From the NCBI GenBank assembly GCA_019359545.1, contig JAHHHB010000013.1:1-64000 (forward strand): 64,000 nucleotides of DNA, in the 5' to 3' direction. Below the pieces are notes generated by a model. That model was not told the DNA's origin, did not search any database, and saw nothing but the letters and a program-made list of their open reading frames with translations. Below, piece after piece: positions 1 through 64,000 of this stretch. The stretch is from Desmonostoc geniculatum HA4340-LM1. Its GTDB lineage: Bacteria; Cyanobacteriota; Cyanobacteriia; Cyanobacteriales; Nostocaceae. The stretch's first letter is position 1. Every line of letters starts with the position of its first letter. The position numbers and the translations under genes were made by a program.

Positions 1-129
1 GGGGTTTGTGGGAAGCGGCAGGACGTGGAGGAAAGTGTAAGTGGAGTTTAGCGGATATAAATGCAGTTGAACAATGGCTAGAAAAAGAACGTAGTTATAC
101 CAGCCGTCAAATACAAGAACGTTTGGAGA
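1..129 (+). pseudogene. IS630-type transposase N-terminal fragment
   Basis: An open frame running in from the window edge encodes a helix-turn-helix-like segment (KWSLADINAVEQWL, then SYTSRQIQERLE) of the kind seen near the N-terminus of IS630/Tc1-mariner transposases. Similarity stops at about base 129, where sequence matching a different transposase family in the opposite direction begins. No DDE catalytic region is present, so this is a dead remnant. Family assignment rests on motif resemblance only. Confidence 0.5.
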
Positions 130-130
130 T

Positions 131-368
131 GTTCACTTGCCCATGCGCTTACCAAATGTATTGCCGATTTTCCTTGTTCTCTATCGTAGGAACCTTTTAA
201 AGTCTTACCATCAATGGAAACTACTTGTGCTCCTACTGTCTCAACTACCGATTGCACCCAAGCTCGAAAGCACCGCTCAAATGCTTTTGGGTTAATACGT
301 TCAAACACTCGTCGAAATGTATCTGGACAAGGAATACCATTATTTAACTTTTTATCTACAAGGAGTTA
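131..368 (-). pseudogene. ISAs1-family transposase internal fragment
   Basis: The minus frame carries the hallmark stretch of ISAs1 (H-repeat associated) transposases: NGIPCPDTFRRVFERI, then AFERCFRAWVQSV, then the first catalytic Asp region VSIDGKTLKGSYD, ending in HLVSAWASE. Full-length family members are about 370 aa. Only about 75 residues survive, with no start region and no C-terminal catalytic Glu. The right end is bounded by an in-frame TAA near 371 and the left end abuts the IS630 fragment, so one element was probably cut by the other or by deletion. Confidence 0.7.
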
Positions 369-651
369 CACAAATGTGAGTGTGGGTTCGCGCATAAGAT
401 GAAATTTAAACAACGAATTTACAAGGGTTTGAGACGATGAAATTTGTCCATCAAGTGAAATCCATTGTGGAGTAAGGGTTTGAGCCAAATCGTCAATTCG
501 GATATCAAGTTAAATTGTGTAATTAATTACACAATTTAAGTGCAGATCAAGTAAAATCACTAAGTTTTCATATGCGGTAGCCATGTGGCGAAATTGTTTG
601 AGTGGATTTTTTTGTGTTCGTGTAACAAGGCTAAAAAGAAAGAGAAAGTGA
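369..651. other. Non-coding stretch with transposon-end-like repeats
   Basis: No gene is seen. The stretch contains AAGGGTTTGAG twice (about 422 and 475) with related flanking words, and one long perfect palindrome listed separately. Next to the two transposase fragments it may be the worn terminal region of a mobile element, but no clear terminal inverted repeat pair could be matched. Confidence 0.4.
510..539. repeat. Perfect 30-bp AT-rich palindrome
   Basis: The two 15-base arms are exact reverse complements with no loop, centred between 524 and 525. There is no T-run to suggest a terminator. It sits between transposase remnants and the metallopeptidase-like gene, whose 3' end is at 652. 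Confidence 0.85.
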
Positions 652-1821
652 TTATTGCAACTGTGCCCAAATTCCTTTGCAGCGTTCTATAACTAGCCCT
701 TGAAAAATTGATTGAGTTGATGGGTGAATGTCTATTTTATAGAGAGAGAAAAGACCTGTAGGACTTTTAAGATTTAATTCTCTTCGGGTGAGACATGATG
801 CTTGTACTCGGTGGAGTTCCACAGCTTCCAGTAAACCTGGATAACTCAAATTACGTAAAGCTAATTGACTATTTTTAGTGATATATATGGCATCATTTTG
901 AAAAAGATGTTCTAAGCTCAGAAGCGCAGCATATACGTCCACATCTTTTTCCAGGCCTCCTAAACGGTGAGCATCTAAGCCAAAGCGAATGCAGAAATTC
1001 ACAGCTACTAACTTCCCGGCTTCTTGAGCAGGTAAAGCGCAAGCTGCAAACTCAAATCCTAAGCTATCAGATCGCCATTCTTCTATACCACCACAGGTAT
1101 AGTTTTGGAAAAACTTCTGTTTTAACTTAAAGTCAAATCCCAAACCACTCGCATGACCTGCTTCATGAACTTGAGTGTCTGCGTGGCGATAGCGTTCACC
1201 ATTAATTTCATCTTCTAAGGGATTTAATAGTAAATTAGCTGTTTCATATTCAAATATTTTTTGGATACATTCACGGCTGGGTCCTAAAAAACGTCGTCGC
1301 TGCTCGCTTGCATTGTTTAAGACTGGGCCAGAAACACTGTTAGGAAAACACCATCTATATGGGACGATGAAAGCTTCACCACTTTCACCGCTGATATTAC
1401 CACAACTAGCAATCTCGGTAAAAGAATGGTTTCTTGGAATTGGTTGACCGAGTTTTCCAAATTTTTCCCGACTGAGATTTTCTAATTTTTCAATAGATGG
1501 TTCGTGACTGTCGTGCATCTTTCCGTAAATTGCGCTTAAAGCCACTTGGGGTTGAGATTGTCGATTGATTTTGTAAGGTGCAATAATCAAGAAATAGCCA
1601 TTTTTGCCGATAAAATCCTTATGAATAAAGCCTTCAGATAAGATACTCCAATCGTTTTTTTCTAAAGCATCTGCTGTGTTGAGTAACCAAGTAGGAGGAA
1701 GTTCACGAGAGTTTGATGCTTGTTGACGCAGTTTTTTAACAGCGATCGCAATTTCATTTTGGTCAACATATTCGACTATTTGTTTGACTAATTCTTGTTC
1801 GTCTACAAAGATAGTGTTCAT
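652..1821 (-). CDS. Metallopeptidase-like protein (HExxH and EExRxD motifs), last gene of the peptide cluster
   Basis: This 389-aa soluble protein has no signal peptide or membrane span. It contains HEAGH at residues 219-223 and EEWRSD at 247-252. This spacing of HExxH and a downstream EExxxD recalls gluzincin zinc peptidases such as the M49/dipeptidyl-peptidase III group (HExxGH ... EECRAD), although overall similarity to them cannot be shown here. It may belong to a cyanobacterial family annotated only as a domain of unknown function. The start is supported by an AGGT-containing leader before ATG. It lies 133 bp downstream of the SDR gene in the same direction as the NRPS genes, so co-expression is likely. 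A role in processing or in resistance to a protease-inhibiting peptide is inference only. Confidence 0.6.
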   Translation of the reverse strand: MNTIFVDEQELVKQIVEYVDQNEIAIAVKKLRQQASNSRELPPTWLLNTADALEKNDWSILSEGFIHKDFIGKNGYFLIIAPYKINRQSQPQVALSAIYGKMHDSHEPSIEKLENLSREKFGKLGQPIPRNHSFTEIASCGNISGESGEAFIVPYRWCFPNSVSGPVLNNASEQRRRFLGPSRECIQKIFEYETANLLLNPLEDEINGERYRHADTQVHEAGHASGLGFDFKLKQKFFQNYTCGGIEEWRSDSLGFEFAACALPAQEAGKLVAVNFCIRFGLDAHRLGGLEKDVDVYAALLSLEHLFQNDAIYITKNSQLALRNLSYPGLLEAVELHRVQASCLTRRELNLKSPTGLFSLYKIDIHPSTQSIFQGLVIERCKGIWAQLQ

Positions 1822-1954
1822 TTTTTTACCTGGTGATTGGAGCGGAAATTTTTTTCTGGAATCAGAGTATCGACTAAATAGCGACTAACGAAACTATTAA
1901 AAGCTGTTACACCGACAAGGAGAATCAGCGTTCAGAGATTTCAGTAAATTGTGA

Positions 1955-2692
1955 TTAGACGAAGGTTACACCGCCATCCACAGGCAAAATAACCCCTGTG
2001 ATGTAGGGATTTGCGATCAAACTTAATACTGCTTGCGCCACTTCTTCTGGTTGTCCAAGATGCTGGACAGGCAAGGCTGCGATCGCCCACTTTGTTAAGT
2101 CTGAGCGTTCAGACTCCGTTTGACTGCTCCAGATACTTGTATCTTCTATGATTCCGGGGGCAATTATATTGACGCGAATCGGTGAAATTTCTAAGGCTAG
2201 CGATCGCCCAAAAGTGGCAACTGCTCCATTTGCGGCTGCGATCGCCGAAATCCCCCCCATTTTTGAAGATTTGAAGATAGTGACACTGGATGTGAGGGTA
2301 ATAGAGCCGTCAGTCGCTATATTTTTCAGCGATGCACGCACAGCAAAGAACGTTCCCCAGAATTTGTCTATCGCACCTTGAGCGGTTTGTGTGGTCATTT
2401 CTGCTAAAAGCGATCGCGGCATATTTCTGTCTCCCATAGCCGTTACCACCAAATGATCGAAGTTTCCGATCTGCTCAAAAAAAGCGTTGACTGAATCCTC
2501 ATTGAACACATCAACAGTTTTGCCCTGTATTTCTCCAGAAATCAACGCGATCGCCTCGTTTAATTTCTCTGGGGATGAGTGAGTAAGTATAACTTTTGCC
2601 CCCAGTTCTACCAGTTTTTGAGCGATCGCCAGATCGATCCCAGAACTGATGCCAATAATCACCACTTTCTTGCCTGATAGCGACTGAAACAT
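1955..2692 (-). CDS. Short-chain dehydrogenase/reductase-like protein with altered active site
   Basis: The 245-aa protein has an SDR fold: a glycine-rich N-terminal motif (residues 14-19, GISSGI), the Ser of TSS at 136, and a conserved C-terminal PVDGG. At the usual YxxxK position it has Ile151 and Asn155, so the catalytic Tyr and Lys are both missing. The third motif glycine of the usual GxxxGxG is Asp20. A strong GAGGG ribosome site precedes the ATG. From memory, anabaenopeptilide (apd) clusters carry a reductase-like gene after the last NRPS and methyltransferase genes, and this gene has the same position. It could act in Ahp formation, be a non-catalytic binder, or use different chemistry. 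Confidence 0.75.
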   Translation of the reverse strand: MFQSLSGKKVVIIGISSGIDLAIAQKLVELGAKVILTHSSPEKLNEAIALISGEIQGKTVDVFNEDSVNAFFEQIGNFDHLVVTAMGDRNMPRSLLAEMTTQTAQGAIDKFWGTFFAVRASLKNIATDGSITLTSSVTIFKSSKMGGISAIAAANGAVATFGRSLALEISPIRVNIIAPGIIEDTSIWSSQTESERSDLTKWAIAALPVQHLGQPEEVAQAVLSLIANPYITGVILPVDGGVTFV

Positions 2693-2725
2693 TCTTTTCC
2701 CTCATCAAAATCAAAAATATTCAAT

Positions 2726-2859
2726 ACACCTCTTGCATAAATAAATTTTTATCTCATGCAAAGGCGCAAAGGCAAGGCAGCGCGGTCTTGGGGGTTTCCC
2801 CCATGAGCGACTGCCGCGCAAAGAATAAGGTAAAAATAAGGACTTTTGCAAGAAGTCTA
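2726..2859. repeat. MITE-like element (ACCTCTTGCA ends) with nested hairpin insert
   Basis: The ends are imperfect inverted repeats: TACACCTCTTGCATAAA on the left and the complement TAGACTTCTTGCAAAAG on the right. The interior (about 2768-2823) is nearly identical to the interior of a different element at 40845-40900, including a GC-rich hairpin. It fills most of the 200-bp gap between the SDR and methyltransferase genes. Confidence 0.75.
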
Positions 2860-2861
2860 AT

Positions 2862-2894
2862 ATTCTGAATTCTGAATTCTGAATTCTGAATTCT
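2862..2894. repeat. Heptamer tandem repeat (ATTCTGA)n
   Basis: Four to five perfect copies of a 7-bp unit, a typical cyanobacterial short tandem repeat. It runs up to and just overlaps the stop codon of the methyltransferase gene. Confidence 0.85.
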
Positions 2895-3687
2895 AATTCC
2901 TTTTCATTGGCTTCTTTGCTGAAACTAACAAATAACCTATAGATGAAGTACTTAGTAAACCATCTATAGCACCCACATTTAGCTGATAAGCTTCTTCATC
3001 TAGATCTCCGGCGGCAAATTCCTTTACAAACCAAGATTTTAGATAGCGGAAGTGGTTTTTCCAACACTCATCTGTGACATCTAGAAATTCTAAGAGTTGG
3101 AATCCTGCCTGTTGGTAAAGATGTTTATATTCCTCAATATCTTTATCTTTGACAATATTTTTGGGAGTAACAATCCAATCACCGAAATACTGTATATTTT
3201 CAAAGATGATATCAGAGAGAATCAGATTGCCTCCTGGCTTCAATACACGCGCCGCTTCCTTGAGAAACTTTTCCCTGGTATCAAAGTATAATGCTGCTTC
3301 AACACATATAATGTTATCAAAAAAATCATCCTCAAATTCCATCTCCACCGCATCCATGCAAATTAAATTGCAGCCTGGTGCGTTAACTGTAGTTCTTTCT
3401 AGTTGCTTGGTGGAAATATTAATGCCAACAACATCAGTAGGCGAGTAATACTTGAGTAGATGACTGGTAGTTGCTCCCAAACCGCAGCCAACATCAAGGA
3501 TATTGCCCTTCTTCTCTGGAATAAATGCTAAAAGCTTTTCCATCAGATTAAAACAGGCCGACTCCTGATTCTGAGTATCCGAAAGCCAATAGCCGACATT
3601 AAAAAAATCTTTTTCACCGTATATCTTTCTAGTCGGAGGATTTAGAATCAAACTATCAAATTGGCTAATATATTCGCTTTTATCCAT
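2893..3687 (-). CDS. SAM-dependent class I methyltransferase, probable peptide-tailoring enzyme
   Basis: The protein is about 264 aa from the chosen start. It has the SAM-binding motif I (ILDVGCGLGATTSHLL), an acidic motif around ICVEAALYF, and the post-motif RVLKPGGNLILSD. It resembles small-molecule methyltransferases of the UbiE/sarcosine type rather than the embedded N-methyltransferase of the NRPS. An ATG nine codons further upstream (3714) lies inside a TGACCAA simple repeat with no ribosome site, so the inner ATG is preferred. It sits immediately after the terminal NRPS gene, where apd-type clusters carry a methyltransferase. The substrate is unknown; O-methylation of the tyrosine is one possibility. 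Confidence 0.8.
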   Translation of the reverse strand: MDKSEYISQFDSLILNPPTRKIYGEKDFFNVGYWLSDTQNQESACFNLMEKLLAFIPEKKGNILDVGCGLGATTSHLLKYYSPTDVVGINISTKQLERTTVNAPGCNLICMDAVEMEFEDDFFDNIICVEAALYFDTREKFLKEAARVLKPGGNLILSDIIFENIQYFGDWIVTPKNIVKDKDIEEYKHLYQQAGFQLLEFLDVTDECWKNHFRYLKSWFVKEFAAGDLDEEAYQLNVGAIDGLLSTSSIGYLLVSAKKPMKRN

Positions 3688-3704
3688 TTTTATTCTCACA
3701 TTTT

Positions 3705-3798
3705 TATTAGTCATTGGTCATTGGTCATTAATTCTTCTCCCTCATCTCCCCATCTCCCCCATCTCCCCATCTCCCCCATCTCCCCATCTCCCCACTCC
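3705..3798. repeat. Intergenic short repeats between NRPS and methyltransferase genes
   Basis: Copies of ATTGGTC and then CCCATCTCC-type units fill the gap. They are the same class of low-complexity DNA found in many gaps of this window and inside the NRPS genes. No promoter or clean terminator hairpin is visible. Confidence 0.7.
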
Positions 3799-6700
3799 CT
3801 ACTCCCGCGCTTTCTCAATACAAGCTTTCAACCGTTCGGCTAAAACCTGGACATGGGGTTCAGCCATAATCGTGATATGGTTGCCTAGTACAAATTGAAT
3901 ATCTACTTCAAAACAAAACTCGCTCCAGCCTAAGGATAAGTCCTGTGAATCCTCAGCAATTAAATGACTATTCGGGTCATCTGGTAAATCTTCGTTAGCC
4001 CGTACAATCGTAATTTTACCCGGATAAATCTGTTTTGATTGATAATTAACTAAACATAAACAGCTAGTTTTATAAGCTTGTACTAGATTTTGTAGCTGCG
4101 TAATTTGAGCATTAGGAGGCAACATATTAGCCATTTTGAAATAGTCTAAAACGTATTTTAGTTGCTCATCCATAGTCAAGTTTTGGAGAGTATCGTAGGA
4201 AACATCGATGTTTTTGTCTAAATAAAGTTTTATTCCTTTACTCACCTCAGCTAACCACCTAACATCATCCCAATCAACGTAATCAGCAAGTAATTGCTTG
4301 TCTTTGTAAGTTGATGGAGATGCATCAATCACGGCCAGTAGAGCAACCTCATGTCCCTGAGCAACCAACTGCTGAGCCATTTCAAAAACGACGTTACCTC
4401 CATAAGAATGTCCTCCCAAAAAGTATGGCCCTTGGGGCTGAACAGCTTGCATTGCTTGAATGTAATGACTCGCTATATCTTCAAGTCGTGAGAGTAGCCT
4501 TAATTCATATAGATTATTTTCAAAACCATATAACGGTTGGTCTACCCCTAAATAACGCCCTAAATAATAGAAGTAGTAAGGGCTGCCAGGAGCGCCGGGA
4601 ACGCAGAAGAAAGGTGAATTTGAACCTTTTGGCTGAATTGGTACCAAACAAGACGAATCAGAGTAATCTGAGTCTTTTTGCACAATTGTCGCCAACTGTT
4701 CGATAGTTGGATTTTGAAAAAGAGTTGTTAAGGGCAAATTTTTACCAAACTGCTCCTGAATTTGAGCCATTAAGTAGGCAGCTAAAAGAGAATGACCGCC
4801 AAGGTCAAAAAAGTTATCTTGTACTCCCACCTTGTTAACCTTAAGAACTTTTGACCAGATTTGTACTAGTTGCAGTTCTAATTGGTTACGGGGTTGGACA
4901 AATTTTTTGAAGTTATCGGTATTAGAAATTGCTCTTAATGCGCGGTGGTCTACTTTCCCGTTAGGAGTTAGTGGTAGAGACTCCAGGATGACAAAAGCCG
5001 ATGGCACCATGTAGAGAGGCAGTTTATTAGTAAGGAACTGGCGCAGTTCCTCTGTTGTGAGTGTTACTCCTTTTTGGGGCACTACGTAGGCAACTAAGCG
5101 TTTCTCACCTGGGGTATCTTCGCGCACAATGACGCAAGATACTTGCACATCTTCATGTTGACTCAGTATTGCTTCGATTTCTCCCAGTTCGATGCGGAAG
5201 CCCCGAATTTTTACTTGGTTATCAATGCGTCCTATGTATTCAATATTGCCATCGGGTAAATAACGAACTAAATCCCCAGTTTTGTATAATTTACTCTCTC
5301 CTGCTGTAAAGGGATTAGGGATAAATTTCTGATTGGTTAACTCGCTTCGGTTGAGATAGCCGCGTGCCAATCCCACACCGCCAATGTGCAATTCTCCCGG
5401 TACACCAACGGGAACTGGTTGTAAATATTGGTCAAAAATGTAAATTTGTGTATTGGCAATTGGGCGACCAATGGGAATAGTTGTGGCTGTGGTTGCTAAG
5501 TCCTCTACCAAATACCAAGAAGAAAACGTGGTATTTTCTGTTGGCCCGTATACATGGAGCAAGTGCTGTGGTGCGCCTTTATCTAACACTTGTTGCACCC
5601 ATCTAGGATCGACCGCTTCACCACCAAATAGCAGATATTTTAAAGAAGCAAATGCTTGCGGTACAACACTGGCTAACTGATTGAATAAAGCTGTGGTTAA
5701 AAATAAGACGCTGACTTTGTAAGAGCGCAGATTTACAGCAAATTCTTTCGGGATGAGCAATATTGATTTGGGGACGATCGCCACCTTGGCGCCGGAAAGC
5801 AATGCTCCCCAAATTTCAAAAGTGGCTGCATCAAAAGCAATATTTGCCGCTTGAGCAACGCAGTCATCGGGGGTTAACTGTACATAGTTGGTGTTTTTGA
5901 CCAATCGATTTACAGCCTGATGAGTAACGACTACGCCTTTGGGTGTGCCTGTAGAACCGGAAGTGTAAATCACATAGGCTAGATTTTCCGCACTGACTAT
6001 ACTGTTGAGATTATCTTGATTTGCTTGGTGAATAACTTGCCAGTCACTATCTAAGCAGACGACATGGGCTTGATGTTGAAAAACAGACTCCAGTAATTTC
6101 TGTTGAGTTAACAGAACTTTTACTTGAGTGTCTGCCAGCATAAATTGTTGGCGTTCTTGGGGATACTCTGGGTCAAGGGGTACGTAAGCCCCACCCGCTT
6201 TGAGAATGCCCAGTAGCCCCACAATCATTAAAGGCGATCGCTCTACACAAATGCCCACTAGCTCCGAGGCTCCCACACCCAAAGAACGCAAGTAATGCGC
6301 CAATTGGTTCGCACGACAATTCAATTCATAGTAGGTGAGTTGTTCGTCTTCATACACAACTGCCACAGCATCCGGTGTTTTCTCAACTTGTTCCTCAAAC
6401 AATTGATGAATACATAAATCATGGGGATAATCTGTTTGAGTATTGTTCCACTCCACCAATAATTGATGACGTTCTGCTGGACTCAATAGTGGTAATTCAA
6501 AAACTCGCCCTCTGGGATTAGCCACAATTGCTTGGAGTAAAGTTTCAAAATGTTGGGCGATGCGAGTAATTGTGGTGGCATCAAATAAATCAGTGTTGTA
6601 ACACCAAGTACCCTCTAAACCACCAGGAGTTTCCCAGAAGTTTACTTCCAAGTCAAACCTAGCTTTGATATCAATTGGCAAAGCTATATTCTGGATATTT

Positions 6701-8016
6701 AAACCTGACAAATTGGTAGAAGACTGTGGCGCATTTTGCAGGGAAAACATCACCTGTACCAGGGGATTACGGCTCAAATCTCGTTCTGGCTGTAACTTTT
6801 CCACCAACATTTCAAAGGGTAAATCCTGGTGGGCGTAGGCTGACAAGGTTGTTTGCCGCACTTGCGCCAAAAACTCAGCAAAACTGGGGTTGCTAGAAAG
6901 GTCGCCCCTTAATGCTAGGGTATTGGCAAAAAACCCCATTAACTGCTCGACACTTTTGCTGTTGCGATTGGCAATGGGGGAGCCAACAACAATATCTGAC
7001 TGACCACTATAACGAGAGAGCAAGACTAAAAAAGCTGCCAGTAAGGTCATAAACAAAGTTGTCTCTGACTGTTGGCTCAGCTGCTTGAGGCGTTGCGTGA
7101 GGTCACGATTTAGTAGGAAAAACTCAGCTGCACCCCGAAAGGACTGCATTGGGGGACGTGGTTTATCAGTAGCTAGTTCTAGTACACCAGGCGCACCTGC
7201 TAACTGTTGTTCCCAGTAGTTGAGTTGGCTCTCTAGAACTGAGCCACTTAGCCACTGACGCTGCCAAAAGGCAAAGTCGGCGTACTGGATGGGTAATTCA
7301 GGTAGTGGATTGGGCAATCCTTGAGTGAAAGCTGCATATAACTGAGATAACTCACTAAAGAAGATGCTCAAAGACCAACCATCGTAGATAATGTGGTGCA
7401 TCTTCAACAGCAGTACATACTCCTCTGGACTCAGTTGCAGTAGGGTGAATTCGACTAATGGTCCAACAGCCAAATCGAAGGGCTTGGAAGCTTGGGACTT
7501 CCCTATTTGTCGAATTTGGGTAGTTTGTTCCTGGGCTGACAACCCCTGCAAGTCATGAATGGGTAAAGTTAAGGCAGTGGCAGGGGCAATTCGCTGGATA
7601 GGATTTCCGTCTACCGTGGGAAAAGTGGTTCTTAAGACTTCGTGGCGGCGGACAAGTTCACTCAAGCTCTGTTCTAGTGCAACTATATTGAGGGAGCCGT
7701 TTAGCCGCAGCGCCTCCAGCATATTGTAAGAGTGACTGTCGGGTGAAAGCTGGTGCAGAAACCATAGCCGCTGTTGGGCAAAAGAGAGGGGTAAATCTTC
7801 ATCTCGTGAGACGGGAACAATGGCTAAGTCAGCAGAGCTAGAGGGCGTTTTCGCTTGTTTTAAAAATGCAAGAATTTCTGGTTTTCTTGTCCCTATTTCT
7901 TGCTTAATTTCTGTTGTCATTGCTCCCTTGGGAGACTGATATCGTAGCTTATCCTCTTCCAGCCAAATTTTGATATCTAAACTATTTAAATAAGACAAAA
8001 ATTCTACTACTTTCAT
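3799..8016 (-). CDS. Terminal NRPS module with thioesterase (TubC-C-A-PCP-TE), predicted to add Ile
   Basis: The 1405-aa protein contains a TubC-type N-terminal docking domain (1-55), a condensation domain (about 70-510; MHHIIYDGWS), an adenylation domain (about 535-1030; YTSGSTGTPKG, YKTGD), a carrier domain (FFDLGGHSLLA, about 1070) and a type I thioesterase (about 1130-1400; nucleophile in GGHSYGG near 1200). The hand-read ten-residue A code is DAFFLGVTFK, which I recall as an Ile code of cyanobacterial Ahp peptides. The thioesterase would release the chain, probably by ester formation with a Thr side chain. The ATG at 8016 follows a strong GGAAGG site and overlaps an upstream TGA as ATGA; a TTG two codons earlier is less likely. 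The docking domain implies partnership with another NRPS, but the six-module enzyme upstream shows no obvious C-terminal docking extension beyond its carrier domain. Confidence 0.95.
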   Translation of the reverse strand: MKVVEFLSYLNSLDIKIWLEEDKLRYQSPKGAMTTEIKQEIGTRKPEILAFLKQAKTPSSSADLAIVPVSRDEDLPLSFAQQRLWFLHQLSPDSHSYNMLEALRLNGSLNIVALEQSLSELVRRHEVLRTTFPTVDGNPIQRIAPATALTLPIHDLQGLSAQEQTTQIRQIGKSQASKPFDLAVGPLVEFTLLQLSPEEYVLLLKMHHIIYDGWSLSIFFSELSQLYAAFTQGLPNPLPELPIQYADFAFWQRQWLSGSVLESQLNYWEQQLAGAPGVLELATDKPRPPMQSFRGAAEFFLLNRDLTQRLKQLSQQSETTLFMTLLAAFLVLLSRYSGQSDIVVGSPIANRNSKSVEQLMGFFANTLALRGDLSSNPSFAEFLAQVRQTTLSAYAHQDLPFEMLVEKLQPERDLSRNPLVQVMFSLQNAPQSSTNLSGLNIQNIALPIDIKARFDLEVNFWETPGGLEGTWCYNTDLFDATTITRIAQHFETLLQAIVANPRGRVFELPLLSPAERHQLLVEWNNTQTDYPHDLCIHQLFEEQVEKTPDAVAVVYEDEQLTYYELNCRANQLAHYLRSLGVGASELVGICVERSPLMIVGLLGILKAGGAYVPLDPEYPQERQQFMLADTQVKVLLTQQKLLESVFQHQAHVVCLDSDWQVIHQANQDNLNSIVSAENLAYVIYTSGSTGTPKGVVVTHQAVNRLVKNTNYVQLTPDDCVAQAANIAFDAATFEIWGALLSGAKVAIVPKSILLIPKEFAVNLRSYKVSVLFLTTALFNQLASVVPQAFASLKYLLFGGEAVDPRWVQQVLDKGAPQHLLHVYGPTENTTFSSWYLVEDLATTATTIPIGRPIANTQIYIFDQYLQPVPVGVPGELHIGGVGLARGYLNRSELTNQKFIPNPFTAGESKLYKTGDLVRYLPDGNIEYIGRIDNQVKIRGFRIELGEIEAILSQHEDVQVSCVIVREDTPGEKRLVAYVVPQKGVTLTTEELRQFLTNKLPLYMVPSAFVILESLPLTPNGKVDHRALRAISNTDNFKKFVQPRNQLELQLVQIWSKVLKVNKVGVQDNFFDLGGHSLLAAYLMAQIQEQFGKNLPLTTLFQNPTIEQLATIVQKDSDYSDSSCLVPIQPKGSNSPFFCVPGAPGSPYYFYYLGRYLGVDQPLYGFENNLYELRLLSRLEDIASHYIQAMQAVQPQGPYFLGGHSYGGNVVFEMAQQLVAQGHEVALLAVIDASPSTYKDKQLLADYVDWDDVRWLAEVSKGIKLYLDKNIDVSYDTLQNLTMDEQLKYVLDYFKMANMLPPNAQITQLQNLVQAYKTSCLCLVNYQSKQIYPGKITIVRANEDLPDDPNSHLIAEDSQDLSLGWSEFCFEVDIQFVLGNHITIMAEPHVQVLAERLKACIEKARE

Positions 8017-8263
8017 TTGCAAATTACCTTCCCAAACTGTTGTTTAATCAGTTCTAAATTGCGCGATTCACTCTTGGGTTCAAAAAGTCCATCCGCCCCC
8101 CATTTACTAGGATCGAGACTAATTCCCCAGGCGTTTAACCATGAATTAGAGCTAACTTTAGGTAACTTATTCCCTGAAGTGAACGATAGCGTAACTTATC
8201 ATTTCCCACCCAGATTTTTATGCCTAAATCATTGAAATGAGATAAAACTTTAATTGTTTCCAT
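8013..8263 (-). pseudogene. Scrambled remnant: TubC docking start joined out of frame to the 3' end of an unknown gene
   Basis: From ATG at 8263 a 42-codon frame (stop at 8135) begins METIKVLSHFNDLGIKIW and matches the docking domain of the next NRPS (SYLNSLDIKIW, KLRYQS) through KLRYRS, then loses similarity. From about 8200 a second open frame encodes about 57 residues (including SWLNAWGISLDPSKWGADG and SRNLELIKQQFGK). It ends in TGA overlapping the NRPS start as ATGA, the usual sign of translational coupling. This looks like a deletion that fused the front of one gene to the tail of another. I do not recognise the tail. A lost halogenase or a lost extra module is a guess. Confidence 0.55.
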
Positions 8264-8283
8264 CGGAAAAAGGGGGTAAAAGA

Positions 8284-8325
8284 GAGTTATAAGCCCCCGT
8301 GAAAAAGGGGGGTTGGGGAATCTTC
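8284..8325. repeat. G/C-run hairpin downstream of the giant NRPS
   Basis: A CCCCCGTGAAAAAGGGGG-type inverted repeat lies in the gap between the two NRPS genes. It belongs to a common intergenic hairpin family also seen near 59340 and 62380. It could weaken read-through, but no terminal T-run is evident on the transcribed strand. Confidence 0.45.
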
Positions 8326-8396
8326 AAAAGATTAAAACGTTAACCAAAGCGTATTAGAACTACGATCGCAACAAATCTGTTTTGGTAGAAAGTTTT

Positions 8397-11300
8397 TCAT
8401 AATTCTCCTTCTTCGTAATCTTCTTGTGTTTGTGTAATGGATGGTTGACCATCTTGTACGAAACCAACTACTTCAATGATTTGCGCCAAATTAGCTACCG
8501 TGGGGTACTCAAGGAAATTTTGTAAAGACAATTCCACCGGGAAAATATTACGCAAACGAGAGATTACTTGGGTAGCTAGCAGAGAATGTCCGCCAAGTTC
8601 AAAGAAATTGTCATTGATGCCAATGCAATCGCTTCCCAAGACTTCACTCCAGATTTCCACCAGTTGAGCTTCAATCGGTGTGCGAGGTGAAACAAAGCCA
8701 GTGCCAAGATTTCTCGTAGCTGTATCCGGTGCTGGCAGGGCGCGACGATCTACCTTACCATTGGGTGTCAACGGCAGAGCATTGAGCAAGACGAAAGCTT
8801 GCGGCATCATGTAATTTGGTAGCTTTTGTTGGATAAATTCCCGCACCAAAGGTACTAGCTTCTGAACTAACTTGCCGTATAGGGGATTGTTAGTGTAATC
8901 AGTCCAGGATTTGGTAGTCACTGTTGAATTATCCCAGAAAGGAGCTGTTTGTTCTTGATTGCGGCAGAACACCACATCATAAGAACCATCTTGACTACTT
9001 CTCCACCAACTAGTGTGGACAGTGTAACCGAGATGCTGCCCCAACTGATAAAACTCTTCGGGATTGATCCCAACAGTTGGCTGTTGTGCTAGCAATTGTC
9101 GCAGTTGTCCCACTGTCTCCACGGGTGGGGAATTTTCCAACCATTGCCAAGTCTGTAGTGCTTGCTGCACTCGTTGATTAGGTACGCCCCTAATTCCTAA
9201 CAGTTCTGGCTGTTCTTCTTGCAATTGATGTTGAATTTGTGTAAATGAAAGCTTGTCGAGTTGCCAGTTTAACCAAGAAACGGTAGTTGCTTGCACATCA
9301 GCACCGACATGAAGGGCAACATCATAGCGGAATTGGGTTAGCTCATTTTGGGCGTAACCGCGTTTGGGCACAATCTCCACCCAAGTAATTTGGGGAAAAC
9401 GTTGTTTGAGGGCGATGAAAAATCTCGGATCGATGACCAATTCTTCTTCGGCCGCCACACTAGAGTTTACCTGCTGCTGCCATTGCTCAACAGTTCTATC
9501 TTCAGGGGCTTGGAACAACTGCACAGCTGCATGGTATGGTGACAACAGAGGCAAGCTGCGGACATCCCCCACGAATAGAGTACCTCGATCGCCGATCGCC
9601 GCGATCGCTCCTTCAATCACCTGCAACAAATACTCCACACTGGGGAAGTACTGCACTACTGAGTTAATAACTACAGTATCGAATTCTCCTTTGGGGATAA
9701 GAGTAAAGTTATCCGCCATTTGATGCAGCAAGCGCACATTATCTAGACCTAACACCGTTTTACATACCTGTTCAACGTGTTGTAGGGCGGCGCTGGAATA
9801 ATCACATCCCCAATACTCAAGGCACTTGGGAGCAACCCGCGATAGCAATAACCCCGTACCACAACCAATTTCTAATACTCGCTGTGGTGACAGAGATAAA
9901 ATTCGACCCACTGTACTCTCAACCCACTCCTGCATTTCAACAGCTGGGATTGCTTGTTTGGTGTACGAACTATTCCAACCACTAATATTGAACGTGGGGT
10001 CATCTATGGATGTTTGAGGTTGCCCGTATGCTTGCTCATAAAGCATTTGCCAGTCGCTAACATATTCACTCTGCCATTGAGCCAGTTCTTGGGGTAATAC
10101 TTTGTTTTTCAGAGCCGGCACTAAGTAAGCCACCAGTTGTTTATCACCAGTGTTATCAACTCTGGCGACGGCGACACCTGACTGTACCAAGGGATGTTGG
10201 CTCAAAACTCCTTCAATTTCGCCCAATTCGATGCGGAAGCCACGCACCTTAACTTGATTGTCGATGCGTCCCAGGTATTCAATATTACCATCTGGTAAAT
10301 AACGTGCTGAGTCCCCAGTTTTGTAGAGGCGCTCGGAAGAGGCAGAGGGGCAGAGGGGATGGGGGGCAGAGGGGAAAGACTGCTCCCCTGCTCCCCTGCT
10401 CAAGAGCTCAAGAGCTCCCCTACTTCCACCGAAGGGGTTAGGAATGAATTTCTCAGTTGTCAATTCCACACGGTTGAGATAGCCTCTTGCTAGCCCTACA
10501 CCACCAATGTGCAGTTCTCCCGGTACACCAATTGGCACTGGGTTTGCGTGGGAGTCTAAAATGTAGATTTGCGTGTTGGTAATTGGACGACCAATGGTAA
10601 CTTTTTCGTCTTCTTGAGCGCACTTAGCGATAGTGGCACAGACGCTGGCTTCTGTCGGACCATAAGCGTTGAAGAAGTTTCTGCCAGATGACCATTGTTT
10701 CATCAGTTCAACAGTACAAGCTTCGCCGGCGACAATGATTGTTTGCAGGGCTTTGAGTTCTTCAGTTGGCAGGACTGCCAGGGCTGATGGTGGTAGGGTG
10801 ACATGGGTAATGCCATCATCGCGTAATCGTTCAATTAACGGCATACCTGGCATGATTGAGTCTTTTGTTCCCAGGTAAAGTGTTGCCCCTGCTCCCAAAG
10901 TCATCAAGATTTCTGATATGCAAGCATCAAAACTCAAGGAAGCAAACTGGAGAACCCGATTACCCTGATGTACATCAAAAGCCTGAATCTGAGCTTGAGC
11001 GAGGTTGCACAATCCTCGATGCTCAACCATCACCCCTTTAGGTTTACCTGTGGAACCGCTGGTGTAAATGACATTGGCTAGATGAGAAGCCGTGACTTCA
11101 ATAGCTAGGTTATTTTGGTTTTTTTCGGCAATTTCTGCCCAAATTTCATCTAATGACACCAGATGTGCTTGATTTGGGGGTAATTTCTCAACGAGTCGCT
11201 GTTGAGTTACCAGGAGTGAAATTTGAGTGTCTTCTAGCATAAAGCTGAGGCGATTGCTGGGATATTCTGGGTCAAGGGGCACGTAAGCACCACCCGCCTT

Positions 11301-14300
11301 GAGAATCCCCAATAGCCCGATCGCCATGAAAAGCGAGCGTTCTACACACAACCCCACCAGTACATCTGCTCCCACTCCCAAAGACCGCAGGTGATGAGCT
11401 AACTGGTTAGCACGACAATTCAACTCGTGGTAGGTGAGTTGTTGATTTTCAAATACAACTGCCACTGCATCAGGTGTCCGCTCTACCTGTTCTTCAAATA
11501 ACTGATGAATACACTGATTTTGCGGATAGTCTGCTTGAGTATCATTCCACTCCACTAATAATTGATGGCGTTCCTGCTGGCTGAGCAAGGGCAATAATGA
11601 CACTGGTTGCTGAGGATTATCAACGATCGCCGCCAGCAAATTCTGGAAATGTTGCATCATCCGGGCAATTGTTGCCGCATCAAATAAATCTTTGTTGTAA
11701 GAGCAAAAGCCCACAAGACCGGATGGTGCGTCCCACAAGTAAACTTCTAAGTCAAGCCGAACTGAGTCAAGTCCCGAAGGCATCCCTTCAACTTTGACAT
11801 CAGGCAGATCCCAAGGAGAGGAAGGAGCATTCTGGAGGGCAAACACCACCTGGGTTAACGGGTTGCGATCCAGGTTGCGCTCCACTTGCAACTCTTCGAC
11901 TAACATCTCAAAGGGCAAATCTTGATGGTCGTATGCCTCTTGAGTCACCCGTCGCACCTGTGCCAATAAGTCTGCAAAGGTCGGTTCTTGGGATAAATCG
12001 AATCTCAGTGCCAGACTATTGACAAAAAAGCCAATCAATGATTCTATTTCTGTGCGGTTGCGATTGGCGATCGGTGAGCCAACTACAAGATCCGTTTGTC
12101 CGCTGTAACGAGACATTAAAACTACAAAACCCGCCAGCAGTGTCATAAACAGAGTGCTTCCAGACTCAAGAGATAGCTTTTTGAGCTGAGAAGTTAGCAA
12201 GGAATCTAGTTGCAGTTGCTCTGTACCGCCTCGGAAAGTCTGTATAGCTGGGCGGGGGCGGTCTGTGGGTAATTCTAATAGAGGCGGCGCTCCGGTTAAC
12301 TGTTTTTTCCAGTAGTTTAACTGACGCTCTAGTACTTGATTTGTCAGCCATTGACGCTGCCATACGGAAAAATCGGCATACTGTACAGGTAACTCTGGTA
12401 AAAGGGCAGAAGTACCTGTTGCCATAGCTCGATAATAGGCTGAGAGTTCGCCAATTAAAATCCCCATCGACCAACCATCAGCTGCAATATGGTGAATCGC
12501 AAATAGCAACACATACTCGTCAGTTGCAACTTGCCAAAGCTTGACTCGCAGCACAGGGCCATTAGCTAGATCGAATGGTTTGCTGGCTTCTGCTGTGGCT
12601 AGTGCTTCGGCTTGTTTTTCGGGTTCTGGCTGGTTTTGTAGATCGACCACTGGTAAGGTTATGGTCATATTGGGTGCGATCGCCTGGACTGGCTTGTTAT
12701 CCTTGATTTCAAAGCGAGTCCGCAGGGGTTCATGGCGCTGCACTATCGAACCAAAGGCTTGTTCCAAAGCTTTGGGATTGAGATTTCCCACCAAACGCAC
12801 GGTGAAATCTATTGTGTAGGCATCACTTTCGCCTGACAGCTGATTCACAAACCATAGGCGTTCCTGCGCCCAAGATAGTGGTATGTCTGCGTCCCTGGAA
12901 ACGGGTAGAATCGCTGGCACCGCCAGACCTGAACCAGTTTTAAGTTCACTTAATATCAGTTCACTTAACTGGGCAACTGTCGGTGACTCAAAGATATAAC
13001 GCAATGGCAACGAAATCCCAAAAGCTTCTTGCAAGCGAGAAATGACTTGAGTCGCTACCAGAGAATGTCCCCCAAGTTCAAAGAAATTATCGTGAACGCC
13101 CACCTTTTCTACTTGTAGTGCTTTTTGCCAAATACCAGCAATGATTTTTTCCGCTTCTGTATTTGGCATGACATAATCAGCTTCACTCAGAACAGTTAGC
13201 TCTGGTGTTGGTAGGGCACGGTGGTCTATTTTGCCGTTTGGTGTTAAGGGCAGGTTCTCCAGCACCACAAAACTGGAGGGGATCATGTAGTCGGGCAAGA
13301 GTTTCTTGAGATTCGCTCTTAAAGATTGAGCTAAATTATCGAGGTAATTATTTTCTCCGTTTTTCTGTTGGGGTACAACATAAGCTACTAGGCGTTTGTT
13401 ATTCGGTTGGTCTTCCCGTGCTACAACTACTGCTTGCTGTACTTCTCTTAGCTGGGACAACGCAGTTTCAATTTCTCCCAATTCAATGCGGAAGCCACGA
13501 ATTTTTACCTGATTGTCGATGCGTCCCAAGTATTCAATGTTGCCATCTGGTAAATAGCGTGCTAAATCTCCAGTTTTGTAAAGGCGATCGGAAGAGGCAG
13601 AGGGGCAGAAGAGATGGGGGGCAGAGGGTAAAGACTGCTCCTCTGCTCCCCTGCTCCCCTGCTCCCCTGCTCCCCTGCTCCCCTGCTCCCCTGCTCCCCT
13701 GCTTCCACCGAAGGGGTTTTGGATGAATTTCTCTTGTGTTAACTCGCTTCGGTTGAGATAGCCCCGCGCTAAGGAAGCACCACCAATATGCAATTCTCCG
13801 GGCACACCAACAGGAACTGGTTGCAAATACTCATCTAAAATGTAGATTTGGGTGTTGGCAATTGGACGACCAATGGTCAGTTTCTCGTCTTCCGGAGTGC
13901 ATTTGGCTACTGTGGCGCAGACGCTGGCTTCGGTCGGGCCATAAGCGTTGAAGAAGTTTCTCCCAACAGACCATTGTTTCATCAGTTCAGGAGAACAAGC
14001 TTCGCCGGCGACAATGATTGTTTGCAGTCCCAGGAGTTCTTCAGTTGGCAGTACTGCCAGGGCTGATGGTGGTAGGGTGATATGGGTAATACCATAATCG
14101 CGTAATCGCTCAATTAACGGCATACCTGGCAGTAGAGAGTCTTTTGTTCCTAAGTAAAGTGTTGCCCCTGCTGCCAAAGCCATGATGATTTCCCAGATAG
14201 AAGCATCAAAACTCAAGGAAGCAAACTGAAGAACGCGACTAGAAGAGTCTACGCCAAAAGTTTGAATTTGAGCTTGAGCTAAGTTAACAAGCCCGGTATG

Positions 14301-17300
14301 CTTAACCATCACACCCTTTGGTTTGCCTGTGGAACCAGAAGTGTAAATGACATTAGCCAGATCAACAGCTGTAACTTTACTGGTCAGGTTATGTTGATGA
14401 TTTTCGAGGATTTGTGACCAGATCTCATCCAAACAGACAAGCTGTGCTTGATTTGGGGGCAATTTATTTAAAATTCGTTGTTGGGTCAGTATTACTGAAA
14501 CTTGAGCATCTTCGAGCATAAATTGTAACCGCTCAGTAGGATACTCAGGGTCAAAGGGAACATAAGCCGCACCAGCTTTAAGAATACCAAGCAGTGCCAC
14601 TAGCATGAAGAGCGATCGCTCCACACACAACCCCACTAGTACATCTACTCCTACACCCAAAGACCGCAAGTAATGCGCCAATTGGTTTGCACGATGATTC
14701 AACTCACCATAAGTCAGTTGTTCATTTTCAAACACCACCGCTACTGCATCCGGGGTGCGTTCTACTTGCTCCTCAAACAACTGATGGATACATTTATCTT
14801 GTGGGTAATCCACCCGTGTATCATTCCAGTCAAATAATAACTGCTGCTGCTCAACTGCTGTTAACATTGGCAATTGGGAAATGGGCTGTTGGGGATTGGC
14901 CACAATTCCCTCAAGCAGTGTCACAAAATGATTTGCCATTCTGGCGATCGTGGTGCGATCGAACAAGTCGGTATTGTACTCCAACACTCCCACCATTCCA
15001 GTCGTAGTGTTAGCGATCGCCAAGGTAAGATCGAACTTGGCAGTGACATTTTCTGTTGGGAAATCACTTATAGTTAACCCACTCAGTTCTACAGCAGACG
15101 TAGGGGTATTCTGAAACAAAAACGCCACTTGGAACAGAGGTGTATGGCTTAAATTCCGCTGGGGCTGCAATACTTCCACCAGCATTTCAAAGGGCAAGTC
15201 CTGATGAGCATAGGCTTGCAGTGCCATTTCCCGAACACGACCTAATAAATCACTAAAACTGGGATTTTGAGATAAATCTGTCCGCATCACTAAGGTATTG
15301 ACAAAAAAGCCAATCAACCCTTCTATTTCACTGCGATTGCGGTTAGCAATTGGTGTGCCCACCAAAATATCTGCTTGTCCTGTGTAGCGGTAAAGTAAAG
15401 TATCATAAGCTGCCAACAGCGTCATGAACAAAGTCGCCCCTTGTTGCTGACTTAGTTGTGCCAACCTTTGGCTTAACTCAAGTGAAAGCTCAAATTTTTG
15501 ATGTGCGCTAGCGAAAGTCTGTACAGCCGGTCTGGCTCTATCTGTGGGCAGAGGTAATAAAGCTGGTGCGTCTTTGAGTTGTTGTTGCCAGTAATTCAAT
15601 TGGCTTTGCAGGACATCTCCTTGCAACCACTGTCTCTGCCATAGTGCAAAATCTGCATACTGAATTGGTAGTGGCGCTAAAGTAGAAAGCTGACCTTGGG
15701 AATAAGCACTGTACAACGCTGTGAATTCTTGGACAAACACTTCCACTGACCATTCATCAGAGACAATGTGGTGCATACACACACTCAATATGTGTTCTGT
15801 CTCATTAAGCACTAGCAATGTTGCTCTCACCAATGCTTGTGTTGCTAAGTCAAAGGGTAGGCTCGCTTGTTGTTGCACTAATTCCTGTGCAGCTGTTTCT
15901 TGCTCACTCGTTGGCAGATGTTGCAACTCAACAACAGATACTTGCCAATCTGTAGGTGCTAACAGATCGGAAGTTCTTTCTGTTCCCCATTCCCTAATAA
16001 TTTGGGTTGCTTTACCATCAACGGCGATGAAGTTGGTGCGTAACGCTTCATGACGTGCAATTATTTCTTGCAAGCTTTGTTCTAAGGCACTTCGATTGAG
16101 AGTTCCAACTAGACGCAAAGCTAGGGGGATGTTGTATAAAGCACTATTGGGCTGTAACTGTTCTAAAAACCACAAACGCTGTTGAGCATAAGACAGTGTA
16201 ATTGTGGCATTTTCCGCCCGCCTTAAGATTGGCGGGGAAGTTAGTTCTAAATCCTCTTGCTGCAACTGCTCAATCGATCGCGCTAATTGCTCAACTGTTG
16301 CGGCTGCAAACAGAGTCCGCAAGGGCAGTTCTACTTTGAAAGTGTTGCGGATGCGGGAAACCAGTTGTGTTGCTAGTAGTGAGTGTCCACCCATTTCAAA
16401 GAAGTTATCATGTATGCCGACTTGCTCTACTTTCAGCACTTGCGCCCAAATCAGTGCCAGCATTTCTTCGACTGGGGTGCGTGGGGCTACATATTTGTCT
16501 TTGAGTTGATGATGTAAATCCGGTGCTGGTAAGGCGCGGCGGTCTACTTTGCGGTTTGCTGTTAGGGGTAGAGACTCCAGCATCACGAAAGCCTGGGGCA
16601 CCATGTAAAGAGGCAGCTTACTAGAGAGGAACTGACGCAGTTCGTGAGTAGCGGGTATCTTTTGCTCGTAGGGTACCACGTAGGCAACTAAGCGCTTATC
16701 CCCAGCTGCATCTTCGCGGATCGTGACACAAGATATCTGCACATCAATATGTTGGTTGAGTACCGCTTCAATTTCTCCCAACTCAATGCGGAATCCCCGG
16801 ATTTTTACTTGATTGTCGATGCGTCCAAAGCATTCAATGTTACCATCTGGCAGATAACGGGCTAAGTCTCCAGTTTTGTAAAGTCGGGGATTGGGGATTG
16901 GGGATTGGGGACTTGTACTGAGCGTAGCCGAAGTATTGGGGATTGGGGACTGGGGATTAGGAAGAATTTCTGCTCCTCTGCCCCCCTGCTCCCCTGCCCC
17001 CCTGCTTCCACCGAAGGGATTGGGCAGAAATTTTTCTTCCGTTAATTCTGGGCGGTTGAGATATCCTCGTGCTAAACGCACGCCACCTATGTGCAATTCG
17101 CCGATGACCCCTATTGGTACTGGTTGGAGATGGCGATCGAGGATGTAGGCTTGGGTATTGGCAATGGGACGACCAATTAGGACTGTATTGGTTTGTGAAG
17201 ATTTGGGATCGAGCAAATCGTGGACGATCGCTGTCACTGAGGCTTCGGTGGGGCCGTAGACATTGAGACAATTGACGCGATCGCCCACTAATTGCTGCCA

Positions 17301-20300
17301 GATTGTCACTGTTTCTGGTAGCACTGCATCCCCACCTACGGCTACTAAGCGCAGACTTTGCGGTACGGTTGCATCTTCTTTAGATACTGCAACTGCCCAT
17401 TCATGCCAGTAGGCTGGGGTGATATTAATCGCAGTCAGTTTTTCTTGGGCAAGGAATTGGGCAAAACTGGTAAAATCTGGGAACATTTGGGCTGGTCTTA
17501 AGACCACGGTTCCACCTTTGTACCAAGTCGGGAAGATTTCTTCGGCTGCAACATCAAAGCTGAAGGAAGCAAACTGCAAAACGCGATCGCTACTAGTCAA
17601 ACCAAATACTTCACTAATTGCACTGCTATGACTAACTAAAGCTGCGTGAGTCAGCATCACGCCTTTGGGTTTGCCGGTAGACCCAGAAGTGTACAACAGA
17701 CAAGCCAAGTTTTCTGGTCTTACTTCACTAACTGGATTTTCCGGACTTTGATTCGTCAGCACCCCAGATTCGTTGTCTAAGACGATGACTTTTACACCTT
17801 CGACTGGCAAGGAATTGAGCAATGTCTCTTGTGTAAGCAGCAAAGAAATTTGTGAGTCTTGGGATATGTCAGCTAATCGCTGGTGGGGATAATCAGGGTC
17901 TAGGGGGACATAAGCGCCACCTGCTTTGAGGACGGCTAAGAATGCCACGATTGTGGATAACGATCGCTCTAAATAAATCCCAACTAAAACCTCTGGTTTC
18001 ACACCCAGAGATTGTAGGTAATGTGCTAGTTGATTCGCACGACAATTCAACTCACTATAAGTTAATTGTTGATTTTCAAACACCAAAGCCGCTGCATTTG
18101 GGCTACGCTCTACTTCCTGTTCAAATAATTCATGAATACACTTATCACTTGGGTAATCTGCTTGTGTATCATTCCACTCTACTAATAACTGCTGCTCTTC
18201 TTGTTGAGAAAGAAGAGAGTACAATTCGTAGCGTCCTTGTGGCTGGTTCACCATTGCAGCCAAAGCCTTCAGGTAATATTCACTAATCCTGTTTATTTCG
18301 TGAGTGGATAACTTTAAGACATCGTACTCAAGTTGTAATCCGATCTCAGAGGAGATTGGATTCATACTGAAGCTAGCGACAAAAGTGAAGTTGGTTTCTT
18401 CAAAAGATTTTACATCCAGTAGTTGCAAATTATCTAGCTCCAACACCTGTTGGTAGACATGAAAATGCACGAAGTTAAACGCTGTCTCAAACAGAGATTC
18501 ACCACCCAAATCCGTCTGGATTTGAGCAAGTGGATAGCGACGGTGTGGCAAAAATTCTCGTTCCGTTGCAAATATTTGCTGCACTAAATCTATCCAAGTC
18601 CCCCCAGCCAATTGCAGACGAAATGGCAAAGTATTGAGGAATAATCCCAGAACTCGCTCACCATCGCTTTGTTCGGGTCGCCCGTTGGCTATTAAACCCG
18701 TTAGTACGTCTGACTGACCACTTAGGAGATTTAATACTCGCAAATGAGCAGCTAACAGCACACTCTTGAGTGGAACTTGTGCGGACTGAGCAAATTGTTT
18801 TAAGCCTTCAGAAATCTCAAGGGATAAAGTTATGTCTTGTAAACCAACTTTTGGAACATTAGTATCTGTTGGCACAGAAGGCGAGTCAGGCAATTTAGTG
18901 AAAGTGCAGTCATTTAACTTTTCACGCCAGTAGGTCTGAGTCTCTGATGAAGCGATCGCTTGTTGCTCTAAAGCTACATAATCTCGGAATGTAACACTCA
19001 ATAATGGCGATACATAATCAATTTCTTCGCCTAAAAGTGATAAATAACGACTAAAAAACTCAGTCATCATCGAAGAGACACTCCAGCCATCTAAAATAGC
19101 GTGATGGCAACTCAAAGTCAGATTAAATGTCTCTTGTGTACGACGATGAACAAAAAACCGTAATAAGGGAGGATGAGTCCAATCAAAATGCCGTTTCTTT
19201 TCAGCTTCAAACCAAGCAGTTAAGGCATCTTCTTGCTGGGAATGATTCAAATGACACCAATCCTCCACTTGCAAGGGAACCTCAACTTGCTGATGAACCA
19301 GTTGCAAGGGAATACTGAACTTACTTAGCTCAAAGGAAGTCCGCAGTACAGCGTGATGATTGACCAAATCTTGTAGTGCGACCTGCAAAACTTGAACATT
19401 AAGAGGGGTTCTGAGATGGAAGCTACTAATTTCGCGGTAGATTGCGCTATCTGTAGCGTACTCACTGTGGAAGAGCATTCCCATTTGCAGCATCGCCAAG
19501 GGATAGGCATCCTCTACACCATCAGGTAACTGTTGTTTATCTGCCTCACAAATCAAACTAAATGGTTGAGTTAATTCTGATTTTGTGATCTCATCCTCTT
19601 GGGTTTTGAGTTCTTCGACTAGCTCGTAAATCGTCTGATGTTGGAATAGCTCTTGCACAGAGAAACTCAAACCTTGTGCTTTAGCTTGAGACAACACTTG
19701 AATGCTACGGATAGAATCCCCACCTAAAGCAAAGAAGTTATCATTAATACCTACTTGCTCAACGCCAAGAACCTTAGCCCAGATAGCGGCTAATATTTTT
19801 TCTTCTGGAGTGATAGGAGCGACAAAAGCATCTTCTAGTTCTGGTCTGGTGTTATCAGGTGCTTTCAATAGACGACGGTCAACTTTCTTGTTAGCTGTCA
19901 ATGGCAAAGCTTCTAACTCAACAAAAGCAGTTGGCAGCATGTAGTCTGGGAGCTTTTGCTTGAGAAAGGAACGCAGTTGTGCAGGAGTGAGAGATTGTCC
20001 GGTCTTCGGGACTACGTAAGCCACTAAACGTTTCTCGCCTGGTTGGTCTTCTCGTACCATTACCACGCTTTCCCAAACAGCTGGGTGTTGCGTCAATAGT
20101 GCCTCAATTTCTCCCAATTCAATGCGGAAGCCGCGAATCTTAACTTGATTGTCAATTCGCCCTAAATACTCTAACTCCCCATTCGGCAAATAACGTGCTA
20201 AATCCCCTGTTTTATAAAGCCGCGGACTCTTAAGAATTTCTCCCCCTCTGCTCAAGAGCTCCCCTGCTCCCCTGCTTCTTTTAAAGGGGTTAGAGATAAA

Positions 20301-23300
20301 CCGTTCTCCTGTCAGTTGGGGACGATTAAGATAGCCACTCGTTACTCCTTGCCCACCAACGTACATCTCGCCTGGAACCCCAATTGGCACTGGCTGTAAG
20401 TTTTTGTCTAGCAGATAAACTTGTAAGTCGGGTATCGGACGACCAATGACACTGGCTGTTCCATTCAAATCGGCTTTGCTCAATGGACGATAAGTGACGT
20501 GTACAGTGGTTTCCGTAATCCCGTACATATTCACTAACTGAGGCATCTGGTCGCCATGACGCTCAAACCAAGGCTGTAAGCTCAACAGTTCTAAGGCTTC
20601 TCCACCAAAAACTACCAGACGCAAGTTCAAATTGTCAGTAATTGCCATCGCCTCTTCGACTTGAATTAACTGCCGGAAGGCGGAAGGTGTTTGGTTGAGA
20701 ATTGTGACTTTTTCTTCACACAGTAACTGATAAAAAGATTCTGGTGAGCGAGTCACTAAATATGGCACTACTATCAGTCGTCCACCATAGAGCAATGCAC
20801 CCCAAATTTCCCAAACTGAGAAGTCGAATGCATAAGAGTGGAACATTGTCCACACATCTTGAGAGTTGAAGTTATACCAAGAGTCTGTGGCTGCAAATAG
20901 ACGAACTACATTTGAGTGGTTGACTAAAACGCCTTTGGGCTGACCTGTAGAACCTGAAGTGTAGATGATGTATGCCAAGTTATCTGATGTAGCGGTGTTT
21001 AGGAGGTTTGAGGAGGTGTTTTGAGCTATTTTTTCCGAGTTGCTGTCTAAGCAGACTACACGCGCCTGCTGTTTTGGTAGCCTTTCAACTAGATGCTGTT
21101 GAGTCAGTAGCACCGAAACTTGAGCATCTTCTAACATAAAACTCAAACGCTCTTGTGGATACTCTGGGTCAAGGGGCACATAAGCACCACCCGCCTTGAG
21201 AATACCTAGTAGTCCCACAATCATCTCCAAGGAGCGCTCAAAACACAACCCCACCAGCACATCAGCGGACACTCCCAATGAGGACAAGTGGTGCGCCAAC
21301 TGGTTAGCGCGACTATTTAACTGTTCATAGGTCAGTTGTTGATTTTCATACACAACTGCCACTGCATTTGGGGTACGCGCTACCTGCTCTTCAAACAAGT
21401 GATGGATACACTGATTCTCAGAATAATCTGCCTGAGTATCATGCCAATCAACTAGTAACTGTTGTTGCTCAAGCGCTGTCAGTAAAGGCAATTGGGAAAT
21501 GGGTTCTTGAGGGTTAGCAATAATCCCCTCAAGTAAAGTCACAAAATGACCAGTCATCCGCTCGATAGTACTGGCATCAAACAAATCAGTATTGTATTCC
21601 CACACACCCACTAGTCCATTAGCAGTGTTTTCCATTGCCAAGCTAAGATCAAACTTGGCAGTTGGGTTGGCTATTGGCAATAAATTGACACTTAATCCAG
21701 TCAACTCTATTTGCGACATGGGCGCATTCTGAAGTGTAAACATCACCTGAAATAGCGGTGTATGGCTGAGATCCCGTTGGGGCTGCAATGCCTCCACTAG
21801 CATTTCAAAAGGCAAATTCTGATGAGCATAGGCATCCATTGCCATGAATCGAACGCGAGTCAGTAATTCCTCAAAGCTGGGATTGCCAGAGACATCAGTA
21901 CGCAAAACTAAAGTGTTGACAAAAAAGCCAATTAACCCTTCTACCTCAGAGCGATCGCGGTTAGCAATTGGCGAACCCACCAAAATGTCTTCTGTACCTG
22001 TGTAGCGGTAAAGTAGGGTATCAAATGCTGCCAACAGCGTCATAAAGAGAGTACAACCTTGCTCTTGGCTAAGTTTTGTCAGCTTTTGAGTTAATTCCTC
22101 AGAAAGTGCAAACTGTCGATATGCCCCGTTGTGAGTCTGTACAGCAGGTCTGGGTCGGTCAGTGGGTAGCGACAATAAGGCTGGTGCGTCTTTTAGTTGT
22201 TGTTGCCAGTAACTGAGTTGGCTTTGCAGTACATCGCCTTGCAACCACTGTCGCTGCCACAGTGCAAAATCTGCATACTGAATTGGTAGTGGCGCTAAGG
22301 GTGAGCTTTGACCTATTGAATAAGCACTGTAAAGCGCTGCTAACTCCTGAACAAACACACCCATTGACCAGCCATCAGAGACAATGTGGTGCATACACAC
22401 ACTTAACATGTGTTCCGTCTCGGATAGCACTACTAATGTCGTCCGGAATAAGGCTTGTGTTGCCAACTCAAAGGGAACAAGTGCTTGTTGTTGTGCTAAT
22501 TCCTGTGCGGCTATTTCTTGTTCGCTTGGAGATAAATGCTGCAAATCTACAATTGATAGTGTCCAAAGAGTTTGTGTTTGAATGATTTGTGAAGCTTTTC
22601 CATCAACTGTGATGAAATTAGTGCGTAAGGCTTCGTGACGAGCAATTATTTCTTCTAAGCTTTGTTCTAAGGCAGCAACATTGAGAGTTCCTGTTAAACG
22701 CAAAGCGATGGGTATGTTGTAGAAGGCACTGTTTGGCTGTAACTGGTCTAAAAACCACAAACGCTGTTGAGCAAATGACAGTGTAATTGTGGCATTCTCT
22801 GGTCGCTTTAAGATTGGTGGTGCAGACAGTTCTGAGTCTTGTTGCTGTAACTGCCCAATTAAATGTGCTAATTCGGCTACTGTTGCTCTGGCAAACAAAT
22901 CACGCAGTGGTAGTTCCACTTTGAAGGTGTTGCGAATGCGTGAAACTACTTGCGTTGCTAGTAGTGAATGTCCGCCTATTTCAAAGAAGTTATCCTCAAT
23001 GCCTACTTGTTCGACTTTCAGCACTTGTGCCCAAATCAGTGCCAGTATTTCTTCAGTGGGTGTGCGCGGTGCAACATATTTGTCTAGCCGTGTGCTGTCT
23101 AACTCTGGTTTTGGTAGGGCGCGGCGGTCTACTTTGCCATTAGATGTTAGCGGTAAGGACTCCAGCAGCACAAAAGTGTTTGGCACCATGTAGCTTGGCA
23201 GTTGGTTGGCCAGGAACTGACGAACTTCGGCTGCTTTTGGAGATTGTCCTACCTCCGGCACAACGTAAGCGACTAAACGTTTGTCGCCTGGTTCATCTTC

Positions 23301-26300
23301 CCGAACCACCACCACGCTTTCCCATATATCTGGGTGTTGCGCCAGTAATGTCTCAATTTCTCCCAACTCAATGCGGAAGCCACGAATCTTAACTTGATTG
23401 TCAATTCGCCCTAAATACTCTAATTCGCCATTCGGCAGATAACGAGCTAAGTCCCCTGTTTTATATAGTCGCGCTTTTGGGTTATCAGCAAAAGGATTAG
23501 AGATAAACCGTTGTGTTGTCAGTTGGGGACGATTGACATAGCCACGGGTTACCCCAGCGCCACCAACGTACATTTCACCTGGAACCCCAATTGGTACTGG
23601 CTTTTGATGTTCATCAAGCACATATACCTGTAAATCGGGAATCGGACGACCAATTACACTTGCACTACCATGCAAATCGGCTTTGCTCAATGGGCGATAA
23701 GTGACGTGTACAGTGGTTTCCGTAATCCCATACATATTCACTAACTGGGGTGACTGGTCGCCATGCTGTTCAAACCAAGGCTGTAAACTCTTAATTTCTA
23801 AGGCTTCTCCGCCGAAAATAACCAGGCGCAACTTCAAATCGCCAAGAGTTTCTTGAGACTGTTCGACTTGAATTAACTGGCGGAAGGCTGAAGGTGTTTG
23901 GTTGAGAATAGTGACTTTCTCTTGAGACAATAACTCATAGAAGAGTTGTGGCGATCGCGTCACGAAATATGGCACTATTACTAGTCGTCCACCATAAAGC
24001 AAAGCACCCCAAATTTCCCAAACAGAGAAATCGAATGCATAAGAGTGGAACATTGTCCACACATCTTCAGATTTAAAGTTATACCAAGAGTTTGTTGCTG
24101 CAAACAAACGAACTACATTTGAGTGGTTGACTAAAACACCCTTGGGCTGACCTGTGGAACCTGAAGTGTAGATGACATATGCCAGGTTACTGGATGTGGC
24201 AGTATTTACAGGGTTTGACTCGCTCTTTTGAGCAATTTTTTCCCAATCGCTGTCTAAGCAGACAAGCTCTGCTGTATGCTCAGGCAACTTTTGAACTAAT
24301 TGCTGCTGAGTAAGTAGCACCCAAACTTGAGCATCTTCTAACATAAAGCTCAAGCGGTCTTGGGGATACTCTGAGTCAAGTGGCAGATATGCACCACCCG
24401 CCTTGAGAATTGCCAACACTCCGACAATCATCTCCAAGGAGCGCTCTACACACAACCCCACCAGCACATCGGCTCCTACACCCAAAGAACGTAAGTAATG
24501 TGCTAATTGATTTGCTTTGGCATTCAACTGCTGGTAAGTCAGTTGTTGATTCTCATACACAAGTGCCACTGCATCTGGGTTACGCTCAACTTGCTCCTCA
24601 AATAATTGATGGATACACTGTTCGGAGGAATAGTCTAAGAGTATATCATTCCACTCAATCAATAACTGCCGTTGCTCAGGTTCTGTAAGCATTGGCAATT
24701 GGGAAATTCGCTCTTTGGGGTTAGCAATAATCCCCTCAAGTAAAGTCACAAAATGACCAGTCATCCGCTCGATAGTACTGGCATCAAACAAATCAGTATT
24801 GTATTCCCACACACCCACTAGTCCAGTGGCGGTGTTCTCCATTGCCAAGGTAATATCAAACTTTGCAGTTTTGCCTTCTATTGGCAAATAACTGACACTT
24901 AACCCACTCAACTCTACTTGTGATATGGGTGCATCATTCTGGAGGGCAAACATCACCTGAAATAAGGGTGTATGACTTAAGTTTCGTTGGGGCTGCAATG
25001 CTTCTACTAGCATTTCAAAGGGTAAATTCTGATGAGCATAGGCATCCATTGCCATGAATCGAACGCGAGTCAGTAATTCCTCAAAGCTGGGATTGCCGGA
25101 GACATCAGTACGCAAAACTAAAGTATTGACAAAAAAGCCAATTAACCCTTCTAATTCAGAGCGATCGCGGTTAGCAATTGGCGAACCCACCAAAATGTCT
25201 TCTGTACCTGTGTAGCGGTAAAGTAAGGTATCAAATGCTGCCAACAGCGTCATAAAGAGCGTACAACCTTGCTCTTGGCTCAGTTTTATCAGCTTACTAG
25301 TTAATTCCTCAGAAAGTGCAAATTGTTGATATGCTCCGGCGAAAGTCTGCACAGCAGGTCTGGGTCGGTCAGTGGGTAGCGACAATAAGGCTGGTGCGTC
25401 TTTTAGTTGTTGTTGCCAGTAACTGAGTTGGCTTTGCAGTACATCCCCTTGCAACCACTGTCGTTGCCAAATGGCGAAATCTGCATACTGAATTGGTAGT
25501 GGCGCTAACGGTGAGCTTTGACCTATTGAATAAGCACTGTAAAGCGCTGCTAACTCCTGAACAAACACACCTATTGACCAGCCATCAGAGACAATGTGAT
25601 GCATACACACACTCAACATGTGTTCTGTCTCGGATAGTACTACTAATGTTGCCCTCACTAATGCCTGTGTTGCCAATTCAAAAGGTTGGATAGCTTGTTG
25701 TTCCCCTAAAAGTTTAGAAGCTATTTCCTGTTCGGTTGTAGATAAATGCTGCAAATCAACAACTGATAATGTCCAATTCCTTTGGGTTTGAATGATTTGT
25801 GTTGGTTGTCCATCAACGGTAATGAAATTAGTGCGTAACGCTTCGTGGCGATGAATAATTTCTTGTAAGCTTTGTTCTAATGCGCCAACTTGCAGAGTTC
25901 CTGCTAAACGCAAACCCATAGGCATGTTGTAGAAGGGACTGTCTGGCTCGAATTGGTCTAAGAACCATAAACGCTGTTGCGCGAATGACAGTGCCAGTTC
26001 TGCATTATTTGCCCTTGGCAAGATGGGTAGTGCAGACAGTTCTGAGTTTTGTTGCTGTAATTGCCCAATGGATTGAGCTAGTTGGGCAACTGTTGTCGCG
26101 GCAAATAATTCACGCAGTGGTAGTTCCACTTTGAAGATGTTGCGAATGCGTGAAACTACTTGTGTTCCTAGTAGCGAATGTCCCCCAAGTTCAAAAAAGT
26201 TATCATAAATGCCCACTTGCTCTACTTTTAGAACTTGCGCCCAAATTTGTGCCAACAGTTCTTCTATTGGACTGCGTGGGGCTACATATTTGTCCGATAA

Positions 26301-29300
26301 TTGGCTGTGTAAATCAGGTGCGGGCAATGCACGGCGGTCTACTTTGCCGTTGGGAGTAAACGGTAGGGCTTCTAGAATGACTATTGCATTTGGCACCATG
26401 TACTCTGGTAACTTTTCCTTCAGGAAGCGGCGCAGTTCGCTAACTTTTGGTGTCTGCTCTTTTTGGGATGCAATGTAGGCGACTAGGCTTTTGTTTCCAG
26501 GAATGTCTTCACGGGCGATGACACACGATGCTTGTACGTGGGGATATTGGCTCAATACTGTTTCGATTTCGCCCAACTCAATACGGAAGCCGCGTATTTT
26601 CACCTGATTATCGATTCGTCCCAGGTATTCGATGTTGCCATCAGGTAAATAACGTACTAAATCCCCTGTTTTGTAAAGGCGCTCGGAAGAGGCAGAGGGG
26701 AAAGACTGCTCCCCTGCTCCCCTGCTCCCCTGCTCCCCTGCTCCCCTGCCTCCACCGAAGGGATTGGGGATGAATTTCTCTTGTGTTAACTCAGGACGGT
26801 TGAGGTAGCCGCGTGCTACCCCTGCACCACCAATGTGCAATTCTCCTGGCACACCTACGGGAACTGGTTGCAGATACTCGTCTAAGATGTAGATTTGTGT
26901 GTTGGCTATGGGGCGACCAATGGGGACAAATTGTCGCTCAATTCCTTGCTTACAAGTCCAAAACGTTGCATCAATACAAGCTTCCGTGGGCCCATAAAGA
27001 TTGTGCAAGTTCACATTCAGATTACTTAACACTTTCTCTTGCAGAGCAACAGGTAAAGCTTCTCCTCCACAGAAAATGTGTTTGAGGGAGTGACAAATTT
27101 CGAGTCCTCCTTGTTCTATGAGTATTTGTAACAAGGATGGTACAAATTGAACAGTAGTGACCTGCTGTTGAGCAATTAACTCCTTCAGGTAAGCAGGGTC
27201 AGCATGGCCTCCTGGTTGAGCTAATAGCAACTGTCCACCTACTAACAAAGGTGCGTAAAATTCCCAAACTGAGGCATCAAAGCTAAAGGGAGTTTTCTGT
27301 AGCACTTTGTCTTCTTCAGTCAGGGGGAATGCTGTTTGCATCCAAGACATATGGTTGCAAAGGTTGCGGTGAGAAAGCATCACTCCCTTAGGCTGACCTG
27401 TCGAACCGGAAGTATAAATCACATAAGCCAAGTTAGTTGCTTGGACAAGTGCGATACCTACGGTAAGCTGCGCTAACGCATTGTCTTCGCAAGACTGAGA
27501 AATCAACTCAGCATCAGTATCTAAACATACAACCTGCGCTTGATGCCGAGGCAACTTTTCAAGAAGTTGCTGTTGTGTTAGCAATACCGCAACTTGAGCA
27601 TCTTCTAACATGAAGCTCAAGCGTTCTTGAGGATACTGAGGGTCAAGCGGCACGTAAGCCCCACCCGCTTTGAGAATCCCCAATAATCCCACCACCATTT
27701 CTAAGGAACGTTCTACACAAATACCAACCAGCACGTCTGGTTCTACACCCAGACTTTGTAAATAGTGCGCCAATCGGTTTGCACGACAGTTTAATTGCTG
27801 GTAAGTCAGTTGTTGATTTTCAAACACCACCGCCACTGCATCTGGGGTACGCTCTACTTGCTCCTCAAACAACTGATGGATACACTTATCCCTTGGATAA
27901 TCAGCCTGAGTATTGTTCCAGTCAACCAATAACTGCTGTTGCTCAACTTCTGTCAGTAGAGGTAATTGCCAAATCTGCTGCTGGGGATTAGCTACAATAG
28001 CTTCAAGCAGTGTCACAAAATGCCCTGCCATGCGCGCGATCGTAGTAGCTTCAAACAAGTCAGTATTGTATTGCCAGCAGAGTTGCAAAACTCCCTGAGC
28101 TTCCATCACCATTAAATTCAGATCTAAGTCTGCACCGCGTTGATGTCCGAGCAAGTATGGCTCCATTTGAAGCACTTGTTCTTGAATGTGCAATGAATTC
28201 TCGGTTGGTTCACACCAACGTTGTCGTTGCCAAGTAAAACTAACTTGACATAAAGGAGAACGACTGGGATCTCGTTGTGGCTGGAGTTGTTCCGCTAACA
28301 GAGAAAAAGGGTAATCTTGATGCTTTTGGGCTTCTCTAATTGTCTTGCTGATTTGAGCCAGAAATTCTGTAAATGTGGCGTTTTCCTGTACAGAAGTTCG
28401 TAAAACCATCAGGTTAGCAAAGTAGCCAACAATATCTTTAAAATCTGCACCCCATCGACCTCTCATCGGGCTTCCTATGAGAATGTCTGTTTGATTGGTG
28501 TAACGGTAAAGTTGGACGTAAAATGCTGCTAACAGAATCTGATAAAGGCTTGTTTCAGAAGCTAGGGCTAGATGCTTCAGTTTTTGAATTAACTGTTCAT
28601 CCAACTTTGAAATATGTGCTGCTCCTTGATAAGTCTTTACGGTTGGACGGGGTTTGTCTGGGAGCAAATTCAAAATTGGCAGTTCGCCAGCTAATTTTTG
28701 TTGCCAGTATTGCCGCAGTTTTTCTCCTCTGGAACCCGATAAAATTTCTGATTGCCAACTGACAAAATCTGCATAAGATTTATTCCCACTCAAATAATTT
28801 GCTGCTGCGTCTGTCTGCTCTTGACTAGCTTGCTCGATTTCATGAGCATACAAAGCTTGAAATTCACTCAGCAGTAAATCAAAAGACCACATATCGCCCG
28901 CAATGTGGTGCATTGTTAGCAAGAGAATGTGTTTTTTTGCTGACTGAGTAAATAAATGAACCCTCAAAACTGAATCTTTTTCTAAGTTAAAAGGGCGGTC
29001 AGTTATCGCAAATATTCTCTCTTGTAAGTAATCTTCGCTCCAATTACTGGCATCTATTACCTCAAGATTAAATTTATGTTTGTGATTAACTTGCTGAATC
29101 GATTTACCTTGATAACTGGTATATGTAGTTCGCAGAATAGGATGGCGTTCAATAATTTTTTCCCAGACACGATTGACAGCAGTAATATTTAAATAAGAAT
29201 TAATTTTTGCAGTAATAAATATATTATAAGCAACGCTATCGGTGGCCATTTGGTAGATAAACCACATTGCTTCTTGACCAGAAGACATTGGTTGACTTGT

Positions 29301-29318
29301 TTGAACAATTCTATTCAT
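8397..29318 (-). CDS. Giant six-module NRPS for an Ahp-cyclodepsipeptide (cyanopeptolin type)
   Basis: The 6973-aa protein has this approximate domain order: C1 1-450, A1 475-990, PCP1 1040; C2 1095, A2 1565, PCP2 2114; C3 2168, A3 2639, PCP3 3199; C4 3270, A4 3730, PCP4 4309; C5 4370, A5 4845, PCP5 5414; C6 5477, A6 5940 with an embedded N-methyltransferase at about 6410-6830 (VLEIGCGTG near 6480), PCP6 6906. Hand-aligned specificity codes: A1 DAWQFGLIDK (Gln), A2 DFWNIGMVHK (Thr), A3 DFWNVGMVHK (Thr), A4 DVENAGVVTK (the code I recall for Ahp modules), A5 DAWTIAAVCK (Phe), A6 DASTIAAVCK (Tyr, N-methylated). C1 resembles starter condensation domains (SSGQEAMWF, HHIAGDMWS), so the Gln is probably acylated. 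PCP3 has LGGDS instead of LGGHS and C4 is divergent (YPLAMLQMGMLFHS). No epimerase domain is seen. Five A domains contain in-frame repeat inserts. The start is an ATG with AGGT upstream. Position in the mature product is inferred by colinearity. Confidence 0.95.
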   Translation of the reverse strand: MNRIVQTSQPMSSGQEAMWFIYQMATDSVAYNIFITAKINSYLNITAVNRVWEKIIERHPILRTTYTSYQGKSIQQVNHKHKFNLEVIDASNWSEDYLQERIFAITDRPFNLEKDSVLRVHLFTQSAKKHILLLTMHHIAGDMWSFDLLLSEFQALYAHEIEQASQEQTDAAANYLSGNKSYADFVSWQSEILSGSRGEKLRQYWQQKLAGELPILNLLPDKPRPTVKTYQGAAHISKLDEQLIQKLKHLALASETSLYQILLAAFYVQLYRYTNQTDILIGSPMRGRWGADFKDIVGYFANLMVLRTSVQENATFTEFLAQISKTIREAQKHQDYPFSLLAEQLQPQRDPSRSPLCQVSFTWQRQRWCEPTENSLHIQEQVLQMEPYLLGHQRGADLDLNLMVMEAQGVLQLCWQYNTDLFEATTIARMAGHFVTLLEAIVANPQQQIWQLPLLTEVEQQQLLVDWNNTQADYPRDKCIHQLFEEQVERTPDAVAVVFENQQLTYQQLNCRANRLAHYLQSLGVEPDVLVGICVERSLEMVVGLLGILKAGGAYVPLDPQYPQERLSFMLEDAQVAVLLTQQQLLEKLPRHQAQVVCLDTDAELISQSCEDNALAQLTVGIALVQATNLAYVIYTSGSTGQPKGVMLSHRNLCNHMSWMQTAFPLTEEDKVLQKTPFSFDASVWEFYAPLLVGGQLLLAQPGGHADPAYLKELIAQQQVTTVQFVPSLLQILIEQGGLEICHSLKHIFCGGEALPVALQEKVLSNLNVNLHNLYGPTEACIDATFWTCKQGIERQFVPIGRPIANTQIYILDEYLQPVPVGVPGELHIGGAGVARGYLNRPELTQEKFIPNPFGGGRGAGEQGSRGAGEQSFPSASSERLYKTGDLVRYLPDGNIEYLGRIDNQVKIRGFRIELGEIETVLSQYPHVQASCVIAREDIPGNKSLVAYIASQKEQTPKVSELRRFLKEKLPEYMVPNAIVILEALPFTPNGKVDRRALPAPDLHSQLSDKYVAPRSPIEELLAQIWAQVLKVEQVGIYDNFFELGGHSLLGTQVVSRIRNIFKVELPLRELFAATTVAQLAQSIGQLQQQNSELSALPILPRANNAELALSFAQQRLWFLDQFEPDSPFYNMPMGLRLAGTLQVGALEQSLQEIIHRHEALRTNFITVDGQPTQIIQTQRNWTLSVVDLQHLSTTEQEIASKLLGEQQAIQPFELATQALVRATLVVLSETEHMLSVCMHHIVSDGWSIGVFVQELAALYSAYSIGQSSPLAPLPIQYADFAIWQRQWLQGDVLQSQLSYWQQQLKDAPALLSLPTDRPRPAVQTFAGAYQQFALSEELTSKLIKLSQEQGCTLFMTLLAAFDTLLYRYTGTEDILVGSPIANRDRSELEGLIGFFVNTLVLRTDVSGNPSFEELLTRVRFMAMDAYAHQNLPFEMLVEALQPQRNLSHTPLFQVMFALQNDAPISQVELSGLSVSYLPIEGKTAKFDITLAMENTATGLVGVWEYNTDLFDASTIERMTGHFVTLLEGIIANPKERISQLPMLTEPEQRQLLIEWNDILLDYSSEQCIHQLFEEQVERNPDAVALVYENQQLTYQQLNAKANQLAHYLRSLGVGADVLVGLCVERSLEMIVGVLAILKAGGAYLPLDSEYPQDRLSFMLEDAQVWVLLTQQQLVQKLPEHTAELVCLDSDWEKIAQKSESNPVNTATSSNLAYVIYTSGSTGQPKGVLVNHSNVVRLFAATNSWYNFKSEDVWTMFHSYAFDFSVWEIWGALLYGGRLVIVPYFVTRSPQLFYELLSQEKVTILNQTPSAFRQLIQVEQSQETLGDLKLRLVIFGGEALEIKSLQPWFEQHGDQSPQLVNMYGITETTVHVTYRPLSKADLHGSASVIGRPIPDLQVYVLDEHQKPVPIGVPGEMYVGGAGVTRGYVNRPQLTTQRFISNPFADNPKARLYKTGDLARYLPNGELEYLGRIDNQVKIRGFRIELGEIETLLAQHPDIWESVVVVREDEPGDKRLVAYVVPEVGQSPKAAEVRQFLANQLPSYMVPNTFVLLESLPLTSNGKVDRRALPKPELDSTRLDKYVAPRTPTEEILALIWAQVLKVEQVGIEDNFFEIGGHSLLATQVVSRIRNTFKVELPLRDLFARATVAELAHLIGQLQQQDSELSAPPILKRPENATITLSFAQQRLWFLDQLQPNSAFYNIPIALRLTGTLNVAALEQSLEEIIARHEALRTNFITVDGKASQIIQTQTLWTLSIVDLQHLSPSEQEIAAQELAQQQALVPFELATQALFRTTLVVLSETEHMLSVCMHHIVSDGWSMGVFVQELAALYSAYSIGQSSPLAPLPIQYADFALWQRQWLQGDVLQSQLSYWQQQLKDAPALLSLPTDRPRPAVQTHNGAYRQFALSEELTQKLTKLSQEQGCTLFMTLLAAFDTLLYRYTGTEDILVGSPIANRDRSEVEGLIGFFVNTLVLRTDVSGNPSFEELLTRVRFMAMDAYAHQNLPFEMLVEALQPQRDLSHTPLFQVMFTLQNAPMSQIELTGLSVNLLPIANPTAKFDLSLAMENTANGLVGVWEYNTDLFDASTIERMTGHFVTLLEGIIANPQEPISQLPLLTALEQQQLLVDWHDTQADYSENQCIHHLFEEQVARTPNAVAVVYENQQLTYEQLNSRANQLAHHLSSLGVSADVLVGLCFERSLEMIVGLLGILKAGGAYVPLDPEYPQERLSFMLEDAQVSVLLTQQHLVERLPKQQARVVCLDSNSEKIAQNTSSNLLNTATSDNLAYIIYTSGSTGQPKGVLVNHSNVVRLFAATDSWYNFNSQDVWTMFHSYAFDFSVWEIWGALLYGGRLIVVPYLVTRSPESFYQLLCEEKVTILNQTPSAFRQLIQVEEAMAITDNLNLRLVVFGGEALELLSLQPWFERHGDQMPQLVNMYGITETTVHVTYRPLSKADLNGTASVIGRPIPDLQVYLLDKNLQPVPIGVPGEMYVGGQGVTSGYLNRPQLTGERFISNPFKRSRGAGELLSRGGEILKSPRLYKTGDLARYLPNGELEYLGRIDNQVKIRGFRIELGEIEALLTQHPAVWESVVMVREDQPGEKRLVAYVVPKTGQSLTPAQLRSFLKQKLPDYMLPTAFVELEALPLTANKKVDRRLLKAPDNTRPELEDAFVAPITPEEKILAAIWAKVLGVEQVGINDNFFALGGDSIRSIQVLSQAKAQGLSFSVQELFQHQTIYELVEELKTQEDEITKSELTQPFSLICEADKQQLPDGVEDAYPLAMLQMGMLFHSEYATDSAIYREISSFHLRTPLNVQVLQVALQDLVNHHAVLRTSFELSKFSIPLQLVHQQVEVPLQVEDWCHLNHSQQEDALTAWFEAEKKRHFDWTHPPLLRFFVHRRTQETFNLTLSCHHAILDGWSVSSMMTEFFSRYLSLLGEEIDYVSPLLSVTFRDYVALEQQAIASSETQTYWREKLNDCTFTKLPDSPSVPTDTNVPKVGLQDITLSLEISEGLKQFAQSAQVPLKSVLLAAHLRVLNLLSGQSDVLTGLIANGRPEQSDGERVLGLFLNTLPFRLQLAGGTWIDLVQQIFATEREFLPHRRYPLAQIQTDLGGESLFETAFNFVHFHVYQQVLELDNLQLLDVKSFEETNFTFVASFSMNPISSEIGLQLEYDVLKLSTHEINRISEYYLKALAAMVNQPQGRYELYSLLSQQEEQQLLVEWNDTQADYPSDKCIHELFEQEVERSPNAAALVFENQQLTYSELNCRANQLAHYLQSLGVKPEVLVGIYLERSLSTIVAFLAVLKAGGAYVPLDPDYPHQRLADISQDSQISLLLTQETLLNSLPVEGVKVIVLDNESGVLTNQSPENPVSEVRPENLACLLYTSGSTGKPKGVMLTHAALVSHSSAISEVFGLTSSDRVLQFASFSFDVAAEEIFPTWYKGGTVVLRPAQMFPDFTSFAQFLAQEKLTAINITPAYWHEWAVAVSKEDATVPQSLRLVAVGGDAVLPETVTIWQQLVGDRVNCLNVYGPTEASVTAIVHDLLDPKSSQTNTVLIGRPIANTQAYILDRHLQPVPIGVIGELHIGGVRLARGYLNRPELTEEKFLPNPFGGSRGAGEQGGRGAEILPNPQSPIPNTSATLSTSPQSPIPNPRLYKTGDLARYLPDGNIECFGRIDNQVKIRGFRIELGEIEAVLNQHIDVQISCVTIREDAAGDKRLVAYVVPYEQKIPATHELRQFLSSKLPLYMVPQAFVMLESLPLTANRKVDRRALPAPDLHHQLKDKYVAPRTPVEEMLALIWAQVLKVEQVGIHDNFFEMGGHSLLATQLVSRIRNTFKVELPLRTLFAAATVEQLARSIEQLQQEDLELTSPPILRRAENATITLSYAQQRLWFLEQLQPNSALYNIPLALRLVGTLNRSALEQSLQEIIARHEALRTNFIAVDGKATQIIREWGTERTSDLLAPTDWQVSVVELQHLPTSEQETAAQELVQQQASLPFDLATQALVRATLLVLNETEHILSVCMHHIVSDEWSVEVFVQEFTALYSAYSQGQLSTLAPLPIQYADFALWQRQWLQGDVLQSQLNYWQQQLKDAPALLPLPTDRARPAVQTFASAHQKFELSLELSQRLAQLSQQQGATLFMTLLAAYDTLLYRYTGQADILVGTPIANRNRSEIEGLIGFFVNTLVMRTDLSQNPSFSDLLGRVREMALQAYAHQDLPFEMLVEVLQPQRNLSHTPLFQVAFLFQNTPTSAVELSGLTISDFPTENVTAKFDLTLAIANTTTGMVGVLEYNTDLFDRTTIARMANHFVTLLEGIVANPQQPISQLPMLTAVEQQQLLFDWNDTRVDYPQDKCIHQLFEEQVERTPDAVAVVFENEQLTYGELNHRANQLAHYLRSLGVGVDVLVGLCVERSLFMLVALLGILKAGAAYVPFDPEYPTERLQFMLEDAQVSVILTQQRILNKLPPNQAQLVCLDEIWSQILENHQHNLTSKVTAVDLANVIYTSGSTGKPKGVMVKHTGLVNLAQAQIQTFGVDSSSRVLQFASLSFDASIWEIIMALAAGATLYLGTKDSLLPGMPLIERLRDYGITHITLPPSALAVLPTEELLGLQTIIVAGEACSPELMKQWSVGRNFFNAYGPTEASVCATVAKCTPEDEKLTIGRPIANTQIYILDEYLQPVPVGVPGELHIGGASLARGYLNRSELTQEKFIQNPFGGSRGAGEQGSRGAGEQGSRGAEEQSLPSAPHLFCPSASSDRLYKTGDLARYLPDGNIEYLGRIDNQVKIRGFRIELGEIETALSQLREVQQAVVVAREDQPNNKRLVAYVVPQQKNGENNYLDNLAQSLRANLKKLLPDYMIPSSFVVLENLPLTPNGKIDHRALPTPELTVLSEADYVMPNTEAEKIIAGIWQKALQVEKVGVHDNFFELGGHSLVATQVISRLQEAFGISLPLRYIFESPTVAQLSELILSELKTGSGLAVPAILPVSRDADIPLSWAQERLWFVNQLSGESDAYTIDFTVRLVGNLNPKALEQAFGSIVQRHEPLRTRFEIKDNKPVQAIAPNMTITLPVVDLQNQPEPEKQAEALATAEASKPFDLANGPVLRVKLWQVATDEYVLLFAIHHIAADGWSMGILIGELSAYYRAMATGTSALLPELPVQYADFSVWQRQWLTNQVLERQLNYWKKQLTGAPPLLELPTDRPRPAIQTFRGGTEQLQLDSLLTSQLKKLSLESGSTLFMTLLAGFVVLMSRYSGQTDLVVGSPIANRNRTEIESLIGFFVNSLALRFDLSQEPTFADLLAQVRRVTQEAYDHQDLPFEMLVEELQVERNLDRNPLTQVVFALQNAPSSPWDLPDVKVEGMPSGLDSVRLDLEVYLWDAPSGLVGFCSYNKDLFDAATIARMMQHFQNLLAAIVDNPQQPVSLLPLLSQQERHQLLVEWNDTQADYPQNQCIHQLFEEQVERTPDAVAVVFENQQLTYHELNCRANQLAHHLRSLGVGADVLVGLCVERSLFMAIGLLGILKAGGAYVPLDPEYPSNRLSFMLEDTQISLLVTQQRLVEKLPPNQAHLVSLDEIWAEIAEKNQNNLAIEVTASHLANVIYTSGSTGKPKGVMVEHRGLCNLAQAQIQAFDVHQGNRVLQFASLSFDACISEILMTLGAGATLYLGTKDSIMPGMPLIERLRDDGITHVTLPPSALAVLPTEELKALQTIIVAGEACTVELMKQWSSGRNFFNAYGPTEASVCATIAKCAQEDEKVTIGRPITNTQIYILDSHANPVPIGVPGELHIGGVGLARGYLNRVELTTEKFIPNPFGGSRGALELLSRGAGEQSFPSAPHPLCPSASSERLYKTGDSARYLPDGNIEYLGRIDNQVKVRGFRIELGEIEGVLSQHPLVQSGVAVARVDNTGDKQLVAYLVPALKNKVLPQELAQWQSEYVSDWQMLYEQAYGQPQTSIDDPTFNISGWNSSYTKQAIPAVEMQEWVESTVGRILSLSPQRVLEIGCGTGLLLSRVAPKCLEYWGCDYSSAALQHVEQVCKTVLGLDNVRLLHQMADNFTLIPKGEFDTVVINSVVQYFPSVEYLLQVIEGAIAAIGDRGTLFVGDVRSLPLLSPYHAAVQLFQAPEDRTVEQWQQQVNSSVAAEEELVIDPRFFIALKQRFPQITWVEIVPKRGYAQNELTQFRYDVALHVGADVQATTVSWLNWQLDKLSFTQIQHQLQEEQPELLGIRGVPNQRVQQALQTWQWLENSPPVETVGQLRQLLAQQPTVGINPEEFYQLGQHLGYTVHTSWWRSSQDGSYDVVFCRNQEQTAPFWDNSTVTTKSWTDYTNNPLYGKLVQKLVPLVREFIQQKLPNYMMPQAFVLLNALPLTPNGKVDRRALPAPDTATRNLGTGFVSPRTPIEAQLVEIWSEVLGSDCIGINDNFFELGGHSLLATQVISRLRNIFPVELSLQNFLEYPTVANLAQIIEVVGFVQDGQPSITQTQEDYEEGEL
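10333..10432. repeat. In-frame low-complexity insert in A6
   Basis: It lies between the PNPF segment and the YKTGD core of the Tyr adenylation domain. It is built from CCCCTGCT and AGAGCTCA-type units plus a purine-rich part and encodes SRGAxE-type residues followed by a Ser/Pro-rich stretch. Domains without an insert (A2, A7) have only about eight residues here. Confidence 0.85.
13591..13708. repeat. In-frame 8-bp minisatellite insert in A5
   Basis: About seven tandem copies of CTCCCCTG occupy the PNPF-to-YKTGD loop of the Phe adenylation domain. Three 8-bp units equal 24 bp, so the protein shows an 8-residue repeat (GEQGSRGA). The insert adds about 35 residues relative to A2. Confidence 0.9.
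16886..17014. repeat. In-frame composite repeat insert in A4
   Basis: Here the same loop of the Ahp-type adenylation domain carries GGGGATT heptamers, a short intergenic-type word (ACTGAGCGTAGCCGAAGTA) and then CCCCTGCT units. Together they add roughly 40 residues rich in Pro, Ser, Asn and Thr. Confidence 0.9.
20224..20280. repeat. In-frame low-complexity insert in A3
   Basis: A short insert of CCCCTGCT and CAAGAGCT units lies in the second Thr adenylation domain at the same loop. It encodes RSRGAGELLSRGGE. The nearly identical A2 domain lacks it, so the insertion happened after those modules diverged or was lost from one copy. Confidence 0.85.
26681..26755. repeat. In-frame low-complexity insert in A1
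   Basis: About five CTCCCCTG copies plus a purine-rich segment lie in the PNPF-to-YKTGD loop of the Gln adenylation domain. They encode GRGAGEQGSRGAGEQ and a Ser-rich tail, adding about 19 residues. Confidence 0.9.
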
Positions 29319-30107
29319 TGGAATTACCTAAAATCTTGAGATTATTGTTGAAATTTTGATTTTGCAGCCGACAATAATTTACTTTATTTAATTGCTTATT
29401 ATTTCTTAAGAAAGAGCATAATACATCCTCCAAATTTCTTGGTATTAAAATTAGCAATTTTATTGCTAGACAAAATAAGTTTTAGTTGAATGTAAATATT
29501 ATAAAACTCATAAATCTTCTGTTTTTGGGCAATTAAATTTTTTGAGCAGCTAATGCCTGTGCCTGAACAAGATTTTCTGGTTTGACATTTCCTGAATAAA
29601 GGTTTGGGGTTGTTCCTGCTGTTGTATTTGACCAGAACTTTGCTTTTATTACTAGAGATTTGTTAGAAGTAAAGATTAATTTTTAATTAAACTCGTTTTT
29701 TAATATACGCTTAGCTGCTTAAAAAGCATCTCAGCTTCATCAAGAAAATGCAATAGTAATTCAAAAATTTTCAGGGACAGTTAAAGTGGACAGTTAAGAC
29801 ATTTAAGACAGTTAAGGGAGACAGTTAAGACAGTTAAGACAGTTAAGTAGATAATTAAAATGTTTACAACATTAAATAACGAATAATTACAAAATCTAAC
29901 TTTATCTAACAACTTTCTAGAGCATCGATTCAGTAACCAAAAACCTAACCCCCCCAAACTGCTTCCCTACTAGGGAAGCTACGGTGTAAACACAAGTAAA
30001 CCCAAAGCGAGTTTCCAGCCAAAAAAGGTGCTGGATTACTGAATTGGTGTTCTAGAGGTGAATAGATGAGAAAAAAGTTGCCTAAAATTTCTTAATTTTG
30101 AGATTTG
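29319..30107. other. NRPS upstream region
   Basis: About 790 bp without a gene separates the NRPS start from the tRNA-Leu promoter. It is AT-rich. A TATAAT-like hexamer on the minus strand (29503 to 29498) is a possible -10 box about 180 bp before the NRPS start, but no convincing -35 partner was found. A 31-bp-period repeat (listed separately) lies further out. No regulator gene is adjacent. Confidence 0.4.
29777..29846. repeat. ACAGTTAA array with 13-9-9 periodicity
   Basis: Seven ACAGTTAA-like octamers (one is ACATTTAA) start at 29777, 29790, 29799, 29808, 29821, 29830 and 29839. The spacings 13, 9, 9, 13, 9, 9 show that a 31-bp unit was duplicated. It lies about 460 bp upstream of the giant NRPS. 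It could be a regulator-binding array or a neutral tandem repeat. Confidence 0.85.
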
Positions 30108-30137
30108 TTGTTGCAAAATCAAAAAATAGAGTATACT
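30108..30137 (+). promoter_or_regulatory. Sigma-70-type promoter of tRNA-Leu
   Basis: TTGTTG (30108-30113) and TATACT (30132-30137) are separated by 18 bp. This would place transcription start about ten bases before the mature tRNA 5' end. Confidence 0.65.
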
Positions 30138-30154
30138 GGGAAAGTTGAATAAAA

Positions 30155-30238
30155 GGGCGGGTGGCGAAACTGGTAGACGCACCACACTCAAAATGTGGCG
30201 ACCTTGCGGTCATAGGAGTTCGATTCTCCTCCTGCCCA
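30155..30238 (+). tRNA. trnL-CAA: tRNA-Leu(CAA)
   Basis: The acceptor arms GGGCGGG and CCTGCCC pair with one G-U. The anticodon loop is CTCAAAA between CCACA and TGTGG, giving anticodon CAA. A long class II variable arm follows, then GTTCGATTC in the T arm, with discriminator A. CCA is not encoded. Confidence 0.95.
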
Positions 30239-30463
30239 CTACCAAAAAACACATAGTTTTTCAGATGATAGATCTTTTATTATCTTGGAACACTCTTGTC
30301 ATTAAAAAAAATCAAGAAATTACTGGAAAATTTGTGTTATACTTTGTAGTGAAGGATAATACTTGATTCCAAAGACAATTTAATATTTGCGGGATCTATT
30401 AGATACATCGAGTATAGATTATTGCTATAAATTAACTATCCGATACCACAGAGGTGAAAGATT

Positions 30464-30727
30464 ATGCGACTAAAAAGATGGGAATCTCCCCGTAAAGAAG
30501 GTAGGAATGATAAAGGTAGGGGCGGTTCTGCGAGGAAGCGGCAACTCAAAAAGCAAAGGCAAATGTTACGGCAAAGACTCAAGGAAGGTAACAAACCAGA
30601 CGATAACAAAAATAACAGAGCAGGGGAAGATAATTTTATCTTCCCCTTTTTTTATGCCTTTTCCGTTCAGCAAAAAATTAAAATATCAAAAAATAAACTT
30701 TGGGGCTTTGAGCCAGCATTCCTGTAA
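30464..30727 (+). CDS. Small basic protein of unknown function, possibly shorter than the open frame
   Basis: A good ribosome site (GAGGTG) precedes the ATG. The first 45 residues are strikingly basic (RNDKGRGGSARKRQLKKQRQ), suggesting nucleic-acid binding. A strong intrinsic terminator at 30622-30653 lies inside the frame, before any stop codon, so the remaining residues (from about 53, Phe/aromatic-rich) are probably not translated from the normal transcript, or the message lacks a stop. No family is recognised. Alternatively the whole unit is a structured RNA and the frame is accidental. Confidence 0.4.
   Translation: MRLKRWESPRKEGRNDKGRGGSARKRQLKKQRQMLRQRLKEGNKPDDNKNNRAGEDNFIFPFFYAFSVQQKIKISKNKLWGFEPAFL
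30622..30653 (+). terminator. Strong intrinsic terminator inside the small basic ORF
   Basis: An 11-bp perfect stem (AGGGGAAGATA with its complement), a four-base loop and a run of seven T residues. Confidence 0.9.
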
Positions 30728-30808
30728 AAACCCAGGATCTAAAATCAAATATGAAAGTACTTGACACAAACCCATGATTAGCTGCTATATTAGGTAGGGT
30801 GAAGTTGT

Positions 30809-30880
30809 TGGGGCGTAGCCAAGTGGTAAGGCAGCGGGTTTTGGTCCCGCCATCCCTAGGTTCGAATCCTAGCGCCCCAG
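30809..30880 (+). tRNA. trnQ-UUG: tRNA-Gln(UUG)
   Basis: The acceptor TGGGGCG pairs with CGCCCCA, discriminator G. The anticodon stem GCGGG/CCCGC encloses TTTTGGT, giving anticodon TTG. The T arm has GGTTCGAATCC. CCA is not encoded. Confidence 0.95.
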
Positions 30881-30886
30881 TAAAGC

Positions 30887-30914
30887 AAAAGACAGGCACA
30901 AAAGCCTGTCTTTT
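30887..30914 (+). terminator. Terminator after tRNA-Gln
   Basis: AAAAGACAGGC and GCCTGTCTTTT form an 11-bp stem with a short A-rich loop, six bases after the tRNA. It ends in TTTT and can act in both directions, also facing the minus-strand gene at 30956. Confidence 0.85.
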
Positions 30915-30955
30915 GGCATTTTGATTTAAATAACTGAAGATTCATTATTGAAAAA

Positions 30956-31435
30956 TCACTTGTCAGGCGATTTCAGAGCTCGATCGAGAACCTGCCGAGC
31001 TTGTTCTGCTTTAGTTCGTGCTTCCTGGTAACGCACATTAGCTTGAGCAAAATTTTTCAGAACTTTAAAGCCTTCTTTGAGTCGAGTAATTTCTTCTTCA
31101 CTCACTGACTCGTCAGTAAACAGAACATCAACGGCTTTACGAATCTCTAAAGCTTCAGTTCGTGACTCTTGAACTTTCAGCTTGAGGGTGGCCAAGTTAC
31201 TCAAAACCTGAACAGCTTGGGTAATGGCATCCTCACCGTTAGCAGTATCAATGTTTGATTCTTTAACCTCGATTAATTGTTGAGGACCAAATCCTTCTTC
31301 GAGTTCCGTGGGTAGCTTACCTGCATCCATCAGTTCCATCAACTGATCCATTGCTTTGTCACGGGCTTTGGCTGAATCTTTTCCAGAAACAGTGAGGATA
31401 ATTTCTGGGCTTTGGGCGAGAGTGTACTGAACCAT
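30956..31435 (-). CDS. Conserved-looking cyanobacterial protein of unknown function, helical
   Basis: A 159-aa soluble protein, rich in Glu, Lys and Ala in its second half (about 75-155). It is predicted from composition to be long helices or a coiled coil (LSNLATLKLKVQESRTEAL, then ANVRYQEARTKAEQARQVLD). The N-terminal 60 residues (VQYTLAQSPEIILTVSGKDS) look like a small mixed domain. No catalytic motif is seen. It is transcribed divergently from the membrane protein at 31598. I do not recognise a characterised family. Confidence 0.75.
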   Translation of the reverse strand: MVQYTLAQSPEIILTVSGKDSAKARDKAMDQLMELMDAGKLPTELEEGFGPQQLIEVKESNIDTANGEDAITQAVQVLSNLATLKLKVQESRTEALEIRKAVDVLFTDESVSEEEITRLKEGFKVLKNFAQANVRYQEARTKAEQARQVLDRALKSPDK

Positions 31436-31597
31436 ATTTAGGCAGAAAATTTGCTGGTTAATTAAACCAAGGAAGATAATTTTAACATATTGCGTGTCAA
31501 GTTATTTGTGAGTTTATTTATGTCTTTGACAAGCTATTCAAAATAAAACTTTATACTTAAAAAAAGAAAGAGTATATTTTCGCAGGAGGGGAGAGGA

Positions 31598-32884
31598 ATG
31601 ACTCTCAATCCCACCATTATGCAAGCGGTGGAACAACTGGGTTACCGTGTCACCGTTGGTGATGTGGCAACTCAGGCAGGATTGAATGTCGCCCAAGCTA
31701 ATCTTGGCTTGTTAGCCCTAGCATCTGATGCTGGCGGACATTTACAAGTAGCAGATTCAGGTGATATTGTTTACCTATTTCCCAAAAATTTCCGCTCAAT
31801 TTTACGTAATAAATACTTCCGGTTACGATTGCAGGAATGGTGGAAAAAACTCTGGAATGTTCTGTTTTATCTGATTCGCATTTCTTTTGGAATTTTCTTA
31901 ACTGTTTCCATCGCTCTAATAACTATTACCATCATTATTATTATCACCGCTGCCAATTCAGACCGTGACAGTGATAATGGGCGCAGTAATTCCGGCGGTG
32001 GGTTCTTCTTTTTCCCTGATTTATTTTGGTATTTTAGCCCAGATTATAATACCCACTACCAGGAACGGCGAGATGAAAGGCGACAACAAAGCGATTTGAA
32101 TTTCTTTGAAGCTGTGTTTTCGTTTTTATTTGGGGATGGTAATCCTAACGGCAACTTAGAAGAACGTCGCTGGCAAGAAATCGCTACGGTGATTCGCAGT
32201 AACGGTGGCGCAGTGGTAGCAGAACAAATTTCCCCGTATCTCGATGATATTGGGGAGGGATATCAAAGAGATTACGAAGATTATATGCTGCCCGTTTTGA
32301 CGCGATTTAATGGACAACCATCCGTCAGTGACCAAGGGCAAATTGTATATTACTTCCCAGAGTTGCAGGTAAGTGCAGCTAAAAAGCGTCGTCATTCAAT
32401 ATCAGTTTACTTAGAGGAATTTCCTTGGCGTTTTAGTGCTGCAAGTTCTGGGCAAATTATGCTGAGTGCTGGCTTGGGTACCCTCAATTTTGTTGGCGCT
32501 CTAGTACTGGGAAGTTTATTGAGAGATGGTACGGTTGCTGCTCAATTAGGCGGACTAGTAGCTTTTGTGCAAGGAATTTATTGGCTGCTGTTGGCTTATG
32601 GAGTTGGTTTTTTGGGGATACCGTTATTGCGTTATTTTTGGATTAAGTGGCGCAATCAAAAAATTGTTGCACGCAACCGCGATCGCCTCGATCGCGCTAG
32701 GCTATTAGCAAGTGCTGATAGTTCTTTGCAGCAAAAGATTGACTTTGCACATCAGTTTGCCGCAGAAAAAGTTATTGGGAATGAAGAATTGGTGTATTCG
32801 ACTGAAACCGACTTGATGGAACAGGAAGTTGAACGTTCTGCACAAATTGATGCTGAATGGCAACGCCGGTTAGATGAATCATAA
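31598..32884 (+). CDS. Membrane protein with duplicated N-terminal motif, unknown function
   Basis: The 428-aa protein has a very strong ribosome site (GGAGGGGAGAGG). Two cytosolic segments look like diverged copies: one near residues 8-63 ends in QVADSGDIVYLFP, the other near 195-255 ends in SVSDQGQIVYYFP. Hydrophobic segments occur at about 88-115 (rich in Ile/Thr) and two near 292-345. A low-complexity Gly/Phe/Asp linker with SGGGFFFFPD follows the first span. The C-terminus is charged. The paired motifs may be winged-helix-like sensors, but that is inference. A terminator follows at 33004. Confidence 0.8.
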   Translation: MTLNPTIMQAVEQLGYRVTVGDVATQAGLNVAQANLGLLALASDAGGHLQVADSGDIVYLFPKNFRSILRNKYFRLRLQEWWKKLWNVLFYLIRISFGIFLTVSIALITITIIIIITAANSDRDSDNGRSNSGGGFFFFPDLFWYFSPDYNTHYQERRDERRQQSDLNFFEAVFSFLFGDGNPNGNLEERRWQEIATVIRSNGGAVVAEQISPYLDDIGEGYQRDYEDYMLPVLTRFNGQPSVSDQGQIVYYFPELQVSAAKKRRHSISVYLEEFPWRFSAASSGQIMLSAGLGTLNFVGALVLGSLLRDGTVAAQLGGLVAFVQGIYWLLLAYGVGFLGIPLLRYFWIKWRNQKIVARNRDRLDRARLLASADSSLQQKIDFAHQFAAEKVIGNEELVYSTETDLMEQEVERSAQIDAEWQRRLDES

Positions 32885-33003
32885 ACCAATACGCTTGGGC
32901 AAGTGGAGATAATTGGTCGTGGAAGGAAGACGCGATAAATCGTGACGCCATAGGCAAAAGACGCGATAAATCGCGTCTCTACAAGAGGGTTTTGGGTTAA
33001 AAC

Positions 33004-33025
33004 AAGGGGTTGAAGCCCCTTTTTG
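33004..33025 (+). terminator. Terminator downstream of the 428-aa membrane protein gene
   Basis: An AAGGGG/CCCCTT stem with a six-base loop, followed by TTTTT. It is preceded by a small repeat of the form GACGCGATAAATCGCGTCTC. Confidence 0.7.
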
Positions 33026-33083
33026 ATTTTTGTTGTAGGTGGACTAGGGGAGAAAAACTGCTGCGGTATCATATAAAACTGTC

Positions 33084-34571
33084 GTGGAGAAACTTTTCAG
33101 AGAATTTATCGGTCTGGTTCTCCAAATTCTGCAAGAATACGCTATGTCATCTTCTGCTCAAGGTATTCCTGGATTACCTGATTTAACACATCCGATTGAG
33201 CTTGTGCAATTTGGAACTCAAGCGCTTAAAGCTTCACTATTATTAGTATTTTTAGTTATAGCTTTGGGAATTGCGATCGCTCTGGTAAGTTTTTCTCTAC
33301 GTCGCCACCAACCAGAAAATGTCATTTTCATTGGTGAATGGGCTGTTCGTTATTCCCAATTGTTGCGGGGATTACAACATTTAACTTTAGTATTAGTTCT
33401 GTTGGTGCCGGGATTTTTTCTCTGTTCAACTTTGAGCAACCGTTACCATCACTGGGAACAAGCAAGGGTGGCTCAAGTCGCTGAAAGTGTTGCAGGTGAA
33501 AGGCTCGAACAGTCTGCCCCCCAAGTCCGCTACTCTATTCAAGAGCCGTATTCATATACAACCCAAGTCAATGGCAAGATAGTTAAGGTGAATGATACGC
33601 GAGAAGTTACCCGCTTCTTGACGTTGGCTGGCTCGCAAATTCAAGTCAAGCTTGACCAAAGTGTAGATGTTCCAGGTCGCAGTTCAATTTATCGCGTGGA
33701 ATACACTGCTGATTATAAAGTAGTTAACCAACTCAAGAATATTAATAATTTTTTCTTTGAAGCATCGCCACCTAATGGCTACTCGCTACTCACTAGCTAC
33801 AAAGTAGAGCGTGATGGTACTAGATTACAACAAACCAATCCCGGAGACTATGGTTTTCCCTTTCGTTTGCAACCAGGGGAAGCAGCCACCTTTCGAGTTA
33901 CTTATCAAGCTCAAGGAGGACCGCGCTGGGTTTATGATGCTACCGGACAGTTGCTTTCTAACTTCCGCCTCACAGCAATTGCTAACTTTGCTCCGGCTGA
34001 TTTTGCCAGCGGTATTGTACCGAATGAGATTAAAGTTGATGGGCGCAGCACTCAGTTTACTTGGATATTCAACGATAATGTTTCAGTTAAAAATCCATTT
34101 GGAGTGTTTACTAATACCGAACCCATTCGTCATACGGGTATCATTCCTCGGCTGTTGTTGCTAGCACCAGCAATATTTTTGTGGTGGATATTATTGTTAT
34201 ATTTATCACTGCCGATGAGTTTCAAAAATATAGCGATCGCTGGTAGTATATTTTTTGCTTGTATATTGGCTTTGACCTATGTGGCTCGGTTGATAGATGC
34301 TCAATTGGCTTGGACTTTCATTTCCATCATCTTATTGTTTTTGACATGGGGATTAGGTGCTAGCCGTAGTACTTCCCTTGCTGCTATCATTTGCACTATT
34401 GCTGGAGCAGTACTACCGATGTTTGGATTATTAGTACCGTTTAGCGGCCTCACCCTCAGCCTCGCAGGTTTGCTTTCAGCCGTCTGGTTAGCAGTTCGTC
34501 ACTGGTATGGCTGGTTTAGCTTGCATCCAGAAGACCAAAGATTACAGACTCAGAGAAACGGTAGAGATTAA
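33084..34571 (+). CDS. Polytopic membrane protein with large extracytoplasmic domain, unknown function
   Basis: A 495-aa protein. Two membrane spans at about 50-75 and 95-115 are followed by a soluble region of roughly 230 residues (about 120-350) with beta-rich composition, then five or six closely packed spans (about 352-480). The layout resembles inner-membrane proteins with a periplasmic domain, such as the CreD group, but no diagnostic motif supports that name. The listed start is GTG; an ATG twenty codons on (33144, MSSSAQGIPG) is an alternative. It lies 200 bp after the previous membrane gene in the same direction, behind a terminator. Confidence 0.75.
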   Translation: MEKLFREFIGLVLQILQEYAMSSSAQGIPGLPDLTHPIELVQFGTQALKASLLLVFLVIALGIAIALVSFSLRRHQPENVIFIGEWAVRYSQLLRGLQHLTLVLVLLVPGFFLCSTLSNRYHHWEQARVAQVAESVAGERLEQSAPQVRYSIQEPYSYTTQVNGKIVKVNDTREVTRFLTLAGSQIQVKLDQSVDVPGRSSIYRVEYTADYKVVNQLKNINNFFFEASPPNGYSLLTSYKVERDGTRLQQTNPGDYGFPFRLQPGEAATFRVTYQAQGGPRWVYDATGQLLSNFRLTAIANFAPADFASGIVPNEIKVDGRSTQFTWIFNDNVSVKNPFGVFTNTEPIRHTGIIPRLLLLAPAIFLWWILLLYLSLPMSFKNIAIAGSIFFACILALTYVARLIDAQLAWTFISIILLFLTWGLGASRSTSLAAIICTIAGAVLPMFGLLVPFSGLTLSLAGLLSAVWLAVRHWYGWFSLHPEDQRLQTQRNGRD

Positions 34572-34768
34572 CTGCTCATATCGAGTTGCATTTAATGGGG
34601 AAGATGAGGGAGATGAGGGAGATGAGGGAGTATTAATTCCTCATCTTGTTTGTTTCTATTTCTGCACACAACTCAATACCATTTGCAAAAATCTTTGGAA
34701 CAAATGAATCGGCTGTAGGGGCGTGCAACTGTAGGTTATGATTAGCAAAGTTTTAGCCAACAGTAATT

Positions 34769-34876
34769 ATGGATAGTGATTTACTAGCTTTTTTTGCAGT
34801 TGCGGGGTTACTGATTCTTTATCTCATCTTCTCAGCATTCACGGAAATGGGTACTAAACTCCCTTGGAAGAAATAA
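34769..34876 (+). CDS. 35-aa single-span membrane miniprotein
   Basis: The frame encodes a short acidic N-terminus (MDSDLLAF), one hydrophobic helix (about residues 5-25) and a basic end (PWKK). The layout resembles tiny subunits of photosynthetic or respiratory complexes, though it matches none I know. The ribosome site is weak. A second miniprotein gene follows 157 bp downstream in the same direction. Confidence 0.45.
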   Translation: MDSDLLAFFAVAGLLILYLIFSAFTEMGTKLPWKK

Positions 34877-35033
34877 GCTGATGGGGCGATGAATTCAGGA
34901 AATCAAAAATATGTAAGTTTAGTATGCTCGAATAGCTAAAAGATTTACACTTCTCAACCTTATTAGCCTTGGAAAAATCAGTAAACATCCTTTACGCTCA
35001 ATTAGTATAGTTAATTGATTGAGAGAATGCCAA

Positions 35034-35144
35034 ATGCGCGACCCAGAGAAGAACCAAATTAAAATTGAGCCAGCAACCCTCGTTTTGATTGTGTCTATGT
35101 TAATACTTTTGCCTCTGTTGGTTGTTGGTTTTTTTTCCCAGTGA
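35034..35144 (+). CDS. 36-aa single-span membrane miniprotein
   Basis: The frame begins MRDPEKNQIKIEPATL and continues with one strongly hydrophobic helix to the end (LLPLLVVGFFSQ). A GAGAGAA ribosome site lies nine bases before the ATG. The amphipathic charged start plus a single helix is typical of a real small membrane protein. No family is recognised. Repeats begin 30 bp after the stop. Confidence 0.5.
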   Translation: MRDPEKNQIKIEPATLVLIVSMLILLPLLVVGFFSQ

Positions 35145-35173
35145 TGCTATTTCACCAAAACAGCTTAGTATTT

Positions 35174-35249
35174 GTAGGGTGTGTTAGGCGTAAGCCGTAA
35201 CGCACCATCTCAAGCTTTTGGTGCGTTACGCTCCGCTAACGCACCCTAC
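35174..35249. repeat. Imperfect long inverted repeat (GTAGGGTG...CACCCTAC)
   Basis: About 31-base arms around a short centre. It is followed by AATCAAATACTAGTCCTATA, which matches the right end of the complete MITE at 52989-53150. The left end is not recognisable, so this copy appears truncated. Confidence 0.75.
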
Positions 35250-35280
35250 GTAATATCTCAACAATCAAATACTAGTCCTA

Positions 35281-35685
35281 TATATCCTCCTGGGTTTTTT
35301 GACACATAATAATGTGAGCGAGTCGCACTTTGTATTGCTGTGCAATCTTAACCCAATCTCTTGATACGGCGTTGCTGATTTCATGTATGAAAACGATTGT
35401 GCATGATATCAAAATCCTTGTAGAGACGTTGCAATGCAACGTCTCTACATCTGGGTTCATACCACAATTCAGCAACGCCCGAAATCTATATGTATCAGGG
35501 TTTTAGTCAAATGGTATGAATTGTTGTTGCATCGCCCTGCATCTTTGATGCATCGACCTGTAGAGTATCAACTTTGCTTTAATTCTTCAATAATCCTAGC
35601 GCGATGCCTACGGCCGGCTACGCCTACGCCATTTATCTCAGGTGCGTTACGCTAGTATGAACGGACGCACCTAATCATCTTAAAA
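35281..35685. other. Repeat-rich gap
   Basis: No credible gene. A 29-base palindrome (35420-35448, GTAGAGACGTTGC arms) and a CTACGGCCGGCTACGCCTACGCC short repeat near 35608 are present. A 65-codon minus frame here overlaps the palindrome and is probably spurious. Confidence 0.6.
35420..35448. repeat. 29-bp palindrome of the GTAG...CTAC class
   Basis: Exact 14-base arms around one central base. It shares architecture, but not arm sequence, with palindromes at 41515 and 47835. Confidence 0.9.
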
Positions 35686-36834
35686 CTACTTAGGTAAAAC
35701 TTGCCGCAGTGCTGCTATGAGTTGGTCAACACTTTCCTTACGACTATTAAAGCCCATTAGTCCTACGCGCCAGACTTGACCTGCGAGTTCGCCAAGACCA
35801 CCGCCAATTTCAATATTATGTTCATTGAGTAACTGTCGAGCGATCGCTTTTCCGTCTACTCCCTCTGGAATGCGGACAGTGGTAAGGGTTGGCAGTCGAT
35901 ACTCCCGCTCAACATGCATACTCAATCCTAAGTCTTCCAAGCTTTCCCAGAGATATTCTACGTTCTTTTGATGACGTTGCCAGCAGTTTGCTAATCCCTC
36001 TTCGGCAACTAGACGCAGCGCTTCCCGCAATGCATAGTATAAATTAATCGGTGCTGTGTGGTGATAAACGCGTTCAGATCCCCAATACTTACTCAGCAAA
36101 GACATATCCAAATACCAATTAGCAACCTTCGTGCGACGCTGTTGCAATTTCTCGGCTGCACGCGGACTCATGGTAAAAGGCGAAGCACCGGGGGGGCAAC
36201 CCAAGCCTTTTTGGCTACAACTATAAGCGAGGTCAACTCCCCAAGCATCCAACAATAAGGGGACACCACCCAGACTTGTGACGGTATCTACTAGTAGTAA
36301 AGTGCCAAATTCACGACACAAATCAGCAACTCCTTCCAAAGGTTGCCGTGCGCCTGTGGAAGTTTCGGCATGAACCAGAGCTAGAATAGCTGGACGATGA
36401 GTTTTCAGGGCAGTTTGCAGTTCTTCCAAGTTGAAAACTTGTCCCCAAGGCTTGGTAATCGTTCGCACATCAGCGCCATAACGTCCAGCCATATCCACGA
36501 GGCGATTACCAAAGTAACCTGCTACACCAATTAAAACCACATCACTGGGTTCTACGGTATTGGCGATGGTTGCTTCCATTGCGGCTGTTCCCGTACCGCT
36601 GACTGCAATGGTGAGTGGATTTTCTGTTTGCCATACGTAGCGTAGCAACGACTGAATTTCATCCATGAGTGCGAGAAAAGCCGGGTCAAGATGCCCCACA
36701 GGTGAAGTATTCATGGCCTGGAGAACTGTAGGATGAGCATTGGAGGGGCCAGGCCCCAACAATAAACGGGATGGGATTTCTAAGGGTGAGAGTTGCAAGC
36801 GCCCAGAATCGTTAATTGAAATTGTTGGTGTCAT
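35686..36834 (-). CDS. Class V aminotransferase, alanine/serine-glyoxylate type
   Basis: About 382 aa from the chosen start. It is a PLP-dependent fold-type I enzyme that transfers an amino group from alanine or serine to glyoxylate, as used in photorespiratory glycolate metabolism. Visible features: [15 protein letters not shown] at the N-terminus, [10 protein letters not shown] (phosphate binding), the Asp of [12 protein letters not shown], and the PLP lysine in [12 protein letters not shown]. It closely resembles the Anabaena enzyme as I remember it, and that protein begins near MTPTISIN; so ATG at 36834 is preferred over GTG/ATG 51 bases upstream. Cytosolic; no operon partner. Confidence 0.92.
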
Positions 36835-37042
36835 AATCTGTTTTCGTTTTATGATGCTTACCGGATCATAAAGCGAACGCATCACCGATGTTTTACTGAA
36901 TCTATCATTTGCCAGAAGAAGCGATGTTTAACGACAAGCCGCTTTGCGTCTACGCCGCAAAGTATTACAGTAAATTAAGACAAATATGTGACACTACAAT
37001 TATCCACCTAGCTTAAGATATAGTCATGATTTTTGCAGGTAA

Positions 37043-37417
37043 ACGACCGAAATACTTCCATCTTGGCTGCATTTACCCACTCGCATTCTCTGCGCTTGGA
37101 ACTCCGGCGCTGACTTTTTCTTAGCCATAACTTGGTGGAAAATGCTCAAAGCTACGCCAGAAAAAATTCGTCGTTATGCTGAGAATGAATATGAAGGACA
37201 TCTGGCGATATTCATGCTGGTGATTGCTGCGGCTTGTGCTAGTGTTTTAGCCATTGGATTTTTATTAACTGATAAAAAAGGATTGTCAACAATTCTGCTG
37301 ATTTTACATGTCATACTTTCAATTATGACGATTGTAGGTTCTTGGTTACTAGTGCATACGATGTTCAAGACCCTGCAACACATAATAAAGCTGTTACGTC
37401 TGGTGGCAATTAAGTAA
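37043..37417 (+). pseudogene. DUF1345 membrane protein fragment
   Basis: The open frame after TAA at 37040 encodes about 100 residues like the middle of DUF1345 proteins: WLHLPTRILCAWNSGADF, then ATPEKIRRYAENEYEG, then two spans, ending at GSWLLVHTMF. The usual continuation (FALHYAHLYY and a further 100 residues) is replaced by an unrelated 16-residue tail. No start codon exists in the upstream part; only an internal ATG at 37142 would allow a 91-aa product. It is most likely decayed. Confidence 0.7.
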
Positions 37418-37465
37418 ATCTAACCTGTGCATAAGTATTTTGTATCAGGTCTAGTGTCAGAGTTG

Positions 37466-37513
37466 AAGGGGAATTTTATTCTCACAAAGTGGGGATAAAA
37501 TTCCCCTTTGCTT
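37466..37513 (+). terminator. Intrinsic terminator after DUF1345 remnant
   Basis: A 14-bp stem AAGGGGAATTTTAT with its exact complement, a 15-base loop and a T-rich tail. Confidence 0.8.
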
Positions 37514-37594
37514 TTTCACAACTCCTGCAATAAAATAGACATTTTAAATAAAGTATAATTCTTAAATACCTGCTATAAAAACTATAGACAAAAG

Positions 37595-38167
37595 ATGCTA
37601 ATTCAGAAAGATGAAATTACTATTCGTCCCATGCTAGATGAAATGTATGATTATGAGTTGATGGCAAAATGGCTAACTGATAAAAAAGTATTGGAATTTT
37701 ATGAAGGAAGAGATAATCCTTTTCCTTTAGAAAGAATTATACAAACATACAAACCGCTCATTAAAGGAGATGAGGCAGTTATTCCCTGTATCTTGTGTTA
37801 TCAAAATATTGCCGTTGGTTATTTGCAGTATTGTGCAGTCAGTGACTTATCAGAAACAGATAGACAATTGTATTGCCTTGATGAAACTGATAATGTTTAT
37901 GCAATTGACTTATTTATCGGGGAAACTGATTATTGGAATCAAGGAATCGGGACAAAAATGCTGTCAGTAGTTATCAATTATCTTTTTGAACAACTACAAG
38001 CAGAGAAAATTGTCATCGATCCCCATGTTGATAATCCTCGTGCTATTCGCTGCTATGAGAAATGTGGTTTTGTAAAAGTAAAGTTATTGCCCGCCCATGA
38101 ACTCCATGAAGGAGAATACTCAGATTGTTGGCTGATGGCGATCGCTGTGAAGAAATCATTACACTAA
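37595..38167 (+). CDS. GNAT acetyltransferase, aminoglycoside 6'-N-acetyltransferase-like
   Basis: A 190-aa protein. It has the GNAT acetyl-CoA motif (FIGETDYWNQGIGTKML, about 108-124), the later motif DNPRAIRCYEKCGFVKV, and the C-terminal HELHEGEYSDCWLM. These are typical of the Acetyltransf_8/AAC(6') branch. In environmental cyanobacteria this branch need not confer drug resistance; the acetyl acceptor is unknown. It lies just upstream of the NAD(P)H dehydrogenase gene, 40 bp apart, and could be co-transcribed. Confidence 0.85.
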   Translation: MLIQKDEITIRPMLDEMYDYELMAKWLTDKKVLEFYEGRDNPFPLERIIQTYKPLIKGDEAVIPCILCYQNIAVGYLQYCAVSDLSETDRQLYCLDETDNVYAIDLFIGETDYWNQGIGTKMLSVVINYLFEQLQAEKIVIDPHVDNPRAIRCYEKCGFVKVKLLPAHELHEGEYSDCWLMAIAVKKSLH

Positions 38168-38207
38168 AGTTAGTTGCCCTGCTAGTATTGGCCGTCCCAT
38201 AGAATCG

Positions 38208-39401
38208 ATGACTCAACAAACTTCTAGAATCTGCATCCTTGGTGGAGGCTTTGGTGGTCTCTACACAGCCCTGGGTTTAAGCCAGTTACCTTGGGAATCT
38301 ACGCAAAAACCCGAAATTGTTTTGGTAGATCAAAGCGATCGCTTTCTATTTTCCCCCTTTCTTTACGAATTACTCACTGGCGAACTGCAAACCTGGGAAA
38401 TCGCCCCACCATTTGAAGAACTTTTACAAGGTACAGGGGTACGTTTTTATCAAGGAGTGGTATCTGGAATTGACATCGACCAGCAACGGGTAAACTTACA
38501 TGAAGGATTAGAAATTTCTTACGACAGATTGGTGCTGGCCTTAGGAGGAGAGACACCGCTAGATTTAGTACCTGGTGCAGCAGACCATGCTTACCCATTC
38601 CGGACAATCTCCGACGCCTATCGTTTAGAAGAACGTCTGCGATTTTTGGAAGAATCCGATGCTGATAAAATTCGAGTGGCGATCGTTGGGGCTGGCTATA
38701 GTGGTGTAGAGTTAGCTTGTAAGCTAGCCGATCGACTAGGTGAAAGAGGACGCTTTCGGCTCGTTGAAATCGCCGACCAAATCTTGCGAACTTCCCCAGA
38801 ATTTAACCGTGAAGCAGCCAAAAAAGCAATAGAAGCCCGTGGCATTTTTCTCGATTTAGAAACCAAAGTCGAATCAATCGGGCAAGATACCATTTCCCTA
38901 GAATATAAAAATCAAGTAGACACAATTCCGGTCGAATTAGTCATTTGGACGGTGGGAACGCGAGTAGCACCGGTAGTGAAATCCCTTCCCCTCAAGCAAA
39001 ATCACCGTGGTCAAATCAGCACCACATCCAATCTACAAGTGTTTGAGCATCCAGAAATCTTTGCCTTAGGAGATTTAGCAGACTCTCATGACGCAGAAGG
39101 ACAGCAAGTCCCTGCAACCGCCCAAGCAGCTTTCCAACAAGCCGATTACGCCGCTTGGAACATCTGGGCTTCTCTTACCAATCGTCCCCTACTTCCCTTC
39201 CGCTATCAACATTTAGGGGAAATGATGGCATTGGGGAAAGACAACGCCACCCTTGCTGGCTTAGGAATCAAACTAGACGGGCCTTTAGCATACATCGGTC
39301 GCCGTCTTGCTTATTTATACAGGTTGCCAACTTTAGACCATCAGCTCAAAGTTGGTTTTAATTGGCTAGTCCGTCCTATTATAGAAACACTTTCTAAGTA
39401 A
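38208..39401 (+). CDS. Type II NAD(P)H dehydrogenase (NDH-2 family), NdbB-like
   Basis: A 397-aa FAD protein with two Rossmann motifs: ICILGGGFGGLYTA at the N-terminus (FAD) and VAIVGAGYSGVELA at about 164 (NAD(P)H), plus FALGDLAD near 285. It oxidises NAD(P)H and reduces a quinone at the membrane surface. The length and C-terminal region (GEMMALG, a late amphipathic segment) fit the cyanobacterial NdbB/plant NDC1 group, which includes demethylphylloquinone reductase. Choosing NdbB over NdbA or NdbC is a judgement from resemblance. Confidence 0.88.
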   Translation: MTQQTSRICILGGGFGGLYTALGLSQLPWESTQKPEIVLVDQSDRFLFSPFLYELLTGELQTWEIAPPFEELLQGTGVRFYQGVVSGIDIDQQRVNLHEGLEISYDRLVLALGGETPLDLVPGAADHAYPFRTISDAYRLEERLRFLEESDADKIRVAIVGAGYSGVELACKLADRLGERGRFRLVEIADQILRTSPEFNREAAKKAIEARGIFLDLETKVESIGQDTISLEYKNQVDTIPVELVIWTVGTRVAPVVKSLPLKQNHRGQISTTSNLQVFEHPEIFALGDLADSHDAEGQQVPATAQAAFQQADYAAWNIWASLTNRPLLPFRYQHLGEMMALGKDNATLAGLGIKLDGPLAYIGRRLAYLYRLPTLDHQLKVGFNWLVRPIIETLSK

Positions 39402-39554
39402 GATTGGGCATGGGGCATTGGGAGTCCTGAGTTAGGAGTTAGGAGTTAGGAGTTAGGAATTTAGAGTAAAAGTTATTCTCCCCCTGCTCCCTCATCTCCC
39501 TCATCCCCATGCCCTCATGCCCAATGCCCCATGCCCCATTTCCCAGTCCCCATT
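39402..39554. repeat. Intergenic heptamer repeats
   Basis: Tandem copies of GGAGTTA (about 39425-39455) followed by CCCATGC/CCCTCAT-type words. No regulatory site is discernible. Confidence 0.7.
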
Positions 39555-40202
39555 ATGGAACAACCGAAAGTTATTTTTTTAGATGCTGTGGGCACACTCT
39601 TCGATGTTAAAGGCAGTGTGGGTGAAGTTTATAGTCAGATAGCCCAGGAGTTCGGCGTTACAGTTTCCGCCGAGACATTAAATACAAGTTTCATCCAAAG
39701 CTTTAAAACAGCACCGCCGCCCATATTTCCAGATGCAGAACTGCAAGATATTCCCCAGCGTGAGTTTGATTGGTGGCGGATAATTGCCCTGAACACTTTT
39801 GAAAGTGCAGGTGTTCTCAAGCAATTTTCTGACTTTTCGGCTTTTTTTAGTGAACTTTATATTCACTTTGGTACTGGTGAACCGTGGTTTGTCTATCCTG
39901 ATGTCCTACCAGCTTTAATTAACTGGCGACGGTTGGGGGTTACTTTGGGGGTGCTGTCTAATTTTGATTCTCGGATTTACTCAGTATTGCAAAGTTTGGG
40001 ATTGAGAGAGTTTTTTAGTTCTATTACCATTTCTACCCAGGTACGTGCAGCTAAACCAGATCCTGAAATTTTTGCCATTGCTTTAAAAAAACATAAATGT
40101 TCCCCCGAAGCAGCATGGCATGTTGGCGATAGTATTGTGGAAGATTATTACGGAGCCAAAGCAGCTGGCTTGAGAGCCGTTTGGATTAATCGTGAGAAAT
40201 AA
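39555..40202 (+). CDS. HAD-superfamily hydrolase, subfamily IA
   Basis: About 215 aa. Motif I is FLDAVGTLFD, where the second Asp of the usual DxD is Val, as in the HDHD3/REG-2-like group. Motif II is LGVLSNFDSR, motif III has the Lys of AAKPDPEIF, and motif IV is HVGDSIVEDYYGA. It is probably a small-molecule phosphatase; the substrate is unknown. The ATG at 39555 directly precedes MEQPKVIF; an in-frame ATG 24 bases upstream is embedded in simple repeats and is not preferred. Confidence 0.88.
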   Translation: MEQPKVIFLDAVGTLFDVKGSVGEVYSQIAQEFGVTVSAETLNTSFIQSFKTAPPPIFPDAELQDIPQREFDWWRIIALNTFESAGVLKQFSDFSAFFSELYIHFGTGEPWFVYPDVLPALINWRRLGVTLGVLSNFDSRIYSVLQSLGLREFFSSITISTQVRAAKPDPEIFAIALKKHKCSPEAAWHVGDSIVEDYYGAKAAGLRAVWINREK

Positions 40203-40414
40203 ATGATATGCTGTCAGGAAAGATTAAATAATTCGTAATTCGTAATTCGTAATTCGTAATTAAGTTTTGCAATGGGGATTTTAATCCCACCGCAAAACTT
40301 GCCGCTTGATTAAAGCGGGGGACTTAAACCCACGGAATTTGTTAAAGCTATAGGAATCCGTTTTGATTTTTGAAATTATAGGTGACAAATTTTCATCCAG
40401 CAGAAAACGTACTT
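40203..40414. other. Gap with AATTCGT heptamers
   Basis: Four AATTCGT copies at about 40230-40260, then GGGATT/AATCCC hairpin-like repeats. No toxin gene accompanies the DUF433 gene on this side. Confidence 0.6.
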
Positions 40415-40747
40415 TCACAAACGATTTAGTAACTCCTGGTCACGTTGCGCTTTTAATGCTCTTAAACGTTGCATTAAAGGTGAAGGATTAGCTGATGATT
40501 CTTGATAGCGCTGTTCTCGCCACTTTGCTAACCGCAACATATAAGCATCTATTTCAAGACGATTATGTAGGTAGTATGTAAGCGTTGCGTAAATTTTCTC
40601 TAAATTCAGGGAAGGTAATTCCTTTAGAATTTGCTCTGGTGAATATCCTTGCAGGTAATATTGAATCACGTTATCAATACCAATGCGATGGCCTTTGATA
40701 CGGATGTCATCTGGGTCTAAAAATTCAAAATAATCTTCTAGTTGCAT
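40415..40747 (-). CDS. DUF433 domain protein
   Basis: A 110-aa protein whose first 75 residues match the DUF433 helix-turn-helix-like fold: RIKGHRIGIDNVIQYYLQGY, then SPEQILKELPSL, then IYATLTYYLHN. Many relatives are antitoxin-like and pair with a DUF5615 PIN-like toxin, but no partner gene is adjacent here. The C-terminal part is charged and helical. It is probably a DNA-binding or antitoxin orphan. Confidence 0.85.
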   Translation of the reverse strand: MQLEDYFEFLDPDDIRIKGHRIGIDNVIQYYLQGYSPEQILKELPSLNLEKIYATLTYYLHNRLEIDAYMLRLAKWREQRYQESSANPSPLMQRLRALKAQRDQELLNRL

Positions 40748-40787
40748 TCATCTGCCTCTCTAGGGTCTTTTATAATTCGTAATTAGT

Positions 40788-40945
40788 ACTTACAGCGATT
40801 TTCAGGTAAATGAACCACATTATTTTTATCTCACGCAAAGACGCAAAGGCAAGGCAGCGCGGTCTTGGGGGTTTCCCCCATGAGCGACTGCCGCGCAAAG
40901 GAAGAAATAAGACTGTGGTCTAAATACATGAAAACTGCTGCAAGT
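40788..40945. repeat. MITE-like element (ACTTACAGC ends) with nested hairpin insert
   Basis: Terminal inverted repeats of about 32 bp: ACTTACAGCGATTTTCAGG on the left, and ACTTGCAGCAGTTTTCATG as the complement of the right. A second copy at 62434-62555 lacks the GC-rich hairpin found here at 40845-40900. The element ends ten bases from the stop of the next minus-strand gene. Confidence 0.85.
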
Positions 40946-40955
40946 CGCACACTTT

Positions 40956-41411
40956 CTATTCTAGCGATCGCCTTATTCTTTCTTGGATCTCGGACTTCAG
41001 CTTTTCTAACTCGTCATCTTCTTCGTCTACCGGATAAAGTTCATGTCCTAGTCCAAATTGACGTTCTGGCTCGTTATCCTTCATTGTTGCCTCACTTGTG
41101 GCAAATGCCTTTTCCCAAACTTCCCACTTATCTCTAGGTTCTTCGATTTTCTGTATTAGTGTTTTTGGGTTGGGTGGAGTCCAATTTATGGGGCTGCACA
41201 AAACTCGAACAATCTGGTTTTGAAAGTCATAGACGACATCAAACACCTTAAACTTGCGCCAAGAGTTAGGTCTACCTGTCTCATCTACTGGCAAAACGAG
41301 AGTCTCGCCAATTCGGAGGAGCCACCTGGCATTTGATAACTCAGCTACCATTTTGCTGGATGCATCAACACTCCAAACAATACGGAGCTTGAAATCTTGA
41401 GGATTTGTCAT
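40956..41411 (-). CDS. Hypothetical protein, 151 aa
   Basis: A soluble protein with no recognisable domain. The first 95 residues look like a compact beta-rich unit (LRIVWSVDASSKMVAELS, LVLPVDETGRPNSW, VLCSPINWTPP). The C-terminal third is acidic and helical (DEEDDELEKLKSEIQERI). There is no signal peptide. The context of mobile elements on both sides gives no functional clue. Confidence 0.65.
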   Translation of the reverse strand: MTNPQDFKLRIVWSVDASSKMVAELSNARWLLRIGETLVLPVDETGRPNSWRKFKVFDVVYDFQNQIVRVLCSPINWTPPNPKTLIQKIEEPRDKWEVWEKAFATSEATMKDNEPERQFGLGHELYPVDEEDDELEKLKSEIQERIRRSLE

Positions 41412-41490
41412 AATTTTGGAATAGGATTATACCTAGAAAGCCCAAAATTCACTTACGTTTAACCAATTGTTGAAAATTTTTCATAATTAT

Positions 41491-41581
41491 AGGACTTACG
41501 CAAAAGTACACGCTGTAGGGGCAATTCATGAATTGCCCCTACGTGAAAATAAGGGTTTCGGCTATTGTTTGCGTAAGTCCT
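41491..41581. repeat. 91-bp MITE with AGGACTTACGCAAA ends and a perfect central palindrome
   Basis: The 14-bp terminal repeats are exact. The centre (41515-41542) is a perfect 28-bp palindrome, GTAGGGGCAATTCA and its complement. The flanks are A/T-rich and similar to each other, suggesting a target duplication around AATTAT. Confidence 0.9.
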
Positions 41582-41801
41582 AAATTATAGAGACAATAAA
41601 CCCCTCCAAGAGCGATCGCCTGATAAATTCCCCAGTCACCCCAAAACCTATTACTCCAAAAATTAGAACTTTCAAGCTCAGATATTCAACGACGAAGCTC
41701 AGATGTCCCTCATCCACCACTCCCTTATTCCCCATGCTGCCCGAACACTCGTATGATCGAGATATCAGGAAAATATAACAGCCAAATTTTTACCGTAAAA
41801 C

Positions 41802-42662
41802 ATGGGCAGTATTTGGGAAATCGATTTTTACTCTCGTCCGATTTTGGACGCCAATCAAAAAAAAGTTTGGGAAGTCTTAGTCTGTGAAAGTCCCTTGGAT
41901 ACCAATACAAAAGCAGATTCTTTGTTTCGCTATGCTCAATATTGCCCCAGTACCCAGGTAAATTCGGGCTGGTTGCGGACAGCATTGCAAGAGGCTATTG
42001 ACAAAGCTGGAAAAGCGCCAATTAAAATTCGCTTTTTCCGCCGCCAAATGAACAATATGATTACGAAAGCTTGCCAAGACTTGGGGATTCCCGCCCAACC
42101 TAGCCGCCGCACTTTGATTCTCAACCAATGGTTAGAACAGCGGATGCAGGAAGTCTATCCTCAAGAATCGGGGTATCAAGGGGGAACTAATCCTTCAGTC
42201 CGGTTGGAGAAGCCTTTGCCGCAACGTTTACCAGATGCTTTAGAAGGACAGCAGTGGGTATTTGTGAGCTTAGCAGCCGAGGATTTAGCAGAGATGTCAG
42301 AGTGGGAAATTGGCTTTGGTGAAGCTTTCCCCCTAGAGTTGGCGCAAGTATCACCCGAAACCCGTATTCCTGGTGTTTTGATTTTCTCACCTAGAGCGTT
42401 GCCTTTGGCGGGCTGGATGTCTGGTTTGGAGTTGGCTTTCTTGAAAGTTGACACTAGCGAAGAGGCGAAATTGCTTTTAGAAACTGGTGTTACTGAAAGC
42501 TGGATTGTGGCAAATATCAAAAAATCTCAAACTTTAGCAGAGGCCAAAGGTTTTGAAGAAGCTAAGCAAAAAGCTAATGGAGTGCATTTTCTAGGTGTAC
42601 AGTCCGATCCGAAAGCGGAATCATTTGCTGGTTTTTGGCTGTTGCAAGAGGTTAATCTTTGA
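41802..42662 (+). CDS. Tab2/Atab2-family RNA-binding protein
   Basis: A 286-aa protein beginning MGSIWEIDFYSRPILD, the hallmark start of the Tab2 (DUF1092) family, and ending in FAGFWLLQEVNL, matching its conserved end. In algae and plants Tab2/Atab2 binds psaB mRNA and promotes photosystem I translation. Cyanobacterial members are presumed to act on photosystem mRNAs, but their exact role is less certain. It stands alone. The 3' side runs into low-complexity repeats directly after the stop. Confidence 0.9.
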   Translation: MGSIWEIDFYSRPILDANQKKVWEVLVCESPLDTNTKADSLFRYAQYCPSTQVNSGWLRTALQEAIDKAGKAPIKIRFFRRQMNNMITKACQDLGIPAQPSRRTLILNQWLEQRMQEVYPQESGYQGGTNPSVRLEKPLPQRLPDALEGQQWVFVSLAAEDLAEMSEWEIGFGEAFPLELAQVSPETRIPGVLIFSPRALPLAGWMSGLELAFLKVDTSEEAKLLLETGVTESWIVANIKKSQTLAEAKGFEEAKQKANGVHFLGVQSDPKAESFAGFWLLQEVNL

Positions 42663-43218
42663 AAATGGGGAGTGGGGAGTGGGGAGATGAGGGGGATGAG
42701 GGGGATGGGGAGGTAGGGGAAAAGGTTAAAGGGTAAAGGTTAAAGGCAACAGGCAACAGGCAACAGGCATAAGTGTTGGTGTGGAACGGGGATTTAAACC
42801 CCGCCCCACGCAATCTCACCTTGGAGGCAGGGCTTTTGACCTTTGATTGTTGGTCGAGGGAACGAACAGGCAACAATTTCCGCGTCTCACCAAAAATCTT
42901 TACTGTTGCCTGTTCCCTATTCCCTCGACCGAAGGTCGGTAAAGGGATAAATTTAACCTTTCCCCCTTACCCCTTTCCCTTTCCCCCTTCCTAATGCCCA
43001 ATGACTGATGACTAATGACTAATGACTAATGACCGAAAATTGCGATCGCCTGAGAAACGTTGAGACATGACAATGATTTGGGATAATTATCTGCGTCCAT
43101 CAGTGTTGATCTGTTGTTGAAAATTGCAGCTGCAAAGACGCGCTGATGGTTTTTTGGATAATTATCTGCGTCTGTTGGCGTTGATATGGGGTTCAAAATC
43201 CACAATTCACTAACGGTC
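42663..43218. other. Repeat-rich gap with duplicated TTGGATAATTATCTGCGTC word
   Basis: GGGGAGT/GGGGATG simple repeats, AGGCAAC heptamers, a GGGGATTTAAACCCC hairpin (about 42789) and two copies of a roughly 30-bp word (about 43078 and 43153) ending in GTTGATAT. The second copy overlaps an upstream candidate start of the next gene. Confidence 0.65.
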
Positions 43219-44532
43219 ATGGGTTCTGAAAATTTGTCAAAAGATACACTAGCAGAAGAACTGCTGGAACTAGCGATCAAATCTGGAGCAGAAGCAGCTG
43301 AGGTGTATCAGTCGCACTCGCTTTCTCGTCCAGTTTTTTTTGAGGCAAACCGACTCAAGCAGCTAGAAACCAGCCAATCTGAAGGTACAGCGCTGCGGCT
43401 TTGGCGAAATGGGCGTCCAGGACTGACGGTGGCTTATGGTTCTGTCCCAGCCCAGGTGATGGTGGAAAAAGCTTTGGCTTTGAGTCAACTTAATCAACCG
43501 GAACTAGTGGAATTAGGCTCTAATTTTCAACCATCTTACCCAGATTTAGGAACAAGTGTGCCGATAGAGGTTTTGGTAGACTGGGGCAAGGAAGCGATCG
43601 CACTTATCCGCGATGCTTATCCTGATGTTGTCTGCAATGGCGACTGGGAATGTGATGTGGAAACCACTAGGCTAGTGAACACTAAAGGTTTAGATTGTCA
43701 CTACACTGATACTACCCTCAGTTGCTACATATCGGCAGAATTGGTGCGCGGTGATGATTTTTTGAGTGTTGCCGATGGTCAAACTAAGCGGGGCGAACTC
43801 CACCCAGACAAATTAGCTAACCAAATTTTACAGCGGTTAATTTGGGCAAGAGAAAATGTTTCATCTCCCAATGGCCGCGTCCCAGTTTTGTTTACTTCTA
43901 AAGCCGCCGATATGCTATGGGGTACTGTACAAGCAGCTTTGAATGGCAAGCGAGTTTTAGAAGCTGCTTCCCCGTGGGCAGAACGCCTGGGTAGCCCAAT
44001 CATGGCACCTAGCCTCACTCTCTACCAAGATCCCGAAGCCGGCCCTTACAGTTGCCCTTTTGATGATGAAGGCACTCCTACCCAATTTTTAGTATTTGTC
44101 CAAAACGGAACCTTAGAGCATTTTTATGGCGATCGCACTATCGGCGCACAACTGAGTACTCACACTACTGGCAATGGTTTTCGCCCTAGTTTAGGTAGCT
44201 ATCCCACCCCTGGTTTATTTAATTTTCTCATCCAGCCAGGATCGTTATCTCTACAAGAGTTGATTGAACACCTCGATGATGGCTTAATTGTCGATCAAAT
44301 GCTGGGTAATGGCGGCAGTATTTCTGGAGATTTTTCGATCAACGTTGATTTAGGCTACCGCGTCCAAAATGGTCAGGTAATTGGACGCGTTAAGGATACG
44401 ATGGTTGCAGGTAATGTCTACGCAGCCCTCAAGCAATTAGTTACACTCGGCAACGATGCCGATTGGAATGGTTCTTGCTATACTCCATCTCTTATAGTGG
44501 AAGGACTATCCACGACCGGGAGAAGTCATTAA
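43219..44532 (+). CDS. PmbA/TldD-family metalloprotease subunit
   Basis: About 437 aa from the chosen start; an ATG eleven codons upstream lies inside a repeat. The fold of the TldD/PmbA (TldE) family is recognisable from YQSHSLSRPVFFEANRLKQL, TALRLWRNGRPGLTVAYG, the DDEGTPTQ segment and the C-terminal DFSINVDLGYRVQNG. No HExxxH motif of the catalytic TldD partner is evident, so this is the PmbA-like subunit. In bacteria the pair matures modified peptides and degrades unfolded chains. The TldD partner is not in the window. Confidence 0.88.
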   Translation: MGSENLSKDTLAEELLELAIKSGAEAAEVYQSHSLSRPVFFEANRLKQLETSQSEGTALRLWRNGRPGLTVAYGSVPAQVMVEKALALSQLNQPELVELGSNFQPSYPDLGTSVPIEVLVDWGKEAIALIRDAYPDVVCNGDWECDVETTRLVNTKGLDCHYTDTTLSCYISAELVRGDDFLSVADGQTKRGELHPDKLANQILQRLIWARENVSSPNGRVPVLFTSKAADMLWGTVQAALNGKRVLEAASPWAERLGSPIMAPSLTLYQDPEAGPYSCPFDDEGTPTQFLVFVQNGTLEHFYGDRTIGAQLSTHTTGNGFRPSLGSYPTPGLFNFLIQPGSLSLQELIEHLDDGLIVDQMLGNGGSISGDFSINVDLGYRVQNGQVIGRVKDTMVAGNVYAALKQLVTLGNDADWNGSCYTPSLIVEGLSTTGRSH

Positions 44533-44574
44533 ATGGTATGGGGAATTGGGCATTGGGCATTGGGCATGAAGGAC

Positions 44575-44763
44575 GAGTCTTTGATACTCGTGAATGAGTC
44601 TTTGATACTCGCCGATGAGTCTTTGATACTCGTGGACGAGTCTTTAATACTCGCCAACGAGTCTTTGATACTCGTCGGCGAGTCTTTGAACTCCGTTAAT
44701 GAGTCTTTGATCCTCGTGAATGAGTCCTTGAACTCCGTTAATGAATCTTTGAACTCCACTCAC
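44575..44763. repeat. Nine-copy 21-bp tandem array
   Basis: Units of the form GAGTCTTTGATACTCGTGAAT. Within most units ACGAGT and ACTCGT can pair around CTTTGAT. The period is seven codons, and both strands stay open through the array. It is flanked by GGGCATT and CCCAATG heptamers. It lies between the PmbA and ClC genes and overlaps neither. Confidence 0.9.
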
Positions 44764-44848
44764 CTCCCCCCATGCCCAATGCCCAATGCCCAATGCCCCA
44801 TGCCCAATGCCCAATACCCAATGCCCCATGCCCTAATCCCCAAAAATT

Positions 44849-47536
44849 ATGTCTCTTCCTGTTCTGAATCAGCGCTTTCGCACTTGGTGGCAGCCTAGAA
44901 GAGGTTTGGCGATCGCCGAAGCTTGTATTATCGGTCTGGTTGCTGCCTTATCTGCGGTGTTGCTGAAAGTGGGTTCGGGATGGCTGGGGACTTGGCGAGT
45001 CCACAGTACTAGGCTTTTACCTGTATGGCTGGCACTACCGATAGTTGGTCTTGTTCTGGGGTTTATGGCTGGTTGGTTGGTGGAAAGGTTGGCACCAGAG
45101 GCTGCTGGTAGCGGTATTCCCCAAGTTAAAGCAACTTTAGCTAATGTACCCATCAGGTTATCCTGGCGCGTGGCTGGTGTGAAGTTACTCAGTGCCATGA
45201 TTACCATAGGTTCCGGTATGACTCTGGGACGCCAAGGGCCTACTGTCCAGGTGGGGGCAGGTTTGGCAGCAGGTTTGAGTCGCTGGGTTCCCACTTCCCC
45301 GGATCATCGGCGACAAATGATTGCAGCGGGCGCGGGTGCAGGTTTAGCAGCTGCTTTCAATGCCCCCATCGCAGGTGTATTATTTATCGTGGAAGAGTTA
45401 CTCCACGATTTATCGGGGCTGACTCTGGGAACGGCGATTATCGCTTCGTTTATTGGTGGGGTGATATCCCGGCTTTTAGGTGGTGGCAGTTTAGACTTGA
45501 ATCTGCAATTGGTGCAATCTTCCAGCCAATTCTCTATCCCCGAAATTCCCTTTTTCCTGGTATTGGGTATTTTGGCAGGTTTACTGGGTGCATTATTTAA
45601 TCGGGGAATAATATTTAGTATTAAATGTTATCAAAAATTACACATCAGCTTATCGCTGCGGGTGGCTTTGGCGGGATTTATCTCTGGTGTTGTCGTGGCA
45701 ATGCTCCCCGCATCTTTCCGTGATAATACTGGGTTGAGAGAGTATGTAATTACTGGAGTAGCCCATCCGACTGTGGCAGCGATCGCCTTTGGGGCACAGT
45801 TCATCCTCACACTGGTAGCATTTGGTTCCGGAGCGCCAGGGGGTTTATTCGCTCCTAGTTTGATTTTGGGTTCTTGTTTAGGACACATCATTGGTGTATT
45901 TGAGTTTTATATTACAGGAACTGGTTCACCCACTACTTATGCCCTAGCGGGTATGGGTGGATTTTTTAGCGCCGTCTCCAAGGTGCCAATCACGGCAATT
46001 GTGATTGTGTTTGAGATGACTACAGATTTCAATCTGGTGCTACCTTTAATGATTGTTTCTGTAGCAGCATACTTGGTTGCGGAGAAGGCGGTGCCTGGTT
46101 CGCTTTACGAGAAACTTTTGGAATTGAAAGGTATTACTCTCACCACAGAAGTTGCTGTAGAGGGAGCATTAACTAAGTTAACCGCCAAAGATGTGATGCA
46201 AGAACGGGTGGAAACTCTGGATGCAGAGATGAGTTTGGAAGAAGCAATGCAAGCTTTTGCTCGTTCCCATCATCGGGGTTTTCCCGTAGTAGAAGATAGT
46301 AAATTGGTAGGAATTGTGACGCAAACAGATTTACTGAAAATCCGTGAGAGTGCAAAGCAGACGCTACGCGAAGGCAATTTAGCCAATGATATTTCTTTAA
46401 AAGAAATTATGACGCCTGTCCCAATTACAGTAACGCCAATCCACACCTTGAGCAATGTACTTTATTTACTCGATCGCTATCAAATCAGTCGCTTACCAGT
46501 AGTGGATGGACGAAAACTGATTGGGATTATTACCCGTGCAGATATTATTCGGGCGGAAGCAGACCATCTGAATGCTGATGATAGGAAACCTAAACTGCGA
46601 CCAGAACCTTCTTATGTAGTTTATCAAACGCGATCGCCAAGCATCGGTAGAGGGAAATTATTAGTGCCAGTAGCTAACCCCGAAACGGCGGCTATATTAT
46701 TGCAAATGGCAGCAGCTATTGCCCGCGATCGCCATTACGAAATAGAGTGCATACAAGTAATGCTGGTGTCACGCCACATTTCCCCATGTGAAACACAGGT
46801 GAGAACAGCAAAAAGCCGCCGTTTGCTCCGACAAGCAGAAGTTTTAGCAAAAAAGTGGCAAATTCCCCTGCACACACAAATTCGAGTTACCCACGATGTC
46901 GCCCAAGCAATTTTGGAGACAATCAACGAAGGACACATCGACCTAATTTTAATGGGTTGGAAAGGTAGCACATCTACCCCAGGTCGGATTTTTGGCAACG
47001 TTGTAGACACCATAATTCGTCAAGCCACCTGTGAAGTAGTTTTAGTAAAGTTAGGCAAAACTCAGGAAGAGGCGGGGACACGGGGACGCGGCGACACGGG
47101 GAAAGAATTCTTTGCGTCTCCTCCCACTCCCCACTTCAACCGCTGGCTAGTCCCGATGGCTGGTGGTCCCAATTCAGTAGTAGCTATTAAATTGCTTCCG
47201 GCTTTAGTTACCTTGGGGAATGAACCACAAATTCGCCTGACACAGGTGTTTAAGCCATCTGAGTTGCAGCCAAACATGACAGTTTTAGAAAATGCTATCC
47301 GTCAGTTGATGCGTCGCCGTAAATTGTCTAGTACCGTTGTTGCTCTTCCAGTACAGGCTGATTCAGTTGCCGAAGGTGTGATTAAATTAGTGAAAACTGA
47401 AGGTTATGATGTTGTAGTTTTGGGCGCTTCCCGTGAGGGATTGTTGCAGCAGGCGATTCAAGGTAATATTCCAGAAGCGATCGCATCTGGTGTAGAAAGT
47501 ACAGTAATTCTGGTCAAGAGTGCGATTAATAATTAA
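44849..47536 (+). CDS. ClC chloride channel/transporter with CBS pair and two universal-stress-like domains
   Basis: An 895-aa protein. The ClC core (about 15-440) contains GSGIPQ, LGRQGPTVQVG, VLFIVEELLHDL and GSGAPGGLFAPSLILG. The gating glutamate of the GREGP motif is Gln129 (codon CAA at 45233), while the inner proton-pathway Glu equivalent (IVEEL) is kept. Two CBS domains follow (about 445-575), then a UspA-like domain (about 605-735, VVLVKLG at its end) and a second one (about 765-895, VVVLGAS, VILVKS). A repeat-derived linker joins the last two. Many cyanobacterial ClC proteins are extended this way. The Gln suggests altered coupling, perhaps channel-like Cl- conduction. Confidence 0.92.
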   Translation: MSLPVLNQRFRTWWQPRRGLAIAEACIIGLVAALSAVLLKVGSGWLGTWRVHSTRLLPVWLALPIVGLVLGFMAGWLVERLAPEAAGSGIPQVKATLANVPIRLSWRVAGVKLLSAMITIGSGMTLGRQGPTVQVGAGLAAGLSRWVPTSPDHRRQMIAAGAGAGLAAAFNAPIAGVLFIVEELLHDLSGLTLGTAIIASFIGGVISRLLGGGSLDLNLQLVQSSSQFSIPEIPFFLVLGILAGLLGALFNRGIIFSIKCYQKLHISLSLRVALAGFISGVVVAMLPASFRDNTGLREYVITGVAHPTVAAIAFGAQFILTLVAFGSGAPGGLFAPSLILGSCLGHIIGVFEFYITGTGSPTTYALAGMGGFFSAVSKVPITAIVIVFEMTTDFNLVLPLMIVSVAAYLVAEKAVPGSLYEKLLELKGITLTTEVAVEGALTKLTAKDVMQERVETLDAEMSLEEAMQAFARSHHRGFPVVEDSKLVGIVTQTDLLKIRESAKQTLREGNLANDISLKEIMTPVPITVTPIHTLSNVLYLLDRYQISRLPVVDGRKLIGIITRADIIRAEADHLNADDRKPKLRPEPSYVVYQTRSPSIGRGKLLVPVANPETAAILLQMAAAIARDRHYEIECIQVMLVSRHISPCETQVRTAKSRRLLRQAEVLAKKWQIPLHTQIRVTHDVAQAILETINEGHIDLILMGWKGSTSTPGRIFGNVVDTIIRQATCEVVLVKLGKTQEEAGTRGRGDTGKEFFASPPTPHFNRWLVPMAGGPNSVVAIKLLPALVTLGNEPQIRLTQVFKPSELQPNMTVLENAIRQLMRRRKLSSTVVALPVQADSVAEGVIKLVKTEGYDVVVLGASREGLLQQAIQGNIPEAIASGVESTVILVKSAINN
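47068..47108. repeat. In-frame GGGGACACG-type repeat in ClC linker
   Basis: Purine-rich units (GGGGACACGGGGACGCGG) encode a Gly/Arg/Thr-rich linker (about residues 740-760) between the two Usp-like domains. The units are typical of intergenic simple repeats in these genomes. Confidence 0.75.
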
Positions 47537-47566
47537 AGATGACAAAATACTGACAAATTGGTTAAC

Positions 47567-47758
47567 TCAGTGATACAAGACACCAATGATCAGAGTAAAA
47601 ATTATTGGTATTAAAATTGGAATAGTAACTACAAGTCCCCACTTACCAAACTTAATATCTTCACCTTCAGATTTTAAAAACGCAATCCAACCTACAACTC
47701 CCATCAAAATCCAAATACATCCAAAACCAAGAAATATTACAAACACTGAATCTTCCAT
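47567..47758 (-). CDS. Small two-span membrane protein, hypothetical
   Basis: A 63-aa frame with two hydrophobic helices (about 5-27 and 41-61) and a charged loop (KSEGEDIKFGKW). The amphipathic layout and the Trp/Lys at membrane borders argue for a real protein. No ribosome site stands out. It is convergent with the ClC gene, 30 bp apart. Confidence 0.5.
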   Translation of the reverse strand: MEDSVFVIFLGFGCIWILMGVVGWIAFLKSEGEDIKFGKWGLVVTIPILIPIIFTLIIGVLYH

Positions 47759-47834
47759 TTTTCACATGAGTGAATTAGTTTTATAAATTCTAACCGATGT
47801 AACTATAGCGATTCTCGTTTGGATGCAATACGCT

Positions 47835-47862
47835 GTAGGGTAGCACAGCTGTGCTACCCTAC
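47835..47862. repeat. Perfect 28-bp palindrome of the GTAG...CTAC class
   Basis: GTAGGGTAGCACAG and its exact complement without loop, flanked by CGCT and G as in the palindrome at 41515, although the arms differ. Confidence 0.9.
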
Positions 47863-47930
47863 GAACGGGCGTATTTTACCCAAGCGATAAGCGCTATAAT
47901 ATAGGACTCGTATTTGATTTTTGCGAAGTT

Positions 47931-48090
47931 AGAGGATATTTTAAAAGTGCTTAGCTATGATTTTAATAGATAGAATGATTACCCCCCAATGTATTGGGGG
48001 GTAATCTAGTTCCCTCCCCTTTATAAGGGGAGGGTTAGGGTGGGGTAAAAAATATTTAATACATCAATCATGACTTTTAAAACACCCTCT
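47931..48090. repeat. MITE-like element (AGAGGNTNTTT...AAAAGT ends)
   Basis: The left end AGAGGATATTTTAAAAGT pairs with the right end, whose complement is AGAGGGTGTTTTAAAAGT. The interior has two C/G-run hairpins. A relative with matching ends is at 59287-59449, and its interior is shared in inverted orientation with 62316-62410. Confidence 0.8.
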
Positions 48091-48110
48091 AAGATAGGAC
48101 TCAAAAAGGC

Positions 48111-49304
48111 TTATTTACTATTGCCTATTACCTGTTCTCTGTTCCCTACTAAGCCAAACAACTTTGCCAATGTTGCACGAAACTGTCTAAATTCATAAGC
48201 TTCAATAGTTTTTTGTTGCAAGTATTCTGGTTGATAAATTACTGGATTAGGGAAATCACCTTGCAAGATTTGAATGAGATTATCGGCAATTTCTTCAACA
48301 CTATCAGGGTCAACTAAACATCCCAATTTTCCCTCAGCCAATGGGTCTATAGAACCATCTTGATTACCCGCCAACACAGGTTTACCACAAGCTAAGGCTT
48401 CTAAATAAACAATACCAAATCCTTCTCCTTTACTAGGCATAGCAAAAACATCGCAGAGATTGTAATGAGCGGACAATTCCTCATCTGGTACAAATCCTGC
48501 TATTGTAATACAATCTTGCAGATTTAAGCTGTTAACTAAAGTTTTAATTCGAGGTATATCATCCCCTTTACCTACAAGAATAAAGTGAACATTAGGTATG
48601 TGCGATCGCACTTTAACTAAAGCATGAATAATTTTGTCATAACCCTTATATTTTGCCATGCGTCCCAAGCGGGTTACTGTCAAAATTACAGGCTGTTCAT
48701 CTCTTAAATGATATCGTTTGAGTAAGTAGTTAGGTTTAGGCTTGATTTGAAATTGTTTAGCATCAAACGTATTAGGTAAAAGCGCTATTTTATTGGCGTC
48801 AATGTCTGTTTCTTCAAGCAATCGCTGGCGAGTGTAATTACTAACACTAATAATTTTATCTGCTTTTTGTAATGCTAATTTTGTCATCTTGCTCTCAATA
48901 TCCCAAACTTCTAAGCCATGAGCAACTACCCAGTAAGGAATCCCCGTTATCAGTTTGAGAACATAACAAGCAGTGGCATAGTTAACATGGGTTGATATGA
49001 CTATAGTAGGACGTTGGAAAATAGCCAAAATAATTATCTCGAACGCAAATAAAATAGTTTGCAATAATCTTGGAAAATGTCCAAAATAATGAAATCGTGT
49101 TGAGGTGAGAAATTGCAAGTTTAGCTGCTGTTTTGAATTGTGCTTGTCATACTTGAGAAACACATCATAATTAGCTTCAGGATATAAATCTTGTAATGCT
49201 TTCAGCAAAAATATTGAATAAACTTGAATACCTCCCTTAAAACCAAATATATTAGGAAATATTAAGTGAAAATGAGGCTGATTTATCTTGTGCGCTTTAA
49301 ACAT
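48111..49304 (-). CDS. Glycosyltransferase family 4 (GT-B)
   Basis: A 397-aa cytosolic protein with an N-terminal acceptor domain (FPNIFGFKGGIQVYSIFLLKAL) and a C-terminal nucleotide-sugar domain: VTRLGRMAKYKGYDKIIHAL, VGKGDDIPRIK, and the EX7E-type motif in PSKGEGFGIVYLEALACGKP. It is probably a retaining transferase in exopolysaccharide or glycolipid synthesis. It lies 29 bp downstream of the O-antigen-ligase-like gene and is likely co-transcribed with it. Confidence 0.9.
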   Translation of the reverse strand: MFKAHKINQPHFHLIFPNIFGFKGGIQVYSIFLLKALQDLYPEANYDVFLKYDKHNSKQQLNLQFLTSTRFHYFGHFPRLLQTILFAFEIIILAIFQRPTIVISTHVNYATACYVLKLITGIPYWVVAHGLEVWDIESKMTKLALQKADKIISVSNYTRQRLLEETDIDANKIALLPNTFDAKQFQIKPKPNYLLKRYHLRDEQPVILTVTRLGRMAKYKGYDKIIHALVKVRSHIPNVHFILVGKGDDIPRIKTLVNSLNLQDCITIAGFVPDEELSAHYNLCDVFAMPSKGEGFGIVYLEALACGKPVLAGNQDGSIDPLAEGKLGCLVDPDSVEEIADNLIQILQGDFPNPVIYQPEYLQQKTIEAYEFRQFRATLAKLFGLVGNREQVIGNSK

Positions 49305-49333
49305 TTTAACTTCTTAATTGCATGACAAAATTA

Positions 49334-50587
49334 TTAGCTTTCAGTCCCCAGCAGTGGAGTCAGAGGCGGGATTTCAGAATTTTCAGACACAAATTTTCGA
49401 GAATTAATAGCTGCTGCTAGAAAATAAAACTCAATAGTTGTAAAGGTATAATCTTCAGCAAAAAAATCTGGTATTTGAGATGCTAAAAACATCATAATTG
49501 GAACGATCGCCACGGGATTAGCATATCTAACTTTCGATGCTATTCTTACTAAAAAGTTACTAAAAATCAATAATCCAGTAACTCCTTGTTCTACTAACAC
49601 ATTTAAAAATATATTATGTGCGTGAAAACCTTTAGCTCCAAAAACTTTCACTCCGATATATTCTGCAAAAACTCCTATACCTATACCGGTAACTGGTCTT
49701 TTAATGGTTTCACTAAGAGCTGCTTGCCAAAGAGCAAACCTTGACAACGCTGTTCCTACAGGACTAGGAAGTGCTATTTCACTCGGATTTGCTAAAAATA
49801 AATTAATTAATGGAAATATTTTACTATCTCCCAAACCAATTCTATATGTAGATACTGGTATAGATAAAATACAAAATAACCATAGGCTCATAATAAAAAT
49901 CATTTTTTTGAAATTAATAATTTTATATATCAATAAAAGAATTATGCCAAAAATAAAAATTATCCAACCATTTCTGCTTGCAGAAAACGCCAGGGAAATT
50001 AAAAAAAGAAATTCACTTATATATAATTCAATTTGAGAAATCTTGTTTTGTTTTTCTAGAATCAGACCTAAACATAAACCAATACCCATTATTACTCCAA
50101 ACTGATTAGGATTTTGCATTATTGAACCAATCTGGGGATAAAAGCTGGGAAATTTTAATAATTCAAAAATCCAGTGATTGGGAACTAAAGCTTCTAAAAA
50201 ACCAAAAATTGCAATTATTTGTAGTAAGTACAATATAGAACGATAGTAAAATGTTAAAGATGATGTTTTGAGTTTTTTAAAAGTTAAGACTAGAAAAGCA
50301 AAAAATAATATAAAATAACTAGAATATTTAAGACTATAAGTAATTGCTGTAGTGGGAAATTGACTAAGTAATGAAGACACCCACATCCATAAATATAATA
50401 GACCCAAAGATATCAAAATAATTTTATTTTTTTTAATAACTTCTCTTGTGTCTTTTAAAGACAAACTAATTATACCAAAGCTAAAGGCAGGAAGTAATAA
50501 ATAATGAATACCAATATTGAGTCCAGGAAATTTAACTCGCCCTAAAAGCGAAGAAAATAGGATGAGCAGGAAAAATATATTAGTCAT
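49334..50587 (-). CDS. O-antigen ligase/polymerase-like membrane protein
   Basis: A 417-aa protein with about ten to twelve hydrophobic spans. It has the Wzy_C/O-antigen-ligase signature region: ALSRFALWQAALSETIKRPVTG, then GIGVFAEYIG, then a large loop with FHAHNIFLNVLVEQG. Such proteins join or polymerise glycan repeats on the outer face of the inner membrane. The AT content is visibly higher than in neighbouring genes, common for polysaccharide loci and perhaps a sign of transfer. Confidence 0.85.
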   Translation of the reverse strand: MTNIFFLLILFSSLLGRVKFPGLNIGIHYLLLPAFSFGIISLSLKDTREVIKKNKIILISLGLLYLWMWVSSLLSQFPTTAITYSLKYSSYFILFFAFLVLTFKKLKTSSLTFYYRSILYLLQIIAIFGFLEALVPNHWIFELLKFPSFYPQIGSIMQNPNQFGVIMGIGLCLGLILEKQNKISQIELYISEFLFLISLAFSASRNGWIIFIFGIILLLIYKIINFKKMIFIMSLWLFCILSIPVSTYRIGLGDSKIFPLINLFLANPSEIALPSPVGTALSRFALWQAALSETIKRPVTGIGIGVFAEYIGVKVFGAKGFHAHNIFLNVLVEQGVTGLLIFSNFLVRIASKVRYANPVAIVPIMMFLASQIPDFFAEDYTFTTIEFYFLAAAINSRKFVSENSEIPPLTPLLGTES

Positions 50588-50768
50588 AATTTTTTAGTTA
50601 GACATAATTTTTTGACACCATAAATCCTAGATTAAAACCCAGATTCATCGGTTGAAGCAGAGATTTTGATATTTTCCCAAGTTAAAAATTTCAATCCTGT
50701 GGAGGATATTATCACAATACAGCACCCCACGGATATCAAGTTTGCAATTCATTTGTTCTCAGCAATTT

Positions 50769-52835
50769 TTAGTGAATTGTTTGCCAAATTTTCAAAATGT
50801 TTTCACCACTTCCACCGCCGACAATAGTCTGTCCATCTGGGCTGATAGCAACTGCATAAATATATCCAGAACCCGTCTCTAAGGTGCGGATTTTTTCTGC
50901 TGTTACCGGATTCCATAGTTTGATAGTTTTGTCGCTGCTGCCACTGACAAGGGTGATATTATTTAAAGGTGGGCTTGACAAAAAGGCGATGGAGTTAATC
51001 TTATCATTATGTCCCTTTAAGGTATGTATTAACTTTCCGGTTTCCAGATTCCACAATTTAATTGTTTTGTCATTGCTGCCACTGGCGAGGGTTTTGCCAT
51101 CGGGAGAAAAAGCAACTGAAAGAATCGACCCACCATTTCCCTCTAAGGTGCGGATTAACTTTCCTGTCTCCAGATTCCACAGTTTAATTGTTTTATCCCA
51201 ACTACCACTGGCAAGGGTTTTGCCATCAAGACTGAAGACTACAGATTGAACACCATTGGTATGTCCTTCGAGAGTACGGATTAACTTTCCTGTCTCCAAA
51301 TTCCACATTCTGATTTTCGTATCTTTACTAGCGCTACCACTGGCGAGGATTTTGCCATTAGGACTGAAACTCACGGAGGTAACTCCGTCGGTATGTCCTT
51401 CAAGAGTGCGGATTAACTTTCCTGTCTCCAAATTCCACAGTTTAATTTTTGTGTCTGCACTTCCACTGGCGAGGGTTGTGCTATCAGGACTAAAGGCTAT
51501 AGTCCAAATCCAATTGGAATGTCCTTCGAGGGTGCGGATTTCTTCTTTAGTTGCCAGATTCCATAGCTTAATTGTCTTGTCATCACTAGCACTACCGAGG
51601 GTTGTACCATTAGGACTGAAGGCCACAGAATTCACATCGCTGGAATGTCCTTTGAGAGATTTGGCTAGATAAGGGACTTCCAAGATGTTTTGTGCTGGGG
51701 AATTGACAGGCTGAGAAATCGGTTGAGGAGGCTCGCTGATTTCATCGGTACGAGTTTGGAAATACCAAACTCCTCCCAATCCCAACACCAAAATGCTACT
51801 AGCCAAGAGCACTTGACTTTTGAGGTTGTTATTTGGTTTTGGTGAAATTGGCGCCGTGTTTGCTGAAGTAGTTGTGAATGTTGGTGTCAGTATAGTTGGG
51901 GGGACTGATGACAATGGTGGAGGTAGCCGGGGTGTTAAGTCAGTGATGACTTCATCAGCCGATTGATAACGCTTTTGGATGTCTAGTTGCAACAGCTTAT
52001 CCAAAACTTCAGCCAACTCTAGAGATATAGAAATGCCGTCTCTACCTGGAGTGTTCAAATATTGTCGCCACGATGCAATCCAACTATAACCCTGCTGCAT
52101 CCACAGTTGAGATGGGCGAACCCCAGTCAGTAGATGAAAACAAGTTGCTCCCAAACTGAATAAATCACTGGCTGGGTAAGCTTTGCCATCTTGCATTTGT
52201 TCCAGTGCTGTGTAGCCGTGGGAGCCAATGACAGTGCCAATTTTAGTTTGCACTGTTGCTGTTAGCTGCTTAGAAGCTCCAAAATCGATTAACACTAATC
52301 GCCCGTCACTTTGACGGCGAATAATATTTTGTGGCTTGATATCGCGGTGAATTACTCCCAGTACATGAATAAACTTCAGCACCGGCAGTAAATCTAGCAA
52401 AAGTTCCCGAATCTCTGTTTCGTTATAGTTTCCCCGTGTCTCCCATTCCTTGAGCAAGTTTTGTCCATCAATAAATTGCTGCACTAAAAATAAATAGCCA
52501 TTTTGCTCAAAATAAGCCAATAAAGTGGGGATTTGCGGATGTTCTGCCAATTGTTGAAGTCGGCTGGCTTCTTGTTTAAATAGTTCAACAGCCTTTGTTA
52601 GCGGTCCAGTTCCCTGAAGTTTTGGTGCAAATTGTTTGACAACACAGCATTCATTGAGCTTGTGTACATCTTCCGCTAGATAGGTTCTGCCAAATCCCCC
52701 TTCATCTGATAATACCTGAGTGGGACGATAGCGACCTCCCAGTAGGGATATCAATTCCGCTCGACAATTGTGACAATACTTGTTGTTATCAGGATTTAGG
52801 GGGTTTTGGCAGTCGGGATTCACACAACAAAGCAT
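50769..52835 (-). CDS. Ser/Thr protein kinase with zinc ribbon and WD40 propeller
   Basis: A 688-aa protein. A zinc ribbon (CCVNPDC ... YCHNC) occupies residues 3-23. The kinase domain spans about 30-310: GGFGRTYLAED, VVKQF lysine, HRDIKPQNII, DFGASKQ, and GTVIGSHGYTALEQ. A Pro/Thr-rich stretch and one membrane span (about 340-358) follow, then seven WD repeats (about 395-688), which would form one complete extracytoplasmic propeller. Repeats 2-5 share long near-identical words (LETGKLIRTLEGH), suggesting recent internal duplication. It probably senses an external or envelope signal. It is located beside glycan genes but no direct link is shown. Confidence 0.93.
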   Translation of the reverse strand: MLCCVNPDCQNPLNPDNNKYCHNCRAELISLLGGRYRPTQVLSDEGGFGRTYLAEDVHKLNECCVVKQFAPKLQGTGPLTKAVELFKQEASRLQQLAEHPQIPTLLAYFEQNGYLFLVQQFIDGQNLLKEWETRGNYNETEIRELLLDLLPVLKFIHVLGVIHRDIKPQNIIRRQSDGRLVLIDFGASKQLTATVQTKIGTVIGSHGYTALEQMQDGKAYPASDLFSLGATCFHLLTGVRPSQLWMQQGYSWIASWRQYLNTPGRDGISISLELAEVLDKLLQLDIQKRYQSADEVITDLTPRLPPPLSSVPPTILTPTFTTTSANTAPISPKPNNNLKSQVLLASSILVLGLGGVWYFQTRTDEISEPPQPISQPVNSPAQNILEVPYLAKSLKGHSSDVNSVAFSPNGTTLGSASDDKTIKLWNLATKEEIRTLEGHSNWIWTIAFSPDSTTLASGSADTKIKLWNLETGKLIRTLEGHTDGVTSVSFSPNGKILASGSASKDTKIRMWNLETGKLIRTLEGHTNGVQSVVFSLDGKTLASGSWDKTIKLWNLETGKLIRTLEGNGGSILSVAFSPDGKTLASGSNDKTIKLWNLETGKLIHTLKGHNDKINSIAFLSSPPLNNITLVSGSSDKTIKLWNPVTAEKIRTLETGSGYIYAVAISPDGQTIVGGGSGENILKIWQTIH

Positions 52836-52988
52836 ACTGGGAATCCATTTCCGTATTGAGGTATATATTCATCTTAAGTCAAAAATATCTCGAGAAAAAT
52901 CCGAAAAGCAGTAGTTTCAGTTTGTAGCTCGGTATATACTTACAACTTGAGATAAGAATTCAGAACTCAGGATAGTTAAAAAATCAAG
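52836..52988. other. Kinase upstream region
   Basis: AT-rich DNA between the kinase start and a MITE. No clear promoter hexamers could be assigned. Confidence 0.4.
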
Positions 52989-53150
52989 ATATAGAAATCC
53001 GGTTTGATTTTTGGATAAAATTAAGTATTTGTAGTATTTGTAGGGTGCGTTATCGGTGAGAGTACGGCACCATTCTTAAGGATTTGGTGCCGTACTCTCA
53101 CCGATAACGCACCCTACGTATCTTTTCAAAAATCAAATAGTAGTCCTATA
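52989..53150. repeat. Complete MITE with 33-bp perfect inner arms
   Basis: The outer ends resemble TATAGGACTACTATTTGATTTTTG in opposite orientation; the left copy is diverged. Inside, 53040-53072 and 53085-53117 are exact complements around a 12-base loop. Related ends occur at 35262-35283 and 47900-47925. Confidence 0.85.
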
Positions 53151-53265
53151 GTAAATTTGAATTTAGTCTACAGAAAATGTCAAATTGATTTGCTTGGAGT
53201 AAAAACAGCAAAAATTAAGTTCATCCCCTAGATCCACAATTGTCAGCAAAATTCGGAGCGTAATC

Positions 53266-54486
53266 ATGCTATTAGAAAACAAAAACTATCGTCGCAAATT
53301 AAATCACGTTTTAATTTGTTGCTTGAGTAGTAGTTTGTTGATCACGAGTAATGTGCTGCCTATCAGTGCTTTGGGAAAACCTCAAAGTTCTCAAGATTTT
53401 TTAATTGCCAAATCTCCAGATGAGAGACAACCAGAAGCGGTAAAAAAAGGAATTGAGCAAATTCCTGTTTCTAGTGCATCAATATCTTCAAGACGCAAAC
53501 AATCTGTTGAATCACCAGTGCAGCAGACTCGTCGTGTATCGTCTAATACACAAAATTCACGGCGTTCCTCTAGGGCTGCAAATAATAGCTCTGGTTCTAG
53601 ATCGTCTGGACGTAGAGTTGCTAATTCAAATACTAATCGTGCCAGTAATAGCTCTGGTTCTAGATCGTCTGGACGTAGAGTTGTTAACTCAAATGCCAAT
53701 CGTGCTAATGGTGGCTCAGGAAGAGTTCGCAAGCCAAGTTCTAATGTAGCTGCAAACAACCAAAATCTTCAGGATTCAGGGACACCTACTTACAAGGAGA
53801 TTAACTTTGTAGATGTCGCATTGGGTATTCTGGATAGAAATGACTTTCAATCTCAAGGTAGATATTTTCATTTTTATGAGTTTGAAGGTAGAGAAAATCA
53901 ATTAGTTCAAATTAGACTTGTTGGCAGTAATGATACACGCAGAACAAATAACTTGAGTCTAAAACCGTTATTGTTTTTGCACGATCCTGATAATAATATC
54001 ATCGTCAAAAAAGGTGCTTTCGACAAAAGCAGTGGTGGCGATGATGCATTCATTTTTGCACGATTGCCTGTGAATGGCACTTACAAAATTGCAGTTACTA
54101 GCCAAGATACTGGAGAGGTAGGCCGCTATAGTTTGGCTTTGAGGAATGATAGAGCTAGCTATACTTTAGATGAATCAGGTCAGCTCAGTGCTAATAGTTC
54201 AACCTTGAAACAAAATGGAGGAGCTTACAATGTTTCTAATTTTCAAGGGAGGAAAAATCAGCTAATAAGTATTCGTGTAGATAGTGTTGATGAAGAGTTT
54301 TCTCCTTATGTAACTTTGCTCAATTCTAAAGGACAAGCGATCGCCATAGATCAAAACAAGGACAAAGGCGGCGTGTATACTGCTTTAATAGACCGAGCTA
54401 GGTTACCTGAGGATGATACTTACTATATTGTTGTGACTTCCAAGAATCCACAGGAACGCGGTAAATATAGATTGACTATTTTCTAA
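53266..54486 (+). CDS. Exported protein with Ser/Arg-rich linker and two PPC-like domains
   Basis: A 406-aa protein with a basic start and hydrophobic signal segment (LICCLSSSLLITSNVLPISALG). Residues about 70-165 are low-complexity Ser/Arg/Asn with a direct duplication (NSSGSRSSGRRV twice, about 66 bp apart in DNA). Two beta-sandwich domains of the bacterial pre-peptidase C-terminal type follow: one about 180-290 (FEGRENQLVQIRL ... TYKIAVTSQDTGEVGRYSL), one about 300-406 (FQGRKNQLISIRV ... TYYIVVTSKNPQERGKYRL). No peptidase domain is present. GGAG precedes the ATG. It is probably a periplasmic or surface binding protein. Confidence 0.85.
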   Translation: MLLENKNYRRKLNHVLICCLSSSLLITSNVLPISALGKPQSSQDFLIAKSPDERQPEAVKKGIEQIPVSSASISSRRKQSVESPVQQTRRVSSNTQNSRRSSRAANNSSGSRSSGRRVANSNTNRASNSSGSRSSGRRVVNSNANRANGGSGRVRKPSSNVAANNQNLQDSGTPTYKEINFVDVALGILDRNDFQSQGRYFHFYEFEGRENQLVQIRLVGSNDTRRTNNLSLKPLLFLHDPDNNIIVKKGAFDKSSGGDDAFIFARLPVNGTYKIAVTSQDTGEVGRYSLALRNDRASYTLDESGQLSANSSTLKQNGGAYNVSNFQGRKNQLISIRVDSVDEEFSPYVTLLNSKGQAIAIDQNKDKGGVYTALIDRARLPEDDTYYIVVTSKNPQERGKYRLTIF

Positions 54487-54582
54487 ATTGGGCATTGGGC
54501 ATTGGGCATTGGGCATCAGTCAATAGTTCTTCTTCCCCTACTCCCCCTGCCTCCCCTGCTCCCCCTGCTCCCCCTGCCTCCC
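54487..54582. repeat. GGGCATT heptamers and CCCCCTGCT units
   Basis: Simple repeats fill the convergent gap. They extend into the last codons of the ABC exporter gene, whose final residues (GVGSGDWG) derive from them. Confidence 0.8.
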
Positions 54583-56415
54583 TCATCCCCAGTCACCACT
54601 CCCCACTCCCATCTCGCAGCTATACATAGCGGCGTATCGTCCACCTAACCGCAGCAATTGGTTGTGGGTACCTTGTTCTAAAATCTTGCCGTCTTCGATG
54701 TAAAAAATTACATCGGCTTGTTCGATCGCTCTGAGGTTATGAGACACTACAAAGGTGGTGCATTTGTGAGTTAAGCGATCGAGTGCTTCGTTGACGGCGC
54801 GTTCGTTTTCGTTGTCTAAGCCAGTGGTCGGCTCATCTAAAATAATGTAGGCAGCTTGACGAATGGCAGCACGAGCAATGGCAATTCTCTGCCGTTGTCC
54901 TCCGGAAAGTGTCGCCCCTCTTTCACCTAAAATTGTCTCGTAGCCTTCAGGTAGCGCCATGATAAAATCGTGGGCATTTGCCAGACGCGCAGCTTGTTCA
55001 ATTGCTTGGTCAGAAGCCCCCAAACAACCGTAGGCTATGTTATCTCTGACGCTGGCAGCAAACAAAATCGTATCTTGTAGCACCACACTAATTTGCTGGC
55101 GGATAGATTGCAGCTTGTATTGCCGCAGGTCGTGACCATCAATTAAAATTCGCCCTGACAATGGGTCATAAAGGCGTAATAGCAAACTTACTAAGGTGGA
55201 CTTACCGCCACCGGATGGCCCCACCAAAGCAACCCGTTGACCAGGTTGCACTTCAAAACTGATGTTGTGTAAGATTCTCTTTGTCGGTTCGTAGGCAAAG
55301 CTGACATTTTCAAAACGCACACTTCCCCGTAAAGGTGGTGCGTCCATTGCTCCCCGCGCATCGCGGATGTCGGGTACGGTATCTAGCACATCAAGAATGC
55401 GTTCGCCGGAGGCGGTAGCTTTAGCGATTTGTCCGGTATATTTGGCAAGTTGGCGCATCGGCTTAAAGGCAATGCGGAGATAGTTGACAAATACGAGCAA
55501 ATCCCCTGGTGTGATTGCTTGCCTTAATACCAGCTGCACACCCCGCCATAACACCAAGGCTGTGGCAATGCCTACTAGCAGTTCTACTATCCGTTCTAAT
55601 CCGGCTGCTAGTTTTTGCGCTTTGGCACTTTCTTTTAAACTTTGGCGGTTCTGACGAGAAAAACTATTCTCCAGGATATGTTGCAGGGACAGGGCTTGCA
55701 CAACTTTGATTGCCCCGATGGATTCCGCTGCTGTTGCTGCCATTGCACCTTCGCGTTGACGTTGCGATCGCACTACCTGTCTAATGCGCTTTGTCAACCG
55801 TATGGTGAAAAAAACAAACAAAGGAAATACACCGACCGCTATCAGTGCTAGTTCCCAATTCAGCCAGAACATCACGAAAATCATCCCGAATAAGGTGAGG
55901 GAATGGGCAATCAAGGGTAATACTGCCATCACCGTCACCTCCCGCAGTCGTTCAATGTCGGAGATAACGCGGGTAATTAAATCGCCCGTCTTGGCTTTGT
56001 GGTGAAATGACAGCGAGAGGTTTTGCAGATGACTGTAAAGTTCAGAGCGAATTTCAGTCAACACATTGCTAGCTGCCAGCGCCATACCCACTACACTAAA
56101 GTAAGCAGCAGTAGCCCGAAGTAAAGCGATCGCTACTAACCCTAATGTTAAAACTGTTAATAGGCCAAACTGTCCCAGTCCTGATAACAAAGGAATCTTC
56201 CAAGACTGAGGCCGAAAACCAGGCACAAGCATGTAATCAAAAATAAACTTTAGTGGCCAAGGTTCGAGTAAATGTAAGAAAATCTCAGCCATCAGTGCCG
56301 CAAAAGAAACAATCAACAGCGTCTTTTGTTTGCTTAACTGCGGTGAAAATCGCCGCAAAATCCGGACAATTCCTGGTAAAGCCGCCCTCAGACTCTTGGT
56401 ATCTTTAGCCGGCAT
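54583..56415 (-). CDS. ABC exporter, fused permease and ATPase (half-transporter)
   Basis: A 610-aa protein. The N-terminal half has six hydrophobic spans (about 30-310). The nucleotide-binding domain (about 360-590) shows Walker A GPSGGGKST, Q-loop SVVLQD, signature LSGGQRQRIAIARA, Walker B YIILDEPTTGLD and the switch His in FVVSHNL. It belongs to the MsbA/lipid or peptide exporter type and works as a homodimer. Its start lies two bases from the stop of the upstream GT2 gene, so the two form an operon. Export of a glycolipid or polysaccharide precursor is a reasonable guess. The last ten residues are encoded by simple-repeat DNA. Confidence 0.93.
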   Translation of the reverse strand: MPAKDTKSLRAALPGIVRILRRFSPQLSKQKTLLIVSFAALMAEIFLHLLEPWPLKFIFDYMLVPGFRPQSWKIPLLSGLGQFGLLTVLTLGLVAIALLRATAAYFSVVGMALAASNVLTEIRSELYSHLQNLSLSFHHKAKTGDLITRVISDIERLREVTVMAVLPLIAHSLTLFGMIFVMFWLNWELALIAVGVFPLFVFFTIRLTKRIRQVVRSQRQREGAMAATAAESIGAIKVVQALSLQHILENSFSRQNRQSLKESAKAQKLAAGLERIVELLVGIATALVLWRGVQLVLRQAITPGDLLVFVNYLRIAFKPMRQLAKYTGQIAKATASGERILDVLDTVPDIRDARGAMDAPPLRGSVRFENVSFAYEPTKRILHNISFEVQPGQRVALVGPSGGGKSTLVSLLLRLYDPLSGRILIDGHDLRQYKLQSIRQQISVVLQDTILFAASVRDNIAYGCLGASDQAIEQAARLANAHDFIMALPEGYETILGERGATLSGGQRQRIAIARAAIRQAAYIILDEPTTGLDNENERAVNEALDRLTHKCTTFVVSHNLRAIEQADVIFYIEDGKILEQGTHNQLLRLGGRYAAMYSCEMGVGSGDWG

Positions 56416-56417
56416 TA

Positions 56418-57590
56418 TTATTTATCTGCCTCCAACGAATGAACGAGAGAGATTAACTTGGGGACGGCTTTGGTTAAACCTCTTGCATAAATCAAAAACC
56501 CCAAAGAGCCAAAGCTACCCTTTGTCTCCCCTCCCCTTGCTAAGGGGAGGGGTTGGGGGTGGGGTGTTAGGGGCTTTTGCAAGAGGTCTATTGTCTTGGT
56601 TGTCGCTTGGTTTGGAGTGTAGCGATCGCTAATATAATAGTTTAGTTTTCTTTCGAGAGCGATCGCTATTTTCTCCAACCACAGGGGATTCTTTCCAAAA
56701 GTGAGGCGATTTAACAACGGCTTCAAAAATCCCTGATGGCGGCGATGTCCCATTCTTTGATAACGCTTCTGGAAATACTTGTCTTTTTTCGTCAAATGCC
56801 ACTTTTGGGCGAAGTGTTCCAAACTGGAAATTTCCCAGGCATTACTCCAACGCAACATAAAAAATGCGAGTTCTGGCAATTCAAACTTCAGCCCTGGCAC
56901 ATAGGTAACTACCGAAGTAGGTTCACAGTAAAAAGTACCTCCAGCCTCAGCCACCGTCAAACAAAAATCGATGTGTTCCCGCGTACTGAGCAATCTTTCG
57001 TCTAACAGTCCGATTCGCCGAAAAATCTCAGTGCGAACTAACATACAATGAAACTCAGCAAACTCGCATTGTTGGCGGTGAAGTTCATCCCGTACCTCAG
57101 CAACTTTCCGATTGACAAAGTAATGCTTCTCATGTATGCGTCGTTTGACTTTAGTCTCCTTTGCTTCCACAACAATATGAGCCTCGCCACCCGCTAGATG
57201 TACAGTTTCCCCCAAAGGATTGCCAATACAAGTCAACGGACACACTACGGTGGCTGTTGTTTCTTGGGCACATTCGAGTAACGAGTCTAGCCAACCTGGG
57301 CTGACAATTACATCGTTGTCAATAAATACTAAATACTCGCTATCAACTTGTTGTAAACCCAGGTTACGGGCTTGGTTGGGTGAAAGGTAGTGTTCTGTGC
57401 GGATTAATTGGAATCCTTTTTCTTCGGCTTGTTGTTTCAGGTAGCGGTGGATATGTCGGGGCGAACCGCCGTCTACATAAATGAGAGAAAAAGGTAGTTG
57501 AGTGTATTGGTAAATGCTTTCTAGCGATTCGCGGGTGTAACTGAATCGCTCACGCTGAGAAACAATTATAGTGATTTGTGGTTTGTTCAT
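56418..57590 (-). CDS. Glycosyltransferase family 2 with MITE-derived C-terminal segment
   Basis: A 390-aa GT-A enzyme: TIIVSQRERFSYTRESLESI at the N-terminus, a nucleotide-binding DGGSP, and DxD-equivalent FIDNDVIVSPGWL. Residues about 334-372 are read through a MITE (KPLTPHPQPLPLARGGE and following), after which a normal-looking tail (LISLVHSLEADK) resumes in frame. The core is intact. It is in an operon with the ABC exporter. The sugar and acceptor are unknown. Confidence 0.9.
   Translation of the reverse strand: MNKPQITIIVSQRERFSYTRESLESIYQYTQLPFSLIYVDGGSPRHIHRYLKQQAEEKGFQLIRTEHYLSPNQARNLGLQQVDSEYLVFIDNDVIVSPGWLDSLLECAQETTATVVCPLTCIGNPLGETVHLAGGEAHIVVEAKETKVKRRIHEKHYFVNRKVAEVRDELHRQQCEFAEFHCMLVRTEIFRRIGLLDERLLSTREHIDFCLTVAEAGGTFYCEPTSVVTYVPGLKFELPELAFFMLRWSNAWEISSLEHFAQKWHLTKKDKYFQKRYQRMGHRRHQGFLKPLLNRLTFGKNPLWLEKIAIALERKLNYYISDRYTPNQATTKTIDLLQKPLTPHPQPLPLARGGETKGSFGSLGFLIYARGLTKAVPKLISLVHSLEADK
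56475..56590. repeat. MITE (ACCTCTTGCA ends) inside the GT2 coding sequence
   Basis: Ends TAAACCTCTTGCATAAA and, as the complement of the right end, TAGACCTCTTGCAAAAG. It is the same family as 2726-2859 but with a different interior (a CTCCCCTTGCTAAGGGGAG hairpin). The element stays open in the GT2 reading frame. Confidence 0.88.
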
Positions 57591-57635
57591 AATTAAAAAT
57601 TAGAGTTGCTGCGTACTGCTGTAAATTTTCAAGTC

Positions 57636-57803
57636 GATGCAACTAAGGTGCAGGGCGATGCAACTAAGGTGCATGTCGATGCATCAAAGGTGCAGGGCGA
57701 TGCAACAAAGGTGCAGGGCGATGCAACAAAGGTGCAGGGCAATGCAACAAAGATGCAGGGCAATGCAACAAAGATGCAGGGCAATGCAACAAAGATGCAG
57801 GGC
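57636..57803. repeat. Eight-copy 21-bp tandem array
   Basis: Units of the form GATGCAACAAAGGTGCAGGGC; the last three copies carry AAGATG. The period is seven codons and the plus strand is open through it, but no gene features surround it. It lies in the divergence-free gap upstream of the GT2 gene. Confidence 0.9.
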
Positions 57804-57958
57804 ATAAGTCAATACAGTTCAGTTAAGCAATTTTTTCCTTCTCTTTCTTCTCTCTCTGTGTCCTCTGCGCCTCTGCGGTAGCCTGCGGCAAGCCGAAGCG
57901 TCTACGTTAAAAAAACTACTTTGACAAAGAGTGCTAGCCTTAACCCAAGCGTATTAGG

Positions 57959-59170
57959 TTAAACAAAGGATATTTTGCCTAACAAAACTGCTTCAGATAT
58001 CCCTAGCGATCGCTGGTAAACATTCATCCAATTTTGGTATTCTACTGATGGGGCAAGCTGTTGAGTGACTTTAATCTTGGCTGCTGCGCCCAACTTTTGC
58101 CGGAGTTGCGGTTGAGTAGCTAAATATCGCAGTGCGGCAGTTAATTCTTCTGTATTGCCAGGGTTGACTAGCAAACCGTCTACGCCGTGTTCTATAATTT
58201 CAGCGATCGCATCTACACGACTACCAATTATCGCTCGACTTGCTGACATCGCTTCCAACAGAGTATTCGGGCAACCGTCATGCACCGAAGGAATTGCAAA
58301 AATATCCAGATGTGGCAGATAAGCTAAAGCTTCTTGACGGCTAGTAATTCCAGTGATACGCAAGCGATGGCCGATTTCACTTTGCTGTACTTGTTGCTGC
58401 CAATATTCTCGCTCTTTTTCAATAAAATCACCTATTAATAAAAGCGTTAAATCTATTTCTTTACCCAACTCGGCACAGGCATCGAGGAGAAATTCAATTC
58501 CCTTTTTATCTCGAAACCTACCCGACGAACCGATAACAATACCTGGCAATTCTTTAACTAAAGATGGAGTAGGGAGTTGCTCAAAGTTGATGGGTGCAAT
58601 GGAATTCCAAAAAGCTGATGACTTTAACTTTACACTTGGAGTGATGACACTAGCTCTTTTGAGCAAGTCACGACTAACAAATGTCACCCAATCAGAATTC
58701 TCTAAAATCCATGCTATTTGAGCATGATTCTTAGGATGAAAAATATGCTTGTGCAAATCGTTACCGCGAACGCTATTAATTACTGGAATATCATTTTCTT
58801 TGGCTAAAAGTGTTGTTACATAACCTGTTTCATTGAGAAAAAAAGCGTGAAACAGATTAAAGCTATGCTTTTGATGTAGATATTTGAGTTGTAAATAAAT
58901 TTCGCTAAAAAAGTCTTGGACTTCCGTGACATTGTTGCGAACGGCTGACTGAATGCGATGCAGAAATACGCCATCCTGAAACATTGTTGTGCAACTTGCG
59001 CGTCTGCGAGTTCCATCAGAAACCAAGCGTTGTTTCGAGCGAAAAATTGCAACATGAACTTCATAACCGCTGTAAATTAGCATCTGAGCAATGCGATACA
59101 CTGATTCACCAACCCCGCCAATATCAGGGGGATATTCAAGTGTGGTAATGCAAATTTTAGTTTTATCCAT
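57959..59170 (-). CDS. Glycosyltransferase family 4 (GT-B)
   Basis: A 403-aa protein. The N-terminal domain has TLEYPPDIGGVGESVYRIAQ, a typical GT4 opening. The donor domain has IGSSGRFRDKKGIEFLLDAC, LLIGDFIEKE and the EX7E region PSVHDGCPNTLLEAMSASRA. It is likely a retaining transferase in the same glycan pathway as its neighbours, all on the minus strand. No membrane segment. Confidence 0.9.
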   Translation of the reverse strand: MDKTKICITTLEYPPDIGGVGESVYRIAQMLIYSGYEVHVAIFRSKQRLVSDGTRRRASCTTMFQDGVFLHRIQSAVRNNVTEVQDFFSEIYLQLKYLHQKHSFNLFHAFFLNETGYVTTLLAKENDIPVINSVRGNDLHKHIFHPKNHAQIAWILENSDWVTFVSRDLLKRASVITPSVKLKSSAFWNSIAPINFEQLPTPSLVKELPGIVIGSSGRFRDKKGIEFLLDACAELGKEIDLTLLLIGDFIEKEREYWQQQVQQSEIGHRLRITGITSRQEALAYLPHLDIFAIPSVHDGCPNTLLEAMSASRAIIGSRVDAIAEIIEHGVDGLLVNPGNTEELTAALRYLATQPQLRQKLGAAAKIKVTQQLAPSVEYQNWMNVYQRSLGISEAVLLGKISFV

Positions 59171-59486
59171 GATTTTTATGTGAGAATTCAGGAGTCAGGA
59201 GTCAGAATTCAGGAGTCAGGAGTCATAATTTAATGATGTGAGACTGGCGGATAATGAGTCTGCGAATGTCTGAATAAATGGCTTTCAGATGATGTTTGAA
59301 AAGTCATTGGTGATGTATCAAATACTTTCATATCTGCCTAAATTCCCCTTAAAAAGGGGGAATTTGATTCCGTTTCCCCCCTTTTTAAGGGGGGCTAGGG
59401 GGGATCGATAACTGCAAAGATACAGCCTACCACTTTTCAAACAACCTCTAAGACCCCCAGCAAATAATAAATTTGATGCAAACCAA
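59171..59486. other. Gap with CAGGAGT repeats and a MITE-like element
   Basis: CAGGAGT heptamers lie at 59189-59225. An element at 59287-59449 has ends AGATGATGTTTGAAAAGT and the complement AGAGGTTGTTTGAAAAGT, and an interior of C/G-run hairpins. Apparent short frames here are repeat-derived. Confidence 0.7.
59287..59449. repeat. MITE-like element, same family as 47931-48090
   Basis: The end sequences agree with the consensus AGAGGNTNTTT(T/G)AAAAGT. The interior contains AATTCCCC...GGGGGAATT and CCCCCCTTTTTAAGGGGGG hairpins. Confidence 0.75.
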
Positions 59487-60707
59487 TTAGTGGCGCTTCT
59501 GTAGCTTGCTTCCCGCACGGTATCCGCCACGAATCGATTCAGAATTCTTCTTCAACAGGTTTGCAGTTGTTTGAACTCCGGCGAAATCAACACTAATTTT
59601 ATTAGGTTTCTCCTTGAGGTAATTGATCATTTTTATAGCCAAGTAATCGGGTTGCAATTCATGAGGACTGATAAGTTTGATGATGCCTAACTCACTTAGT
59701 TTTTCGGCTCTCATGGTTTGTTCTCGATCTTCGTTACCTGTAAAGGGAAGAATCATAGCTCGTACACCTGTAGTTAAAATATTCATTGTGGTGTTATAGC
59801 CAGACATATTTATCGAGAGTTCTGCTTTTTTCATATAATTTAGCAAGTAAGGAGTATAGTGTCGAATGTAGATATTTTTGCTATCTCGTGCGAGTGCTTG
59901 CAGTTCCTTAAACTTTGAATCTGGGATGAAAGGCCCGGTGAAAACCTGGATATTGTGTGGCAATCTGTTCTCTAACAAAGGTGCTGTTCTCACTACACAA
60001 TCAAGCAATTCATGACCAAATCTGCCACCTCCTACGCTGACTAAAATCAGAGGTTTCTCTGATTTAATAATTTCTCGGTCTTCATCAGTGAAAGTAGGAT
60101 TAGTTGGTGGTTCTTGTACTACATATCCGGTGTAATACAGTTCACATTTGAGGTCATTCACTCTAGAAAAAGTTTCTTCTAGGGGGACAAAATTAGGGTC
60201 GCTATGAACCAACAACATATCAAAATATTTGTTGATTAAGTTACAGACTTTCTCTTCGTGCTTTGCCTGTTTCTCTTGTTTGGTAACTACAATATCTCGC
60301 AGACTAGAAATGATTTTTGTGGAATTTTTATTTGACTTCGCCAATTCTAGTAAGGGAATTAATTCAAAACAAAAGCGTTTTCTGCCAAAAGGAAATAATT
60401 CAATCATTAAAATATCAGGCTGGAATTCGTTAAAGATTTCCAAAAGTTTATTTTTTCTGATTTCTTTGACTTCGTTAAGGCTAAATGCATCATTTACTAC
60501 TTCCAGTTCTGTAAATTCAGCATCAGTTTTAATTGCAGGCAGGTTGATGACTTCCACACCAGCAGGAATTTCAAATCCTTGGATGATTTCACCGCCATTA
60601 ATAAAACAAATTTGGAAGTCTTTGGTTAAACCGCGCACAATTTCCCTGCTGCGAACCAGATGCCCCATACCTAAAATATGTTGGCAGTAGAACATAAGAC
60701 GTTTCAT
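59487..60707 (-). CDS. MurG-like glycosyltransferase (GT28-type C-terminal domain)
   Basis: About 406 aa from the ATG at 60707, which is preferred over a TTG eight codons upstream. It begins MKRLMFYCQHILGMGHLVRS, a GMGH motif typical of MurG-like and UDP-sugar-dependent GT-B enzymes. Later come LILVSVGGGRFGHELL and the donor-binding region LSINMSGYNTTMNILTTGVR with GNEDREQTMRAEKL. It is a paralogue of the next upstream gene. The last residues contain AGSKLQKRH, basic. It probably adds a sugar to a lipid or polysaccharide acceptor. Confidence 0.85.
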   Translation of the reverse strand: MKRLMFYCQHILGMGHLVRSREIVRGLTKDFQICFINGGEIIQGFEIPAGVEVINLPAIKTDAEFTELEVVNDAFSLNEVKEIRKNKLLEIFNEFQPDILMIELFPFGRKRFCFELIPLLELAKSNKNSTKIISSLRDIVVTKQEKQAKHEEKVCNLINKYFDMLLVHSDPNFVPLEETFSRVNDLKCELYYTGYVVQEPPTNPTFTDEDREIIKSEKPLILVSVGGGRFGHELLDCVVRTAPLLENRLPHNIQVFTGPFIPDSKFKELQALARDSKNIYIRHYTPYLLNYMKKAELSINMSGYNTTMNILTTGVRAMILPFTGNEDREQTMRAEKLSELGIIKLISPHELQPDYLAIKMINYLKEKPNKISVDFAGVQTTANLLKKNSESIRGGYRAGSKLQKRH

Positions 60708-60869
60708 GACTATGTTACCCCTGTAATACAATTTTTGATTTTGGTTTTTGGATTATCAAATAATTACTGATAATTGTTTTGATTACTCTATCAGTCGCAA
60801 TGATTCTTAAGATTGGCATAAGTTTGCATTCACAAAAAACAAAATTTAAAAGGCAAAACCAAAGAGAAT

Positions 60870-62123
60870 TTAGTAGTTATTTTGACTTAAATTTGTCGCC
60901 GAACTAAGTAATTTTTCATCTGGCGGATAGCAACATAAAATCAAGCTGTTTTTTTTTGCAAGTAAGGTGGAGATGTATTCAGTAATTTGGGGCAAGGCAT
61001 TGAGATTAATTTCTGGAATGGAAATCTGCGGAGTATGCAGTTTTTGTAACAGCGATCGCAGTAATATATCTGGAGTCAGATCGTTTGGATGAATAGCCGC
61101 CAAAGCACCCAGTCTTGCTAAGTGTTCTGCCCGAATGCACTGTTCTTGCGATGGCTTAATTCTGGGTACTATGACTGCTGGCTTACCCACTGAAAGAATT
61201 TCACAAGTTGTGTTGTAACCACCCATTGCTACTAGTGCATCTGCGGCGGCGATGTAACTCATCAAATCATCGCTAAACTCGCTTATCTGTACCTGGGGAT
61301 ATGCAGCTGCTTTTTGTTTTAGTGCTGCTTGATGTTCTAGTGGCATTTCGGGACCACATATAATTAGACTTCGCAGTTTATAACATGTAGGCAATAATGC
61401 TAAACTCGATAGATAGCTGTCAATTAAACTGTAACCATCTTCGCCACCACCAGGCGTAACTAAAATGAGCTGTTCTTCTTTGCTCAGTTGTAACTCACTG
61501 CGAATAAGATTTGGACTTTTACGCCCCAGTTGTTGACGGATGTAGCCACAAAATTGTACCTTTTGGGCAACCATTGACGGTAGTTGATATTCTTGGCGGA
61601 TGTCAAAAATTTCCGGAGTACCAACAACAAGCACCCGGTTGTAAAATTTCTCAATAGCTTCGTAGTAACCGTACTTTTGCCATTCTTGGATAATCGCATC
61701 TGGACGATCTAAAATGTCCCGCAGTATTAAAATTAGCGGAGTTTCTGGTAATTTAGCTTTGAGATATTCAACGGACGGTTTTAATTCATTGCGAATACCA
61801 TAGGGCTTTTTATCTACTAGAAATACATCGGGTTTAAAATTAGCGATCGCTGATAAAATTAAATCTGAGCGCAATTTCACCGTTTCCTCAATTTCTATCC
61901 CCAGATACTTGACAGATATTTCACCCGATGTTCCACGATTTAAGCAGGGCAACTTAATATAATCCAGTCTTTTTGGCAAACGAAAACTGTGCAGCACCGG
62001 CGAACCAGAAACTACTAAAATTGAAAGTTTTTCAATTGAATCTAGCAAGTGAGTACAGATTAAGAGCATTCTGCGAATATTACCGAGACCGAAGCCATCG
62101 TGGGAATATACCATCAGTCTCAT
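60870..62123 (-). CDS. MurG-like glycosyltransferase, paralogue of the gene downstream
   Basis: A 417-aa protein beginning MRLMVYSHDGFGLGNIRRML. The donor domain shows LILVTPGGGEDGYSLI and ALVAMGGYNTTCEILSVGKP followed by SQEQCIRAEHLARLG. The matching motif order (GGYNTTxxIL, Q-RAE-L) shows common descent with the 59487-60707 gene, although overall identity looks low. The two probably act in sequence or on related acceptors. It lies 160 bp upstream of the paralogue, same strand. Confidence 0.85.
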   Translation of the reverse strand: MRLMVYSHDGFGLGNIRRMLLICTHLLDSIEKLSILVVSGSPVLHSFRLPKRLDYIKLPCLNRGTSGEISVKYLGIEIEETVKLRSDLILSAIANFKPDVFLVDKKPYGIRNELKPSVEYLKAKLPETPLILILRDILDRPDAIIQEWQKYGYYEAIEKFYNRVLVVGTPEIFDIRQEYQLPSMVAQKVQFCGYIRQQLGRKSPNLIRSELQLSKEEQLILVTPGGGEDGYSLIDSYLSSLALLPTCYKLRSLIICGPEMPLEHQAALKQKAAAYPQVQISEFSDDLMSYIAAADALVAMGGYNTTCEILSVGKPAVIVPRIKPSQEQCIRAEHLARLGALAAIHPNDLTPDILLRSLLQKLHTPQISIPEINLNALPQITEYISTLLAKKNSLILCCYPPDEKLLSSATNLSQNNY

Positions 62124-62228
62124 TGCTAAATGTCCCTCAATTATTCAGTGGAATTTGTCCTTTGGAGTCAGAATAAATTCTGTAGAACTCATGGATACAG
62201 CGTTTCCCTACAAGCGTAAGGTACACCT

Positions 62229-62585
62229 GTAAGGGCACGGCAGTGCCCATTAGTGTCAACTTAACGTGAAACCCTTATGAAGACGTGATATTAAGTTCAC
62301 TCACTCACCATCACTCAACGTGTTACCCCACCCTAACCCTCCCCTTATAAAGGGGAGGGAACTGCATTTCTTTTTCCCCCCAATATATCGGGGGGACTAA
62401 GGGGGGTAAAACGCCTGTGGGATAAGCATTTGAGCTTACAGCAGTTTTCATGTATTTAGACCACAGTCTTGTTTCTTATTTTCTTCCTTTGCGCCTTTGC
62501 GTCTTTGCGTGAGATAAAAATAGTGTGGTTCATTTACCTGAAAATTGCTGTAAGTTGACACCACTGGGCAGTGCCGTGCCCCTAC
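62229..62585. repeat. Composite repeat with 35-bp terminal inverted repeats
   Basis: 62229-62263 and 62551-62585 are complementary at 31 of 35 positions (GTAAGGGCACGGCAGTGCCC on the left). Inside lie a C/G-run hairpin block shared with 47981-48048 in inverted orientation, and a complete MITE at 62434-62555 whose right end overlaps the terminal repeat. Confidence 0.8.
62434..62555. repeat. MITE (ACTTACAGC ends), copy without hairpin insert
   Basis: Ends GCTTACAGCAGTTTTCATG and, as the complement of the right, ACTTACAGCAATTTTCAGG. Relative to 40788-40945 it is inverted and lacks the GC-rich interior hairpin. Confidence 0.85.
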
Positions 62586-62735
62586 GCCTTGGGATATAAT
62601 GTTGTACCGCATCTGAATGGGAACCGCCATAAATAAGTGGGTTTAGAACTCATTGAAATTGTTTATTCAGAATTGTCATTTAAGAAGGTTCTCAATGTTG
62701 TATGAATCTTTTATGAAACTTTTATGAGAAAATTC

Positions 62736-63863
62736 TCATAAATCATTATTCTCCTGCGCCTCTATTTTCTGCTGATTTTCCACGAGATATGCTTGTGTGG
62801 AACGTAATTCTTGTAAGGCCAATTCTAAACGTTGATTTTTATCATCTAACTCCCGCGTCCTTTCGCGCACTTTCTTTTCTAGCACCTGGCTATATACTTC
62901 TAGCTGTTCGTTAGCATCCTTTTGGGCTTTAATGAGTTGCTGAACTTCCTGGATCAGACGATTGAGGGAATTTGCTAAAATACCGACTTCATCATTAGTT
63001 GTGATGGGTGCTTGTAAATCGAAGTTAGATTCTTCGGTAACCTGTTGGGCAATATGGGTAACTGCTTGAATAGGACGGGCAATGGCGCGACTGGTGTAAA
63101 TTGCTAGTAATGTGGCGATCGCAATTGATAGTGACAGGCTACCGATGATAATATATAAGCGTAATTTTTCCGCTGTTTGTAGTTGCTGTTTTGCTTGCTC
63201 ATACTCTTTGCCTGTAACTTCCACAAGGTTTGTGATGTCATCGAGAAAGTCATCCATCAAAAAAACTGGGGAACCATGCATGAAATTGAACAGTTGAGTT
63301 TGGGCTATCTTAATTTCATCTGGTGATAATTGATTGGGATTATTATCCTCAAAAAAAGCTTCAGTTCGCTGTAAATAAGCACTAAAACCTTTATAGTTTT
63401 GCAACAAAAGGTAGAATGCTTTTTGCTCATTTATAGCATTATATTTAGTAGGCTTCTGAATGCTGTAATTCGCTGTTAATTCGGACCAAAGTTGTCGGGC
63501 TTGGGCAACATGCTCGAATAATTGAGTATATTTTTTTTTCCATAGTTTTGGTCTATCCATGTAGAGAATTAATTGATGTTGAGTGGTGCGTACATAAAAC
63601 ACACTCGTTTTCAATTGAGATGCCTGATATAATTCTTCAAACGCTGCTTCCTCTCGTTTGTGCGCCTTCTGCTTGTAATGATCTGCAATCAAAAAACCCA
63701 TAGTAGTTCCCAGCACGGCGATGCTTACAAGCAGTGCATATCCAACACCTATTTTTTGACCAACTTTCAGATGACTGAACCAATACCCAGAGTTGTTTGA
63801 TGGTTGGACGCGACTATTTGACCACCCACAAGCCAGTTTATGGAAGTTCTTGTGCTGTTTCAT
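62736..63863 (-). CDS. HAMP-domain sensor lacking a kinase core
   Basis: About 375 aa from the ATG at 63863 (a TTG two codons earlier overlaps the upstream stop). It has a first membrane span (about 38-60), a helical periplasmic domain (about 65-235), a second span (about 238-260), a HAMP domain (about 260-315; AIARPIQAVTHIA, NDEVGILANSLNRL) and a coiled coil (KKVRERTRELDDKNQRLELAL). It then stops (ENQQKIEAQENNDL) where cyanobacterial histidine kinases normally continue to the His-box GLAHEINNP. No kinase sequence follows in any frame before the repeats. It is either truncated or a stand-alone signal transducer. Confidence 0.85.
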   Translation of the reverse strand: MKQHKNFHKLACGWSNSRVQPSNNSGYWFSHLKVGQKIGVGYALLVSIAVLGTTMGFLIADHYKQKAHKREEAAFEELYQASQLKTSVFYVRTTQHQLILYMDRPKLWKKKYTQLFEHVAQARQLWSELTANYSIQKPTKYNAINEQKAFYLLLQNYKGFSAYLQRTEAFFEDNNPNQLSPDEIKIAQTQLFNFMHGSPVFLMDDFLDDITNLVEVTGKEYEQAKQQLQTAEKLRLYIIIGSLSLSIAIATLLAIYTSRAIARPIQAVTHIAQQVTEESNFDLQAPITTNDEVGILANSLNRLIQEVQQLIKAQKDANEQLEVYSQVLEKKVRERTRELDDKNQRLELALQELRSTQAYLVENQQKIEAQENNDL

Positions 63864-63865
63864 AC

Positions 63866-64000
63866 TCAATCACGACTTAAATGGGTTTGAATCCGTTCCA
63901 CCAAATCACTGAAGCGAAATAGCTTGGCGATCTAGTCATTTGCCCCATTATTAAACGCGATCGCTCCTTTACGATCCTCTTTACGGGCTGTGATGATAAT
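63866..64000 (-). pseudogene. Response-regulator receiver tail with internal TAG (partial)
   Basis: The minus frame from the window edge reads IIITARKEDRKGAIAFNNGAND, stop, IAKLFRFSDLVERIQTHLS, then TGA. This is the end of a CheY-like receiver: ITARxED, GANDYxxKPF with the conserved Lys. The Tyr codon of GANDY is TAG here and KPF is KLF. The final TGA is two bases before the ATG of the HAMP sensor, so the two formed an operon. The internal stop implies decay; the upstream part is outside the window. Confidence 0.7.

What the first reader, a model, noticed from the sequence alone, without database searches (positions are those of the whole stretch)
3799..29318. Ahp-cyclodepsipeptide assembly line with predicted sequence acyl-Gln-Thr-Thr-Ahp-Phe-N-MeTyr-Ile
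Seven adenylation codes read by hand in colinear order give the exact skeleton of a cyanopeptolin: an acylated exocyclic Gln, a ring-closing Thr, a residue before Ahp, Ahp, Phe, an N-methyl aromatic residue, and an aliphatic residue esterified to Thr. The embedded N-methyltransferase falls in the right module. Packing six modules into one 6973-residue protein differs from the multi-gene layout I recall for mcn and apd clusters. The combination Thr-Ahp-Phe-MeTyr-Ile may be a new congener.
Basis: partly seen in the sequence, partly recalled or inferred. Interest (0 to 1): 0.75.

Follow-up and report, generated by a model that had tools for sequence, protein, structure and literature searches.

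The report
Assembly line for elastase-inhibitor peptide
A Nostoc-type cyanobacterium carries a seven-step enzyme assembly line for a protease-blocking ring peptide; one of its steps appears to have been swapped for a water-removing one, and two uncharacterised neighbour genes track this peptide family so closely that they are good candidates for helping to build its signature residue.

Summary
In detail: seven colinear NRPS modules with codes Gln-Thr-Thr-Ahp-Phe-Tyr(NMe)-Ile and a thioesterase; the module-4 code is the published Ahp code of Planktothrix oci. One residue must be revised. The condensation domain of module 4 is 24-26% identical to its six sisters, its best solved relatives are McyA (491 bits) and the dehydrating AmbE domain (226), and its donor carrier reads GGDSI. 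So Thr-3 is probably dehydrated to Abu: acyl-Gln-Thr-Abu-Ahp-Phe-NMeTyr-Ile, the lyngbyastatin/tutuilamide elastase-inhibitor branch. Of 23 classifiable Ahp loci, 2 have this domain: the window's and Symploca sp. SIO1C2. A sister Nostoc keeps the locus but has Leu and an ordinary domain there, so this position changed by recombination. Two neighbours, DUF6014 (HEAGH motif) and an SDR without YxxxK, occur in 19 of 19 Ahp genomes and in 2 and 3 of 369 others; two of those are probable Ahp loci cut by contig ends. I propose them as candidates for making Ahp, a step called unanalysed in a 2011 review. No chemistry was done.

The parts
8397..29318 (-). six-module NRPS, 6973 aa: C1-A(Gln)-T / C-A(Thr)-T / C-A(Thr)-T(GGDSI) / C(dehydrating)-A(Ahp)-T / C-A(Phe)-T / C-A(Tyr)-NMT-T
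27927..29303 (-). C1, probable starter condensation domain (acylation of Gln)
   Evidence: Pfam match; groups with the first C domains of four other Ahp or Ahp-like synthetases (G361, G240, G118, G215), SH-aLRT 100, in a quick tree of 42 domains that carries a long-branch warning; acyl-CoA use is inferred
19710..19727 (-). LGGDSI carrier motif of PCP3; the other six carriers read GGHSL
   Evidence: sequence; GGDSx is described as typical of carriers before dehydrating and also epimerising C domains (PMC10880069 passages)
18183..19514 (-). C4, dehydrating condensation domain (CmodAA/DHC class), HHAILDG; proposed Thr-3 to Abu
   Evidence: (McyA 491, AmbE 226 bits), control C3 (105 and 60 bits; 24-26% identity to sister domains)
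17199..17606 (-). core of A4, Ahp code DVENAGVVT
9582..9875 (-). integrated N-methyltransferase (best Pfam stretch) in module 6 (Tyr)
3799..8022 (-). TubC_N docking - C - A(Ile) - PCP - thioesterase, termination module
3829..4614 (-). thioesterase, proposed macrolactonisation of Ile onto the Thr-2 hydroxyl
   Evidence: Pfam PF00975; ring closure by family analogy
2893..3714 (-). free-standing methyltransferase, possible O-methylation
   Evidence: homologues seen at the clusters of six other genomes (G361, G240, G235, G344, G215, G279); not searched genome-wide
1955..2692 (-). SDR-fold protein without the YxxxK catalytic pair (IxxxN); companion of Ahp clusters
652..1821 (-). DUF6014 protein with HEAGH and EEWRxD motifs; companion of Ahp clusters
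18159..20171 (-). probable imported block: end of A3, PCP3 and C4 (about aa 3050-3720); its DNA is closest to dehydrating cassettes of other NRPSs, switching to the sister-Nostoc Ahp module at about aa 3700-3750

Best explanation
The cluster makes an Ahp-cyclodepsipeptide of the Abu branch, predicted as acyl-Gln-Thr-Abu-Ahp-Phe-N-MeTyr-Ile with Ile esterified to Thr-2. Shown by sequence: module order, A codes, NMT, TE, the dehydrating class of C4 and its GGDSI donor carrier. Inferred: C1 acylates Gln; C4 removes water from carrier-bound Thr-3 before condensing it with the Ahp precursor; the aldehyde-level residue 4 closes on the Phe amide as Ahp; the TE closes the lactone; the product inhibits elastase-like proteases with Abu in the S1 pocket. 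Compared with a sister Nostoc at the same locus, the residue before Ahp changed by recombination that brought in a carrier plus dehydrating-C block.
For: Codes, with the Ahp code identical to the published OciB-A4 at the nine positions read. C4's best PDB relatives are McyA, 491 bits, then AmbE (7r9x), 226, next 184; the control C3 gives 105 and 60 bits with these two against 401 for its best match. A review calls AmbE-C2 a dehydrating domain, places a microcystin C domain in the same CmodAA clade, and says GGDSx carriers precede such domains (PMC10880069 passages). The donor before C4-like domains reads Thr (DFWNIGMVH, in the window DFWNVGMVH) with GGDSI in 9 of 9 domains at 70% identity or more, the window's included (surroundings). 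Of 7 named Ahp loci 6 could be classed, and only Symploca sp. SIO1C2 shares this C domain (67% over 298 aa); [quoted passage not shown] is the source of the Abu-bearing symplostatins (PMC7291377 passages).
Against: No metabolite data and no assay. Only 2 of 23 classifiable Ahp loci have the domain directly before an Ahp A domain; two more (G118, G253) are cut off at contig ends. GGDSx is not specific: it also precedes epimerising domains. The review says the catalytic residues found in AmbE are not conserved in other dehydrating domains, so activity cannot be read from residues. Which McyA domain 8jbr holds is recalled, not from a call. The acyl group is unknown. Whether the window's C4 and the Symploca/G118/G253 ones share one origin is unresolved (AU p 0.57).
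Confidence: 0.86

Rival explanations
1. One reading: C4 only condenses, Thr-3 stays intact, and the peptide is acyl-Gln-Thr-Thr-Ahp-Phe-NMeTyr-Ile.
For: A3 plainly reads Thr, and A-domain codes alone give this sequence.
Against: C4 is of the McyA/AmbE class with a GGDSI donor carrier; 21 of 23 classifiable Ahp loci use an ordinary C domain here, so the special one needs a reason.
Confidence: 0.08
2. C4 is a dual epimerisation/condensation domain, so residue 3 is D-allo-Thr.
For: GGDSx-type carriers are also found before epimerising domains, and the two classes are related (passages).
Against: The solved domains it resembles most are McyA and the dehydrating AmbE domain, well ahead of the rest; in the related Abu peptides lyngbyastatins 8-10 the other units were all assigned the L-form (PMC2810234 passage).
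Confidence: 0.04
3. DUF6014 and the SDR are not Ahp-forming; they serve self-protection, export or another shared need of Ahp producers.
For: HEAGH looks like a metallopeptidase motif (non-significant metzincin matches, best E 0.077), and the peptides are protease inhibitors. G202 keeps the SDR without an Ahp hit, and in G190 and G391 the SDR lies far from the NRPS.
Against: Ahp formation is the one step common to these clusters for which I know no enzyme (recall); both genes accompany clusters whose other residues differ.
Confidence: 0.5

Closest known systems
oci (Planktothrix), apd (Anabaena), mcn (Microcystis) cyanopeptolin synthetases
   Same: seven modules, Thr at 2, Ahp code DVENAGVVTK at 4, Ile at 7 in oci (PMC2533009 passages); apd and mcn layout mostly recalled
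   Different: dehydrating C domain before the Ahp module, acyl-Gln start, six modules in one protein; no halogenase, sulfotransferase or formyl family among the Pfam matches (E up to 0.001) of the cluster ORFs, which the paper reports for one or other of the three
tutuilamides, lyngbyastatins, symplostatins (Abu-Ahp elastase inhibitors)
   Same: predicted ring Thr-Abu-Ahp-Phe-NMeTyr-Ile; the printed rings have Val, or Ile in a congener (passages)
   Different: the passages I saw name marine cyanobacteria and one freshwater Stigonema as Abu-Ahp sources; the exocyclic part here is a single acyl-Gln. Lyngbyastatin 7 as hexanoyl-Gln is recalled only
G361, a sister Nostoc cluster at the same locus
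   Same: DNA identity mostly 90-100% per 60-aa window in C1, the Ahp module, C5, C6 and the NMT module; 9 of 10 flanking ORFs found at 93-100% protein identity
   Different: codes DAENVGAIT-DVQFISQLA-Leu-Ahp-Ile-MeTyr-DALWMGGVF, ordinary C4, extra methyltransferase-like insert in module 5; resembles nostopeptins (recalled)
Symploca sp. SIO1C2 cluster (L003, G215)
   Same: Thr-Thr(GGDSI)-dehydrating C-Ahp-Phe-MeTyr
   Different: two exocyclic modules before Thr, Val code at the end, split over four proteins

Membership tests
Ahp-cyclodepsipeptide (cyanopeptolin) synthetase | Ahp module with code DVENAGVVT(K) | tested here: met
   residue 517 (K) not read
Ahp-cyclodepsipeptide (cyanopeptolin) synthetase | Thr module two before Ahp and TE for lactone closure | tested here: met
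   ring closure itself not tested
Ahp-cyclodepsipeptide (cyanopeptolin) synthetase | N-methyl aromatic module two after Ahp | tested here: met
Ahp-cyclodepsipeptide (cyanopeptolin) synthetase | Ahp residue in the product | not testable with these tools
   no metabolite data
Abu (dolastatin 13 / lyngbyastatin) branch | Thr-loading module followed by a dehydrating C domain directly before the Ahp A domain | tested here: met
   that this is the genetic mark of the branch is my inference
Abu (dolastatin 13 / lyngbyastatin) branch | Abu in the product and elastase inhibition | not testable with these tools
   no assay
CmodAA / dehydrating condensation domain | closest to characterised dehydrating domains | tested here: met
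   AmbE 226 bits against 60 for control C3
CmodAA / dehydrating condensation domain | HHxxxDG motif and upstream GGDSx carrier | tested here: met
   HHAILDG, LGGDSI; rule
CmodAA / dehydrating condensation domain | dehydration activity on Thr | not testable with these tools
   needs in vitro work
active classical SDR (for window 1955-2692) | catalytic YxxxK | tested here: not met
   the place reads IxxxN in 24 of 26 aligned copies (own and 25 others), LxxxN and VxxxN in one each; Y and K stand there in the aligned 6ihh

The most novel reading that the evidence does not exclude
DUF6014 and the YxxxK-less SDR form, alone or together, a hitherto unnamed Ahp-making pair that acts on the residue loaded by module 4, and are a genetic marker for Ahp-cyclodepsipeptide clusters across cyanobacteria; in the window they serve an Abu-branch synthetase created by natural exchange of a carrier plus dehydrating-C block.
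Probability: 0.38. Interest if true: 0.85.

Novelty: new variant of a known kind. Interest (0 to 1): 0.6.

Why it matters
The residue before Ahp largely decides which protease is hit. Many Abu peptides inhibit elastase at nanomolar level (1-210 nM quoted), though some are weaker (0.3 and 1.9 uM). The window shows a likely genetic basis for Abu (a dehydrating C domain), gives a genome marker to find such producers, and supplies a natural pair at one locus (G361 with Leu, own with Abu). That bears on the published view that this position changes mainly by point mutation (PMC8097286 and PMC9358669 passages). The co-occurrence of DUF6014 and the odd SDR with the Ahp code turns the question of how Ahp forms ('remains to be analyzed', 2011 review passage) into a two-gene removal test.

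Tried and rejected
Thr-3 retained and epimerised Thr were considered and ranked low (see rivals). A marine-only origin of the Abu type was dropped: the window's genome sits in a genus that contains Nostoc sp. WHI (G413 = L005 by contig position), and an Abu peptide is known from freshwater Stigonema. A single origin of the Abu type was tested and not resolved. Six further genomes with A-domain hits (L099-L104) have code DVETTGAVT; they were left out of the Ahp count for that code, and neither DUF6014 nor the SDR is listed for them. The DUF6014 fold could not be predicted (tool off); profile searches gave only non-significant metzincin or M66 matches, so its chemistry stays open. The rows shown by paper searches include no title on an Abu-Ahp gene cluster; the listings are capped, the library is open-access only, and I read passages, no whole paper. 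DUF6014 is in 0 papers of that library.

Rows dropped before counts: L093 (too little of the C domain on the contig) and L154 (broken frame) could not be classed, leaving 18 of 19 loci and 5 of 6; of the named loci L006 was not classed. In one search, DUF6014 hits G083 (52%), G354 (41%) and G266 (fragment, 63%) were not counted as strong; the truncated G235 copy (86%) was. In one search, SDR hits G090 (60%) and G046 (59%) were not counted as strong. The split between strong and weak was made after seeing the lists. Counting every listed hit, 5 of 369 genomes without the Ahp code have a DUF6014 match and 5 of 369 an SDR match.

Full report
What is there. The window is the first 64 kb of one contig (C173) of a 7.36-Mb genome with 58 condensation-domain matches. 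The genus group also contains G413, whose Ahp locus lies at the contig position of L005, Nostoc sp. WHI, so the organism is a Nostoc-type cyanobacterium. Two NRPS genes, 8397-29318 and 3799-8022 on the minus strand, are followed on the same strand by a methyltransferase (2893-3714), an SDR-fold protein (1955-2692) and a DUF6014 protein (652-1821). Domain scans give seven C-A-PCP modules, an N-methyltransferase in module 6, a TubC_N docking domain at the start of the small protein and a thioesterase at its end. The codes, aligned on the window's own Phe domain, read DAWQFGLID, DFWNIGMVH, DFWNVGMVH, DVENAGVVT, DAWTIAAVC, DASTIAAVC, DAFFLGVTF. The Ahp, Thr and Ile codes are printed for oci in PMC2533009 (passage); the others are named from recall.

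The unusual domain. C4, which takes residue 3 onto the Ahp module, is 24-26% identical to the six other C domains of the cluster, while C2, C3, C5, C6 and C7 share 49-87% with one another and C1 34-39% with them. Against solved structures its best matches are McyA (8jbr, 491 bits) and AmbE (7r9x, 226 bits), the next being 184. The ordinary C3 of the same protein, run as a control, scores 401 with Txo2 but 105 with McyA and 60 with AmbE. A review (PMC10880069, passages) describes AmbE-C2 as a dehydrating C domain, groups such domains as CmodAA/DHC together with one from microcystin synthesis, and says their donor carriers read GGDSx; carriers before epimerising domains are of the same type, so GGDSx alone is not specific. 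PCP3 reads LGGDSI; the other six carriers read GGHSL. So residue 3 is loaded as Thr and most likely dehydrated to Abu.

How common this is. An Ahp A-domain segment was sought in 388 genomes of the order: 25 match, of which 19 have code DVENAGVVT and 6 DVETTGAVT. In the genus, 7 of 53 genomes match. Of 19 loci, 18 could be classed: 2 have the dehydrating domain (the window and G215, Symploca sp. SIO1C2) and 16 an ordinary one; of 6 further loci, 5 could be classed and those 5 are ordinary. G118 and G253 carry the same kind of domain at 72% identity after a Thr module with GGDSI, but the contig ends right behind it, and neither gave an Ahp A-domain hit; G118 reads Ile-Gln-Thr-Thr before the break. 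The Symploca cluster ends Thr-Thr(GGDSI)-Ahp-Phe-MeTyr-Val, the ring of tutuilamide A with Thr loaded where Abu stands (PMC8954713 passage). In one search nine C4-like domains have 70% identity or more, the window's included; in 9 of 9 the domain before is a Thr module with GGDSI. The four in G139 (two), G372 and G387 are followed by other codes or a contig end, and G327 by a Pro-like one, so they are not Ahp modules as far as seen.

A natural swap. G361, a sister genome, has the same locus: 9 of 10 flanking ORFs tested are there at 93-100% protein identity; the GNAT gene (37595-38167) had no match in the fetched stretch. Its synthetase matches the window's at mostly 90-100% DNA identity per 60-aa window through C1, the Ahp module, C5, C6 and the NMT module, with dips at aa 4081 and 6301, and falls apart in A1 (about aa 540-840), in about aa 1260-3740 and in A5 (about aa 4860-5180). 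Within the second block, the stretch from the end of A3 to the C4-A4 linker (about aa 3050-3700) has its best DNA match, at 76-90%, in dehydrating cassettes of other NRPSs (G372, G387, G139, G118, G253); from about aa 3700-3750 the best match is G361 again. G361 has the Leu code and an ordinary C domain at this position. Two papers hold that this position changes mainly by point mutation, the second by citing a reference that I take to be the first (passages); this locus is an exception. A tree of 31 dehydrating-type domains puts the window's C4 nearest G139a (support 95/76) and the Symploca, G118 and G253 ones in a clade of their own (100/100), but one shared origin is not rejected (AU p 0.57).

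The start. C1 groups with the first C domains of G361, G240, G118 and G215, apart from the elongating ones (quick tree of 42 domains; the tool warns of long branches). This fits a starter domain. No acyl ligase other than the NRPS A domains appeared among the window ORFs that I scanned with Pfam (23 ORFs, none beyond 57590; small and overlapping ORFs left out). The acyl group is unknown; masses for three choices are.

The companions. DUF6014 and the SDR were first sought in 25 genomes chosen for Ahp or Abu-type loci and found in 25 of 25 each. The fairer test is the 388 order genomes: strong DUF6014 matches are in 19 of 19 DVENAGVVT genomes and 2 of 369 others, namely G118 and G253; strong SDR matches are in 19 of 19 and 3 of 369, the third being G202. 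With the weak hits included, the others are 5 of 369 each. Fisher p for the strong hits is about 3e-30 and 2e-29, but the genomes are related, so this is not a true probability; the 25 genomes fall in 10 genera. In a phylum sample of 166 genomes, partly the same ones, the 4 genomes with the Ahp code have DUF6014 and the two DVETTGAVT ones do not; G083 (52%) has DUF6014 without an Ahp hit. Counting the dehydrating C positions of G118 and G253 as stand-ins, DUF6014 lies within 20 kb of the Ahp domain at 18 of 27 loci and the SDR within 25 kb at 17 of 27. At 7 loci each they are on another contig; in G126 and G190 DUF6014 is 47-48 kb away, and in G126, G190 and G391 the SDR is 55 kb, 226 kb and 2.2 Mb away.

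What the companions look like. The SDR has lost the catalytic pair: the YxxxK place reads IxxxN in 24 of 26 aligned copies, with L or V for I in the other two and N in 26 of 26. DUF6014 has HEAGH in the window's copy and in the other intact cluster copies aligned, with an EEWRxD stretch 23 residues on; the truncated G235 copy has YEAGH, and of three distant relatives two have HDxGH and one HEAGH. Not every copy was fetched: the second copies in G190 and G408 and the stop-bearing one in G389 are not in the alignment. It has no significant relative among solved structures. The sequence suggests a metal site but not a reaction. That they make Ahp is inference: Ahp formation is the one shared step without an enzyme that I know of, and a 2011 review calls it still to be analysed (PMC3252866 passage). 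Work outside the open-access library may have advanced this.

Verdict. Ordinary in kind as an Ahp synthetase, but a well-marked variant with a genetic reading for Abu, a recombination pair that shows how it may have arisen, and two companion genes worth testing. Everything here is sequence evidence; no product, activity or structure was observed.

Noticed in passing
window 78-308: Transposase-like ORF piece (VSIDGKTLKGSYDREQ; likeness recalled) at the contig start, so the 3' side of the cluster abuts a contig end.
   Followed up: no
L136 (G361), module 5: An extra insert of about 395 aa with a methyltransferase-like motif (VVEIGTGKDAILSRFC), absent in the window's module 5.
   Followed up: partly
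L099-L104: Six genomes carry a related A domain with code DVETTGAVT and GGNSL carriers, without listed DUF6014 or SDR matches; the product is unknown to me.
   Followed up: no
L185 (own genome C159:117891-119012): A DUF6014 paralogue at 43% identity with HDAGH, on another contig than the Ahp cluster; G361 has a second copy at 44%.
   Followed up: no
L144 (G235), L154 (G389): Ahp loci with short or broken NRPS frames; their DUF6014 copies are truncated or hold a stop, as if the cluster and its companion decay together.
   Followed up: no
L004 (Coleofasciculus MAG): The module before Ahp reads DVESIGSVS, a DVE-type code, next to the Ahp code DVENAGVVT.
   Followed up: no
window 50769-52835: Protein kinase domain fused to WD40 repeats.
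   Followed up: no
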